DNA from: Porphyra umbilicalis
Lineage: Eukaryota; Rhodophyta; Bangiophyceae; Bangiales; Bangiaceae
Reading direction: 5' to 3'
NCBI GenBank assembly: GCA_002049455.2
Contig: KV918800.1
Coordinates: 248,001 to 312,000 of the forward strand
Length of the DNA: 64,000 nt
In this document: positions 1 through 64,000 of the stretch, piece after piece
Layout of the letters: every line of letters begins with the position of its first letter
How positions within the stretch are numbered: position 1 is the first letter of the stretch
The notes under the pieces: generated by a model
What the model saw: only the letters and a program-made list of their open reading frames with translations
Told to the model about the DNA's origin: nothing
The model's database searches: none
Program-made: the position numbers and the translations under genes

Positions 1-435
1 CCCCTCCCCCCTCATCTGTCCGTGCCCTGCCGCGGATCCCGAAAGCAGCCCCGCGAGGAGTCCGCATGCCGCCTCCACCCCGCCCACACCAAACTTTTGT
101 ACTGCGGGCACTGCCTCAAGAGGAACCTTCACGGCCACTGCAGACTTCACACGGCCTTTGACCCCCTGTCCCCCACCCTTGCAGTAGACTGCCGCCGCAA
201 GCGTCCCCGCCCAGCCGCCGAGGCCGTGCCACGTGGCCACGCCGACCCCCGTGTGCTTTTCCTGCCGCGCTGCGCACAGCAGCGCGGCAACAAGAGGGCG
301 ACGGGCAGCCCCCTCCCCCCCACAGCCCCCACCACCACCGCCGATACGGTGCGGCGGCTGGCCGGCACGCTCCTCAGCCGCGAGTGCCATGGCGGTAGCA
401 ACTATCTTCTTCTCGACGGGGGCGCTGAGTTTTAA
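1..435 (+). CDS. Open frame with a Cys/His cluster, partial at the window edge
   Basis: The frame is open from the first base to a TAA at 433-435; the first ATG is at 22. Residues about 15-45 (counted from that ATG) carry a cluster of Cys and His (ACRLHPAHTK, then YCGHCLKR, then GHCRLH) that could bind zinc; the rest is basic and Pro/Ala-rich. The cluster does not match a family I can name. It may be the last exon of a gene that starts outside the window, or a chance frame in GC-rich DNA. Overlapping open frames on both strands weaken the case. Confidence 0.25.
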   Translation, partial: PLPPHLSVPCRGSRKQPREESACRLHPAHTKLLYCGHCLKRNLHGHCRLHTAFDPLSPTLAVDCRRKRPRPAAEAVPRGHADPRVLFLPRCAQQRGNKRATGSPLPPTAPTTTADTVRRLAGTLLSRECHGGSNYLLLDGGAEF

Positions 436-2689
436 TCTGTGTTCCTTGACTAGGGACGTTACCATATGGTCACCCGTATTGCTCATGTCGATGTCCCAGT
501 CGTGGTCGCCGCCGTGCAGAGACATAACCGGAAAAGTGGCGACGAGGTGGGGGTGGGAGATAGGAGAAGGGTGGTTGAGGGAGGAGAAGGAAGAAGAGAA
601 CCACAAGGGGCGAGATGCAGAGTAAGGCAGCTGCCCGGGATACCACGAGGGGGCGGCCGGCGGTACGGGTGAAGGGCAGCGGTGAAGTGGGTCGATCATC
701 CCCTCCCCGCCATGGCGGCAGTCCCCCGCTTCGGTAAACCCGCGGGTGCGGCGGAGCGGGGACAAGCAGGGTACCTCCTAACACGCACGCCAAACGTCAC
801 TGGTGGGACTTGTGGGCCCCCCACCCCCGCCAAACGGAGTATCGTTGGGAGGAGCACCGGGGGCGTCAAATTGTATCCTCTCCACTGAAACCTGCAGACC
901 GCGGCGGGACGCCCCCGCCCAGATAGCGCCAGGCGGCCCGTCTCCCCGCATCCCCACGCCTCCCGAATCGCCGCCGCCCTCAGAGGCACTCGCCTCCCCT
1001 CTGTGACGCACGGTCCGAGAAAGCAGGATCGCCCACGACCCCCTTCACTCCACCGGGACGGTCAACCGGAGCCACGGATGACGTCCCGCGCCCTCCTCCC
1101 ACCCACCCGCCGCGGACGCCACCCGGGCCGCGGCGGCGGCGGTCGCGACGACGGTGGCGCCTGGTAGACGCCGCCCGCGGGGGTGCCGACAGCCGGTCTA
1201 CGGTGAGTGGGTTGCAGCACTTAGTGGGCGGAGAGGTGGGGCGTGCAGGCGATTCATCGCGCCGCCGACCCACCGTACCCCCAAAATCCCCCCACATTCC
1301 CGCTGGCCCCGCCGACACTGGATGGCACGGACAACCGTCGGCCACCATCGGTGGTCCTCGACGGTGCTATGCGCGGCGGCGGGCGGGTGCAACGCACCAG
1401 GCAGCGCCGCGCCCGGGCGGGCCGGGAGGGAGGGGTTCTCCACGAACGCAGTCCTTCCCTCGTTGCCGCCGCCCCTCGGCTATCCGTGCAAAAGCCAGCG
1501 TGGCAGCACCCATGGCGCTTTCCACTGTTTCTTTCGCTTTCGTCCCCGCCACCCCTATTTGGCAGGTGTGGCCGTTTTCATGGCGCTCTCTGCCGTCTTC
1601 CACTGGCCCCCCACCCAACACGCCGTCTAGTCACGTCCCGGGTGCGGGCGACGCTGTGGGGCATTCCGACACTGTGTGCTCCCCCCACCGACCCGTGTCC
1701 CGCGGACCCGCAGTAGTGGGGCGCCGTCAACCGGCCGCCTCACCACCCACCACGACGCGACGCGGCCGCGGTACCCACCCCTCTCGCCCGCGGACAGCCG
1801 CCCGCGCGGGTCCACCGGCGGCGACAGGGCACCCCGTCCCGCCCCCACCCTCCCCGCGTTCCGCCGCGCTCACCGCACGTCGGCCGCAGAAGCCAACCAA
1901 CTAGCGCCCTGCTTCCAGTCCCCCCCCCCAGAATCCCCCCCCGACCCCCTCCCTCCGATGCCGTGGCGCAGCGGCGGCGCTCGCTGCCTGAAACCGCTCG
2001 TGCAGCCACGAAAAGTGTGCGGCGCGTCCTGCAGAGAGGGGGGGGCAGGGGGGGGCGTGGTGTCCGTGGCCCGCTGGGCGGTCTGCTGCTGCCGCCCTGA
2101 CGGTAGCGGTGGCAGCAGCGGCAGCCGGCCGGCGTCGGAACGGAGGCGGCGCCAACCTCACCGACACGGACGCGGCGGGCTGGACGAGGCGTTCTCCCCC
2201 GCCGCGGACCTTAATCATCCGCCGCCCCGCATGGACCGTTCACGTAGCGGGGCAGCGGGCGCGCTGGTAGCAGAGCGCCAGCTGTCGGCGGGCGTCGGCG
2301 GCGGCAGCAGCGCAGAAAGAGCGGGGAACGACCATATGCAGGAGTGGCGCACGAGCAGCAGAAAGGGGTGGTGGGGGGGCGCCGAAAAGAGCCCATCTAC
2401 CCCTGTAGTGGGCGAGGGCAGCGCCCGCGCCGGGGGGCTCCGCGCCCCCGACCCTCTTCGACCTGCCCAATGAGCCGCCGCCTTGGCCACGCCCCCGATA
2501 CATTCGTATTGCATTTTTGTAACCCGCCGACGGGACAGTTTCGCTTCCATCGCGTGCCAGCTGGCCCGCGGCAACGGAACCGCGAGGCCTGTCACCGACC
2601 ACCCGCTGCACGCAACTGGGCAACCGCCCACGCGGGAGGGCGGGCGCCCCACCCCGCCCCTCCCCCCGCGCCGTCGCCCCACGATCTTC
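436..2689. other. GC-rich stretch without a supported gene
   Basis: Many overlapping Arg/Pro/Gly-rich open frames lie on both strands, as expected from base composition alone. A good splice donor (GTGAGT) follows a coding-like stretch on the plus strand near 1202, but I could not find a matching acceptor and downstream exon. No named domain was seen. Confidence 0.5.
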
Positions 2690-2872
2690 GTATCGCAGAC
2701 AACTTGAACACGGCCTGCTCCACCGCCTTGCCAACGTAGATGGCGGTCACATGCTTGACGGCGCCGTCGGCGGCCCGGCAGTCAACCTCCCCGACAAGGG
2801 CGGAGGTGATGACCGCAGGGCCGCCGGTGGAGATGCAGCGGGCGACGGTGGCACGGTGTGTGGGGCATACGC
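2690..2872 (-). CDS. Internal exon, possibly SpoVS/Alba-like
   Basis: On the minus strand a good 127-bp intron (donor GTGAGT after 3000, acceptor GCGCAG ending at 2873) leads into an exon reading HRATVARCISTGGPAVIT, then ALVGEVDCRAADGAVK, then HVTAIYVGKAVEQAVFKLSA. The pattern of a strand starting at ARCIST, a small-residue helix, then TAI-GKAV-QAV resembles stage V sporulation protein S (Alba fold), whose hallmark is AIG-GAVNQAVKA. The family is mainly bacterial. The exon's 3' boundary and the flanking exons are unclear, so the family assignment is tentative and only the exon itself is moderately supported. Confidence 0.35.
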
Positions 2873-3000
2873 CTGCGCGTGAGGGGGGGGAGGGGGCCCC
2901 TCGAGGTGTCCGAGAAGCGCCCGGGCGGTGGGGGCGGCAGCGGTCGCTCATGGGGGACACTGCTGCGGCGCAGCGCCGCGACGCGAGGGCTGTACTCACG

Positions 3001-4719
3001 TTCCTCTCGTGTAGCACACGTGTACATCTTTCCCCCCCCCTGCCCCACTCTTTGGCACGCATACACTGGTCTCAGTCGCGCCCCTCAACCCTACGTTGGC
3101 ACACGTCGACAGGTTTGGTTCTCCTGCCCCCCCCCGCCCCCCGCACACGAGCTGTGGTCGCTGTGCCGCCATTGGCACCTGCCGCATAGGGTGAGGCGGA
3201 AAGCGGCGGTGCCGGTGTGGAGTGCTGACGACGAGCGCTGGCAGGGATGAGCCGAGGCGTCGCCCGCATGTCTCTCCATCTCCATTGACGCTGCAGCGGG
3301 TGCTGTCCACCCTTACCCCCCTGTCGGCAGTATGCGGCAGGCCACCCCCCCGTTACCCCCCGTCACTGTTAAAGTTCTCGTCTAGGTCCCGATGTCCTCG
3401 TTTGCTGTGGCTTTTCCTCCCCCGACACGGGCGCTTTGTGGTGCCCCCCCCCGCCCCCGCACCTGCCACACAGCTTCAGTGTCTTACTACATGGGCGATC
3501 GGTTGCTGGTGCGCGCCGCCGCTCGCACCCGCTGTTCTCTCCCACAGTATCCTGTCACCGTCCGGTATCCTTCTCGAGGATGCGCTCGACTGCCTGACGG
3601 CACCCACTCCCCGCCCGGGTTTGGTCCCATCTTGCTCTCCCATGTCGTGTTTTACCCACACGTGGCACCCCCCGCGCTGGATGGTCTCTTCCTTCTGAGG
3701 GCGGCCACCCGTCCCTGTCTTGCAGCTATCACTGTTTCGGCAGAACTGGCGGGGACGGGAATGCGCACGACTCGTGGGTGGGTGGGGGCGGAGCGCGTAC
3801 GGAGCGTGCCAGACCTGCTACGAAGCAATATAGAGGGAAGTGGAGCAACGTAGAGAGTAGCACTGATGCCTACAGATGCCTTTTCCATCGGCCAGAGCGT
3901 ACGCGAATATGCAGATGTGGGGACGGCAGCAGGATTGCGATGTTTTTCTTGAGGGAGGAGTAGACAGGGGCGCGTGGACACGGATGACACTGTTTTCTTG
4001 TTGACGAGATACGACGTCAGTGGCCGACGTCGACGCGCGCTTCTGTGGTGCCGCCAACGATCACTCGGAGACGGCCTGTCGTCGCTGTCACTTGCGACAC
4101 ACGCCAAAAAGAACACGAAAGGAGGTATTTATTTCTTTGTGGCATGGTGCGCCCGTGGGGCAATCGCTGGACTTCGGATGGTCGAATGCAAGTGACGTGA
4201 AAAGCGGAAAGGGACAATAAAAACAGAGAGACAACCCGCCACCACGGATTTGCCCAAAATCGGCTCCTGCAGGATCGTAGTGGTGCATGTTCCTGGCCTT
4301 TCTGGTCCCGCATCCAATATCCCTGCCGTGCAACTTCGTCTGACCGTTTCCAGCTGCCGGCATGCAGCGAGCACAAGCAGAGTTGCATGGTCGATAGAGC
4401 GAGTTCTTATGGGACCGAGCCTCCCCCCGCCGCCCCCCCCGCCCCCCTCGCACCCGCCTACCAGTGGAAAAGCAGCTTGGAGCGGGTTCTGTACCCATGT
4501 GCTGATACGTGCAGAAAACATGACTGCTGCAGACATGTCTAGTGCTTTTTTCTCTTCCCACTCAACACGTTCCTATCAGTGTCACCCACGCAACCATCCA
4601 CGACACGGTCGTGGCTCGCTCACTCGCACCACCCTCACTCCCAGCAGACCGCGTGGCTCGTCCGCCCCACTCCCGTCGTTCCCTCACAATGCCCCCTCTG
4701 CTTGTCCACGGCAGCTGTG
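3001..4719. other. No supported gene
   Basis: The DNA becomes less GC-rich after about 3,700. A plus-strand AATAAA-type signal lies near 4,213 and a minus-strand one near 4,130, so 3' ends of transcripts may fall here. The open frames are short and give no recognisable domain. Confidence 0.4.
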
Positions 4720-4836
4720 TGATGCTGCTCAAGCCTGACCGGCAGGAGGAAGCGAGGGATCCAGGATGACATGCCGCCGTCGACGTACATCGCCGGCTCG
4801 CGTCGAGCACCAGGAAAGAGACAGGGGACGGAGGAG
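4720..4836 (-). CDS. Possible exon with a patatin-like Asp-Gly-Gly block
   Basis: Downstream of a GTGCAG acceptor the minus strand reads SSSVPCLFPG, then EPAMYVDGGMSSWIPRFLLP. Patatin-type phospholipases carry a Ser/Ala-rich P-x-x-FP segment followed by a Y-x-DGG block that holds the catalytic Asp, and the spacing here fits. The other catalytic element, a GxSxG serine motif, was not found in the next kilobase upstream, so this could be an isolated exon, a fragment or a chance match. The downstream exon end is unknown. Confidence 0.25.
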
Positions 4837-4869
4837 CTGCACCTCACGTCACGGCGCGATGAGAAACCG

Positions 4870-5542
4870 CCAACCGAACGCTGTCCGACGACGCCCATGC
4901 GAATCAATAACAAAATGAGGCGGTGGGGCGTGGATGGGGGGGGGGGCGGTTGTCAAGACCACACGAAAAATCAGACAGGAAAGGACAGGAAGCGCACGAG
5001 CGGAACCGGGTGGTAGAAGCAGAGAACACACATGAATCGGTGGGCCGGTGAGAAATCGTCCCTACAGGCGGCGGTGGGGGCGCGATGGTGGGGTGGAGCC
5101 GGTCCACAGCACCACATGAATCTGGGGGGGGGGATGCGAGAGCGCCGGTTGGCACGACCCCCGACGGAAAAAAACCAAATCGAGGACAGTACCAATGCGG
5201 GGAGTCTCACAGGGGGCAGCAGGTGCAACAGGAAGGTCCGGTGCACGGGAGGGCTGGAGCCATCATCCACCGCCGCCATGATGGCAGCGGCAGAGGTGCG
5301 GAGACAGACTGTGGTGGGCAGCGTGGCAAGCTCGGCCCGGTGTCACGGAACGGCACGGTAGGGGGACAGCTCATGCAAGGATCCAGTCGGAAATCGCTGT
5401 TTCGCGGCTGTGCGGGGTAGTGTCAGATCGGTCCCCCTCCGGGAGAAACCCGTCTTACGCCCCCTTTTTCGTCGCTGGGGGACTGTCAGGATCCCAAGGG
5501 GACCGTCAGGGGACTGTCAGAGCCGTACTTGATCGTCAGGGT
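4870..5542. other. No supported gene; short GGGGACTGTCAG repeats
   Basis: No coding frame stands out. Near 5,475-5,520 the motif GGGGACTGTCAG and variants recur three times just before the foldback that starts at 5543. Confidence 0.4.
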
Positions 5543-5653
5543 GGGACCGGACAGTAAATCTAAGTGTGGTGCGGGTTAGCGCGGCCGCGATCGGGCGAAG
5601 CCCGATCGCGGCCGCGCTAACCTGCTCCATCCTTAGATTTCCTGTCCGGTCCC
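5543..5653. repeat. Near-perfect 111-bp foldback (inverted repeat)
   Basis: Inner arms 5574-5596 and 5600-5622 are perfect 23-bp complements around a GAA loop. Each contains a GCGGCCGC core. The outer arms continue the pairing with a few mismatches (GGGACCGGACAG at 5543, CTGTCCGGTCCC ending at 5653). It sits about 250 bp upstream of the next start codon. It may be a small foldback transposon or the source of a hairpin RNA; no target duplication was identified. Confidence 0.85.
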
Positions 5654-5905
5654 CCTACGCCTATAAGCCAGTTCGGGCCAGGGTATTTGCCCGAACGTGG
5701 CTTCAGTCCTTTGGAAGACCATCACGGAATGGATGGTTGGCCCACGCGAACGCAGGGCTTTCTGCGCCGCCAGGACCCCACGCCATCTTCCCCGCCGCCG
5801 CCACATCGCGATTCTTCATCGTTCAGGCTTCTTGCATCCGCCCCCCCTCGCGCTACGAGTTTCCCCAAGCGTCACCCCCGCTCTCTTTCCCCTGACTCGA
5901 GTGTC

Positions 5906-6531
5906 ATGGCGGTCGACCGGTCGGGCACCAACCGGCTGCCGTGGCCGTCGCTGGCCCGCGTCAGCCCCAACGTGCAGGTCGCTGGCGGCGTGGCCGCCAT
6001 TATGGGCGCCGCCGCTATCTTGTGGCAGTATCGCCGTCAGGTTGGTACGTTTGTTCTGCCCCTGTGGTTGGTTTATGTCAACGCCTCGCTCGTTTACTGC
6101 GACCGCGAGGCGGCGTTGGGGTGCTGAGGGGGTGACGCCAAGCGGATCCGTCGGCGACCCCCGCTGGGTGGAGACGAGGGTGCACCGCGCAAGTTTCTTG
6201 CTGGGTGTGTCCTCGCGGAACGTGCTTGATATTGTGCAAGGAGCCGTGTGGGTGGTGCGACGCTAGCGTGTCAGTGGCTGTGGTGCATGAATTTGTGCAG
6301 CTGCCTGACACTGTCCATCCATGTTTTTCGTGGTTGCTCCCTCTGGTTTCTCTTGCCTACTGTTTTTTGTTGAACCGCCACCCCCCACCTCACCATGCAG
6401 GGACTGTCCCGAGTACCCGCACCGATGAGTGGCGGGCGGCGCGGGCCAAGATGGATATGGCCAAGGAGCGTGTTGCCGGCGAGCCGGTGGAGGTCAACCC
6501 CATCCGCCACGCGTCCGCGAAGAAGCTTTGA
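5906..6531 (+). CDS. Two-exon small single-pass membrane protein, 89 aa
   Basis: Exon 1 is 5906-6044 and exon 2 is 6401-6531. The intron (6045-6400) has a GTACGT donor and an ATGCAG acceptor and keeps the frame. The protein has a short polar start, one hydrophobic segment at about residues 24-40 (VQVAGGVAAIMGAAAILW) followed by QYRRQ, and a charged tail (DEWRAARAKMDMAKERV) ending ASAKKL. The size and the membrane-anchor-plus-charged-tail layout resemble small accessory subunits of mitochondrial inner-membrane complexes, but no family motif is recognised. The joined frame gives a coherent tail that no other frame gives. It is convergent with the PsbQ' gene. Confidence 0.65.
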
Positions 6532-7117
6532 GAGGCGTGTGTGTCCACACACTCTCGCTGTTGAACAATCCAGTGGCGTGGTTGTGTGGCTGGCTTGATG
6601 GATGGGTGGGGTGCTCGCCTGTGGCGGCCGTTGTGGCTGTTTCCAGAAGGTGGCGAGCGAGTGGCCGGATGAGCAGGGTAGGGAACGGTGGTCGGTGCGC
6701 CGTGCTGGCGGGTCCGTGCCCATGGAGAACCGGGTTGTGGGCGGCCAACATTGAGTCGAGGCCCGTTCGAGCGCGTGATGGTGTGGCGAGTGCTAGGCTT
6801 GCGTGAGCGGTCGGTGTCCATTTTCTCTTTTTCATCGCGCACTAGCATCTGGGCTGGCTGTGCCAATTCGGTGCATGTGTATACCTCTCTTTTTTGCGTC
6901 GTCCGTTTGCGCTCTTGTTGCCGTCGCCCGACACCAACGGCCAGGCAACCAGCTGGTCGATGGAAGAGGGGAATGCAGGGCCTCGACACGCTATTGGTTG
7001 TGAGAGGGAAAGGCAAGCTGAATAGATAAGACACCATGAACAAAAAAACCCGCACCTGGCAGCATGCGGAAGGAAGCAAACTCACAGACAAACAAGCAAA
7101 GCGCCCAGACTCACACT
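6532..7117. other. Intergenic region between two convergent genes
   Basis: It should hold the 3' untranslated regions of the small membrane protein (+) and the PsbQ' gene (-). No coding frame or repeat was recognised. Confidence 0.5.
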
Positions 7118-8032
7118 TTAGAGCTCGTCTGGGATATCCGACGAGCTCTTGAGGTAGCCGAAAAAGTCGTCGACCAAGGTCGTGGCCGCTGCGTGAGCGA
7201 CTAAGAACGCTTCCCAGTCCTTGACCGCGGCGGGTTTGTCCATACTACGGCACCGTTCCATCCCAAAGCCAACAAGTCGAGCGCGACGTTAAAGGCACAA
7301 AAAACAAACACAAACGTGTCAGTACGCTTGTAGCTGCGTGGCACTCGCTGCACCCCCACCACCAGGACCGCTAGTGGGAAGCAGAGCTCGTGCTACCTGC
7401 ATCGCACGCCACGACCGCCAACCTTACACAGCCGCCACCAACCCCACGCGGCCCAGACGCAGCGGCCGTCCCCTGCTCGCCACATGGCCTGCTCCCCAAC
7501 CCCCCCCCCACGCCTTCTCGCTCACCCCCGAACGTACTCCTTGACGGTCTTACGCAAGGACTTGGCAATGGCCTCGACGGCCTGCTTGCTCTCCTTCCCC
7601 CGGCCCTTGCCGAGCGCGACCATATCGTCGCCGACCGAATAGAACTTGCGGAGGTAGGTGCGCACATTGTTCCACTCGGTCGTGTCCATCACCTCATGGC
7701 GTTCCTGGACGGTGGCACCAATCGCCTCCCACTGCTTGCGCGCCTTGAGCAAATTGTCCAGCTGCCGCGCGCCGGGCGGCAGCTGCGGGACGTCCTCGTA
7801 CGCGCCGGCGGGGGGGGCACGCCCGCCACGCCTGCCATCGATACGGCCGCGGCGGCGGCGACGGCCGCCGCCGCAGATGCGAGGAAGGAGCGTCGAGAAA
7901 CGGGGGGGGGGGCGCCGCCGCGGGGGAAGGGGGGGGGTGGGGGGCGGCACAGCGGCAGGGGCGGCGGGCGGACCGGACACGGGCGGGGGCCGGTCCGGCC
8001 GGGGCCAGGAAGCACGTCGTCGGGGACGCCAT
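7118..8032 (-). CDS. psbQ': Photosystem II extrinsic protein PsbQ' (two exons)
   Basis: Exon 1 runs 8032-7526 and exon 2 runs 7244-7118. The intron has a GTGAGC donor and a TAG acceptor. The product is a lumenal four-helix protein that stabilises the oxygen-evolving complex in red-lineage plastids. In order it shows: a plastid transit peptide (MASPTTCFLAPAGPAPARV), a twin-arginine thylakoid signal (SRRSFLASAAAAVAAAAA), and a mature part with AYEDVPQLPPGARQLDNLL, TEWNNVRTYLRKFYSVGDDM and, in exon 2, DKPAAVKDWEAFLVAHAAA to a SDIPDEL end. Transit, signal and mature parts lie in three frames. The changes fall in an 11-base G run (7902-7912) and an 8-base G run (7810-7817, plus strand), and one added base in each makes a single frame. 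Undercalled homopolymers are more likely than true breakage. The family call rests on remembered red algal PsbQ' features. Confidence 0.8.
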
Positions 8033-8671
8033 GGGGGCGCGGCGGTGTTGAGAGCGAGGCGAAGTGGAGGTGGAGCAGGCCGGCTCCGTCTGGTGAGATA
8101 TCCGACTTCGTGACGTCCGTACCAGTTCGTGACAAATCGGGGTTGTGCGCAGGGTTGCAAGTTTACGGTGTACTCATCCGCTGAAGGTTTCATTTCAGTA
8201 CAATTATAGAAAGGCTGACAGCATAGTTTTAGTAAGCATTTATGGAAGATTTATGCGTTCCACGTTCCAACATATATAAAACTTTATTCCGACAGTTTCG
8301 CCTGGCGATCTACCTTGTCACCGGCAATGGCGCGAGCTTACGGTGGCGCTGGGGGCAATGCCAGGCAGCCGTTTCGCGGGGGGGGGAGCTGCAGGCAATG
8401 CCAGGCAGCCATTTCGCTGGGGGGGCGGCGCTGCGGGCAATGCAAGGCAGCCATTTCGCGGGGGGCGGCGGCACTGGCTGTGTCGCCAGAGCGCGTTGTG
8501 GCTGGAGCCGATTTTCAATTACAGTACTTAAAGGAACCTTTACATGAGTAAATGGAAAGCTACTACCAACACGTGGTGCACACGTTGCACAATTATAGTC
8601 TGCCGATCCATGGTTTGCATTAATACAGTGAAAAGTTCAGGTGTATTAATCCGACTATAATTATCCCCTCT
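8033..8671. other. Upstream region of PsbQ'; short tandem repeat, no gene
   Basis: About 200 bp upstream of the PsbQ' start the DNA becomes AT-richer. Apart from the 41-bp repeats listed separately, short elements resembling ACAATTATAG occur at about 8,198 and 8,590, with an inverted partner near 8,653. No open frame is convincing. Confidence 0.4.
8353..8475. repeat. Three imperfect tandem units of about 41 bp
   Basis: Units start with GGCAATGCCAGGCAGCC at about 8354, 8394 and 8436, each followed by a G-rich tract of variable length. This is a simple minisatellite with no evident function. Confidence 0.8.
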
Positions 8672-8714
8672 CAACCCTGTAGGGTTGTGCAACACGCCCG
8701 GGGCGTGCTAAATT

Positions 8715-9343
8715 CCAGGCACGTGCGTGCAATACCCTGGCCTTCAGGGCGGTGGCGCGCTTGGCGACGCATCGACACCGGGCACGCCGGCCGACTCCAT
8801 AGCCGCGAGCGCGCATGGGGGCACGCACAGCCACGTTGCCGTGGCGGGGGAAACGTGGGGCGGGGAAAAGGGTGCCGCCGCCGGCACCGTAACGGCGGCG
8901 GCTCGCCGGCGTCGCGCGACGCCGACGGGAGGGGCCTTCACTCCGCCACACAGCGCACCTCTAATCGCGCCGCTAGATGGCAGGCCGACGGGCCGCCGCA
9001 ACAGAAGCCGGCGCGCAGGCACGATCACCCGCGGGTCATCGCGGGCGCGTTCAACCCCCGTAGTCGCTGCGCGCGGTCGCCGCGCCCAACTCGGGGCGGT
9101 GGGGGGTGGTACGGGGGGCAGGCACCGTCCGGGCCCTGTGACCCTTGTAGCAGGACAGTCCTTCTCAGCCACGTAACTCTATTCGCTTTTAGCGTCATCG
9201 CGACCCTTCCAACGTCGACACGCCCTCAGATCCCTGAGGACACGAATGCAGACTGCCATCTCTGAAATGGAGAGCAAGTCCCGTGATCTAAGTATATGTG
9301 TGCATCACTACACTTTGAGAGCACCCTGTCCTAAAGGCCAGGG
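8715..9343. mobile_element. 629-bp interspersed repeat, copy A
   Basis: It begins CCAGGCACGTGCGTGC and ends AAAGGCCAGGG, and sits between AATT copies (8711-8714 and 9344-9347) that look like a 4-bp target duplication. The distance between successive 162-bp host units (8680 to 9475) is 795, exactly 162 plus 633, so 629 bp plus one 4-bp duplication explains the insertion. It has no long open frame with a known domain and no clear terminal inverted repeat. CCCTGGCCTTCAGG near its start is almost complementary to its end. Confidence 0.75.
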
Positions 9344-9474
9344 AATTGCACGCCTGGGGCGTGCAATTTCACGTGTTTTGGGCGAGTCACGCCCTGCACG
9401 CTCAGAATTTTAGGGGCGTGATTGGGGCGTGCTTGATAAAGAAAAGTACATCATTTCAAATGCGCTCTTGGGGC

Positions 9475-9798
9475 TAGGGTTGTGCAACACGCCCGGGGCA
9501 TGCTAAATTGCACGCCTGGGGCGTGCAATTTCACGTGTTTTGGGCGTGTCACGCCCTGCACGCTCAGAATTTTTGGGGCGTGATTGGGGCGTGCTTGATA
9601 AAGAAAAGTACATCATTTCAAATGCGCTCTTGGGGCTAGGGTTGTGCAACACGCCCGTTGCGTGCTAAATTGCACGCCTGGGGCGTGCAATTTCACGTGT
9701 TTTGGGCGTGTCACGCCCTGCACGCCCAGAATTTTAGGGGCGTGATTGGGGCGTGCTTGATAAAGAAAAGTACATCATTTCAAATGCGCTCTTGGGGC
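9475..9798. repeat. Second and third 162-bp tandem units of the hAT-like left end
   Basis: Two head-to-tail units (9475-9636 and 9637-9798) are nearly identical. Each starts TAGGGTTGTGCAACACGCCC and includes GGGGCGTGCAATTTCACG and a GATAAAGAAAAGTACATC stretch. With the interrupted unit at 8680 they make three terminal copies. Confidence 0.85.
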
Positions 9799-10702
9799 GC
9801 CAGTCCACCAAATATTTTTCGGTGCAGTTCCGTGCCACCTTTGTTACTTTTTCAGGGCGCGGTGTCTTCCTGCTCCGCCGAGCGTCCATAAACAAGGTGC
9901 TCGACGCTATGAGGAGTGGGAACCATTTTTCCGTCCTGCGCCCACAAACAAGGTGCTCGACGCCATGATGCGCGGACGCCATCTATGCGGAATGGCACAG
10001 CAACGGCCACCTGCTGTCATCAGCCAGGTAGGACGCAGAGGGGCTCCTTGACACGGGCGCCAATGAGGACGTTGAATGCGACGCATCGCGCGCCGGCAAC
10101 GACCAGGCCGACGGCAGTGATGGAGGGGTGCCGGCGGCGAGCTACGCGCCTCCTGAATGAGGAGGTCGCCCGATGCGCCATGGTTGGCGCCGGCGTCCCT
10201 GGACCGGACTTTGGTCGTCCCGGCGACGAGGACGCCCCCGCGGCCACGACGGAGAATGATTTGATGACCATCTGCTCTGGCTTTGTGCGCGGTGAGATGG
10301 GTGGGACAGCGGGCGGTGGGGCGGCCGGTGGAGGCTAGGAGAGCCGACGTCCCGTGATGCTGCAAAGCATCTTTGACGCAGAGTGGCAGAGGCCAAGAGA
10401 GTGTATCGCATACAGCTGTTTCCTTCATGTTTTCTGGCATTTTTGTGGTCCTTTGAACCATCCAAATTGCAAGAATACTGGGTACTTTGAATCGCTTATC
10501 AAGTAAGTGGCAAAACATGGGGGCTACATTAGGGGCGTGAAGAGCGGCGTGCCAATGTTGGGGGCGTGCAGAAGGGCGTGCATCGCCCACCCCGCCACCC
10601 AAAAAGGGGCGTGATGCACAACCCTACAACCCTGACGCGAGCAGCAAATCGACATGTCTTGGGCTGCAAAAACTTGGTGGCGCCTCCCTTACAGTACAGT
10701 AG

Positions 10703-11566
10703 TATGGCGCGTCGCCAAAGAATGATCGGATCTGAGAAACGCTCACAGCAAGTCACAGCAGTTCACAGCAGCTCACAGCACAGGATTTAAAGTTCCAGGC
10801 ACGTGCGTGCAATACCCTGGCCTTCAGGGCGGTGGCGCGCTTGGCGACGCATCGACACCGGGCACGCCGGCCGACTCCATAGCCGCGAGCGCGCATGGGG
10901 GCACGCACAGCCACGTTGCCGTGGCGGGGGAAACGTGGGGCGGGGAAAAGGGTGCCGCCGCCGGCACCGTAACGGCGGCGGCTCGCCGGCGTCGCGCGAC
11001 GCCGACGGGAGGGGCCTTCACTCCGCCACACAGCGCACCTCTAAACGCGCCGCTAGATGGCAGGCCGACGGGCCGCCGCAACAGAAGCCGGTGCGCAGGC
11101 ACGATCACCCGCGGGTCATCGCGGGCGCGTTCAACCCCCGTAGTCGCTGCGCGCGGTCGCCGCGCCCAACTCGGGGCGGTGGGGGGTGATAGGGGGGCAG
11201 GCACCGTCCGGGCCCTGTGACCCTTGTGGCAGGACAGTCCTTCTCAGCCACGTAACTCTATTCGCTTTTAGCGTCATCGCGACCCTTCCAACGTCGACAC
11301 GCCCTCAGATCCCTGAGGACACGAATGCAGACTGCCATCTCTGAAATGGAGAGCAAGTCCCGTGATCTAAGTATATGTGTGCATCACTACACTTTGAGAG
11401 CACCCTGTCCTAAAGGCCAGGGAAATTGCTGTGATCGCCCACAGAGCCATCCAGCAGCCTTCAGCATGCAGTTTTATTTCAAAGCACAGTCACAGCACGG
11501 TCACAGCACGCTGTAACTTGCTGTGGAACTTGCGCGGATCCGATCATTCTTTGGCGACGCGCCATA
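10703..11566. mobile_element. MITE with about 30-bp inverted ends, split by repeat copy B
   Basis: Inverted ends start TATGGCGCGTCGCCAAAGAA at 10703, with the complement ending at 11566. Inside the ends are repeated CACAGCA motifs (10741-10785 and 11485-11520), a subterminal pattern common in hAT-type elements. Without the nested copy B the element would be about 235 bp. The target duplication is not clear. Confidence 0.65.
10795..11422. mobile_element. About 628-bp interspersed repeat, copy B
   Basis: It is nearly identical to copy A along its whole length, with a few substitutions and short indels, so the two are recent relatives. Its flanks (AAGTT before, AAATT after) differ by one base, consistent with a slightly decayed short target duplication. 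It lies inside the MITE at 10703-11566. Confidence 0.75.
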
Positions 11567-11777
11567 ACCTGTGGCTCGATTTTTCGATACAAATGGCCAC
11601 ACCAACCAGCAGTTGTGGCGCCAAGCGGGGGACCTGACAACGATGGCACGGCCGGCCACTGTCGGGTGCCCGCGGCGCTCGCCCCGCCCGTGCTGACGGT
11701 CGCCCCCCCCGGCCCGCCCCCCCCCCCCGCCGCGCGCGCTCGGGCCGCCCCCCCCCCACCCCGCCCCGCGCGGTGCC

Positions 11778-13624
11778 ATGGCGACGGCCGTCACGGCCGC
11801 CAAGGAGCGGCTCATTGCGGCGCTCGTCGCCGCCCAGCTGGGCGTCCGCGCCGCCGTCCGGCGGCGGGCGGCCGCCGCCGCGCGCGCGCGCGCCGCCGCC
11901 GCCGCCGCCGCTGCCGCCGCCGCCGCCACCGCGGCGAGCGACTCGGACGCGGAGGGCGACGGGACGGACGAGGACGCGCCGCTGCTGCCGAGCACCTCGG
12001 TGGCGTCGGCCCACGTGCGGGGGGGGGGGGCGCGTCCGCTGGGGATGGGGGGCGGCCTGACCGCCGCGCGAGCCGCGGGCGGCGGCGGCAGCGGCGCTGT
12101 CGCCAGCGCCGGCGCCGGCGGCCCCGCTGACCATGAAGGTGCCGCCGCCGACCGGGCGTCGTCCAAGGCGCGGCGTGTGCGCTCCTTTTGCCGCCGCCGG
12201 GGGACACCCCCCTGGGGCGTGCCGGACGCGGCGGTCGCGGGCGCCCTCTTTGCGGCCGCCCTGGGCGTGCGCCTGTGGCGGCTCGGCTCCCCCCCGACAT
12301 TGTCTTTGACGAGGTGCACTTTTCGCGGTTTGTGTGGTCCAACTACTGGGCCGGCCGCTACCTCTTTGACATCCACCCGCCGCTCGGGAAGTTGACGCTC
12401 CTCGCCGTTGCCAAGGCGGTCGGCGCGGTGCCGCGGCTGCCCCAAACGCCGATGAACGGCATGGCGTTTGGGGCGCAGGTGTACGTGCCGCTGCGGGCGA
12501 CGAGTGCGGTGTTTGGGGCGGGGGTGCCGCCCCTCACCTACGCCCTCGCGCGGGAGCTCGGCTTGGGCGTCGCCGCGTCGACGCTGCCGGCGGTGGCGGG
12601 GGCGCTCGACCACCTGGTCGTCGTCGAGTCGCGCCTCATCCTCCTCGACGCGCAGCTGCTCTTTTACATTGTCGCGGCGCTCTACCTCGCGGTGCGGCTG
12701 TGGAAGGCGCGGCGGCGGACGCTCGGTCGGCTGCGGCTGCTCGTCGGCACCGCCGCCGCCGGCGCCGCGGCGGTCGGCGTCAAGTACACGGCCGTCGCGA
12801 CGCCGGTGCTCATTGCGGGCGTGTCGCTGCTCGGCGGGCCGACGGGGGCGGCGACGCGCCTCGAGGTGTGGGAGATGGGTGTTGCCGGCGCCGTCGCTGC
12901 CGCCCTGTACGTGTCCCTGTTTGCGCTCCACTTTTGGTTGTTGCCGGGCACGGGCGACGGCGACGGCTTTATGCTCCGCCCCTTTCAGGAGGCCCTCGTC
13001 GGGGGGCCCCACTACAAGCCGGGCGCGCCGCGGCCGCCCTTTTGGCGCTCCTTTGTGTGGCTCAATGGGGAGATGTATCGGGCCAACGCGCGCATCACGG
13101 CGAGCCACGGGTGGCAGTCGCCGTGGTACACATGGCCCGTGTCCCTCCGCGGCATCTACTACCACGGGGGGTTTGACGCCGCGTCGGGCGACAATACGCA
13201 AGTGTATTTGATTATGAACCCGGCGGTGGCGGCGGGGACGGTGGTCGCCATGGCCGCCTTCCTCGTCTGGGCCGCCGTCTGGTACGCCCCCCGGTGGCGG
13301 CGGGGCGTACTGCCGCCCGTGTCGCGCGCGCACCACACGGCCAAGCTCGGCGCGCTGTGCGTGTGCGGCTACGCCCTTAACCTGCTGCCGTACGTGCTCG
13401 TGACGCGGTGCACCTTCCTCTACCACTACATCCCCGCCGCGTGGTGGGCGCAGCTGCTCGCTGCGGTGGTGGTGGACGGGCTGCCGCCCAAGCCGCGGCG
13501 GGCGGTCGTGGGCGTGGCGGCGGTGGCCATTGCCGCGGCCTACGTGTACTGGGCGCCGTGGATTTACGCCACCCCGCTGTCGGCAGCGGCGCACGCGCGC
13601 CGCCGGTGGGGGCGCTGGTCGTAG
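11778..13624 (+). CDS. Protein O-mannosyltransferase (GT39 family)
   Basis: This multi-pass ER enzyme would move mannose from dolichyl-phosphate mannose to Ser/Thr of secretory proteins. The start at 11778 lies in a good context. The first 120 residues are a cytosolic Ala/Arg/Asp-rich tail. Then follow LWRLGSPP, DIVFDEVHFSRF (the acidic first-loop motif of the family), YLFDIHPPLGKLTLLA, repeated hydrophobic helices, FWRSFVWLNGEMYRAN, and ASHGWQSPWYTWPVSLRGIYYH (the C-terminal PMT block). About 615 residues is shorter than fungal enzymes because no MIR module is present. The N-terminal segment and the rest lie in adjacent frames, joined at a seven-C run (12289-12295) where one extra C gives a single frame, so this is probably a consensus error. 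It is convergent with the RWP-RK gene. Confidence 0.85.
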
Positions 13625-14455
13625 GGGCAGGGGGGGGGGTGCGGGCTGGGGGGGTTTGAACAGGGCCCTGGGAGTCGGGGATGGGGGGGGGGGACGCCTG
13701 CCGCAATGTGTGGACCGGTGCGGGGGAGGGGGGAGCGCCGTGGAGCACAGGGGGGCGCGTGGCAGGCGGCACTGGGAACGGCGCCAGCCACGGGTGCCTC
13801 GCGCGCGCTGTGTCTGCAACGTCGCTGGGTGGGGCGCCGCGCACGGGCCGCTGCTTGGCCAGTGCCGGGGCGCACCCGCCCCCGACGCGCCACGGCCAGT
13901 GGGCGGGCGGCGGCGTCCCGCCGAGACGGACGCGGTGTATTTTGTACGCCCACCACGGCAGAGCATGTACACTGACGTCGGCGGGCCCGGCGCGGGTTGA
14001 TCAGATGTGATGGGCTTTGCCTTTCACGGCGTCGCGCTGTGGAACACGAGGCGCGACCCGTTGGAGCACGTGCCTCACTCTCTGGTCGTGCTCGCTGTGG
14101 CGAGCCTCTTGCACTGGCCAACGCCGAAATCGCAGTCGTTCAGAGAAAAACGGTCCCCCACCCGCACATGCACAGAAGGCAACAAGCACAAAGCATCACC
14201 CACCTACGCAAGAAAACGATCAAACCCCCCACCTGGCAGCCCTCCGCCGGCCGCCCCCCCCGCCGTCGCGCCCACCACAAATACACGTGCACCACGCAGA
14301 TACCGCGCCTGTACCCCTGGCCCGCCGCGCTCACACGCAGGCCCGTGGTGCAACACACGCAGGTCGCCCCCCGCCGGCCGCAGGCAGGGTGACAACCCAC
14401 ACGCCCCCAATCGCCACCGGCCGCGCCCGCCGCACGGGGTGGCGGCGGGCCGCAC
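13625..14455. other. Intergenic region between two convergent genes
   Basis: This is the 3' side of the mannosyltransferase (+) and of the RWP-RK gene (-). Open frames here are composition-driven and carry no domain. Confidence 0.5.
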
Positions 14456-16150
14456 TCAGGCGGCGACGACCATGTCACCGTCGGCGGCGTGCCCCCCTTC
14501 AGCGCCGGCGCACAGCTCGACGCACATGCCCGACAGGGCGCACACGTCCCCACGATCGCCGCGCACCGGGGTGAGGACTTGAAGGAAGCGGCGGTCGCCC
14601 GCCTCAAACGTCCACTCGACGCGCTCGCCCGCCACGGCGCGGGCGTAGCTCTGCGGCTGCAAGCCAATCGGGCGCAGATGCGACAGGCGGCTGCTGCTGC
14701 CGACCGTAGCGGGCGCGCCGCCGGGGCGGCCGCCGCCGTCGCCGCCGCTGCCCGTCCCGCCGTCGCTGCCGCTGCCACCACTGCTGCCGCCGCTGCCGCC
14801 GCGGCCGCCGCCGACAACGTCGGCCGGCAGGCGGTGCGAAAGGGGGATGGCCTCCCCCACGGCTGGCACGCCGACGCAGCGCAGCAGCGACGCGTCGCCC
14901 GTTGCGAGCGTCACGACCAACCCCCGGCTGGCCGTCCACAGGGCCAACCGCAGCGCCGTGCACGCGCTCGTCGTCCGCTCCACACGGCGGGCGGCGACCG
15001 AGCGGGAGCTCCCCGACGCCGACGAGCTGCTCCCGTTTGAGCCCTCCCCGTGCAGCGGCGGCTGCGACGGGGGCAGTAGCCGCTTGCCCGTCGCCGCCCC
15101 CAGGGCGGCCACCACCTGCGGGCGCTCGCGGCCGACATTGGACGTGGCGCCCTTGGCGCCGGCCACGCCGGCGCGGCCCCCAGGCCCACCGCTACCGCCG
15201 CCGCCGTCGCAGCCGCCGCCGAGCACCGCGCCGCGCCGGTCGCACACGTCGCTGCCCGACGTGCCCGCGTCGCCCGACGGCGGGGTCGTCGACTTGCGCG
15301 TGCGCTTGGCGGGGGGGAGGTCGGCAGAGTCGCCCGCCCCCGACCCGCCGTCGCCGCTGCCGTCCTCGCCCGCATCGTCGCGGTCGCTACTGCGCTCCGC
15401 CCGCTTGGCGGCGACACGCCGAGCGGCGGCGGCGGTGGCGGCGGCAGAGGCGGCAGCGTCCGCCGCGGCGGCCGCCGACAGCGAGCCAAACACCCGCCCG
15501 CCGCCGCCACCGCCGCCGCTGCCCAGCGGCGTGCCGCCGCTGCTGATGCGGTGCCCCCCGCCGTCCACCACCCCACCGCCGCCGCCGACCACGACGCCAC
15601 CTGGGCCAACCGGCCGGCCAGACGCACCCACACGGAGCACGTGGTGGTGGTGGTGGTGGTGGTGGTGATGGCGCCCGTGCGCTGCCGCCCCGCGCCCACT
15701 GTTCCCAATGTGCGGGGAGCCGTGGGTGGTCGCGCCCGCGGGGCCTGCCAGCGGTCGCCCGACCGCCACTGGCGGCGAGTCGCCGCGAACAAACATGGCG
15801 CGGCTGCCGCTGCCACTCCCCTGCACGCTGCCGCCCGTGTCGTGGCCGCTCTGTCGCGCCGCCTCGGCGCCGTCCATGCCGACGGCGCCGCTGCCGCCAG
15901 CGCCAATGGCGCTGCCGCCACCCGCATGGCCGACACCACTGCCGGTGGGTGTGCCCCGGAAGCGGCCCGTGGCCGACGCCGCGGCAGCCATACCCGTCGC
16001 CTCTGTCGAGCCGGCCCGATGAGGGAAATAGGCGTCAGCGTGGCGGCTGGCGTTCCGAGGCCGCTTGTGCGCTGCGGCCCCGGCCGCCGACGGCGGTGCA
16101 GAGGCGGGGGCAGCGGGCGGCTGCACGACCCCGCTGCCGCCGCCATCCGC

Positions 16151-16182
<32 letters not shown>

Positions 16183-19087
16183 GCGCGTCGCGGCCGGCCG
16201 GCTCGACCGGGGCCGACGGGCGGACGCCCGGCTTGACCACTGGCGGCACGGTGCTCATCGCCGCGTCCATGCCCGTATCCGACGCGGCCGTGTCGGCGGG
16301 TGACTTGGACGACCGGTGCCGCGGCAGCATCCGTGCCGCCGCCGCGTGGCGAGCCGCGTCGGGCGCCTCAGCGCCGCTGCCGCCATCACCGCCCATGCCC
16401 GTGCCCGACCCGCTCCCATTGCCGTCGCCACTCCCGCTGCCGTCGCCGCTCCCATTGCCGTCGCCGCTGCCTGTCCCGTCGCCGCTGCCATTCCCATCGC
16501 CACTGGCCGAGCCGCTGCCACTGCCGAGCTCCATGTTGCTCCCAGAGCCGCTGCCCGAGCCGCTGCCACCGCCCCCGCCGCCGACACTGCCGGCGACGCC
16601 AACGCCGACGCCACTGCCGCCGGCCCGCCGGCCCGCCCCGTCCCCTTCCTCTTGCGACGCCGGCTGCCGGGCGCCGCGGCGGAGCTCGGCAGACTCGTTG
16701 GGCGGATCCTCCCCGTGGGGTGACTCTGCCAACCCCCGGCGGCGGTCGCCAATGCGATCGCCCGGGCCGACCAAGCCACCCGGCGTCCCCCGGCGGCCGA
16801 CTGCCGTCGGCAGCGGCACCTGCCGCGCCGCGGCGCCGCCGGCCGTCCGGTCTGCCACCACCCCGCCACCGCCACTGCCGTCGCCGCCGCGGCCGCTGCC
16901 ACTGTGGAGCTGCTCCTCCCCCGACGGCTCGCGGCGTGGAGCCGCGCGCGCGCCGCCGCCCGCCAACCGCGCGGGCGTGTTGCCGAGCCGCGGCGTCGAC
17001 GTGTGGTCCGACGCCGAGCCCGACGCCATGCCCGTCCGCATTGGCCGCCGGGCGGACGGCGGCGGGCCCACGCCGCCGCCGCCACGGGCGTCGGCGTCGA
17101 CCCCGTCGCCGACAACAACGCCGCCGCCGCCACCGCCACCGCCGCCGCCACCAGTCGGCGTCTTGGGCGTCAACGGGGGCGCGCCGGCAGGGCCGCCGGC
17201 GTGCGGCGTTGTTGATGCCTCACCGCCACCGGCGGCCGCCCCGCGGGCGGCCGCCCCGCCAGCCATCCACGGGGGCGGCAAGGCGCCGGCGCCAGCGCCG
17301 CCGAGCGTGCCCGCCCCAAACGCCGGGGGCACCCCAGCCGGCCCCGCCCCATAGTGGAACGGGTAGGCCCGCGGATCCCCATATACGGGAAAGTTGCGTA
17401 CGCCCGGTGGCGGCGGTGGCGGGGGGGGCGGGGGAGTGGGCGCCGCCGACGACGATGCCGCGGCCGCTGGCGCCCCGCTCGTCGCTGGCAATCGCTGCGT
17501 GACGCCACCGCTGCCAGTTGCCGGCGTGTCCGCCTTGAGCGGCGCGCCGGGCGCGCCCGGCGCCGCACCCGGCGGGCGAAAGGCCCCCCCAAAGCCGTCG
17601 ACCGGGGGCATGATGGGCGGCGGCGGCGGCGCAAACGGCATGGACGACAGAAAGTGCATTTGGGACGTCGGCACGCCCGTCGAAAAGCACTCACACCCGT
17701 ACATGACGCACACGGGCACTGGGAAGGAGCCCGGCGGCCGCGACGACGGGGTGGGGGGGAGGGGCGGCGGCGGGCCGCCGGGCATCACGCCGCCCGGCGG
17801 CGGCGGCAGCGGGTAGCCGCCCGGCCCAAAGGGCATCCCAAAAGGGAAGCCAGGGTAGGGCGGCGGCGGCGGCGGCTGTCCGACGGCTGGTGCGCCCGGG
17901 TAGAGCGGCGCGTCCATGCCGCCGAGTGGAAAGGGGAGTTGCTCAAAGCTCGCCGCCGCCATCCGCTGCTGTTGCGTCGCCGCTGCTGCTGCTGCCGCCG
18001 CCGCCGCCGCCTGCGGCTGCGGAAGCGGGGCGCCGCGCACCCCAAACGGCGCGCCCGCCGTGGAGAGCGCATAGGCCGGATCCCGCAGCGCGGGCGTCGC
18101 GTCGAGCGCCGCCGACCCGTCGGCGCGCGACTGCGCCGCCGGGGAGGAGGGCGTTTGAGCGCCGTCCGACGTGGCAGAGGAGGTGCCCTTGGCGGCGCGC
18201 GACGGCGTTGCCGCAGCCACGTTGCCGGCGGATCGAAAGATGTGCTCCTTCCGCTGGTGCAGCGTGTGGAGCTCGTGTTGGTAGTACTCCTTGTCGTCGG
18301 CGGTGGTTTGCTCCTTCTCCATCTTTTCGATGAGCTTATCGATGGAGACGAGCTTGCGGTACGGCCACCGCTTGACGCCGTGTCTCCTGCACTGCTTCTT
18401 CAGCACCGTCACGCAGGTGCCTAATTGTTTGGCAGCGTCATTGATGGGCAGGTGGAAGCACGACATCTGAGGGACAAAAGCGCAAGAGCAAGAGGAAAAA
18501 AAAAAAGCAAAGGAGAGCCCGAGAGGATACAGTGGCAAGAAAAGCATGTCAGTGAGCTGCAGACGCAACCAGGCACGGGCACGTAGGTGACGTGACGGCC
18601 GAGTCGCCATCGCCACGACGAACGCGGCCACACCCGGATACCCCACCGCAATCTACGACTGCGCGCGTCACCATCAACGCCGCCGACGCCTCCACCGCTA
18701 ACCCCTCCATTGTCCGCGTTGCTGCACGCCCCCCACCGTGCAAGCCCGAGCTCGCTCGGCGACAGAGCCGAGAGCGCCGCAACGCCCGCTTCCCACACCG
18801 CTCCTCGACTTTTGACAGCACGGTCGTCGCCGTCGCGTACGCTCTCGGATCCCCAACCCCAGCCCCTCCGCCTCCCACCGAACCCTCTACGACAGACGTC
18901 GCCACTCTCCCCCCCCCCCGGCCGCCCCCGTCGTCCCTCCCCAACTCTCCATCGCCGACCGTCGGCAACGTACCAAGTCCGCAATGGACAAGTTCTTGCT
19001 CTTGTTGGCCACCGACGCGCCCGCCGACATGTTGCCATTGCCCTCATCGCCGCTGTCGCTGACGCGGAGGTGGCCCCCCGACTCCAT
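14456..19087 (-). CDS. RWP-RK transcription factor with a C-terminal PAS-like region
   Basis: Exon 1 is 19087-18974 and exon 2 is 18466-14456. The intron has a GTACGT donor, and its acceptor CTCAG follows a long pyrimidine tract. The splice builds the domain: KNLSIADL joins MSCFHLPINDAAKQLG, then CVTVLKKQCRRHGVKRWPYR with the RWPxRK-type core, at about residues 31-85, followed by a charged helix (to about 118). RWP-RK proteins bind DNA and regulate nitrogen response or gametogenesis in algae and plants. Roughly 1,000 residues of Gly/Ser/Pro/Ala low complexity follow, including a ten-His run and GSGDGN repeats. The last 180 residues (LRLALWTASRGLVVTLATGD, then RRFLQVLTPVRGDRGDVCAL) look like a PAS-type sensor fold. 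The 5' start could lie further upstream. Size is about 1,374 aa. Confidence 0.85.
16390..16570. repeat. Coding minisatellite, 18-bp units (GSGDGN)
   Basis: Within the RWP-RK gene, 18-bp units encode alternating Gly, Ser, Asp and Asn in the minus-strand frame. Unit length is a multiple of three, so copy-number change would keep the frame. Confidence 0.8.
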
Positions 19088-21415
19088 GTCGACCTCCAGC
19101 GTGGGACCCCCAACGGCGACTGCCCCTGCGCGTCCGCCGTCCTCGCACCCGCGCCGACCACCCGCGCCGTCGTCCCGCACCAAGCCACAACTCGGTCGCT
19201 CCCCGTCGATGCGACCGCCGTACCGTCACTCCACCAAGCCCGTTCGCACGCCGAGGCACGGCGCGCCGCGAGCGCTCAACGACACACAAAAAGGAACGCA
19301 CAGGGCCAGCGATGGAGGCACCGCCAGCAGACGCCGATGACCACGTGCCGCAGAGGCGGTCCGTTCAACCGTCGGCGGGTGCGCGGCGGGCGTCGAACGC
19401 GCGGGCGTTGCGCAGCCGTAAAACCCTCGTGCGCCCCTCCACCAGGCCGCCGGTGGATGCACGCCGAATGGGCCGCGCGGCGGCGACGGGTGGAGCGGCG
19501 GGCGCGCCGAGTGCAGTGCACCGCCAGGCACAGCGCCGGCGGCTGCCGATACAACCGGCGCCGTCGCAGCGCGCGCGGCACGTGCGGGGCGAGGGGTCGG
19601 GCGACAGGCCGGGCGGCGGGCGAGTTCCCACTCGCCGCCCGCGTGGGCCTCAATGGCAGTGCGGGGCGGTGCACCCTCCCATGCAGCACGCCTCTGGAAG
19701 GGGGGCGTCGGTGCGCGCGGGGGCGGGTCGGCGGGCACCAGAACCTAGATTTTCCGACGAGGAGGCTGGCGACAGCTGTGGCAACAAATATCTTCCTCCC
19801 GAAAGCGGCCCACGGAGCGGGGGGGCCCAGACGGCGAGCCGACGGCCGGCGCCGCGCGCGGGGGCGCCAAACCCCCCTCCACAACCGGCCCGCACGGGGG
19901 CGCGGGGCCCGGCCCGAGCCGCCGTCGCGCCGCGCCGCCCATTCCCAATCGATGATTCGACGAGGCGGCGGCGCAACGACGGAGAAAAATCTTTTCCATA
20001 CGCGCCGCACGGGCGCCGCTTGGGCGATTCGTGTCGGGGAGGCGCGCCGCTTCGGTTCGACTCTGCCCGGCCTGGCCAATGGGCGGGCGCCTGCCGGCAC
20101 CGAACCGCTCGGTAGGCAAAAATCGCTGGGGGGACGAATCTGCGTCGCCGACAGCGAGCCTGATGGAGGCCGGGCGAGGCAAACGTCGTTGAGGGGTGGC
20201 GGGGGGCCCCCCCCCCCGGGGGGGGGTGGGGGTGAACGTTGCCACAACCACGACACCACCACGAAGTGACAACCGTGGCACGGGCTCGGCCCAGAATATC
20301 TGCCGCGGGTGCATGGCGGAGGCGGCAGGGAACGAACGACCGGTGGGACCGCGATCACCGATAGGCGCGTCTGGGATTTTTTCGACAGCCATCGCGCGAA
20401 AAGCCCAGATAGGATATTTGAGAGCGGCGCAAGGGCCATCCGCCACTTTCGGCGACCCGGCAACGGCGCCATCGTCACGTCATGACTTTTTCCAATCGAG
20501 ACCGCATCGAGGCCTCATTTGAGATGAGGTTGGTATCCCTCAGGATATGATTTCCTGCAGGGTTTCTCGATGGTCATTGTTGGGGTTTGCGATGGGCTGA
20601 ATTGAATGGCCACCAAGCGCCCAGACCGTCGACGTGTAGGATGCGTGCGAGAGCAGTTACTTCCGCTTAGTTGATTCGAGAAACTCCTACAAACTATGAT
20701 AAATACAATGGGACGACCACCGTCGTCACGCCACCTCCTTCGACATCTTGCCGGTCTCTGACTGCTGGCCGAGCTCGAGCTTGGGCGAACTGAAGTGGAG
20801 TCAATATGAGGAGTGTGTGCGTGGGGGAGTGAGGCTTACGTGATGAGTGTTCGAGACAAAGACAGTGCTTTCATTGGTTGTTTCGCTCTCTCAACGGCGT
20901 GCGACCGGCTCTGCGTACACTTTTGCGGTTGATGTCATCGGCCCGACGAGCAATTGCGGACGCGCAGTCAGATGCCGTCGGAGATGGTGCTTGAGAAGAA
21001 GACGTGGTCACAACAACGGTGAGACGGAGAACTTGTAAGGCTAAGTGCATCAGCATTCGTGCACGAACGCTTGGAAATCCGATTGACAGAACGTTGGTCG
21101 ACACGTCAAGACACTTCGGAATCAACTGCCCAATCACGATGGCTGCATCTAATCTATAGACAGGACAGTCAGACCCTCGAAAGTTGACAGGACCTCATCG
21201 CGGCGATGACTTCAGTGGGATGACCGATGGGCAGGAAAAAGCCCATCGACGGTCTTTTTTAGCTCATCGAAAGTCCATCGAGAGCTCAATGGGACCGCGA
21301 TGGGAGAATGTCCAGAGCGGACGATGCGAAGTTCTGTGGTTCAGGGGCGGCCAGCACGACCTGAGATCTCGTCATCTAGGGCGGCAGGAGGCCCGCCGTC
21401 CTCCAGTACAGTAGG
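19088..21415. other. Upstream region of RWP-RK and unassigned DNA
   Basis: To about 20,300 the DNA is very GC-rich with long overlapping frames on both strands, rich in Arg/Pro/Gly with no domain. From 20,500 it is clearly less GC-rich, and short palindromes such as CGATGGGC near 21,225 occur. The promoter of the RWP-RK gene should lie at the left side, but no specific element was recognised. Confidence 0.4.
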
Positions 21416-21417
21416 TA

Positions 21418-21589
21418 TTGCTGTCTTCGCAATGATGGCCGATGTGGTCTAAGTCAAGACAGGGTCTTGGTCAACTGCCCATTGGTCGATCCATATTATC
21501 GGGCTGAATGGATGGCTGAGACACAGTTTCTGACAGTTGATCACGCTTCTTGACATCGACGGGATCGGCCGAAATTGGAAAGACAGCAA
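21418..21589. mobile_element. TA-flanked MITE (TTGCTGTC ends), copy 1
   Basis: The ends read TTGCTGTCTTC and GAAAGACAGCAA and pair over about 26 bp. TA dinucleotides flank both sides (21416-21417 and 21590-21591), as in Stowaway/Tc1-mariner-type MITEs. A related copy lies at 38889-39047. Confidence 0.7.
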
Positions 21590-21898
21590 TAGGGTATTTC
21601 ATAAAAGCGAGTCGCTCAATCACTCATTCACTCACTCACCGGCGGTTTTCGCATGTCTGACTGAGGGAGGCCTGACACAGTCTTATCCGAGTCGGGCACG
21701 AAATCGCACCGGAGACCCCATCGATTCGACCTTGCCGTCGAATCAATCGACAGATGCAGAGCGGAGGGTGCACGCTTCGCAGACCCACGCGCGACCCAAA
21801 ACGTGGGATTACTTGTTACCGATAAATACAAAACAACGGAATGACTACCAGCTCAATGAGTGAACCTGAGAGAAAATACGTTGTGTGTGTGTCGAAAC

Positions 21899-22280
21899 TA
21901 GGGTTGCACGCGACGCCCCTATTTCGGGGGCGTCAGGGGCGCGCAACGGAGAATACGCCTTACTGACGCCCCATTAGGCAGCCAAAACGCCCTCACGACG
22001 CCCCAAGTAGCACCCTCAATATTCGCAATATCGTTCAGGTAGCACCCATATCGTGCTCTCATCTATCATTTTTGTGTCCAGACTGGGTGCCTGTCCCCAA
22101 CCAAGGTGCACAGCCGCCATTTGCTGAATCATGTGGACCCCCCTGAAAACTTCCTCTTCGCGACGCCTTGTTGACGCCCTTTTGAGTTGAGGCGTTAGGG
22201 GCGCACGACGCCCAAATGACGCCCTGGTGACGCCCTTAACGACGCCCTTAACGACGCCCCGGACGTTCTGAGCAACCCTA
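21899..22280. mobile_element. 382-bp hAT-type MITE, first of a tandem pair
   Basis: The ends are TAGGGTTGC and GCAACCCTA. The 8-bp direct flanks GTCGAAAC (21891-21898 and 22281-22288) match the hAT target-duplication length. The interior is rich in GACGCCC motifs and has no coding frame. The TAGGGTTG end links it to the larger hAT-like element at 8680. Confidence 0.85.
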
Positions 22281-22288
22281 GTCGAAAC

Positions 22289-22670
22289 TAGGTTTGCACA
22301 CGTCGCCCCTATTTCGGGGGCGTCAGGGGCGCGCGACGGATATGACGCCTTACTGACGCCCCATTAGGCAGCCAAAACGCCCCCACGACGCCCCAAGTAG
22401 CACCCTCAGTATTCGCCATATCGTTCAAGTAGCACCCATATCGTGCTCTCATATCTCGTTTTTGTGTCCAGACTGGGTGCCTGTCTCCAACCAAGGTGCA
22501 CAGCCGCCACCTGCTGAATCATGTGGACCCCCCTGAAAACTTCCTCTTCGCGACGCCTTGTTGACGCCCTTTTGAGTTGGGGCGATAGGGGCGCACGACG
22601 CCCAAATGACGCCCTGGTGACGCCCTTAACGACGCCCTGAACGACGCGCCGGGCGTTCTGAGCAACCCTA
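22289..22670. mobile_element. 382-bp hAT-type MITE, second of a tandem pair
   Basis: It has the same length and orientation as its neighbour and differs at scattered bases. It is flanked by GTCGAAAC at 22281-22288 and 22671-22678, so three copies of one 8-mer bracket the two elements. This arises either by two insertions into the same site or by unequal exchange between duplications. Confidence 0.85.
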
Positions 22671-22678
22671 GTCGAAAC

Positions 22679-23270
22679 TGCGTGGACCCCCCACATTGCG
22701 TTGCGTTGCATTATCGGATATGAAGCGAGCACCTGTCACGGTTGGTGTTCCGACGCGGCCTGGCTGTACTGAACCCACCTAGTCCATGCCGGCTGGGCGG
22801 TACCTGCGGGCGGCGCCATTCGTCGGTGCCACCCTGCCTTGCGGGTGGAAGCCCTAAAGCTTTAGGCGTTTCGCCCTACGGGTCCGCTTCGCAAAAGGAA
22901 CCGGCGCGGGAGGGGGGGGGCGGGGGAGGAGCGGCGCAGCGTGGATGTGGGGGTCAGCGCTCCAAAGAAGTAAGTAACAGGTATAGTGAGTAAGTATGGA
23001 ACATTCTTGTGAGTAACAGAGTCATATTACTCGCTGCCAAACGAAATACATTACCTGGTCCTCAGAAGCAATTAAGGTGGAACTCTGTGAGGCGCACTTT
23101 ACTTTCCCGCCTGTGGTCGACTTCTCAGCAACACATGGTGCAGCGAATCCTTGAGGAGACGCACATGCCCACCGGCTCGGAAGACAACGGCGGCAGTGAT
23201 ATTGAGGACGACAGCTCTGAAGGGGGGTGGACAGCCTAGGCAAAGAAACGCCAATGGCAATGTACGTTTA
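22679..23270. other. No supported gene
   Basis: It holds a short Gly/Arg-rich frame (22742-22993) and AT-richer DNA to about 23,240. No domain or repeat was recognised. Confidence 0.35.
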
Positions 23271-23530
23271 TTCATGCTGTCCTGCTCGTTCCAGGCACCC
23301 ATCTTGTCTTGATCGCCGAGGCCGACTAAAGCGCGCGAGGGGGACGACGACGCGCCGCCGCCGCCGACGCCGCCGCCCTGAGGGGTGGTGGTGGCGGCGT
23401 TGAGCATGGCGGCGGCGACAACAAAGGGGGCGGCGAGGTCGCCAACAACCTCAGTCGCGCGGCCGCCCAGTCCCGCCTGGACACAACCCCCGGCGGCGGC
23501 AATGCCGTTGATGACGCGAAAACCTGTGGA
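23271..23530 (-). CDS. Candidate last exon of an unrecognised gene
   Basis: After a CCACAG acceptor the minus strand reads FRVINGIAAAGGCVQAGLGG, RATEVVGDLAAPFVVAAAML, a Gly-rich linker and LGDQDKMGAWNEQDSMN, with an AATAAA sequence overlapping the end. The text is coherent and helix-like but matches no family I know. A possible upstream exon (ending TTIIAIAAVSAQ before a GTATGC donor near 23,668) is not in an obviously compatible phase. The exact 3' end is uncertain. Confidence 0.3.
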
Positions 23531-23884
23531 GTGAGCGCGCGCGGAGGGGTGAGGAACGGGAAGAGGCAGTGGCAAGAGAGTAGATACAGCGAGACAGGGG
23601 TAGAGAGCCACGATGAGATCGAGCAGCAACAGCAAGTTAGTGATCAGGAGTCACACATGCAGCATACCTGCGCTGAGACGGCGGCGATGGCAATGATGGT
23701 GGTAGAGGGCAGCGTTAACGATTGGGCCAGACAGTCAGCGACGAGGATGCAGCAGGGGGGTGCTGTGGAAGGTAGGAGGGGGGGAACAGTGTAGCGGTGG
23801 GAGGGGTTAGCAAAGTCGACAGGGAAGGAGACGGGGGCGCATACGATTGTGGGAATGAAGGGGGTAGTAGTTACGATGGTAGGG

Positions 23885-24180
23885 AGAAGGAAGTGGTGAC
23901 GACAATGGGAGGCGAGTGGTGTTTACGACAGCGGGGGGGGAGGGAGTGATGGTGACGACAGCGGGGGGGGGGCGAGTGGTGACGAGAATTGAGGGGGGGG
24001 TGGAGACGACAGTGGGGGGGGCAAGAGAGGCGACGACAGTGCGGGAGGGGGGGGATAGTGGCGACAGTGGGAAGGGGGGGGGGCGGATATGATGATGGGG
24101 ATGAAGGAGAGGCGAGGACGGTCGGTGGTGGGGTGGTGGTGGTCACGACGGTTGGGCGGGGGGCGGGACGACGGTGGCGG
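23885..24180. repeat. Imperfect G-rich tandem repeat
   Basis: Units of roughly 28-35 bp with the theme GTGGTGACGACAG followed by a run of seven to eight G. Run length differs between units. It looks like a degenerating minisatellite. Confidence 0.75.
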
Positions 24181-24688
24181 TGGTAGACAACAAGCGCGCC
24201 CTTTTTCATGTGTGGCAAAACAGAGCTGTTTGGACCGGTCGAAAAGTGCGCGCTTTTTGCACCCGCCAATCTGACCCACCTGGAGGTGGGTGGTACATCT
24301 ATAGGTTCGATGGAAGTAAGGCTGTAAAAGTGTCCGGCAGTGAGTAATACGTGAAAACAGCGATACTTACTCAGTCTATGTGTTTCTTGCTTCCTTGGAG
24401 CCATATACCCGGGGGTGACAACCGCAGCGGCCGCCACGTGGGGTGTACGCCCCGGCCAGTAAGATCTGTCTCGGCGCACGGCGGAATTTGTCTTGGCGCC
24501 CACGTCGTGGCCACAAGGGCCAGTGACTGCCGTGGGGGTAGCGACGGTAGCCGACGGGTGCTGGCGCCAGCATCATTCGGGATGGCGTCGGGATGGCACC
24601 AGCAGGTGGGGAAGGTCTCTATCCGCTGGTGGCCGTCGAGTGGCGGGCGCAGCGGTAGCGGCGGACCGCATAGACCGCTCGGGCTGCG

Positions 24689-25100
24689 CTACGCGGTTGG
24701 GGTCCCACAGATACACGTTGTAGCTCTAGTCGGCCGCCGTATCATATCTCTGGTCGCTTCACCAATAGCGGTGGCGGCGGAAGCGGGAACGCCTTTCGTG
24801 GCATCACGCTCATGGTCGCCAGAGCAGCAAGGCCCGTACGCTACCGTCGTCCCATCCGCCTCCAGCCTCCCCATCTGTCTCGCCTCATGAGTGGAAGAGG
24901 GGCGGCACATCGTGGCCCAGTGGCCGAGGCGACGGCGGTGGAGCGCGGTTCGTCGAGTGTGCTGCATGTGTGAGCATTCATCGCACAACCACAAGCGTTG
25001 CTTCCCAGGGGCGCTCGCAGCGCCAAACATCCCGCGCCATGCTCTCGCTGGAGGCACAGGAGCGCCGTGGACAGGGTGACGCTCTCTTCGCTGAACAGCA
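24689..25100 (-). CDS. Possible degenerate zinc-binding (B-box-like) gene piece
   Basis: The minus strand contains LWLCDECSHMQHTRRTALHR followed by RRLGHWATMC, a CxxC plus paired-His arrangement like the second half of B-box zinc fingers. Upstream, two imperfect repeats of a Cys-rich segment lie in shifting frames, which suggests either decay or sequence errors. Start, end and exon structure are not resolved. Confidence 0.2.
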
Positions 25101-25174
25101 GCACAGGGGCGCCGTGTACAGGAAGACTCTCTCCTCGCAGAACAGCGCCGGCACGCACAACGCGCCCAACACAT

Positions 25175-27152
25175 GCAGCCGTTGCACGACCGGAAACCGT
25201 TGCCTATGAGCTTGCTCTGCTGCTTTTGGCCGACAACCCACCCACTGGGACCTCGGTTGCCACAACCCGCGATGCACGCAGTCTTTCGTCAACGCGCGCC
25301 ACGGTTCTGCGCGGGCATCCCGCCCCCCCCATACAGCAGTCCCGCTCTGCTGGCTCATGTATCACAGCATATGAGGCGGACAGTCCACGTGCGCGCCTGG
25401 CAGCACCGGGCCGTCGCGGAGCTCCTTCTCCTCTCCTCCTTGTGTACCCTGTCGCCGGATTCTCTGCGGACGCGGGGCTGTCACTCCCACAGCCGGTCGG
25501 CGAAAACGTCGAGCAAGCACCCCAATAGCGTGTGGTGCTTCACTATAAATGTGGATGCTGCACCACAGCACTGTGGGTCCAAACCCGTATTCCTTCTGGC
25601 ACCAAATATAGGGGCCAAACAAGCTGGAGTCGACCCGTTCAGCCACATCTTTGGTGCACGAAGCCCTTTTTTCATGTGTATTTGGTGGTGCTCGTGAAGC
25701 ACGGCGAGGTCAGAAGAAAACATGAATGCCTCCTTGAGTATACATATGCACACGCATTTGAGGCGCAGGCCGTGGCGGCGGCCGCCCCCTCCCCCCTCTA
25801 CAGCGTCGTGAGGGGCCAGACGGCACGCGACAAGACATTCTGCACCAGAATGACAACACAACACCCAATTTGGATGCTGGCTGACACAAATAATGCGCAC
25901 GGCATTCTAAATTGTGCACATTTGTGCATATCGTTGCCGGCGCTGTGCACGTGCTCCTACTGTGCGAATGCACAATTGGTCGTACGAAGACATAGCACGG
26001 TCGGAACAGCGTCGAACTCACAGTGGTACAGAGAACGGTGCTTGCGGTCATAGGACTGTAACTATCGGCGATATCGACTCATGCATGCCGTCGTTGGTCT
26101 TGAGGTACTCCAACAGGCCACGGTGTGGTACAGTATTGCTGACCTCCAAAAAAAAGGCGGTTCCAGAGTGGTTGCAATCATTCAACAGCGTACGTGGACC
26201 AATGCAAAGGCTAGGAACCATGTGAGTTCCTTAGACAGTCACCTCATGCAGCTCTGCGCACTGGAAACGCACGTCAGGATCTTAAGAAATATGAAGAAAT
26301 TTGTTGATTTCATGAGAGATCACAGGTCAGGCCTAGAACCCTCTCCCTGCCCTCTTCAGGCCCAAGCAAGCGGCCCAAAAAGTACAGAAAATCTCATTGT
26401 GGGTTGCAATGGCTCTGCGTGACTCCTGCAAGACACGTTGATTGGCTTGCAAGATTACTGGCGGCAACTCCCAGCCAATAGTTTGATCGTGGCTTGTCGA
26501 ACAGCCAATCCGACTTCTTTTCTATGCTGTGTCGTCGGCTCTGCCTCCCTTCTCTCTGCGACCGCCATTTTTTGGAGGTTAGCAATATAGGAGGCACATG
26601 TGATGCGGAAAAAGCGCGAAATTGCAAGAATCTGTCTGATCGTAGAGAACACGGATTTGGACCCGCCGTGCAGCTGGGTGTCCTCTTCATCGACAGGCAA
26701 CCGAGTCAGAGCCAATCAATCAGCGCTCTCGCATCAGATGCTGACGGGTCAAAGTCCAGTTTTCGTGATCGAGCACAATATGGCAGGACCCAACCAGATG
26801 CCCTCCTTAATTCAATGTGATGGTTTTTTTGTATTCAACTGCGAAAGGGCAGAGCAATATGAAAATTCTTGGAGCCCAGGCTGCCGCAAGAAACATGTAT
26901 CAAGGCAACATGAACTCTTCGTCAAGAGAAATGTCAAAGGTTCGGAAATCGCAATACTTCACCAAACTTTTGCACAGTTCACGGTGCACGAAGGTGGCAA
27001 TCTCGCATCCAGTTTTTGCCATCCTGGCGAGAACAGCCGAGTGTCTCGGTTGGAAAATCGCTTTGGATTTGGACGTGCTGACTGGTCCTGTTGAGTGCTG
27101 CGGTCGGTACAGCCATTCTCCCAAGAATCCCGCACTTCAACTGTTCCAATAT
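25175..27152. other. Less GC-rich stretch without a supported gene
   Basis: Several open frames of 80-170 codons exist but none has a domain, and frames change often. The region may be old transposon debris; no paired ends were found. Confidence 0.35.
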
Positions 27153-27665
27153 CCAGGCACGTGCGTGCAATACCCTGGCCTTCAGGGCGCCGGCGCGCTC
27201 GGCGAAGCATCGACACCGGGCACGCCGGCCGGCTTCATGACCGCGAACGCGCACGGGGGCACGTACATCCACGTTGGCGTGGTGCGGGGGGCGTGGGCTG
27301 GGGAAAGGGGTGCCGCCTCCGCCACCGCAGCGGCGGCGACCCGCCGGCGTCGCGCGACGCCCACGGGCGGGGCCGTCACTCCGCCGCACAGCGCCCCTGC
27401 GCACGGCGGGCGGGGCGGCCGACACGGCGCACGGGCGGGCGGGTGGGACCGACCGCCGCGCGACCGGGCGCCTCTAACCGCGCTGCTAAATGGCGTCAGC
27501 CACCGCCGACGCGCCGCCGCAACAGAAGCCAGCGCGCAGGCACCATCACCCGCGGGTGATCGTGGGCGCGTCGAATCCCGGAAGTCGCTGCGCGCGGTCG
27601 CCGCGCGCAACTCGGGGCGATGGGGGGGGCACGGGGGCAGGCGCCGTCCAGGCCCACTGACCCGT
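27153..27665. mobile_element. Interspersed repeat, divergent copy C
   Basis: It starts with the same CCAGGCACGTGCGTGC as copies A and B and follows them to the GTCCxGGCCC region. It carries about 80 bp of extra sequence near 27,390-27,470 and lacks the last 130 bp of the family. It is clearly older than A and B. Confidence 0.7.
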
Positions 27666-29350
27666 ATACGAAGAAAGCAGGGACCTTGCACGAATGTCGA
27701 AGCGGACTCCACCACTAAATCGGCGGTCGAAGAACGAGCTTATTCCGCCCCGTGCAGGCATTGGAGGGGGGTTAGACAAGTGTGCCTCAAGGTCGTCTGC
27801 GAGGGGTACCCATGAAATCGACGGTCTGGGCCAAAATAAAGCAAATGATGCAGATTGGCAGGCTCTACCTTAACGACACTACGTCCGTTTTGGAAACACG
27901 GGCAAGCTGCTTCACGATCCAAGTGCGACCATCGTCTCTCCCCGCCGTCGTTGCGCGCCTGGGATCGACGGCCGCCTCGGGACACCTGGCGTGCCCCACC
28001 CGCCTCCACCTCGAGTACGTCTTCTTTGCCCCTGACCTCCCCCGCCCCCCTCCCTCGTTGCTTTCTTCCACCACTGCCAGGCGCCTCCCGCTGTTTTCAC
28101 GTAGCCGGCGGCCGACGGTCGTCACCACGGTTGATTACCCCCCCCTTCGCCGCCCTCGTAGTTTTTGCCTGCTTGTGTCGGTGGTGGGCACAGCGGTCGT
28201 AGGCCGGCGTCCACCATCCGGGCGTATGCGAGCGGGGAGCTTTGTGGGGTGGTCTTGTGGTAGGGCGAAGGTCGGTGCCCTCCATGATTGGGTGGGAGCC
28301 TGGTTGCCTGATACACGCACTTACCGGCTGTCGTGGCGTACATTGGTTGCTTTTCTCTCTTTTCTCATGTTGGCAGTAGGCGCTACGGTCATAGGTCGGC
28401 GACCACTGCTTCAACAGGCGCAAATGGAGCGGTCGGAGGGGCTCTTTGGGGGTGTAGCTGGCAATTAGGGCTCTGCGGTCGAAGGCCGGCGTCCACCATC
28501 CGGGCGCATGTCGAAGTTGGTCGTTCTTGGTCGCCCTTTACCGTGCTAGCTCCTCATGCGTAGCTTTGGCAGTGGCATGTGCTCGCTCGGTTTGGAGGAT
28601 GTAATCAAGCAACTCAAATCTCCCCGCGGGCGTCAAAGACGTATGCGACAGTTAAGAGCTGAGATGCACGAGCTCCCGAGTCATCCGTGTTGTCCGATCA
28701 CGTGCCGACCGCTCCTCTTTATTTTGGGGGGCTCTTGGTGGCCGCCGTCCACGTTCAGGCATACCGTCTGCACCAGATGATTAACCCATGGACATATTCG
28801 CGTGCACGACCAAGACACGTGCAGGCCAATAATACACAGGTCAGTCGCGGGAATGGGCGAACATGGAAAGGGCGTCTAGAGAGCACGTCTAAATGCGTAC
28901 TAGAGACGACACTGTGGATCACGGGTGTTACCGACAAGCGTACCATTTCCACCAGCCATGACGGTTCTCGGTGGAGAGGTGACCTGAAATCAATGCCTCT
29001 GCACGCGGCGATCGAAAAAGAAATGTCTGATAGCCGTGGAGTATTGGATGTCATACAGCAACTGCACAACGTGTCAGAAAAAAAATAAAGGAACAACCCA
29101 TTCTGTGAGTCCGATTTCAAAGCAGCGAACGGAAATGACATTCAGAGGAAGAATTGTGCTGGGATACAGATGAACAGCAGTCGGGTGATTTCAAGCTCAG
29201 AGTCAGTTGTCGTGAACCAATACGCACGCCACAGAATACACACACACCGGAGGCCCACGCACGGTCGTGCATCGTCAAACAAGCTCCACAGGACCACGTG
29301 GAACGTACCGTGGAGGGGGAATGGGGTGCCGTGAGATTGGATGGCGAGGG
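27666..29350. other. Unassigned DNA with short dispersed repeats
   Basis: The phrase GGCCGGCGTCCACCATCCGG occurs near 28,202 and 28,482, with a diverged third version near 28,397. Open frames at 27782-28468 (228 codons) and 28687-29088 (133 codons, with a tail reading AAIEKEMSDSRGVLDVI) show no known domain. Confidence 0.35.
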
Positions 29351-29455
29351 GAGTGACGGGATGGATGGAGCGCTGGATCGCGAGTGGAGTGACGGTCTGG
29401 ATGGAGCGCTAGATATCGAGTCGAGTGACGGGCTGGATGGTGCGTCGATTGCGAA
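29350..29455. repeat. Three 36-bp tandem units coding SDGLDGALD
   Basis: Units begin GTGACGGG or a variant at 29353, 29389 and 29425. In one plus-strand frame (29154-29615) they read as 12-residue acidic repeats. The frame has no recognised domain. Confidence 0.75.
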
Positions 29456-29585
29456 GGACAGAGCTATTTACACATTTACTGTGGGCCATCGGAAGCCGAC
29501 GGCGCCTGCAACGGGACCGCACGCGCTGACACGCGGCCCCTGGCGCGTGCGGCAGCAGCAGGGCGCGGTGGCGGTGAAGCCAGGC

Positions 29586-29899
29586 CACTCGGGACTGATT
29601 CATAGTAGCGCCTGAAGAAAACAGGGAAAGGGTCGCGGCGGCCTGCGATTGGTCACCCCGGATGCCTGTCATCCCGTTTGGGATGAGCAAGAGAGGGGCG
29701 CCCCCAGCAACCAATCAGTGCAGCTCATCCAGTTTTCCAAGACACTCGGGACTAATGCAGAATAGCACCTGAAGAAAACGGGGAGAGGGTCGCGGCGGCC
29801 TGCGATTGGTCACCCCGGATGCCTATCATCCATTTTGGGATGAGCAAGAGAGGGGCGCCTCCAGAAACCAATCAGTGCAACTCAGCCAGTTTTCCAGAC
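29586..29899. repeat. 157-bp tandem duplication with CCAAT-type motifs
   Basis: Two units (29586-29742 and 29743-29899) differ at scattered bases. Each holds GATTGGT and CCAATCA, the two orientations of a CCAAT box, and a GAGAGGGGCGCC stretch. They could be duplicated promoter-like sequence or part of a larger repeat family. Confidence 0.8.
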
Positions 29900-30479
29900 A
29901 GGCACGTACACACTCGTCATCGGCATGCCGATCGGCATTGTGGATTTTTTACAGGCCATCGACGGCAAGTACAGTGCGTCTCCATTCGTATCCCACCCTC
30001 CTGAGAGACAGATGTCGTTTCCATCCTGCACTGGCAAAGTGAAATTGGTGCGATTGACCCACAATATTGACGTTGACCGAACGATCAACTCCGACAATTG
30101 GCCGACAGACTCTCGCATGATCGACTGCCGCAACCCGAGCGTGCCAACCTTTTCCCCATCCGCCCCCTTCTCAGCGGCAGTACGCGACGCTGCCGGCGCG
30201 CCTGATCGGCTGTCGCACATGCGCGTGGCGTTGGGTTGGGCGGTCAAGGAAGGGACGGAGCTCTCACCGGCACGCCCCCCCCCCGCAGCCCCCCCCGGCC
30301 GCGGACGCCCGCCATCACCACCAACGACCGCTCCCCCTCCCCCCCCGGCCCTAGCCTTCCTGTGCACAGTCTCTACCCTGGCATGCGGATTTCTTCCTCG
30401 TGTCTCCTCCACACCTCCCCCCGAGCTACCCCCATGAACCGCGCGACGGTGGCCGTCGCTTTTCCCCCGTTTTTGGTGC

Positions 30480-31058
30480 ATGGCTTGGCACCCCCCCCCG
30501 CTGCTGTGCGCTAACCTGCCGGACGTCGTGGAGTCGCTGTCGGCCAACGGTGGATCCGTCGAGGTCTTCCTGTCGGTGGCGATTGCCGCACCAAACGCAC
30601 AAGGGGCGGTGCTGCTCTGAGGGTGGGGCATGTGAGGCGAGGCAAGCGGACAAGGGCGCACGCGGTAAGGACGTGCAGCGGTGGGCCAGGTTGGCGACCA
30701 CTACGGCGCGCGACGCTGTCACGTGGGGTACCGCAAGGTGTTATCGAGGAGCCATCGGGGGTGTGTCGCGTGAGTGGGGAGGGAGGTGGGGGAGGATTGA
30801 GCGGGCGTGCTGGAGGGGGGTGTGTAGGGGGTGTGTCCATACAGGATAGTTTTTTTTTAATACTTTGTGGAGCATGGTGAGGGGGGAGAGGGGCGTCATG
30901 CCTATGATGCACGCACAACGATCCTGATTGAGACGTTTACGGGTGGGAAAGGGGGCGGGTTGCTGCCACGGTGCGTTCTTATCGGGGATGATGTGCCTCT
31001 GCCGAAGAAGGCGGACGCGGAAGATCAGATGAAAAAAATTGAAATTCTCACCACATAA
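30480..31058 (+). CDS. Possible convergent ORF pieces inside the pogo element
   Basis: On the strand opposite the transposase two short coherent pieces occur: 30480-30620, reading CANLPDVVESLSANGGSVEV, and a piece ending at 31058 reading PRCVLIGDDVPLPKKADAED then KKIEILTT before a TAA. They could be two exons of one small gene, captured host sequence or chance frames. No splice pair joining them was established and no domain is known. Confidence 0.25.
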
Positions 31059-31087
31059 GTCGGCACAACAAAATACGAGTGCTTGCA

Positions 31088-33466
31088 CTACGTGTCGGCA
31101 TTATCGGCCACTTCTCCGCCCGCGGCGTCCATGTGTTGCACAACGGTATCCGCCTCCCCGACCACCCCAGCAGGGCGCTCCTCAATTTCCATCCACTCCT
31201 CTACCACGGCCCGCTGGGCCACGTCGTCTAGCCCTGCCAGGGCCTCGCTGCCAAGCGACGTGCCCTGCATGAGCTCCAACATGACGTCGACGTCGTCGGA
31301 CACCGAGCGGAACGACCGACGGTAGTCGCCGTGCAGGCGGAGCAGGTCCACAGTACGAATGGCCCCGAGCACGTCCGCCTTAGCCCAGCAGTGCGCAATG
31401 GCAGACGACGATAGCTCCTCCCACGCGTCCTTGACCATGATAGCCACGTCCATCAGGTTAGCAGCTCCGCCGGCGACCAGGCCGCCCCCCCAGCCGGCGG
31501 GGCGTCCACGCGGCCGCGCCTCGACGCGGGCCCTTTCTTGGTCTCCCAGCACCCGCATGTACTCGTCTCGTGAGGTGACAGACGACGGCGCGCTGCACGC
31601 GGCCGCGGGGGCGGGCCCTCCAGACCCTATTATGACGTCGGCGGATGCGGGCACGGCCGCGGCCGATGCGGGGCCGGCCAAATTGATAGTGTCGGCAGCC
31701 GGGGGGGCGGCCGCGGTCCATGCGGAGACGGCAGCGGCCGACACCAGGCCGGCCACAACAATGGCGTCGGCGAAGGCGGGCAGCGCCGGCGCCGACGCGC
31801 GGGCGGCCACGGCAGTTGCGGGGGTGGCCGTCACCGATGCGGGGACGGGAGCGGCACCCCCACCGCCTGCCAAGGCGCCGCCCGGGACAGCGGCCAGCGT
31901 GTCGTCCCCAGGGGCTGCTGCGGCGTTGCCCCCTGCGGGGGCAACTGCTAGAGAGGGTCCGGCGGGGAACACCTCGTCGATCGTCGCCGACACCACGTCA
32001 CCGAGGGCGGTCACAGTGCGCCTGAGGAAGCGGCGCCGGTAACCGCGCTTGACAGCCGCAATTATGCCAGCATCCATTGGCTGGTGCCTTGCCGTGGAAT
32101 TGGGGGGAAGAAAGATGAATTCCACTTGGGGATGACCCACCTCAGACCCGTGGGACGACGCATTGTCCATGATCAATGCGACTCGGCGGGGGCGCCCTTC
32201 CACGGTTCCCGGCACAAACACACGGTCAAACCACTGCTGGAAGCGAGTGGCGTCCATCCACGCGTTAGGCTGGTCAAAGTAGGGGACGGGGGGAGTCCGT
32301 CCAGCTCCTCGGAAGCACAGTGGGGTCTTGGACTTTCCGATGATGGCGATCGGTAGCTTCTCCGCGCCAGTCGCGTTGGAGCAGCAGACCAGCGTAACGC
32401 GGTCCTTCGCCTTCATGGACTTGACCCCTCACGCCTCACGGCGCGCCCCGGCGGACACGTAGGACTGCGAGGGCAGACAGCGGAAAAACAGGCCCGTCTC
32501 ATCCATGTTGAAGATGTCCTCCGCGTGGTACGCCTCCAGCCCCTTCCGCACTGCCTCCATGCCTCGCTCGGCCGCTTCCTTGTCCACCGCCCCTCCTTGG
32601 CCGTGCAGCCTCACGGACTTAATGCCGGTGCGTGACAAAAAGCCGCGTAAGTAGCCACGGCTGGCGCGAAAGTTGTCCAGCTTCAGAGCCCTCCCAATCT
32701 CAACCGCCTTGGCCTGCAAAAGCCCAAAAGAAATTGGTACCGTCTTGTGGTTGAACTGCTCAATGGCCGCCAGCCACGCCCGCAGGCGGTCGTCAACGCC
32801 CTCATAATGCCCCTTGCGCATGACCGTCCTCATCTCCGTCGTGTCGTCATTGGGCATCGCAAGCCACTTGCGCCGCGCCCTGTACACCTTTCTTGCCGCC
32901 TCCTTGGATACCCCCGGTGAAAGCGTGGCCAGCACCGACGACCACGTGCGCCCCTGCGAGCGTAAGCGGCAGATCTGCTTCTTGACCGCGATGGTGATGG
33001 GCATGCGCTCCTTCCGCGGCTTCTTGGCGATCAACATCAAGTCGCCCGACGCCGGGGGCGCGGCCGCCGCGCCAACCTCCTCGCGGCTCTCGCTCGCGGC
33101 AAGGATGGCCTCGCCTGCAGCCGCAGCCGCCACCGCAGCCGCACGCACTGCACCGGGGGCTTGAGCAGCCACACCGGGCGCGGCCCGAATGAAAGATGCC
33201 TGCATAGCGCGGGCTACCGCCTCGCCCTGGGAGGAGAGGGAAGCCATGGGGCAGTCCAAAAGTGCGCCAGTAACGGAGGGGGCGGGGGGAGGGGATGGGG
33301 GGGGAAGGGGGGGGCTGAGGGGGGGGGGCGAGTGGTCGGGCGACAGCAGTGGGGCCGACGACGGCGGCGATGACCGCGACGGCCGCCGGCGACGGCGGCG
33401 GTGCACCCTTTTATGGACCCAATAATGTTGTCTCCATGGCATCGCTGACGATCGACTGCGCTTCAT
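31088..33466 (-). CDS. Pogo/Tigger transposase, interrupted by one in-frame stop
   Basis: It cuts and pastes the element at TA sites. In order: a Pro-rich start; a psq-type helix-turn-helix (PITIAVKKQICRLRSQGRTW); a CENP-B-type DNA-binding half (RASRGYLRGFLSRTGIKSVR); and a DDE_1 core with FNMDETGLFF, VALIMDNASSH and STARHQPMDAG. The last two Asp are 30 residues apart, normal for pogo. An Ala-rich linker follows, then a C-terminal block (VKDAWEELSSSAIAHCWAKA). One TGA at 32431-32429, between SAGARREA and GVKSMKAKDR, splits about 793 codons into two halves in the same frame; CGA to TGA is a simple explanation. The first Met lies about 80 bp inside the right terminal repeat. Confidence 0.9.
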
Positions 33467-33764
33467 TCGCTGTCATTCAGAACAGTCGAGCACAAAAAAA
33501 TTGCAATCGTCCGATTTCCCGTCCGTATCCCACCGGGCTAGCATCCGGGCGGGATATGAATGGAGACGCACTGTACGCACTCGACATCGGCATGCCGATC
33601 GGCATTGTGAATTTTTTACAGGCCATCGACGGCAAGTGCGCACTCGTCATCGGCATGCCGATCGGCATTGTGGATTTTTTACAGGCCATCGACGGCAAGT
33701 ACGCACTCGTCATCGGCATGCCGATCGGCATTGTGGATTTTTTACAGGCCACCGACGGCCAGAA

Positions 33765-34119
33765 TGACTCGATGCATTCTCATCGTATTGTAATTTTTTT
33801 CTCTGCATTAACCCTTCTTTGCGCAAGCCCACCCCGTCCCTTCCAGGTGGAGTGCTCACTCGCGTGAGCCTAGGGCGGGAGTGTCGAAGACTGCTCTCTC
33901 TCCTGGAGAGGGCGTACTGTACTGACCCCCTCAGTGCGCGGCACGTGGCGAACTGGCTGGTTTTTCCCCGTTTTGATTGGTCACACCCCGTGCGAGTAAC
34001 CCTCCCTCGGGTCTCACCGGCGGGCACCAGGCACTGCGGGCAGTATGCTAGGGTGGGGCCCCTTCACAGCAAGGCGCAGCTCACTTGTCGCGGCAAAGCG
34101 CCCCTCACTTGTCCCCACG
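33765..34119. other. No supported gene
   Basis: A short stretch between the satellite and the next candidate gene. CCCTCCCTCGGG-type GC-rich DNA only. Confidence 0.35.
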
Positions 34120-34751
34120 ATGACGCGGTTCAGTGACGCCTCTAGGACGCCCTCAGGGGGGGTGCGTGCACCGCCGCCTGGCAGAGACCGCAGGTCGGGG
34201 GCCCCTCGCACTCCTTCTGGGGGGGGGGGGGGCTACTATTCCCCGAAAGGCGGGGCGGTGGGGCGGCGCCGGCGGGCGGGGCGGCGCCGGCGGGCGGGGC
34301 GGCGCCGGCGGGCGGGGCGGCGCCGGCGGGCGGGGCGGGCGGGACGCCGTCGGCGGGCGGGACGGGCAGGACGCCGTCGGCGGGCGGGGCGCCGTCGGCG
34401 GGCAGGGTAGCGCCGGCGGGCGGGGCGCCGTCGGCGAGCTCCAACTCCTCGTCTTCTCGGAGTGGTACAACCACGTCCCAGACGCCTGTACCGCCCGCCG
34501 GCCTGACTGGCCGCCTAGCGCGCCTCCTTTTGCCGCGGCTGCGCCATATTGGCGCCGTGGTCGCCCGCCTGCTACACGAGCGGGCGCGGGAAGAGGCGCT
34601 AGCGAAGTCGGCGGTGGCGGAGCGGGCTCGTGAGAGTGCCACATGCGAAGAGCGTGCACAGAAGCGGGCGCGGCTCGAGCTGGAGCGGGCCGCCGCGGTT
34701 TTTAGTCACATGAGGGCGTGGGAGGGGGGGCAGGGGGGTGGTGGGGTGTAG
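34120..34751 (+). CDS. Candidate low-complexity protein with a C-terminal charged helix
   Basis: A start at 34120 gives MTRFSDASRTPSGGVRAPPP and a Gly run. The adjacent frame then gives LLFPERRGGG, six-residue APAGGA repeats, a Ser/Thr linker and a long charged helix (LLHERAREEALAKSAVAERA, then QKRARLELERAAAVF) ending before TAG at 34749. The two frames meet at a 14-base G run (34219-34232), where one more G joins them, as in two other genes of this window. No family is known; the helix could be a coiled coil. Chance open frames in GC repeats remain possible. Confidence 0.4.
34255..34440. repeat. 18-bp tandem repeat coding APAGGA
   Basis: Units of GCGGGCGGGGCGGCGCCG and variants, the last ones diverged. 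Unit length is a multiple of three. Confidence 0.85.
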
Positions 34752-35107
34752 GTGGGTGGGTCCGGGGGGACGCGGGCGTCCTGGGGGACGCGGGAGACGA
34801 AAGACAATCAGTCTGGATGAGACAGTGAGGTCGTCCCTACCCTACATATGTTTTATGTTTTTTAGACTCGCATCCTAAACCGCCAGTGAGAGCCCTACAA
34901 ACACCCCTGACATTAGAGCTACCCTGAAAAGCACCCGCGGCATAGACGGCAATTCCGGTGCACACGCGACCATCCGACGACCAATGAGAAGCCGATATTC
35001 CGGGTGAGGCCCTTAGACAACTAAGCCTTCAAGGGCCCGTGTGCGGCGCCGATTGTGTGGTGGATTCCGCTTAGACATCTGGGGTGTTTTTCCATGCTCG
35101 TGACCGC

Positions 35108-35304
35108 TGTGGCAGGACAGTCCTTCTCAGCCACGTAACTCCATTCACTATTAGCATCATCGCGACCCTTCCAACACTGCACGCCCTCAGATCCCTGAGG
35201 ACACGAATGCAGACTGCCACCTCTGAAACGTAGAGCAAGTCCCTTGATCTAAGTATATGTGTGCATCACTACACTTTGAGAGCACCCTGTCCCAAAGGCC
35301 AGGG
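35108..35304. mobile_element. Interspersed repeat, 3'-end fragment (copy D)
   Basis: It matches the last 195 bp of copies A and B from TGTGGCAGGACAGTCC to AAAGGCCAGGG with moderate divergence. It lacks the 5' part, so the family may leave 3'-end pieces. Confidence 0.75.
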
Positions 35305-37322
35305 AAATCGGCCTCTACGACCCCGCAGAGGCCGACTTGGAACTCTTTCGCAACAGTTAGAGTGTGGCAATTTTGAGAGAACGGCTGTAGAAGCGCCAAT
35401 GAAAGAAGCATGTGATAATTCATTAAAGAGGGCGCAAGAGCAGCGAACAGCCCCGGCGCGTGCCACCTCAGAAAGATGGTCAGAAGGAATGTATACAAAA
35501 ATCATATCATACAGAAGCAACGATGCAAATGATCCCCTCCAGGAGCGCCACTTTGCCTTACCAACACAGCGCATCCCGGACCTCTTGGCTCGCCACAACC
35601 CCCACCCCTTTCGCGCTGCCGCACAAGTCGGCCGCGGCCGTGCCGCCAGTCACGCCGGGCGGCGGCATCGCCACCTGCCCCATCGCCACCTGCCCCATCG
35701 CCTGGGGCCGTTGTCCCCCCCGCGACACACCCCTCCTCCCCTCGACGCAGAGGCCGCGCGGATGGCAACAGGAAAAAAAGGCGGGCGGTGAGGAAGGCGA
35801 TGCAGGGGCTCCCCACCGCCTGCCGCTTGCTCGTCAGCGACAGTACATGGCACAGCGGCTCGCTCACCCGCCTGCGCGCCCGCGAGGGGGGCGCGGCCGA
35901 CCCGACCATCGGGCCCCAACGGGCGACATGGGCTGATCACAACCACCACGCGCGGGAACCCCCTCCCCCCTCACCTTCTCAATTCTCCCTACCCCGCATT
36001 CCACCACGTCACGCTCCCCCTCCCCACCGCTCTCCTCCCCCCCCACCGCCAGCGGTGCGCCACCTCCCGCCCGCGCCTGGACAGCACCGTCAACGGCGAA
36101 AGACCGTGGCGGACCTGCCGTCCGCCGCCGGCCACGGCGGCGGCCAATGCCAGTCACGGCCGTGCGTGCGCCGCCTGCTCTGGGTGCTTGCGGCGGCCGC
36201 ACCGGCGCCAGTGGTGGCCGCCGCGTCCGTCCCTTCGCCGACTGCGGCAAGCTTCCCGCCCGCGTCCGCACCGCCGCGGTCGCGGCCGCCGCACGTGGCG
36301 CCCCGCAGCGTGGCGCCAGTCGACGACGCTGCGTCGGCGGCGGCGGTGGCGCCAGCACTGTGGGTCGCCCGCCTTCACGCGTTGGTCGTCCGTTGGCCGC
36401 CTCGCAGTGGGGGGGGCACCCTCGCGGCGGCCGCATCGGCCGGTGGCGTTGTCAGGCCGCGCCAGGCAAGTACAGCCGCGGCGGGGGCGACGAGTGTCTT
36501 GCCATCCATGGCAGCATGATCCTGCACTCCTCTATGCACAACGCCTCGAGGTCTATTCCATGCATTTACGCGCATGAGGAATGGATTTTCCCTGCTGTTC
36601 TAGTATTTTGTGAACCATGAGAAGTAAACAGAACTGGTCCCCGTGGCATGGGTCCTCAAGGGAAAAAAAGCAGGCGCTCAAAGGATCTTGTAGCACTGAG
36701 ATACACCCAGGTGTTTCTCTGTCCCTCCAGAATCGCGCCGTTTTCTTCATCTCTGCCGATTCGGAACTGGCTCTGACCGATTTCTGATGCAAGACACGTA
36801 TTGATCCGATCTGGCATCCCACGGAAACGCACTTTCTCTCGACCGGCTACGAGCATCACCTGCCCCCCACCACCACCTCCCATGTCGACCAACGGTCACA
36901 TATGTCGTCCAGACTTCCCCGCAGAACCAATGACACGCATTTTGTTGCCTAGCCACGTCGGGTTACCGCCTGCAGTGTGACCAGCGGGCCATTTATTCCA
37001 CAAAAAGGCGTTCAAGACAACGGTGGGATGCAAGATAAGACGGCTATCTCTCAAGCCTTTCGTCGTAGCCGCCTGAAAGTGTGTCATAAAAAAGATGATG
37101 AAGCAGGCTTCAGGATGTGTCCGAGTGGAGCGCCAATGCTTGTTCTGTTGCCGAGATCTGTGCGCGCCAATATGAGTCGCACACATGCGCCTCAAAGAGT
37201 GGAATTGACCTTTAGGCGTGGCACGTGAACAGCACTTTCATGAAACATTATCACATAATGGGAAATACAACGGAAAGCAAAAAAGAAGACCTAACAGACT
37301 TGTAGCAGAGTGAGCGGAGTTA
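35305..37322. other. Unassigned DNA with composition-driven ORFs
   Basis: A plus-strand frame at 35788-36519 (243 codons; KAMQGLPTACRLLVSDSTWH near its start, then Pro/Ala-rich) is the least unlikely coding candidate but has no known domain or clear start. A minus frame near 36,900-37,080 (VVLNAFLWNKWPAGHTAGG) looks like old coding debris. Confidence 0.3.
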
Positions 37323-38147
37323 GAGCGTCTCCACCAATGGATCCAAGCTCCCAAACGCCTAAACGTGGCACGGTTTTGCCAAACCGGCATTGGTGGCTGG
37401 GATGCGATCCAAAACTAGGGTGTGACGGTCCAAAAATAGACCATCCCCACATATTCTAGTCGTGTAATCGACCTCGTGTCGATGACACGCGATTGCTTTA
37501 GTTTTGGATCTTCAACGGCAGGGCCACTCCAAACGGGCTTGCTTGGAGGCGCGCCACTCCAACCAGGCCTGTTTGGATGCCCCCCCAAACATTTAGAGCA
37601 TCTCCACGAACGGAACCAACCGTCCAACCCAATGGCCACGTGTTCGCAACGTGTGGTGCTGTCACTGGCTCTCCAAAGGCAAAGCCGAAACTAAGCAGAT
37701 CACGTCTCAAACTTGGGCTCGCCTCGACGTCTCTGGCGGTGGGCCTCTTCTGTGGCACGCCAGTATTCCCACAGACGCACTTCAGAGAATCTCCATGACT
37801 GCCAGATCGTCTTGCAACTGTCTGCAAGCCACGGATCACGCTTTCCATTGGCTTTCGTGGTCCGACCAGGGAACCAGGGGTTGGCGAAACAACTCGGGGC
37901 GTCTCCAAACGGGCTTGTTTGGAGTGGCGCTGCCGTTCAAGCTCCAAAAGAAGGACGATCCCGCGAGGCCACCACGAGATGCATTAAGGGATTAGAAAAT
38001 GTGAACCGGTCTATTTATGGGCCGTCACAGCCCCGTCACACCCTAGTTTTGGAGCGGATCGCAGGCACCAGTGCTCCAACCGACCAAACGGCCAAACGGT
38101 GCCACGTTTGGCTGTTTGGACGGTTGGAGCCATTGGTGGAGACGCTC
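37323..38147. mobile_element. Long foldback element with nested insertion
   Basis: Outer arms begin GAGCGTCTCCACCAATGG at 37323 and end with the complement at 38147. They stay related over 120-150 bp, including ACTAGGGTGTGACGG against its inverse near 38,040. A second inverted pair lies at about 37,497-37,560 and 37,900-37,960. The GAGC(A/G)TCTCCA ends preceded by TTA resemble PIF/Harbinger (Tourist) MITEs, by memory of plant elements. No coding frame is present. Confidence 0.65.
37592..37896. mobile_element. About 300-bp MITE nested in the foldback, plus orientation
   Basis: This segment is related in inverted orientation to 38224-38525 (shared CTGTCACTGGCTCTCCAAA, CACGTCTCAA and ACCAGGG blocks). 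It separates the two inner arms of the foldback, so it inserted after or with the foldback's formation. Confidence 0.6.
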
Positions 38148-38223
38148 GAATGCCCGGTTGGCCAAACGGTGCCACGTTTAGCCACGTTTGGATTTTTGGA
38201 CGGTTGGATCCATTGCTGGACAC

Positions 38224-38525
38224 GCCCTTAGAATTCCCCTGGTTCCAGTTTGAGCCAACCTACGCCAATGGAAGGCCTGACCCGTAGCATGCAAACAGTG
38301 ATGCGGCGATTGGCAATCCACTGAGGTGCTTTGTCCGGCATCTGTGGACTGTCGGTCCGCAAAAAAATAGGCCAACCCAGAGTGAGCATCCAGGGGAGCC
38401 CAAGATTGAGACGTGACCTGTTTAGTCTTGGCTCGACGTTTGGAGAGCCAGTGACAGGGCCACAAGTTGGGCACTCATGACGTTTGGCTTTGGCTTTTGG
38501 CTGCATTGGTGGAGACGCTCCTAAT
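38224..38525. mobile_element. Related MITE copy, opposite orientation
   Basis: It is the inverted relative of 37592-37896, with GCATTGGTGGAGACGCTCC at its right end. The two copies share blocks but have diverged considerably, so neither is recent. Confidence 0.6.
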
Positions 38526-38888
38526 CAGCACTTGACACAATCATCCAAAAAAGCGCTCAATCTTTGAAAGTCATCATACGGGTGAGAGCACGCACATGCA
38601 GTTTTGGCCATTGTGACCAGTACAGCCGATGAATCGGCTGAATTGTAAGATCAGACGAATGTTTTCGGCATAAGCTCGGTCTGCCGCGAAGAATCGCTGT
38701 TTCCACATTGCGCGGTCGCGTGCCGGACCACCTCCTCCACATGGCCATCAAGAATGACGAGGAGGATGAGGACTCCGCCGCGGGCACCGACTCTGTGTCG
38801 CAATCTGCCCAGTTGGAACGTCCTCTCCGAGAGGGATACATGTTGCGAGCAACCATGAGATGTGCGAAAATCACTTTTGCAGCCGCTA

Positions 38889-39047
38889 TTGCTGTCTTCC
38901 CAATTTTGGCCGATCCCGTCGATGTCAACAGTGTGAAACAGCGTCTCAGCCATCCACTCAGCTGGATAAAGTTGATTGACCAATGGGCAGTTGACCCAGA
39001 CCCCTTCTTGACTTCGACCACATCGGCCAAAATTGGGAAGACAGCAA
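38889..39047. mobile_element. TA-flanked MITE (TTGCTGTC ends), copy 2
   Basis: The ends TTGCTGTCTTCCCAATTTTG and its complement pair over about 27 bp, flanked by TA at 38887-38888 and 39048-39049. It is the inverted relative of the copy at 21418-21589 over the whole length. Confidence 0.75.
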
Positions 39048-39230
39048 TAAAATTGCCCGTCGATCTACTGGATCATCAAAGTGTGTCCGACATAAGACTC
39101 TTCTGATTCCACAAAATTGTTCGCACAGCCGCTGAAACCTCCCCTTGTCCTCCTATAAAGTAAGCCGTTGCCCTTCTAAAATAGCCACTTCAATGAACGG
39201 GGTGCCACAATGATCGCGACCCCCGCCACC

Positions 39231-39404
39231 GCGCAGTGGTGACTAACCGGGGGTGGGACTTAAATGCCATCATGGGCCATGTGGACCCACATTCGGTCAC
39301 GCGGCCTGTGCGGGGTACAGTACAGGCCGATTTCGTGACCGATTGTGGGTCCACATGGCCCAAAATGGCACTTGTGTCCCACCCCCGGTTAGTCACCACT
39401 GCGC
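39231..39404. repeat. 174-bp foldback with arms of about 75 bp
   Basis: Arms start GCGCAGTGGTGACTAACCGG and end with the complement. Pairing continues through TGGGCCATGTGGACCCACA with about eight mismatches around a short centre. It is probably a small foldback transposon. No target duplication is clear. Confidence 0.8.
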
Positions 39405-39810
39405 CGGCAGTCTGGCCCTCCCCGCGCGGTACGGAAGTGACGCAGTGCCGTGCCGCGCTGGAGGCGAGGTCACAGGATGGGAGTTTCCACTGCGCGTTTA
39501 GACAGTCCGGTGCAGTTGCCCATGGATGGAGCGCGCGCTGTAGCGCGGCAGCCGCCATCCATTCATGCCGCGTCGAAGACCATGAACCACGAGGGCGAAC
39601 CGTGATGAGTATTGCCGAAGGAGCGCGGAACACCATGTACACAAGGGAAGGCTACACATTATATTCTCCCCAGGTCGGGCCGTGCCTCGAGCATTCGCCC
39701 GCCCCACCCTCAGCGCAAGTAGACATACGGTGCCCGGTATCTGTCGGCCCGGCCGCTGGCGCGCAGCCATCTTTGAATCGCCCCACTCGCAGGCTCCCGG
39801 CGGTCCCCAA

Positions 39811-40154
39811 CTACGTGCTGCTGTAGACACGGTCGGCTGCGGCAGGCCCGTCGGGCAGAAGGGCGGCCACCTCGACGCCGCGGTCGTGCCACCGAGCGCC
39901 CAGCGGAGGTGCGCCGGAGGGTATCCCACGCCCCGCGACCCGTCCCGCCGCCCGCTGCGGCACCCGGGCCGTCTCTGCCACTAGCACCGAGTACCGCCAT
40001 ACGGCGCTCGCGGCGCCGACGCGCCCGCTATCCACCGACGCATGCGACGCTTTGCCCGCAATGCCGACGCAAGCGGCGCCTTGCCCGCAGAGCTCGACAG
40101 CACTCCCTAGAGGCACCCCCCGGTCGAACGCCGCCGTGGCGTCGAGTTGCCCGC
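39811..40154 (-). CDS. Candidate last exon of an unrecognised gene
   Basis: After a GGGAAG acceptor the minus strand gives a smooth frame: GQLDATAAFDRGVPLGSAVE, LCGQGAACVGIAGKASHASV, RYSVLVAETARVPQRAAGRV, DRGVEVAALLPDGPAAADRV, ending YSST and TAG. Composition is protein-like rather than the Arg/Pro text of the other frames. Upstream exons on the minus strand were not found, and no domain is recognised. Confidence 0.3.
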
Positions 40155-43100
40155 CTTCCCTCCGCCACCATCACCGCCCGACGCCGCCTCGCGGTGGTAG
40201 CCGCCGCGCGGACGCTGCGGCGGACCGTCAGCGGCGGGCCGCGAGCGCTCCCGCCGGCGCGCACGGCACGCTCACGGTGGCGTTCGGCCTCCGCGCCGCC
40301 CGTCGACGCAGTGGGGTCAGCGACGCGGTTGGCGGTGGGACGCTCGCGCCCGCCCCATTCCCCCGCCACGGCTCTTTTTTTCGGCGGTGCGTCGCGTCGC
40401 GTCGCGTCCGCCGGCGGCCGGCTGCCGGCGCGGCGGTTGGATGCCGGCACGCTACCCACACTGTTTCCATGAACCCCATGGGCGGTGCGCGCGCGCTGCG
40501 GCGGCGGCGAGCGCTTTCACCGCAGCGGCAGGGGCGGTCGGCGGCACAGCGACAGGGACGGCGGCGGCTCAGCCGACTCGCCGCCCCCGCCGCGGCCCTT
40601 TGCCAGGTCGGCTGGTCCGACGACGCGGTTGCGCGCGCTTGGATTTTGTTGTTGTTTTTTTCACGCCGGTGACGGGCCGCCGGGCCCCCACCCCCATCGC
40701 CGTGTGGCGGGCGCGCGGCGAGCGGGCGGCGGGCGGTTCGGTGTGGGCACGCCCGGGCCCCATGACGAGGAAAGTGGCGGCAGGCGTCCGGTGGCGAGCC
40801 GGCGGGTGCGCGTGCCCCCCGCTCGACGTCGGTGGGTCGGTGGGGGGGCGCGGGGGGGCGCCCGCCACCGGCGACGCGGGCGCCACGGCCCGGCCGCAGA
40901 CGCGCGTCGCCGGCAGTACCGGCGGGGCCCCATCTTCTCCCCACCCTCACGGCTCCGGTGGCAGACTCTTGCCGACGACTACGTCTATCGTCTCGTTGCA
41001 CCATGGCCGATCTGCTCTCGACGCGCCGTCCACCGCTGCGCTGCTGTGCCGCTGCGGGCCAACCGGAACGCGGGGGGCCGCCCCCCACTTGTTTTTATCC
41101 TGCGACCCCGTCAGCGAGCGGCTTGCCGTGGAGGGACGCGGCACCGCATCTGTGCTCGTTCCGCCGTTGTCGACGGGCACGGCGGGAAGCAACGGCTGCT
41201 GCCCGTCCGTTGGTCTGTCAGCGGTCGCCTCTCGCATGGGGGGGGCCTTCTTCTGACGTGCCGTGTTCTATGTCTGCCCTTGGCGCCGCCCCGCCACCTA
41301 TTTCTCCTCAATCCATGGGGTACACAGCGCGGCGCTATGTCGCGGCCCTGGGGCACTTTCGGGACCATCCCCACCTTCTTGTTGCATATGGGCCCCCCAT
41401 CTTTTGGATCAGTGCGGGGCTGGGGGCGGCGTTTTGCCCACAACCCCGTGCGGTGGTCCGCCTGTTGGCTCGGCGATGGCAGCGGCAAACAGACGGACGC
41501 GTTCTGCTTCTCGCCAAGCCGCCAGCTACCCGCAGGCAGCCTGTCGAACGGCCCGTCAGCGGCCTGTAGGCGGCCTGAGGGGGGCCTGCGGTGACGGGAG
41601 CAAACCCCGGGCGCCCCCCAAAAGTGCGGCAGCTCCCAGCCCACGCAGAAAAAGCGGCCGGGTTGACCTGTCTTCAGTGGGGGGGGCATTCGGCAGAATA
41701 AGCGAAGCGTGGGGCGGTGGCGCTGGTTGACTCTGAGAGGGGTGAGGGTGCGTGGTCAGGGCGGGCTTCCAACACCCTTCGTCGTCGGCTAGCGCCGCGC
41801 CTCGGTTGTGAGCTGAGCGTGGGTTGTCGTACACCAACCACCCCGCGCATGAAACACGCAGGGAGTGGCTTCCGCATTGGCTGACAGTATGAGGGGGCCA
41901 GTCACAGTCTCTCAAAATTGCAGTGTGGCTCCTGGGAGCGGATCGTGCTCGGGTGGCCAAGACACACGCTGGGGAACCGGCGCAGCAAGGATGACGACAG
42001 CTCCCGAGGCGATGGCGCGTGCCAAGTGCCCGGCCCGCGCTTCGAGGGCGCCTTGGGGGCTGATCCCACCCCTCGAGCACTGTCCGCCGCTAGAATGGCG
42101 CTTCCAACAGTGACCCACTGCACCATACCCCCCTCCTGACACGTCCGGCGTGCTCTCCGTGTGGCACCGACCTCCGCGCGGATCGTGAGAAGCGGTCGAC
42201 GCCGCCAGCAGCCCCCCCTCACCACGCCTCTCACCCCCCCCCTACAACGCGCCTCCTAGCCCCACCCAAGCACTCGCGGACAGCTCTGCCCGTGTCACCC
42301 CCCCGTGGCACCTATTTAGGAGGCCAAACAGCAAGGCCGCCCCATTCGACTGACCGCAGAATCGTCACTGGTCAGACTGCCCCTGCGCCCCAACCTCGTG
42401 ATCTTTCCCGACCTGCCAATGCGGACGCGCTGGCAGCAGCTGCAGCCGTCGTGGTTTGGCAGTGACGCGCCGCCGCCTCTGGTGCACGACGCGCCCGCGT
42501 GGTTTGGCGGGCGGTGGCAGCATGAGAAAAATTCGGCGCCAAAAGAGGCTGCCGATCGGCCCAAGCGGCGGCCCACGGCCGCGGCGGGTGGGGTGGGACG
42601 CGTGTGGAAGGCGTGGGGGGGGGGGCCCAAACCCCCAGCCGCGCCAAAACGCTGCTGGCGCGCGCGCCAAAGCAGGACTGCGCTGTCATTGGCGTCGGCC
42701 GCCCGTGGCTCCCTGTGGATCGGCGGCAGAAGGGTGGCGCGCGTGGCTGTGGCGGGTCGTGGGGCGACCTCGAGGTAGGTGCAAGCGCCTTTGTTTCAGG
42801 ACGACGACCGTGCTTGGGCCTGCCGTCGTCCAAACACTACATTGTGTTCACCGCGAGGCCCGCCCTCCGCGACGCGCTGCTCGCGCCAGGCGTGGGCGGG
42901 CCGCGGCAGTCGCCTGCCGAGACTCGTGACGCGCGACGCAGGCCTCGGGGCTGTCGTCCCGCGCGGCGCGGCGCACCGCCTCCGCGCGGGACCACCCTGC
43001 CGGGGCACGGAACAGGCGGTCCGGCGGGTGTGGCGGCCGCCAGACTGGACAGCTGCCGGCGTCTCGGGCGGGCGGCCGTAAACCGGCTGGGAGCCGTTGC

Positions 43101-45420
43101 CATTGTTGCCAGCCACCCCCCCCCCGCCTACACCCCTGTCCGGGTCATGGGCAGGGTCATCGTGTGGTCTCCGCCCCGTCGCTCGACCACAGTGCCCTAC
43201 CCCCTGCCGGCGTGGGCGGGTCATGGGGGACCGTTGGCGGCGAGTGGGGTCCGCTGCCAGCTTTGCACGCGCCAACCCAGGCCTGCTGCAGCGGGGCGGG
43301 AGGGCACCCGGCTGGGCGACGACAGCCAGAAAGTCCCCCTTTTAGCCGGCGGTGGCCTGGTGTGCGCTGGTTGACAGAGCGAGGCGGGGACCCACGGGCG
43401 CCGCCGGAGCGGGTTGTGCGTGGGCTCGGCCGCCGCCCGCAGGGGGTGGGCGACGGGTACGCCCCGGTGGGTGCTCTGGAGCGTGGCGGGCTTGCGACCG
43501 GTGGGGTCGGCTGAGGGTGTGGGGCGCGACAGCAGGTGTCGGCGGCTGAGACTGCTTGGGAGGGAGCGCAGCAGGCGGGGGGGGGGTGGGGCTCGTTGCT
43601 GTGTCTGGGAACCTGCAAAGAAGATCCCTGTGGGTGTCACACGGCGCACGCTGCTCCTTTCCGCCTTGTGACGACCTGGTGGCCACGCAGTCGGCCTGCG
43701 AGGCCCTGAGCGGTTGCAGACGGGTGCACCGACGCGGACCGTGAGAGGGGGGGGGGTAGGGTGGTGTCTATTTGACGTCGACGCTGCTGTCGGCCCGCCT
43801 CTGCGGGGGTCGTGACGAGGGCGTTCACGGCGCAGCAGGGTGCCGCCAAGGACGCCGTGTGTAGGTGTTGGCGGGGACTCGCCGTGGCACCCCATTCGGG
43901 CCCGCCAAGGCCGCGGCGGTGAGGGGCTGTGTGTGGCGCAGCGTAGCGTGGCGAGGTGTGGCAGGGCGGGGTTCCTGGGGTCTGCAGCCACGGCGGCGGT
44001 TGCCGGTGGGCCAGGCGCTGTCTACACTCGGCAGCGGCCGCGGCGGCGTCTCTCGGAAGCACCCTTTCACCCAAACCACGATCCGGTAGGGGACCCTCAA
44101 CGGACCTTTGCGCGCTGCTACCCTGGCGCAAAGCCCACGGTTGGCGTGGCTGCTCCCGCTGGCACCTCGACTGCCGTGGGCTGCTCAACGCACCGTAGGG
44201 AACCCCCGTTTGCGTGACTGTGGGGCGGCCCCCAGCCGGCGCTTCCTCGACCGGCAGCTCGGGCGGCAGCTTGCGCCGACGCCCGCCCGCCCGCCCGCCC
44301 ACCCGCCTGCCCACCCGTCCCAAACGTTGGCCCGCTCGCCCCGCCGTCGTCGTCGCGCGCCCCGCGCCGCATCTGCCGCCACCTGTGGTGCGCGCATCGC
44401 ACGCGCGCACGTCCCCTGCATCTATCCACACACGCGCCTCAGTGTCTGGGGAGCCTACACCTCTCTTTAGCCGCCCTCTGTGAGGGGGTAACCGCTTTTC
44501 CGCCGACGGGGCTACGACGCCCCCCCCCCCCACAGGGAGGCGTTTAGCTTCTCCACCATTTCCCACATCCTCGCTGGCGGAGTTGCGGGGTCCCTCGCCG
44601 CGTCCCGCCCACACCCCCCGCGTCTCCCGCCCTGCCGCGGCGCGCTGACGACGGGTGTGCCCCCCCCCCCCCCCCCCCTCCGCGGCAAGCGCCGTGCAAA
44701 CGGTGGCGGCGGCGGCGGCGGGAGTGTCAGGTGCGGTTGTGCGCGGGGCACGGGTTTTCAGCGCCGCCGGCGCTTGGACCGGGGCACGCTAGCGCGCCGC
44801 GCACCCACCCCAGCCCCGCAACCCACGGCTGTACAGCGTCGCCGCGGCGGGCCGCGGTGGGCGGTGGGCGGCGGGCGGGCGAGCGTTGACCCGCGCGCAC
44901 CTTGGTTGTCCGACGCCCCCGCGTGTGGCGTGCGTGGTGGGACCGTCGCAAGGTGGGGCGGTCGTTCATTGGGGGTGTGGGTGTGCGCGGCGCGCCGCTC
45001 CGAGCCCGCAGGCACACAGCCCGCCGTCGCGAGTGCTGCTCGCGGCGGTGTTTTTGATTGTGCAGCGGGGCTTTTGTGCGAGGCCGTTGACCGCGCCGCC
45101 AGTCGGTCCACGCCACCGCGCCACCGCAAGGGGGGGGGGCGCCGACCGACGTTGACCGTCGCCTGCTCGCCGCGGCCCCATAACTCCCGGCCGACCGCAT
45201 CTCACCCTGCACCCCGTCCCAACACCTCCCCCCCTCTTCCTCCCCCTTCCCCACCGACCGCCGCCACATCACTCGCCGGGTCCTCACCGGCGACTCGCCG
45301 GTGGCGGACGTGAACGGCGACGCGTTGTGTTACGACGTGACGCTGTGGCACGCGGGGGCGTGTAGCGGCGGTGGTGGCGGCGGCGGCGGCGGCGGCAGAG
45401 GCGGCAGCAGCGGCGGCGCC
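40155..45420. other. Very GC-rich region, no gene recognised
   Basis: Overlapping frames of up to 370 codons occur on both strands without a named domain. Near 41,020-41,250 one plus frame reads LLCRCGPTGTRGAAPHLFLS then CDPVSERLAVEG, which recalls the C-x-C-H-C knuckle at the end of LINE proteins, but no reverse-transcriptase core is near. A possible small intron (GTAGGT to TTTCAG) lies at about 42,775-42,805. C runs near 44,520 and 44,660 reach 12 to about 20 bases. Confidence 0.4.
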
Positions 45421-47433
45421 ATGACGGGTGGAAGGTCAGCCGGCTGGGGAGCGAAGCGGTGGGTCGCTGGCGTGTCGGCGGTGCTCGCGGTGGCGGTAGC
45501 GGCCTGGTCGGCCGGCGGCGCGTCGGCGCAGGAAGCGGGCGTGACGGAGATCGCCGGGCCGCCACCAACGAAGCAGCCGCCCGTCGGCTGCAGCTATCGC
45601 AATGATGACGGTCTCCACATCAACACGTCCGTGTCGAAGCAGGTCTTGCTCATGTATGGGTCGGCGACGGACACCATCTCCTTCTCCTTTCGCCCGTCGA
45701 CAAAGACGGAAGAGATTGAGTCGGTGTCGATCAAGGGCTACAAGCGCGCCATCATCACGTCCGTGTCTGAGCCCGAGCAAACGGTGGTCGGCAATGTTGG
45801 TGGCGTTCCCGTAACCAACATGACCTTTACGATTGGGTTTGACGGAACCGTCGGCGACACGGGATACGAGGTGGAGGTGGTCACCGACGCTGACACGTAC
45901 ACGATGGAGGGCGCGTACGAGGTCGGCGGCTTTGTTCTCGTCTTGGACGAGAAGATTGTGAGCGGGGAGGAGAAGGACGGGCTGCAGCTTGGCGACGTCG
46001 TCGCGCTCGTCAAGAAGTCGCTCACCGAGTGCTCTATGAAGTGGAAGACGTTTGGGTCGGTGACGCCCGACGTCGGTGCCATCCAAATTTCCTTCAAGGA
46101 GCAGGAGGGCTCAACCTTCCTCAAGGAGGTGGAGTATGAAGACACCTGCGAGGTGGACGGTTACGTGGACAACAAGCTCGCGCCCGGCTGTGGCGTCGGC
46201 TTCTCTCCCGGCGGCAATGCGTTTGCGATCAAGACGTCGCCATACCGCTGCGGTTACGGCCAATTCTTCATCCACTTTACGTGGCCGTCGGTTGAGCTCA
46301 ACGGGGAGGTGTTTGAGACGGTGCTCATTGTCAAGTTTGACAAGTCTTCCCCACCCCCGTGCGTGGCACTGGGCGACACGGTGGAGGTCGACTCGTCGGG
46401 TGGCGTCGTGGCGGTCGACATGTTTAACCTGCTCAACCCGCCGCAGCCGTCGGACGTAGAGAAGGTCATTCTGAGCTACGACGGCAAGTCGTTCGACTCG
46501 AACAATGGCAAGTCGACGCTCGAGCAGCCCGACCAAAAGATGGTCTTTGAAGTGTCGGGGGGCACTTCGGGCGAAAAGTATGACGCGACCATCGAGTGCG
46601 CGTTTGAGGACCGCACCATTGAGGCCACCTACCTCGGCGGCAAGGTCGTCATTGACGTGACGGGCGAGGCCGGCTTGCCCGAGCGTAAGGACCTTCCCGA
46701 GCGCGACGGTAAGATCCGCGTCGCGGTGCTCATCGAGTTTGACCGCTACGATCCGACAAACTACACGGTCGCGGTGCACAACAAGTGCCTGGCGGGCTTC
46801 TTTGAGATGCTCGGCGGTGACGCGGATGACTATGGACTGGAAACCGTGCGCCAGGGCTCGGCCATCCCAGTGGTGCTGATGTACGCGGATGATCAGGAGG
46901 ACTATGATGCCAAGGTGGAAACGCTGAAGGCGGACCTGGCGGAGGAAAGCTGCAAGGGCCAGCAGGCCATGGACGAGCCGTGCGACAAGGTGCGCTTCCT
47001 CGAGTCGTACATTGTGGCGTCGGACGGCAGCGGCGTGTCGGGTGACAGCGGCGCCGCCGTCGCGTCTGCGTCAGGCCTGGCGACCTGGTCGATTGCGCTC
47101 ATTGCGGTGCTGGGCGCTTTGATTGTGATGCTGCTCATTGCGCTTGCCCTGTGGGCTGTCTACCGGAGGAGTGCGGAGCAGACCGAGTCCGACTACTCGA
47201 CGTCGGGCCCGCTCGGTGTGCCGGACCCCGACGACCTGCTCTACAACGAGTCGGTCGTCCGCGATGTGTACGGCAGGTCCAACGGTGCGGGGCCGACGCC
47301 CGAAACGGCGGCCGCCCGGGCACGGGAGGCCGAGCTTCGGGAAGAGTTCCCGCGCCCGCCGTCGACGTCTGCTGCATCGGGGCGCGCCGAGACAGACGAT
47401 GCGTCGTCCACGTACAGCGGGCTTATGGGGTAA
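45421..47433 (+). CDS. Secreted type I membrane protein, about 670 aa, unknown family
   Basis: The ATG at 45421 is preferred over the one at 45301 because it places a signal peptide (KRWVAGVSAVLAVAVAAWSA, then GGASA cleavage) at the start. An extracellular part of about 520 residues follows, rich in beta-type text with scattered Cys and NxS/T sites (NTS, NMT, NYT, NES). Similar segments recur (YTMEGAYEVGGFVLVLDEKI and RTIEATYLGGKVVIDVTGEA), suggesting tandem Ig/TIG-like modules. A single transmembrane helix (WSIALIAVLGALIVMLLIAL) at about residues 550-575 precedes a cytosolic tail of about 95 residues with acidic DDLL and YNES sorting-like motifs. It is intronless. It could act in cell-surface adhesion or the extracellular matrix; no family is recognised. 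Confidence 0.85.
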   Translation: MTGGRSAGWGAKRWVAGVSAVLAVAVAAWSAGGASAQEAGVTEIAGPPPTKQPPVGCSYRNDDGLHINTSVSKQVLLMYGSATDTISFSFRPSTKTEEIESVSIKGYKRAIITSVSEPEQTVVGNVGGVPVTNMTFTIGFDGTVGDTGYEVEVVTDADTYTMEGAYEVGGFVLVLDEKIVSGEEKDGLQLGDVVALVKKSLTECSMKWKTFGSVTPDVGAIQISFKEQEGSTFLKEVEYEDTCEVDGYVDNKLAPGCGVGFSPGGNAFAIKTSPYRCGYGQFFIHFTWPSVELNGEVFETVLIVKFDKSSPPPCVALGDTVEVDSSGGVVAVDMFNLLNPPQPSDVEKVILSYDGKSFDSNNGKSTLEQPDQKMVFEVSGGTSGEKYDATIECAFEDRTIEATYLGGKVVIDVTGEAGLPERKDLPERDGKIRVAVLIEFDRYDPTNYTVAVHNKCLAGFFEMLGGDADDYGLETVRQGSAIPVVLMYADDQEDYDAKVETLKADLAEESCKGQQAMDEPCDKVRFLESYIVASDGSGVSGDSGAAVASASGLATWSIALIAVLGALIVMLLIALALWAVYRRSAEQTESDYSTSGPLGVPDPDDLLYNESVVRDVYGRSNGAGPTPETAAARAREAELREEFPRPPSTSAASGRAETDDASSTYSGLMG

Positions 47434-48981
47434 TGGGCGTGTGGAGGCTGGCTTGTTTCTCTCTTTCCTTCGATTGCGTTGACAGCATGTTTTTTTTCCT
47501 TTTACCTGTCTCGTTTTTTGTTGTCTCACTGCCGTGAGCGGCGGGGGGAGAGTGGTGGGCGCCCACACCTCGGCTTCCTGGCATGCTCGCTTGACCGCTC
47601 TGAGCTCGTTTCTAGCGACCGCATCGCCTCTTGTGCAATCCTGGCGTTGTGGTGGCTGGTAGGTGCCGGCGGTTGTGGTGATGTGGCGCTCGTCCACCTA
47701 CCCCCCCGCCCGAGGATCCGTCTGCTGCCTCGCCCGCTCTCCCGCTGCTGGCGTGTACCATTTCGTTAGACTTCTGGCTGCATGGCTGCAGCTTGTCTGT
47801 GCTCCTTATTTTTTTACCCGCTCACCCGCGCAGCCGGGTGCGCGGCGGCTTTCCGTCGCGCGCTCGTCCTTTTTCTTTGCGGAGGCCGATCGACTCTCGT
47901 GGGTACGGTTTGGGGTTTTGCTGAGGCGCGTTTGCCTCACCGGAGGAGGTGCGCGTTGTGGAGTGCGCCCTCTTCCCTTTTTGTCGGGTCGGGCAGCAAG
48001 GCGCGTCTAAAGTAATTCTTGTATCGTCCATCATTGGGCTCGAGCACCAGCTAGGAGGGTCCCGACGTACGTGGTGAGCAGCAGCGACCGCCGCCACGGC
48101 TGTTGCATCGCAGTTGCGACGCCCAGCCTCTTCCCTGGCCCATGCACCGGGGATCGGGTCGTCTGGTGCTCGGTCCACAAGTCAGCCAGCGTCACCGGCT
48201 ATTATCCGCCGCCGCTGCCTCCAATCACGCTCCACTGAAGCCACGTCCCAGAGGCTTGAATTGTTGAACAGGTCGACGTCCCAGCATTGACGCCTCGCGC
48301 CGCCCGTCCAGAAACGGCTCTGTCTACACGCGAACCCACTCCACGCCCACGCAACGTGTTGCAGCACGTTCAGTCGGTCAGCCACACCAGCCTTTGACAG
48401 GACGCATTCGATGCGCTGCCCGATCGGCGGCTGAGTCGAGGTGCCACGCGAAGTCGGGTCGCGCCTTGACGCGCACCGCACATCAATCATTGAATTGATT
48501 GGCTGTGCGCAGCTCTTACTACCTCCCTTCCCCATCGACTTCATCGCGCTACCTCCCCCATCGTCTAGGTCGCGCAATGCACGAGCGGTCGGCTCAGCGA
48601 GCGACCATGACCAGACCCGCGACCATGACCAGGCCGGACGGAGAGACAAGGTACCACAGGCAGACGTGCATATAGATGGGCTGAAACTTAACAGGTAGAA
48701 ACAAACAACTGTCGCGCAGTTGTGCAACACAATCCAAGAACAAGCAAAACCATTCGCGCGCACGCAGAAGAAAAATACATACACAATGCGCGCACCACAC
48801 GAAACACCACCGTGAACCCAAGAACGTGCGGCTGGTGACGTGCAGCCAACCTCTCGGCACCAGCCAGGGCCACGTCGCGCGTGGTGCCCCAACAGACACC
48901 ATCGCTCAAGGCGCTCCGGGCGTCCCGCAGCCGGCGCCCCGCTTCCTTCTCCCCCTTCAACGAACAGTGCCACGTCAACCC
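47434..48981. other. Intergenic region between convergent genes
   Basis: It holds the 3' sides of the membrane protein (+) and the SANT gene (-). Pyrimidine-rich stretches occur near 47,490-47,520. The 267-codon minus frame at 48182-48985 has no domain and contains mixed-composition text, so I treat it as non-coding. Confidence 0.45.
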
Positions 48982-49974
48982 TCAAATGCGCTTGGCGTTC
49001 CGCAAGTTCTTGAGGTGGCCGCTGACTTGCAGCGCCGTCCGCTCGCCATCAAACTCAACGGCTAGCAGCTTGACGAGGTCCGCATCAGAGAGACCGCGCC
49101 CTTCACCGACAATGACCGTCATGAACCGCTCCTCCTCCTCGGCCGTCCAGTTCTTGCGAATGCGCTTCTTCTTGCCCGACGTGTTCAGCTCCTCCTCCCC
49201 ATCCGTACCGTGGTTCCGCTTGACGCCAACGGTTGGCGACGGGGTCGTCCCCACCGGGAGGGTCGCAGCACTGCCGCCCGCGTCTTCGGCAGCCTCAACG
49301 GCCTCGGCGGCAGCGAGGGTGGCCGCCGCGGCTGCCGCGGCCGCAGCGGCAGCGGGAGGATGAGACGACCGCTGGGCGCCCCCCCCCCGCGACGTGACCA
49401 CAGGCGTGATCGTCACCGGGTCGAGCATGATGGAGGTGGGCACCGTCCGGGGGCCGGGCGCAATCTTGGTCGCCACCGACGCGGTATTGACGCCATTACC
49501 GGCGCGGCGGTCCAACGTCTCGGATGCTTTGGCATAGGTGGTGATAGCCGAGCCAATGCCAGTAATCAAATCACCAATGTTTTGGAGGCAGCTGTTGAGC
49601 AACTGTGGTTCGCATGTCCACCGACAACAGGAGGAGACCGTGGGGAGCAAAGAGGAACGAGAAGAGAGTGACACGTCAGAGGGATTGCTCACCCAGTCCA
49701 AGCTTGGAGCGCAAACCAGCTGCGAAGTCGACCAGCAAAAGCCCAAACGGAGCACAGCCGCCGTACCCTGGCCGGCCCGCTGACAGAGCTGCACGCACGC
49801 GCCGACACAGCCCGCCAATGGTCCACCACCCGCAAGCACAAACGCCAACGCATCGCCGTCCATCCTCTCTACTCCCCATGACCCCCCCCACAACCGTCAC
49901 GAAGCTTGAAACGAGCCAGATGACTTCGCACGTACCGCCCGCTGCTGCCGGTTGAGAAGCGCTTCCTCCGACAT
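48982..49974 (-). CDS. SANT/Myb-like DNA-binding protein, probable three exons
   Basis: Exons: 49974-49936 (13 codons, MSEEALLNRQQRA, GTACGT donor), 49719-49693 (9-codon micro-exon, GTGAGC donor) and 49602-48982. All junctions are phase 0, giving 228 residues. An N-terminal helical part (NSCLQNIGDLITGIGSAITT) leads into an Ala-rich linker, a basic stretch (GKKKRIRKNW) and a C-terminal SANT/Myb repeat (WTAEEEERFMTVIVGEGRGL, then LQVSGHLKNLRNAKRI), at about residues 170-228. Such proteins bind DNA or chromatin; the target is unknown. The last exon is firm. The micro-exon is inferred from splice sites alone. Confidence 0.7.
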
Positions 49975-50408
49975 GGCGCTAAGCAAGACCTCACCGCACG
50001 GGCGAACGGGTTAAGCAAGACGTCCACGGTGGGTCGCTAGCCGCGTCAACACACGCTACGAAGGGACAGCTAGCGACAAAGAGAGCATTAACTCCCCAGC
50101 AACGTGCTCGACGACGCGTTGCGTGCAGTCGGCGAAGCAGTCAACCGCGCGCGCCAAAACAGAGCGCAACAGGACCGGTCCAATTGGGGCAGCGACACGT
50201 ACGCCAACTGACGAAACAGGGGGGGCCTCTGCGAGCCAAGGGCACCACCCCCGCCCAAGAGGCCTGTGGAGGCCCGCAGCGCCATTTCACAAGCACTGTT
50301 TGCCCTACCAGCGAGGGGAGCAAACAGGAGAAAAAAATTAGTGCTCTCATGCCAAGAAAGGCTTACGAGGGTATTTGTACATGCAAGCCCCACTAAAGTT
50401 AGAGAAGC
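49975..50408. other. Upstream region of the SANT gene
   Basis: No coding frame with a domain. The promoter is expected here; no motif was recognised. Confidence 0.4.
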
Positions 50409-50410
50409 TA

Positions 50411-53060
50411 AAGTCTATCCCATTCTATTAGACACCTGGTGTTTTGCAGCCTATCGTTGGCGTGCTTGCTCCAAACGGTTTCAAATCTTTGTAGTAACCT
50501 TCGATGACGGGTTCCGCGTGAGCACACCAAAAATCACGTTGAGAAGCGCAGTTCATCGGCCGCTGTGGTGTGTACACCTCCGGCGGCATCGATCTGGTCA
50601 CACCGATACCGTCCGTTCCGGACCATCTCAGATTTGGTCGAATCCGATTCGAGCTTGATCCCAACTTGAGGGGCTACTTTACTCATATTCAAAGAGACAA
50701 GAGATCAACACGCGATGCTCGCGCGACCACATCCAAGGATCTTCGATGCCGGAAGCGCCGCGCATCATAAATTGAAGCGCTGGCGCCAAGCAAGCAGTCT
50801 TGACATGCTAAAATCTGTGACTCCCTCAAAACATTTCTCTGTCAACGCCCAAATCAAAGCATGCCCACGCCGACAAAGTCGCATTCACTCCACGTCCTCC
50901 TCATCCTCGTCCCCCTCATCCTCCCCATCCTCCTCACTGGAGCTACAACCGTTCACACCGTCCGCCTCAGCGTCCTCCAGCTCAATGTCCATCTCATCGG
51001 CACGGTCCTCCACCTCCGCCCTCATGGCGGCCATGTCCATGTAGTAGTCCTCCATGCTGATGGCGTGGTCCTCGTACTTCGCCCAGATCGCTGCCGACAT
51101 CTTATTGAACTCCACGTCGACGAGCTCCGGGAGACGCGTAAGGTTGAAAGTGACGTTTGCTTAGCGTAGAGCAACCTTCACGGTGCCCCAAACCATCTCA
51201 ATTGGGTTGAGCTCTGGGTGTGCCACAGGAGAGAAGATGATTGAGACGTCAGACTCCTCCGCCAAGTCTTGCACCAAGTAGCGTGGTGTCAGGCGATGCT
51301 TGGCGGCCTGGGCGCGCATTTGCGCCACGATCTTGGCTTGGCGCCACGTAGGCGACCAGTTGGTCGGTGCCGCGTCGTGCTCCTCGAGCCAATCAGCCAG
51401 TTGGCTCTTCTTCATCGATGAATTAGCCGGTCGGGATTCCTCGGTCAGCTGCATATGGTTGGGAGCTCGGTCGACGACAAGCACCCCACCGCCAATCTTG
51501 GGAAGCACTTGGTCTTGAAGCCACTTGAGCCACACCGCCGAGTTCATTTCGCCGTGGTAGTCGCCCGTCTTCTTCTTGCCCTTGAAGACGAGACTTGCAC
51601 CTGGCACGAGGCCTGTCTTGCGTGACCCGACATGCGCGATGATGATCCGTGCTCCCTTTCCAGATGGCACGTTTAGGCGAGCGCGTGACGACTTGTCCGT
51701 CCAAATCCGCCCCGGTGTCATGTTCTTGTTCGCCCAGGTCTCGTCGGTGTAGAAGATAGTGCCCTCGTCTGCACGATACTCCCGCATCTTCTTGATAAAG
51801 TTCTCGCGTTGCTTGACGATAGACCGCTTCTCGCGAGCCACATCATAGTGGTTGGGGCCCCGTGTAAACTTGAACCCCAGGTCCGTCATTGCTCTGTGAA
51901 GCGTTGATCGAGACCACTTGTAGTCGGAGAGGTCGTCGCCCTTACCTGCCCCTTCCTCCAATAGTGCGAGGGTGCTGTCTAATGTGGGAACAGTCTTATC
52001 TGCGTACTGGGTGTACACGGTCTCGCGCACGCGCGAAAGCTCAGAGGCAGGAACGCGACGCTTGCTCACACGACGCTCCCGCTTCCCCGACAAGGGTCGA
52101 GTATCGGCATACTCCCCGTGCGCGATACGGATAACCGTGCTGCGGCTCACCCCAGTCGCCGCCGCCGTGCGGTCGACGGGCTGCTCCAGCATCTCTGCGG
52201 CATGGTTATCACGTTCTGAGGTGAAAAAGGCACGCAGCCTGCCAACAAGAAGCACAACCTCCCATGTGATGCGGCGCACCGCGCGCACGCGCGTGCGCGG
52301 CTTCCGCGCGACCGCACGCGTGGTCGGCATTGCGACTCACTGCGCAAGGCAACACCCAGAGCACTCAGGCGCGAGCAGATGGGGGGTCGGGGGCGCAGGG
52401 GGGCGTGGAGGGGAAGGGCGTTGGGAGAAGGTGCTGGGCGGAGGGGCGCGCGGGGAACCAGAAGGGCACGACACCGTCGGGGGCGGCCGTGGCGCGAGGC
52501 GCAGCGCACGGGCTCAGTCGGCCACCGCAGCCCGCAGTGTGCAAGGCTGGGGCAAAAAAAGCGCGCGCGCGCGAAGCGCCTGATTGCCCAGGCTCGCCGA
52601 CCTCGGATCAAAAACGCGCACTCGGCGGATCAAGAAATCTTCAAAGTAGCCCCACAGTTCGGATGGATGATTTTCAATCGTTGCAAGATTTTTGCGCTTC
52701 TTTGCTACGACCGTGTTGGCAGGCCTCTGCAGACCTTCATGTCAGCTGGAATACCGCGACCACTGGCCAGTATGACTCGACAGGATATGGGGACATCGGC
52801 TGGAGGCCAAATTCCTGGTTGGTGTCTATTCTTGTCGGGTAGGGACGGCAAAAAGCCCCCAGAGACAGTTTTGCGCTGTGTTCAGGCACGACGATGAGAC
52901 GCTTCTCGAATGCCTATGCGTCTCATCTTCTGGAACAAGGATGTCGAGTGGGTTTCTATTGCGCACGAGAAATCCGCTTGTAAAAAGCTGTTGATGCGGC
53001 CGAGCTATAGCGAGACATAAAAGTCCTGTTCTCAGGGGTCTAATAGAATAGGATAGACTT
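50411..53060 (-). mobile_element. Complete Tc1/IS630-type DNA transposon, 2.65 kb
   Basis: The ends begin AAGTCTATCC and stay inverted over about 28 bp (to TATTAGAC and CCTG) with two mismatches. TA flanks both sides (50409-50410 and 53061-53062). One gene, the transposase, lies on the minus strand. The remaining DNA on both sides has no second gene that I could support. Confidence 0.88.
50885..52330 (-). CDS. Tc1/IS630-superfamily transposase, one in-frame stop near the C-terminus
   Basis: An N-terminal helix-turn-helix (TAAATGVSRSTVIRIAHGEY) precedes a DDE core: IFYTDETWANKNM, GVLVVDRAPNHMQLTE and VAHPELNPIEMVWGTV. About 90 residues separate the second Asp from the Glu, far more than the 34-37 of classical Tc1/mariner. 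The insert contains KKSQLADWLEEHDAAPTNW, a helical block seen in some wide-spaced families such as Sailor (DD82E), by memory. A TAA at 51163-51161 follows VALR, and the same frame continues ANVTFNLTRLPELVDVEF, then WAKYEDHAISMEDYYMDM and an acidic tail to 50885. This continuation looks like the genuine end of the protein (482 codons). Confidence 0.88.
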
Positions 53061-53062
53061 TA

Positions 53063-56000
53063 GTAGCCCTCTGGTGCAAACACTCGACGCGAGGCAGCCG
53101 TGAAAACACATTAATAATGTGTGACATCAGCCACTGTTGCGCTCGTTTCTTAAAACTCACATGATCGTCACACTGGCCGCACCAGCTCGTCTAACAGCCA
53201 GCATCCCTACTCACCGGCACGCGCTATCACCACTCATCAAGTTTGCACCAGAAGCTCTCTCCTTTGCAAAATGCTTGCGTCGCATTCCGGTACGAACGGT
53301 AATGCAGGTGTACGCCGTCGTCGGAACAACTTGTATCGGATAGAAGTGTGCCCACCACTTGCGTACGATACCGACGAAAGCTGGTGCGGTAGGCAGAGGA
53401 GCGACGGGGTGCACGGGTTAGAGGAAGTATAGATAGTACCGCTTTGACACAAGAGCAAACCCAGGCTCACAAGGCCGCGTCCATAGCCACGGCCGAGAAG
53501 TAGAGGTATCATACGTGATTCCTGCGCGGCAGCACGGGGTTCCGGTGTGTGCTGGAAATCTGTAGCGCTCTGTGTCAGGTAGTCTGTTACCTTGGGAGTT
53601 TCTGTTGAGCTCCTGCGAGGCTTTGCCTGCAACGACAGTGGATGTGTCTGAGTGTTTCCAAGGCGCAGCGTCCATGACAATCATTGAATGCCAACACGAA
53701 CATGTTTCATCTGGGCCCTCGTACCATGCACCCACATGGTTTCAAATTTGATTGAGGCGGTGATGAAAAGAAGGGGGGCCACTGCGCATCCGGCCAAATA
53801 CTTTAAAAATGTCTGTCAAAGGGTCTTGTCGGCCAATTGGGGCAAAGGAGCAAAAAAAAAAAGTCTTCCAATGTTTGCGTGCGCACGTGGGCAGGCGGAA
53901 GCTTTTTTGCGCCAACCTGGAGGAGGGGAAGAGAACGTCTACATGATGGCCGCAATGTCCTACTACTTTTTCCAGCGCAACGGAGACCTCATCGCTTTGC
54001 CAGTGTATGCTCCGCAGCATGGGGACAAAGTTTTTCCAGTGTTGTCCTCGTGTTGTAGTTCACTTTTATTAGGCGCACTGGTAGATTTCCACTAAGGCCA
54101 AGTATTTAAATTAGTAGTACAGGAGGGGGCCACAACAGATTGATGTTGTATGTACCTATGGCGCGTGTCCCAAAAATGAGACATGCATGTTTTCTGAAGG
54201 ACTGACACATCACTGCACGGGGGCAGGCGGCGTGGGGTACGAGAAAATTCTCGACTGGCCTCCATGGAAAGAGCCTCCCCCGACGCGTGCTTGGCTGACA
54301 ACTCCTTAACACCCGCCTGTGGGCCCTGTTCTGTGGACCTCTCAGCTAGCCCCGATCTTGGAGCCAGTCTTTTTCAGGTTCTTGGGGTTAAAGGTTTGCA
54401 ACGCCAAAGCTCATGTGCAAACTGGAGCTTCTCTCGTTGATATTTCGTCGTTGATATTTTGTCCGAATCTCCCGCCTGATCTCATTTACCTTACAAGTAG
54501 GTCCCCCAGGGCAGGGACCAGGTAGCAAAGCTTCCCCTTTTCGTGAGAACACAGACACACAGTTCGTAAAACTTCAGCAATCACCAGTTCGCACTTTGTT
54601 TCCACCTACTGTAAACGGTGCTCGTCCCAGTCGAAGTCGAAGAAAATTTTCCTTTTTGTGAGGAGCATACGGCTTCATTTTTTCTTCATTTAATGAAGAA
54701 AAAAATGATGCCATGTGCTCCTCACTTCCGTAGCATCCAGCGATTGGCGAGATTCTGCACTATTCAGGATGATGCCGACGTCTCCGTCCCTAAAGAGAAT
54801 GTGCATTGTCCATATGTTGCCGCGCCGTGGCCTTCCTCCACGGACTCAATGGATGGCAACATTTTCTCGGCCTGTCGTGCTCTGCTGTTTCGTACCGGTC
54901 ATACGGAAAACACTCACCGCCTGTGAGGCATAGCACTGGTCCCGGCCGAGGTGGGAGTGAGCTGAACAGTGGACGCACCACGGCCGGAGCGACACCCCCC
55001 ACAAGCTGGAATGCAGGGACGTTTGTAATTGGCCAAGAGAAGCAACAGCAATGCATGTCGGGTACCATCTTTACAGAATGTGTCCGTACGGCCCGCAAAC
55101 GCACAATCGGCGCACTCGTTTTTCTGAGATTATTTGAGAATCCTGAAGAAAATCTCGATAACTCACTGCTCTGGGCTACTTTACCACATGAGACGACTGA
55201 GAAAGGAAGAATATCTCAAGAAAACGGAGAATCTCGATTCTGCACAAACCTGGCGGTTGGAGAGCCAATGGCGCGTCGAAGATACGCACTCAGCAGCTGT
55301 TTGATGCTGTTCTAGACCAATGGTTGGCCTGTTTTACAAAGCAGTCCCGGTCTTGGCCGATGAGGACAAAATTGGGGGATCAGCAATACTTTGAGGGAGA
55401 ATGTCTTTTCGATGCTGTCATAGAATTCCGAGCTTCGTCACTGTAATGGCGGCTAGTCGTCCTGTCCCTTTGCTCTTGTGACCACCATGGCGTTGGGTCC
55501 CTTTTTTCGTACCCAGTTGTCGCTGTGTCTTTTTCCCTTCTCCAGTTGTCGCGTCCCCATTGTCGGTCCCCATTTGATATTTTCATCTTTGTCGTATGGT
55601 TGTCAGTATAAAGCAATGGTCAGCAAAGCAAACAAGCACAGCACCCGGCGCGCCGCCACACGCAGGGAGAGGTCGACAGCGGAGGCCGCCAGATGCCTCA
55701 AGAAATGAACAAGAGATGAGTAAACACTCCGGCAGGGGCCGGGGGGGGAACGGGGAAGGACGTGAAACGCATGGAGGAAAAAAACGAACGTGAGTACAGC
55801 GCGACTTGCAAGGCGTGCGGATGGGGGGAGGGAGGGGGGCAAAGAATGGGGCAGATGCGGCGCGCGGGCGCAAAGAAAGGGGGAGAGGGGGGGGCAAAAA
55901 AAGGGGCGGATGCGGAGCGCGGGCCCGAAGAAGGAGCGGATGCGGCGCGCGCGTCGAAGAGAGAGCATGGCGGTGCGGTGACGACGATGGAGTGGTGGTG

Positions 56001-57729
56001 TGAAAGGCCCGACGGAGGGGCCAGATGACAAGGTGGCGCAACGACGGAAGAGAGCGGAGAGGCAGTGCTGACACTGCCGCAAAGAGGCGCGCTGCTGACC
56101 ATTTCTGGGCCTTGGTGTTGAGTGTATACTGTACAGTGGGGGTTCCCCGAAGGCATCTGTAAACGCTTTTCGCGGAATCTGTAATCGCTTGCATGTGTAA
56201 TCCATCTGGACCAGAGCGATCATGAGCCATGGAATGCTGAAACGTGGATATTCTTGATTGGGCGTGCAGATGGGACCATCCAATCAAATGGCGTAGAGGG
56301 TGGCCATCAAATTGACAAGGGCCATCCATTCTATGCAACGTGGCTGCCTGAGCGTTGAGAACACGAATGGATCCCTACTAGAAGCTTCGCTAAGAGCACA
56401 CCCAGCAATGTCGCCAGTTCACACACGTAGCAGATATTCGTGCCACGTTGTCCACGTGGCGTATATACGCACAACCTAGCAATGTCGGCGTTCGTTCCGG
56501 CTTCACAAACGGTGCGGGACCCACGGAACGTGTTAAAAACCGAAATGTAATTACAACGGGATAACTCAGGCGTGGTTCGCACACTCGGTCGCATCGTGCG
56601 AACCGTCCCCAAAAAACGGCCTATATTCTCCCGGGTTCGTACGATGCGAACGCCCGTGCGAGCCCAAAATCGGCCAATTCGGTGACGCGTGGCACCATAC
56701 TTCTTTTCAAACCTCTTTCGAACGTCGGCAAAAGTTTTGCTGTCTGCCGACGGACGACGGCGAGCTCTACGTAGACGAGTCATGCTGCCTCGTCCAGGTG
56801 ACGCAGACACACCTTTTCAGCCCATCCGGACGGCCGCGCCCGTACGTTTTTGCGGCTGGGGTGGCGTCGCGACCAAACTCGGCAACCCCTCCAGTCCACA
56901 AATTGTCTCTCGTGTGGACTGCATCAAAGAGAGAGGTTGCTGGCGGGATCTCCCACCTCCGGAGGTGCTGGCGTGGCACAATGTGTCTGCGCGCTGCACC
57001 AAGAGGCAGCACCGCTGTCCTGTGCACCACGCCATGGGCCGTCATCGACCCCGGGTTTCTGTCTGCCGCCGTTCATGCCCCGATGACGGGGCGGGGAGGG
57101 GTGCGGTGGCCGGAACAGCGGTGGCGGTGACGACGCGAGCGGGGCGGTGACGACGCGGGCGGGGCGGCGGCGACGCGGGCGGGGGCGGCGAAGACGCGGA
57201 GGGGGCGGCGCGGCGTCGGCTGCCGCTGCCGCCGAAGCCGTCACCACCGTCCACGCCATTACGGCCGTCGCGATGGCACGCCGGCACCCCAGCGGCGGCG
57301 GCGGCGGCGGCAGCCGCGGCGGCGGGGCTTTGGCACGCAGCCTCTTTCCGGGCGGCCTTCGCCTGATATGCCGTCACTTGGGCGGGTGCGATCACCGCCT
57401 GCACGTCACCGCGCTGCTACGGCGGGCGCAGCGGGCGCGCAGGTACTGGTCGGCGAGGCGGCGGGGCGGGGGCTCGGCAGCTGGGCGGCGGTGTGTGCGG
57501 CGGCATTAGACGGCTGGGGAAAGGGGGGGTGGAAAGGGTCAGACGCCTTGTTGCGGCTGCACCAGCGGTGAAAGATCCGCATGTGGCGGGGTACGCGTTG
57601 CAGAGGGATGGCGCGGGCGCATTAAAGATGGCAGGCGGGGCCCACGCAGGGGGCGGGAGAGGCGTGACGCGGGATGGACGGGGGAGGAAGGAGGGAACGG
57701 GGGGGAGAGGACGAGGCTCTTTGCTGCAC
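53063..57729. other. Less GC-rich DNA, unrecognised ORFs
   Basis: The frame at 53688-54095 (SYYFFQRNGDLIALPVYAPQ) is coherent but matches no family. A frame ending at 57130 (LPTDDGELYVDESCCLVQVT, then RPRPYVFAAGVASRPN) is another candidate. Near 56,580-56,670 CGCATCGTGCGAAC and its near-inverse recur, as in a promoter palindrome. At about 57,368-57,750 two plus frames (LGSWAAVCAAALDGWGKGG, then RRLVAAAPAVKDPHVAGYAL) meet at a G7 run. None is firm. Confidence 0.3.
54658..54725. repeat. 68-bp hairpin with arms of about 33 bp
   Basis: GTGAGGAGCA at the left pairs with TGCTCCTCAC at the right, and TCATTTTTTCTTCATT pairs with AATGAAGAAAAAAATGA around the centre. There are a few mismatches. It may be a small foldback or MITE relic. 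Confidence 0.75.
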
Positions 57730-58289
57730 TTAGTGCTTTCTGTAGTGTAAAACTTCGAAGACAATGGCACGTGTGGTCACGACTGTTGCCACCTCGGACA
57801 AGACAGTGGTCGCCAAGGAGGATGAGACGAATACGGCAGAGCAGTACACTGGCCGACACGTAAAACACGCACTGCTGGTGGCAGCTACAGACTCTGGACG
57901 AACATGAAGCGCGTGAAACAGCGCAGCTGACTCTGGCAGTCTTTCTTTGCAGAGCATGCAGAGCCCGACGTAGGACTCGAAGGAGAAGCTGCCACGACGA
58001 AGTAAAGCTGAGGACTTCGGCTGTGACGGCATCGTCCCTCCGCCTGGCGCACGAAAACAGCCCAGCGCCGCTCCGAAAAAATGTCCATCGCCATAGCTTT
58101 TTCACGGAGGCCCGCTCGATGCTGCTGGGGCTTGCTGAAGGACGCCGACCAACGATTCAGCACCACACAAGCAAATGGCACGTGCTTGCTCGTTGCGCGC
58201 CCTGATGGCGAGTGCCCCCTTTTTGGTGGCAGCTCAGTCACCAACACGGTCGAGCTGGCGGGAACGGGCTGAGTGCCCTCGGGAAGCAC
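57730..58289 (-). CDS. Candidate Cys-rich protein, frame changes once
   Basis: The minus strand reads STVLVTELPPKRGHSPSGRA, SKHVPFACVVLNRWSASFSK and AMDIFSERRWAVFVRQAEG. In the adjacent frame it reads MPSQPKSSALLRRGSFSFES, YVGLCMLCKERLPESAALFH and SACFTCRPVYCSAVF, ending HYRKH and a stop. One missing base in a GGG at about 58,033 would join them. Paired CxxC motifs suggest zinc binding. No ATG starts the upstream part, so an exon may precede it. Family unknown. Confidence 0.3.
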
Positions 58290-58347
58290 TCAGATCGGCA
58301 TTGGCCTGCTTCGTGTCACGACATTTGCAGCTAGAACGGGCGCCTCA

Positions 58348-59010
58348 TCAGCGAAACGAACTACATTGCCATATACGTGTCAGCACCAATTCACTTTCGG
58401 CGCATTTTGGGGGACAAACGAAGGCATGTTTCAGGACTTGCAACGTGTGGCCTGCCGTGATCTGCTCTCTGTCGTTGCCAAAGTGCCTCGGACACCGGCG
58501 AGTCCGGAGCGACAGCAGTGATGTTAAGTTCGCAAATCGTTTGTGAACGGCTACACCCACCAATGTCGTTCTCCTCCTGAGCTCGATGAATATGATGTAG
58601 CCCCCGTCTTGACCTAAGTCCTTCTCGCCTCGGTTGCCTGGCTTCCAACAGGCTTCACATAGCTTCTCCCACCAATCACGAACCCACACGTTGCAGGTAA
58701 AATGGGGTTCGTATGCGTAAAAAATCGACATTGCTGGTTGTGCTCTAATAAACCGCCGCCGCCGCCGGACCACCTCCGTTCGCGGGGGGCAAGCTGAGGT
58801 TCGCAGATGTTTAGTCAAGTTCGTCAGGCGCGGGAGTCTGGGCAGAGGGCAAGGGAGGGCAGTAGCCATGTAGCACCCCTTTACATCCCCGCAACCCGCG
58901 CAATCCGATTTCGACAAGCCCGCTCCGGCCCCAAACGTTGATATTTGAGCATCACCACGACACCTTCTGACCATGAAAGATCTTTGTGCGGGCCGTTCGG
59001 GCCCGACCAA
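58348..59010 (-). CDS. Unrecognised ORF, 220 codons
   Basis: A single frame with balanced composition (VVRRRRRFIRAQPAMSIFYA, YEPHFTCNVWVRDWWEKLCE, ACWKPGNRGEKDLGQDGGYI, RRRTTLVGVAVHKRFANLTS). It lies just upstream of, and on the same strand as, the Cys-rich candidate, so both may belong to one transcription unit or one decayed element. No domain is recognised and the start is uncertain. Confidence 0.3.
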   Translation of the reverse strand: MVGPERPAQRSFMVRRCRGDAQISTFGAGAGLSKSDCAGCGDVKGCYMATALPCPLPRLPRLTNLTKHLRTSACPPRTEVVRRRRRFIRAQPAMSIFYAYEPHFTCNVWVRDWWEKLCEACWKPGNRGEKDLGQDGGYIIFIELRRRTTLVGVAVHKRFANLTSLLSLRTRRCPRHFGNDREQITAGHTLQVLKHAFVCPPKCAESELVLTRIWQCSSFR

Positions 59011-59659
59011 TATTCGAATTTGGGATTATCTCCCACTCCGCTCGGAAAGAATCGGACCCGCGGCGTGAACCGCTCAACCACTGGCGCTGGTACCGGCGGC
59101 CTTGTCAGGTCAGCCGAGTTGGGGCCACTGGTGGCGGGCGCCCAAATGGCGTGTCGGCCCAGTCTGCATCAATGGGATCGTGTGAGCGTGAGTGGGGTGG
59201 CGCCTTGCGTGGGTCGCCCAATTGCCCGCGCGCCCGAGGCCCCTCTCACACCTTGCACCCCTACGCAACCCCGATGTGCCCCGGACCCGCGCGACCATTG
59301 CCCGCCTTTTTTCATCCCGCCACGCCGAGCCACCGCGCCACGGCTCCGCCCAGCTCGTTGCGGTCTGCCGAGGGTCTTGACTCCCCGCTGCCAGGTATGT
59401 TGTGTGGGCTTGCCTGCTCGCTTCCGCCATGCTTTGCGACGCCTCCTCTTGGCTGTCGGCCTTGCGACGCGTAGGGGGCGCGCGAGAGGCACCAGTGGTC
59501 GGAGTCCGACTCTCTGCACGCTGCCCGGCCACCACACGACCGCGACCACCCTACTGGACGTGAGCGGTCGCCCGCGCCTGTGCCTCTCCTACTTGACACT
59601 ACCACTGATGCGCTAACCTACCTCAAACCGACACCCTTGCTCCTCTTTGTTCTTCCGTC
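59011..59659. other. Upstream region of the helicase gene
   Basis: Pyrimidine-rich plus-strand DNA and composition-driven frames; no domain. The leader of the helicase gene is expected near the right end. Confidence 0.4.
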
Positions 59660-61798
59660 ATGGATGCCCGCTCTGTGTTTTTAGCCACACGCAACTCCTT
59701 CATTCCCTCGGCTTGCCGCACGTTTGCGCTGACGGGGGACGTGAGGGCAACCGCAGACGACGTGCGCTCCCACCTCTTGCGGCAATGGGAGCTACTAGTG
59801 TGCGTGTTCGATGACATGGACACGGCGGAACTTTGGGCGACGGCCACGGTCGTCGGCGGTCGTGTCGGCCCCAGCCCTACCTCCTCCCGTTTGGCCTCCC
59901 CGGCCAGCTTTCATTCACCACTGCCATGCCCTATCATCGACGGCACGCTTCTGTGGGTTTGCACGGCTGGCGTCGAGTCGGTGGTGGATTTGGCCGACCC
60001 CCGCAGCGCCGCGTCCTTTTTTATGACTCTTGGCGGACCAGCAAGCGGCAAGGACGTGCGCGTGCGCGGTCTTCCCCTGCCACGGTGCCCTTCAACTCCC
60101 GGGAGGGTCCCCGTGCACTACACGTCCGGCACCAAGCGGCGGCGGCTGGCAACCTCGGCGGCGCCGCTCGGCGCGCCCTCCTCCATGACCGCAAACGGCG
60201 GTGACGGTGTGGCCCGGATGGGGCTCCCAGATGAAAAGTCATCTGCGGCTTTGCCTAGTGGCATTGTCCACCCGCACGTCTCTGACTACCGCGATGCTGT
60301 TGGGGGTGCTCGCGGGAAACCCCGAAGGCGCGTGGCGTGGGTTTACGCCGGAGGAGGTCGTGGCCATGGCGGGGTGGGCTCCAACATGGACGAACGTGCT
60401 GCGCGCCTACCTGTCGCGACAATGTCCGACGCAGTGGTTCCGCCCTCTTGTGCGGCAAAACCCATCTTGTCAACCAGGTAGTTGCGGCGCTGCGGGACGC
60501 CGGCCTTGCTGTTACCGCTTGTGGGAGCTCTGGCGTCGCTGCGGCGCTCGTTGGTGGCACTACCGTGCACAGCTGGGCAGGCTTCTGCAACGGCGATGCG
60601 GACGTCTGGTCGCCCCTCGACACTGTCGTCAAGGACGTCATCCCGTACGGTGCCAAGGTGCGCATGTGCAGCGCAATGGTGCTAGGGATCGACGAGGTGG
60701 GTACCTTGTCGGCGGCTTTCTTGAAGCGGCTCGACCTCGTGCTGCGCGCCGTGCGCCGGCGGCCAGCACCTTTTGGGGGTCTGACCCTCCTCGTCGCGGG
60801 CGACTTCTTGCAGCTGGCGCCTCCATTTGGAAGCTACGCCTTTTTGAGTGACGTCTGGGGACTTGTCTTTGGCAACCGCGCGGTCATCCTCAAGATCAAC
60901 TGGCGCACCTTTTGGGGGTCTGACCCTCCTCGTCGCGGGCGACTTCTTGCAGCTGGCGCCTCCATTTGGAAGCTACGCCTTTTTGAGTGACGTCTGGGGA
61001 CTTGTCTTTGGCAACCGCGCGGTCATCCTCAAGACCAACTGGCGGCAGATGCGCGACCTCCAGATGTTGGGGCTGCTGCTTCGGCTGCGGACTGGACAGC
61101 ACACGGACGCGGACATGGCGTTGCTCGCCACGCGCCGCACGGCGGTGCCCCCCCCGGACGTCATGTGCCTCTTCTGTCACACGCTTGACGCCACCTACAA
61201 GAACGAAGAGGAGCTGCGGCGGCTACCAGGGCCCTCGGTTGTATTTGAGGCAGTGGACAAGGTCGAGGACGCGCCGTACCTGACGCTGGCGCGCGCCTCA
61301 GAGCTACTCGACGGGGCACTGAAGTACCCTCGCGTTGTCTCCCTCCGGGTAGGCGCCGTGGTGGCCGTTCCTACTTCCTGCCTCACGTCTCAAGGCGTAC
61401 CCTGCGGCACGCGCGGTGTAGTTATCTGCTTTCGGACGGTCGGGCGCCGGCGCTACCCACGAGTTCGGTTTTCGTTGGCCGCACGGACCAGCAAGGTTAT
61501 CGACGTGACGCCAACATTGGGCCATGCCGTCGCCCTGGACGGAGTCAAGCGGGCGGCGACGAGGATGCAGGTGCCGCTCGTGCTTGCTTGGGTGTCGACT
61601 ATCCACTCGGCGCAGGGGTGGACGCTGGACGAGGCTGCTGTTGACCTCACCAAGGCGTTTGCTGCTGGACAGGCGTTGTCTGGTCTGTCTCGAACATCCA
61701 CTTCAAGCGGCTTGTTTCTCATCGGCTTCGACGAAGATAGGATCATTGTCGACGATGCTGCACTTGCTTTCCATGAGTCCCTTGTCGATTTTTCCTGA
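59660..61798 (+). pseudogene. PIF1-like DNA helicase, broken by a tandem duplication
   Basis: PIF1 helicases unwind DNA 5' to 3' in genome upkeep. From 59660 (MDARSVFLATRNSFIPSACR) an unfamiliar N-terminus leads to GFTPEEVVAMAGWAPTWTNV. Then come CGKTHLVNQVVAALRDAG (Walker A remnant; the first Gly of GxxGxGKT is not visible), GSSGVAAALVGGTTVHSWAG, VLGIDEVGTLSAAFLKRLDL (Walker B), GLTLLVAGDFLQLAPPF and, at the end, VPLVLAWVSTIHSAQGWTLD and GQALSGLSRTSTSSGLFLIG. A 139-bp segment (60767-60905) is repeated at 60906-61044 and shifts the frame; removing one copy restores it. Two further one-base frame changes lie near 60,303 and 60,440. It could be a recent pseudogene or suffer from consensus errors. 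Confidence 0.8.
60767..61044. repeat. 139-bp exact-length tandem duplication inside the helicase
   Basis: Units 60767-60905 and 60906-61044 differ by a single base (AAGATCAAC against AAGACCAAC) over the compared text. The unit is not a multiple of three. Near-identity implies a very young event or an assembly error. Confidence 0.92.
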
Positions 61799-62875
61799 TG
61801 AATGCATTGGTAGGGGTGCTCAGGTACCCTGTTGTCTTGTGCTGCACCCTCTCTTCCCGAGTGCCGTGAAAAAGGGAGACTGTGTCCGACCACGGCCAGC
61901 TGCCGCAGACAACTTGGATACTCCTCGTCGAGTGCCTGGGGAATGGAACGGACGATGAGATCTGGCAATGGAACTGGTTGCTCGTCTACCATTGCCTTTT
62001 AATGACATGCAGTACAAAATCAGCATCATCGACTTTCAAACATCCGGCATTGACGAAAATCACTTTGCGAGATGCCACCCATCCAAGATTCTTGATTTCA
62101 GATATTTCGTCATCGCTGGAGGATCGACCGAGATCGCAGCCCGCACCGCGCTTTCCCATTCACTGGGCGATCGCGCGCTCAGGACGGCCCCTGCAGCACC
62201 CAGACCCACTGCTGTGCGCCGTCTGCGACCCGATCGCACGACGTGCCGGCGGCACTCGTTTGGCGCCCGCCTAGAACCCAAGGCTGCCGAGTCCCGGTGC
62301 CTTCCCCTCTGTGCCTCCCTCCCCGCAACATTCACTCTAGCCACGCCGTGCACCTCTCCACTGTTTGCCACTCTGCGCCCTTCCCCATTGTCCGTCCATT
62401 TCTACCCCCTCCCGTACCCCGTCCACAGACACTGGCGCCCACTGCCTTGAGCGCCCGGGTGCGTGGGTCCCCTGACGGCTGCAGCCGTGCCACCGCCGCC
62501 GCCGTGACCCCTACCGAGCACGTCCATTTAGCGTCGGAGGTGGGCGTCGCAGACGCCGCCTTCGGACGTAGCCGACGCTGTCTGTGGTTGTGGCTCCGTA
62601 GGTACCGCCCCCGCCTCCCTCATCTCCCGCGTGCCTGCTTCTCGCGACGGTGTGCGCCTGTTGCGGCCACAGTCCCAGCCACCAGCACCTTTGCCGTCGT
62701 GCTTTGCCTGCTTGGCTTTGTCGCCAGGCACACGTTGGTTGTCAACACCGCGCTCACGGGGCAGGAGTTCGCGGCGGCTGTTCGGCGTGCTTTTGAGTTT
62801 GCAGTGGAGCGGCTGCCGGGATTGACGTGCCCCCCCCCGCTCATCCTTGCAAGTCGCTGACGTTTTAAGGCCACA
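61799..62875. other. Intergenic region upstream of the orphan gene
   Basis: The 3' side of the helicase and the leader of the 211-residue gene. A frame at 62243-62860 is Pro/Arg-rich and treated as non-coding. Confidence 0.45.
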
Positions 62876-63511
62876 ATGTCACTCCCTCCGCCTCCTGACG
62901 CGGCCATGGTTGACGTGTGGTCTATTCCTATCCCCGAGAACGAGGTGCCTAAGCCGACGCTGCCACCGACGCCGCCGCCCACGCCGCCGCTGTCGGTGAA
63001 GGGCGAGCCCGCTGACGAGGCGCCACAGCCGCAGACGACTACGCAGATGATCAAGGAAGCAGCTGTGACGGCCACCGCGGCGGCCGCTGCTCCGCCGGTG
63101 CCGCCGGCGACAACGACTGGTTACTCCTTCGACTGGTTCACAGCCTGCAACCAGAGCGTGACCGAGGCGGTTGAGACTGCTCTCAAGGCGGCCAAGCAGA
63201 CAGGCTACTTCACAGCCCAGGCGGCAGCGTACCGGTCTGGGAAGCTCGGGGTGGTTGACGAGGCGATTGAGCACGACGCCACGATTGCCGAGAAGACGGC
63301 CGACGTGTATGCTGACCTAGCCGCCAAGGCCTCTGTTGCCGCCTGCGTGACGCGTGTATCCGCGGTTGCAGCTTGCTACACCACCAACGTGACGTACCAG
63401 TTTGACCAGGTAGCCGACCGCATCAAGCGGGACATCCAGGTTGAGTACGACGAAGCAATGGAGATGCACGCCGAGTTTCTCTCCGACTTCCCCACTCCTC
63501 CTAAGTTCTAG
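62876..63511 (+). CDS. Unrecognised helical protein, 211 aa
   Basis: The intronless frame starts ACAATG at 62876 and stops TAG at 63509-63511. A Pro-rich N-terminus (PTLPPTPPPTPPLSVKGEPA) and an Ala-rich linker precede a helical region of about 125 residues: TGYSFDWFTACNQSVTEAVE, TALKAAKQTGYFTAQAAAYR, AIEHDATIAEKTADVYADLA, CYTTNVTYQFDQVADRIKRD and YDEAMEMHAEFLSDFPTPPK. The amphipathic pattern recalls lipid-surface or LEA-type proteins, but this is only a resemblance. No signal peptide or membrane helix is visible. Composition is cleanly coding, so the gene call is firm and the function open. Confidence 0.8.
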   Translation: MSLPPPPDAAMVDVWSIPIPENEVPKPTLPPTPPPTPPLSVKGEPADEAPQPQTTTQMIKEAAVTATAAAAAPPVPPATTTGYSFDWFTACNQSVTEAVETALKAAKQTGYFTAQAAAYRSGKLGVVDEAIEHDATIAEKTADVYADLAAKASVAACVTRVSAVAACYTTNVTYQFDQVADRIKRDIQVEYDEAMEMHAEFLSDFPTPPKF

Positions 63512-63828
63512 TCTCACTGTTGCTTTTTCTGGATGTCTTGACTTGTCCTGGCGCGGGCTACGCGCTGACTCACAGTAGTAAATAAGAGTTCTCCTCCTTT
63601 TTTTTCTTGCTCCACACCATCTTGTCTGCATACATGTGGGTAGAACCACAGCTTGTGCTAAAGCACAGCGGGGCTTTGTCGTCATCGGGCGGCTGTGGGG
63701 CTCCTCTGGGCTTTGGCTGGTAGCAAGTGGTTATAATGACAAAGGGCTCGGGGAGAGGGCTTGTACCCTCCCGGGGCCTTCGGTAGCAGATGCATATGCA
63801 TGCACGAAGAGAGGCAAGTAGTCATCGT
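63512..63828. other. Intergenic region between convergent genes
   Basis: A plus-strand AATAAG near 63,579 could serve polyadenylation of the orphan gene. Nothing else is recognised. Confidence 0.5.
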
Positions 63829-64000
63829 TTATGGATCCTCGTCCGACAAGTGTGCATCCTCTGTTCCAAAGCGGAGAGTCAACACACAGTCGCACACAAA
63901 GAAGCACAACTTCTTGACGTGGTCCTTCTCAATGGCCAATATTGCGTCATGGTCGACCACCCCGTCCTCACCAATCGCGCGGCGACACACATCGCGCACC
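63829..64000 (-). CDS. C-terminal end of an unrecognised gene, cut by the window
   Basis: The minus strand reads VRDVCRRAIGEDGVVDHDAI, LAIEKDHVKKLCFFVCDCVL and TLRFGTEDAHLSDEDP before a TAA at 63831-63829. Balanced composition and a charged tail support a real 3' exon. The family cannot be judged from 57 residues. Confidence 0.55.
   Translation of the reverse strand, partial: VRDVCRRAIGEDGVVDHDAILAIEKDHVKKLCFFVCDCVLTLRFGTEDAHLSDEDP

What the first reader, a model, noticed from the sequence alone, without database searches (positions are those of the whole stretch)
7526..58289. Repeated single-base frame changes at G/C runs suggest systematic undercalling
Seen directly: PsbQ' (runs at 7810 and 7902), the mannosyltransferase (C run at 12289) and the candidate gene at 34120 (G run at 34219) each change frame by exactly one missing base inside a homopolymer. 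The candidates near 57,500 and 58,033 show the same sign. Random decay would give gains and losses at any site. Inference: the consensus loses one base at many G/C runs, so gene models across this assembly may be falsely broken.
Basis: partly seen in the sequence, partly recalled or inferred. Interest (0 to 1): 0.7.

Follow-up and report, generated by a model that had tools for sequence, protein, structure and literature searches.

The report
Bases lost at G/C runs
In this red-alga-like genome assembly about a third of the long G or C runs that could be tested inside genes read as one base too short, which makes intact genes look broken; it looks like an ordinary sequencing artefact of a known kind, not biology.

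Summary
The window comes from a GC-rich, red-alga-like assembly (83.8 Mb, 665 contigs). One cited example is firm: the O-mannosyltransferase at 11778-13624 loses one base at the C7 run at 12289, and read through it aligns without a gap at the junction to solved PMT chains. The PsbQ-like gene (7118-8032, minus) has one credible break (7810) and one merely possible (7902). The breaks at 34219, 57500 and 58033 are not supported. The larger claim holds elsewhere. By codon phase, 8 of 21 coding sites at G/C runs >=7 are shifted as by one missing base, 0 as by one extra base, 13 not at all; among control positions 3 of 322 are shifted. In a second panel single runs gave 4 of 11 shifted -1 and 0 shifted +1. 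An Aurora-type kinase (G10) and a ValRS-type synthetase (G16) are broken the same way. Most testable runs are in phase, and runs of 7-11 agree between near-identical copies, so undercalling is partial. No reads were available; the technical cause is inferred. A/T runs could not be compared. Residual indels at G/C homopolymers are a known long-read consensus problem.

The parts
11778..12395 (+). 5' frame of the O-mannosyltransferase (PMT) gene, N-terminal region and first membrane helix; frame lost at 12289
12289..12295 (+). C7 run where the PMT frame changes by one missing base
12188..13624 (+). 3' frame of the PMT gene (PF02366, PF16192)
12019..12030 (+). G12 run in the same PMT gene for which the HMM places no frame change
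7526..8032 (-). exon 1 of a PsbQ-like thylakoid-lumen protein (targeting part 7810-8032, mature part 7526-7809)
   Evidence: weak PsbQ match with exon 2
   Evidence: sequence inspection; no transcript
7118..7244 (-). probable exon 2 (last helix, ends DIPDEL-stop)
7810..7817 (-). run of 8 (C on the coding strand) with a credible one-base frame change
7902..7912 (-). run of 11; frame change possible but not testable
34219..34232 (+). G14 run; claimed frame change not supported (upstream frame without coding signal and not kept in copies)
34437..34748 (+). protein frame shared with three other places in the assembly (61-81% identity)
57523..57529 (.). G7 run in DNA without clear coding signal; claimed frame change not supported
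15311..15317 (-). G7 run inside the RWP-RK gene (14459-18646), in phase: a counter-example
61148..61155 (+). C8 run in coding sequence, in phase: a counter-example

Best explanation
The assembly consensus is often one base short (sometimes more) at long G or C runs, a residual error of noisy long-read consensus calling in a GC-rich genome. Reads disagree about the length of a long run and the consensus settles on a shorter one, so a gene crossing the run changes frame in the assembly but not in the organism. Shown here: the frame changes, their concentration at G/C runs >=7, their one-sided sign and their presence in conserved genes. Inferred: that the DNA of the organism has the longer run, and that the cause is sequencing and consensus calling. 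The platform that made this assembly is unknown.
For: (1) Codon-phase test on 302 kb: 8 of 21 G/C-run sites shifted 'one missing', 0 'one extra', 13 in phase; controls 3 of 322 shifted (p = 7e-9). (2) HMM with no prior on place: 25 shifts, 19 'missing' and 6 'extra' (p = 0.015); 16 of 25 lie within 30 nt of a G/C run >=7, where 7.9% of coding bases lie. (3) Out-of-sample panel: 4 of 11 single runs -1, 0 +1; three clusters gave -1, +1/-2 and in phase; controls 69 of 69 in phase. (4) Conserved genes broken by one missing base: PMT C7; Aurora-type kinase C339 G10; ValRS-type synthetase C158 G16; kinase C518 G12 and PAK-like kinase C388 C7 (joined halves score above the Pfam cut-off); SNF2 gene C54 G7 (codon phase). 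The Aurora, ValRS and PAK names are recalled from motifs. (5) No other close copy of PMT or of the PsbQ-like gene was found in the assembly. (6) Two near-identical 1-kb copies with 1 substitution differ in their longest runs, G25 against G30 and C36 against C34. (7) Precedent: a 73% GC Streptomyces PacBio assembly polished to QV>50 kept 205 indels, nearly all in G or C homopolymers, corrected with Illumina reads (PMC4832174, passages).
Against: No reads or transcripts were available. Most testable long runs are in phase (13 of 21; 7 of 11 single runs). There is no monotone rise with length: 6 of 6 single runs of 8-9 are in phase while 3 of 7 of length 7 are shifted. 12 of 21 sites and 18 of 25 HMM events come from four very GC-rich loci where coding calls are less certain; outside them 2 of 9 sites are shifted and the HMM gives 5 missing, 2 extra. 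The codon model was trained partly on pieces of the same loci. In three pairs of near-identical copies runs of 7-11 have equal length in 10 of 10 comparisons; this speaks against frequent random loss there, unless the loss is the same in both copies or reads were pooled. In the C158 synthetase the flank before the run has no positive codon score. One kinesin gene (C165) lost a base where no run of 6 or more exists, about 250 bases from a contig end. Run lengths have no hard cut-off (up to 29, 36). The length differences between copies could be real mutation.
Confidence: 0.86

Rival explanations
1. The run lengths are right and the genes are decaying pseudogenes.
For: Run slippage is a common real mutation (general knowledge), and the longest G/C runs differ between near-identical copies.
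Against: Decay would give both signs; the shifted single runs are -1 in 6 of 6 and 4 of 4. The broken genes include an Aurora-type kinase and a ValRS-type synthetase. Codon usage on both flanks is undegraded at C339, C518 and C54. No other close copy of PMT or the PsbQ-like gene was found.
Confidence: 0.06
2. The run lengths are right and the organism restores the frame by -1 ribosomal slippage or by transcriptional slippage at G/C runs.
For: Homopolymers are slippery in principle; the sign is uniform; nothing in the DNA alone excludes it.
Against: The same genes carry long runs that are in phase and would be destroyed by general slippage: G9 beside the shifted G10 in the C339 kinase; G12 beside the shifted C7 in PMT. 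Site-specific signals were not looked for.
Confidence: 0.03
3. The frame changes are introns whose boundaries lie near the runs.
For: Introns are present: in the C37 PsbQ, in several kinases, an AMP-binding gene, the PMT paralog and probably the PsbQ-like gene. Of 17 truncated-domain stretches read, six show an intron-like break instead of a shift.
Against: At the PMT, C339 kinase, C158 synthetase, C518 and C388 junctions the profile or protein alignment continues within a few codons and leaves no room for an intron.
Confidence: 0.05

Closest known systems
Residual homopolymer indels in long-read consensus assemblies of GC-rich genomes (Streptomyces albus SM254, PMC4832174)
   Same: Indels remaining after long-read polishing lie nearly all in G or C homopolymers of a very GC-rich genome (passages).
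   Different: Bacterium; errors there were corrected with Illumina reads, which were not available here. The passage gives no sign for the indels.
Gene-fragmenting false deletions in nanopore assemblies (Kastor, PMC12007338)
   Same: Most indel errors are false deletions, and deletions are tied to homopolymers (passages).
   Different: There A/T runs were the worst and runs of 4-5 gave most deletions; here G/C runs >=7 show the effect and A/T runs cannot be tested.

Membership tests
Long-read consensus undercall at homopolymers | Frame changes concentrate at homopolymer runs | tested here: met
   8 of 21 run sites against 3 of 322 controls; 16 of 25 HMM events near runs
Long-read consensus undercall at homopolymers | One-sided sign (bases missing) | tested here: met
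   8 to 0; 19 to 6; 4 to 0 single runs, with one +1/-2 at a three-run cluster
Long-read consensus undercall at homopolymers | Error rate rises with run length | tested here: inconclusive
   single runs: 3 of 7 at length 7, 0 of 6 at 8-9, 3 of 4 at 10+; between copies 10 of 10 runs of 7-11 agree and 2 of 2 runs of 25 or more differ
Long-read consensus undercall at homopolymers | G/C runs differ from A/T runs | not testable with these tools
   0 A/T runs >=7 inside called coding sequence against 75 G/C runs
Long-read consensus undercall at homopolymers | Accurate reads show a longer run | not testable with these tools
   no reads available
Protein O-mannosyltransferase (PMT) | PMT and C-terminal PMT_4TMC domains | tested here: met
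   PF02366 and PF16192 above cut-off
PsbQ / PsbQ' | Match above the PF05757 cut-off | tested here: not met
   14.7 bits against 26.9 for the spliced mature protein; best family, but below cut-off
Programmed -1 frameshifting | Conserved slippery site and downstream structure across relatives | not tested
   the assembly has no relatives here

The most novel reading that the evidence does not exclude
The run lengths are correct and this red-alga-like organism decodes many genes through G/C-run slippage (ribosomal or transcriptional), a genome-wide recoding that I do not recall being described for red algae. One combined search (homopolymer, red alga, frameshift, genome assembly) listed 6 papers, none a red-algal genome study by title.
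Probability: 0.03. Interest if true: 0.85.

Novelty: already known. Interest (0 to 1): 0.2.

Why it matters
Gene models and gene-loss claims for this assembly should not be trusted where a long G/C run crosses a coding region. Conserved genes, including an Aurora-type kinase, a ValRS-type synthetase and a mannosyltransferase, look broken but probably are not. The codon-phase test used here needs only the assembly and can audit other GC-rich assemblies.

Tried and rejected
Run-length distribution as a test: no cut-off and a long G/C tail; it cannot separate undercalls from true lengths, and the apparent surplus of even lengths in the window is not seen in the larger sample. First codon models were trained with wrong-strand or wrong-frame seeds; the model was rebuilt and only onward is used. 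Duplicate copies: of three near-identical pairs two differ by at most 3 substitutions and no indel (three runs of 7-8 in each, equal), one differs in its two longest runs; not decisive. ABC_tran (128 candidates, 19 scored) showed no split match and SNF2 (23 rows) only distant pieces, read as insertions or introns.

Considered and rejected: a break at 34219. The 57500/58033 examples (no clear coding signal). Introns as a general cause (no room at the junctions).
Full report
What the window is. The window is bases 248001-312000 of contig C40 in an assembly of 83.8 Mb and 665 contigs. GC is 64% in the window and in a 267-kb sample. Contig C665 (185,000 bases) looks like a red-algal plastid genome: it holds a groEL-type chaperonin, a ribosomal protein S16 and an ORF that I recognise as a histidyl-tRNA synthetase (name recalled). 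GC of 64-68% is reported for Bangiales (passages of PMC7423979). I treat the organism as a Bangiales-like red alga; the species is not established.

The mannosyltransferase break is solid. ORF1 and ORF2 meet at the C7 run at 12289. ORF2 carries PF02366 from profile position 17 and PF16192 and matches solved PMT chains. Read through the junction, the protein aligns without a gap at the junction. Other DNA matches to the conserved domain are pieces of a paralog on C159 (67-84% identity), which reads intact apart from an apparent intron. In the gene at 7.5-8.0 kb, the mature part is coding (7532-7810) and sits about 20 nt and one base from a twin-arginine targeting stretch, so the break at 7810 is credible. 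The break at 7902 lies between that stretch and a transit peptide without codon signal and cannot be judged. The gene probably does not end at 7526: a GT-AG intron (7245-7525) and a second exon ending at 7118 fit the reading frame (inspection only). The spliced mature protein's best Pfam family is PsbQ, at E = 0.032 and below cut-off. The one match above the PsbQ cut-off lies on C37. At 34120 the downstream frame belongs to a repeated protein family with three other copies at 61-81% identity, but the upstream frame has no coding signal; in the C165 copy upstream and downstream frames are out of step although no long G run is there, in the C21 copy the upstream frame holds stops, and the C411 stretch is too short to tell. 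So a one-base loss at 34219 is not shown. The regions at 57.5 and 58.0 kb have no clear coding signal, and there is no G/C run >=7 at 58033.

Codon-phase test. I trained codon usage on chaperonin and PMT genes plus self-selected coding pieces of the sampled loci (GC by codon position 0.70, 0.49, 0.88). On the training seeds it picks the right frame in 378 of 379 120-nt windows. For each G/C run >=7, or cluster of such runs, I asked whether the best frame on the left continues on the right. With 120-nt flanks 21 sites could be scored: 13 in phase, 8 shifted as by one missing base, 0 as by one extra base. Among control positions away from runs 319 of 322 were in phase and 3 shifted -1 (Fisher p = 7e-9). 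Three other settings gave 7 shifted -1 and none +1 at run sites (of 17, 19 and 21 sites); one of them had one +1/-2 among its controls. Twelve of the 21 sites are in four very GC-rich loci (L013, L014, L016, L021); outside them 2 of 9 are shifted.

HMM without a prior on place. In 302 kb, 69 kb was called coding, with 25 frame shifts: 19 'missing' and 6 'extra' (p = 0.015). Sixteen of 25 (13 missing, 3 extra) lie within 30 nt of a G/C run >=7, where 7.9% of coding bases lie. Eighteen of the 25 are in the same four GC-rich loci; the other seven are five 'missing' and two 'extra'.

Conserved genes across the genome. Match tables for chaperonins (13 rows), class I tRNA synthetases (11), kinases (144; 125 of 277 candidates scored), SNF2 (23), ABC (19; 19 of 128 candidates scored), AMP-binding (18) and kinesin (15) show mostly continuous frames. 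Splits with no room for an intron were found at a ValRS-type synthetase (C158, G16), an Aurora-type kinase (C339, G10) and a kinesin (C165). I then fetched 18 stretches at truncated or stop-bearing domains (one, L059, only 97 bases and not read) and 8 at split or stop-bearing domains. C518 (G12) and C388 (C7) kinases are shifted by one missing base: the C518 halves joined with X score 36.5 bits against 18.8 for its second half alone, and the C388 halves 40.6 against 28.8 for its first half and no hit for its second. C54 (G7, SNF2) is shifted by codon phase, but its downstream half has no supporting Pfam match, only a weak hit to an unrelated family. Regions with several long runs (C344, C375, C3) show net -1 shifts, and twice a net +1/-2, which fits a loss of two bases or losses at two runs but does not prove it. 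Of the other stretches read, six (C441, C550, C111, C86, C97, C19) look like introns; C433 has an intron and an in-phase C7; C102, C34 and C636 show no shift; C80 and C4 are undecided; C2 has an in-frame stop. In one search, C54 (AMP-binding) is an intron, C354 has an in-frame stop, C137 is undecided and C360 and C645 keep their frame. In the panel of 29 loci given to, 14 of 44 run sites or clusters could be scored: single runs 4 shifted -1, 7 in phase, 0 shifted +1; clusters one -1, one +1/-2, one in phase; controls 69 of 69 in phase. A second setting gave 4 -1, 5 in phase, one +1/-2 cluster and 72 of 73 controls in phase. The panel was chosen mostly for broken domains, so its rate is biased upward; its sign is not.

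Counter-evidence. Long runs in phase are common, sometimes in the same gene as a shifted run: G9 beside G10 in the C339 kinase, and G12 at 12019, where the HMM places no shift, in the PMT. Single runs of length 8-9 were in phase in 6 of 6 cases, so a rise of error with length is not shown. The C165 kinesin lost a base where no run of 6 or more exists, about 250 bases from a contig end. Long A/T runs do not occur in called coding sequence (0 against 75 G/C runs), so the effect may not be specific to G/C.

Duplicates. Three pairs of near-identical kilobase copies were compared. Runs of 7-11 have the same length in both copies in 10 of 10 comparisons, and the two longest runs of one pair differ: G25 against G30 and C36 against C34. 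That pair has 992 matching bases, 1 substitution and, besides these runs, two one-base alignment gaps near its start. Equal lengths at 7-11 speak against frequent random loss there, unless the loss is the same in both copies or reads of the copies were pooled.

Mechanism. The best reading is consensus undercalling at long G/C runs. A one-sided sign in conserved genes is hard to explain by decay. General slippage during expression would ruin the genes that carry in-phase runs. A published precedent is a GC-rich long-read assembly whose residual indels were nearly all in G or C homopolymers (PMC4832174), and false deletions at homopolymers in nanopore assemblies (PMC12007338). Only passages of these papers were read.

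Practical consequence. About a third of testable G/C runs >=7 in coding sequence look one base short (8 of 21; 4 of 11 single runs in the biased panel). Most conserved domains are intact. Broken frames at G/C runs in this assembly should not be called pseudogenes without reads.

Noticed in passing
window 31088-33466 (-): A Tc5/pogo-like transposase is split into two ORFs (HTH_Tnp_Tc5 in one, DDE_1 in the next); the break near 32420 is not at a G/C run >=7.
   Followed up: partly
window 34437-34748 (+): Protein frame repeated at C411, C165 and C21 (61-81% identity), preceded by tandem GGxP-type repeats; no Pfam family.
   Followed up: partly
window 51161-52330 (-): 389-aa ORF with a DDE_3 transposase domain.
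   Followed up: no
window 14459-18646 (-): Open frame of 1396 aa with an RWP-RK domain (E = 7.5e-19).
   Followed up: no
window 45301-47430 (+): 710-aa frame with strong coding signal and no Pfam family.
   Followed up: no
window 7118-7525 (-): Unreported probable intron and second exon of the PsbQ-like gene, ending DIPDEL-stop.
   Followed up: partly
L038 (C159:151601-153700): PMT paralog whose apparent intron near the DEFHF motif carries a C25 tract.
   Followed up: no
L043/L044 (C278 and C171): Near-identical duplicated kilobase whose two longest G/C runs differ in length (G25/G30, C36/C34).
   Followed up: partly
L065 (C354:12301-13250): AMP-binding gene with one in-frame TGA and no run of 7 or more nearby.
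   Followed up: no
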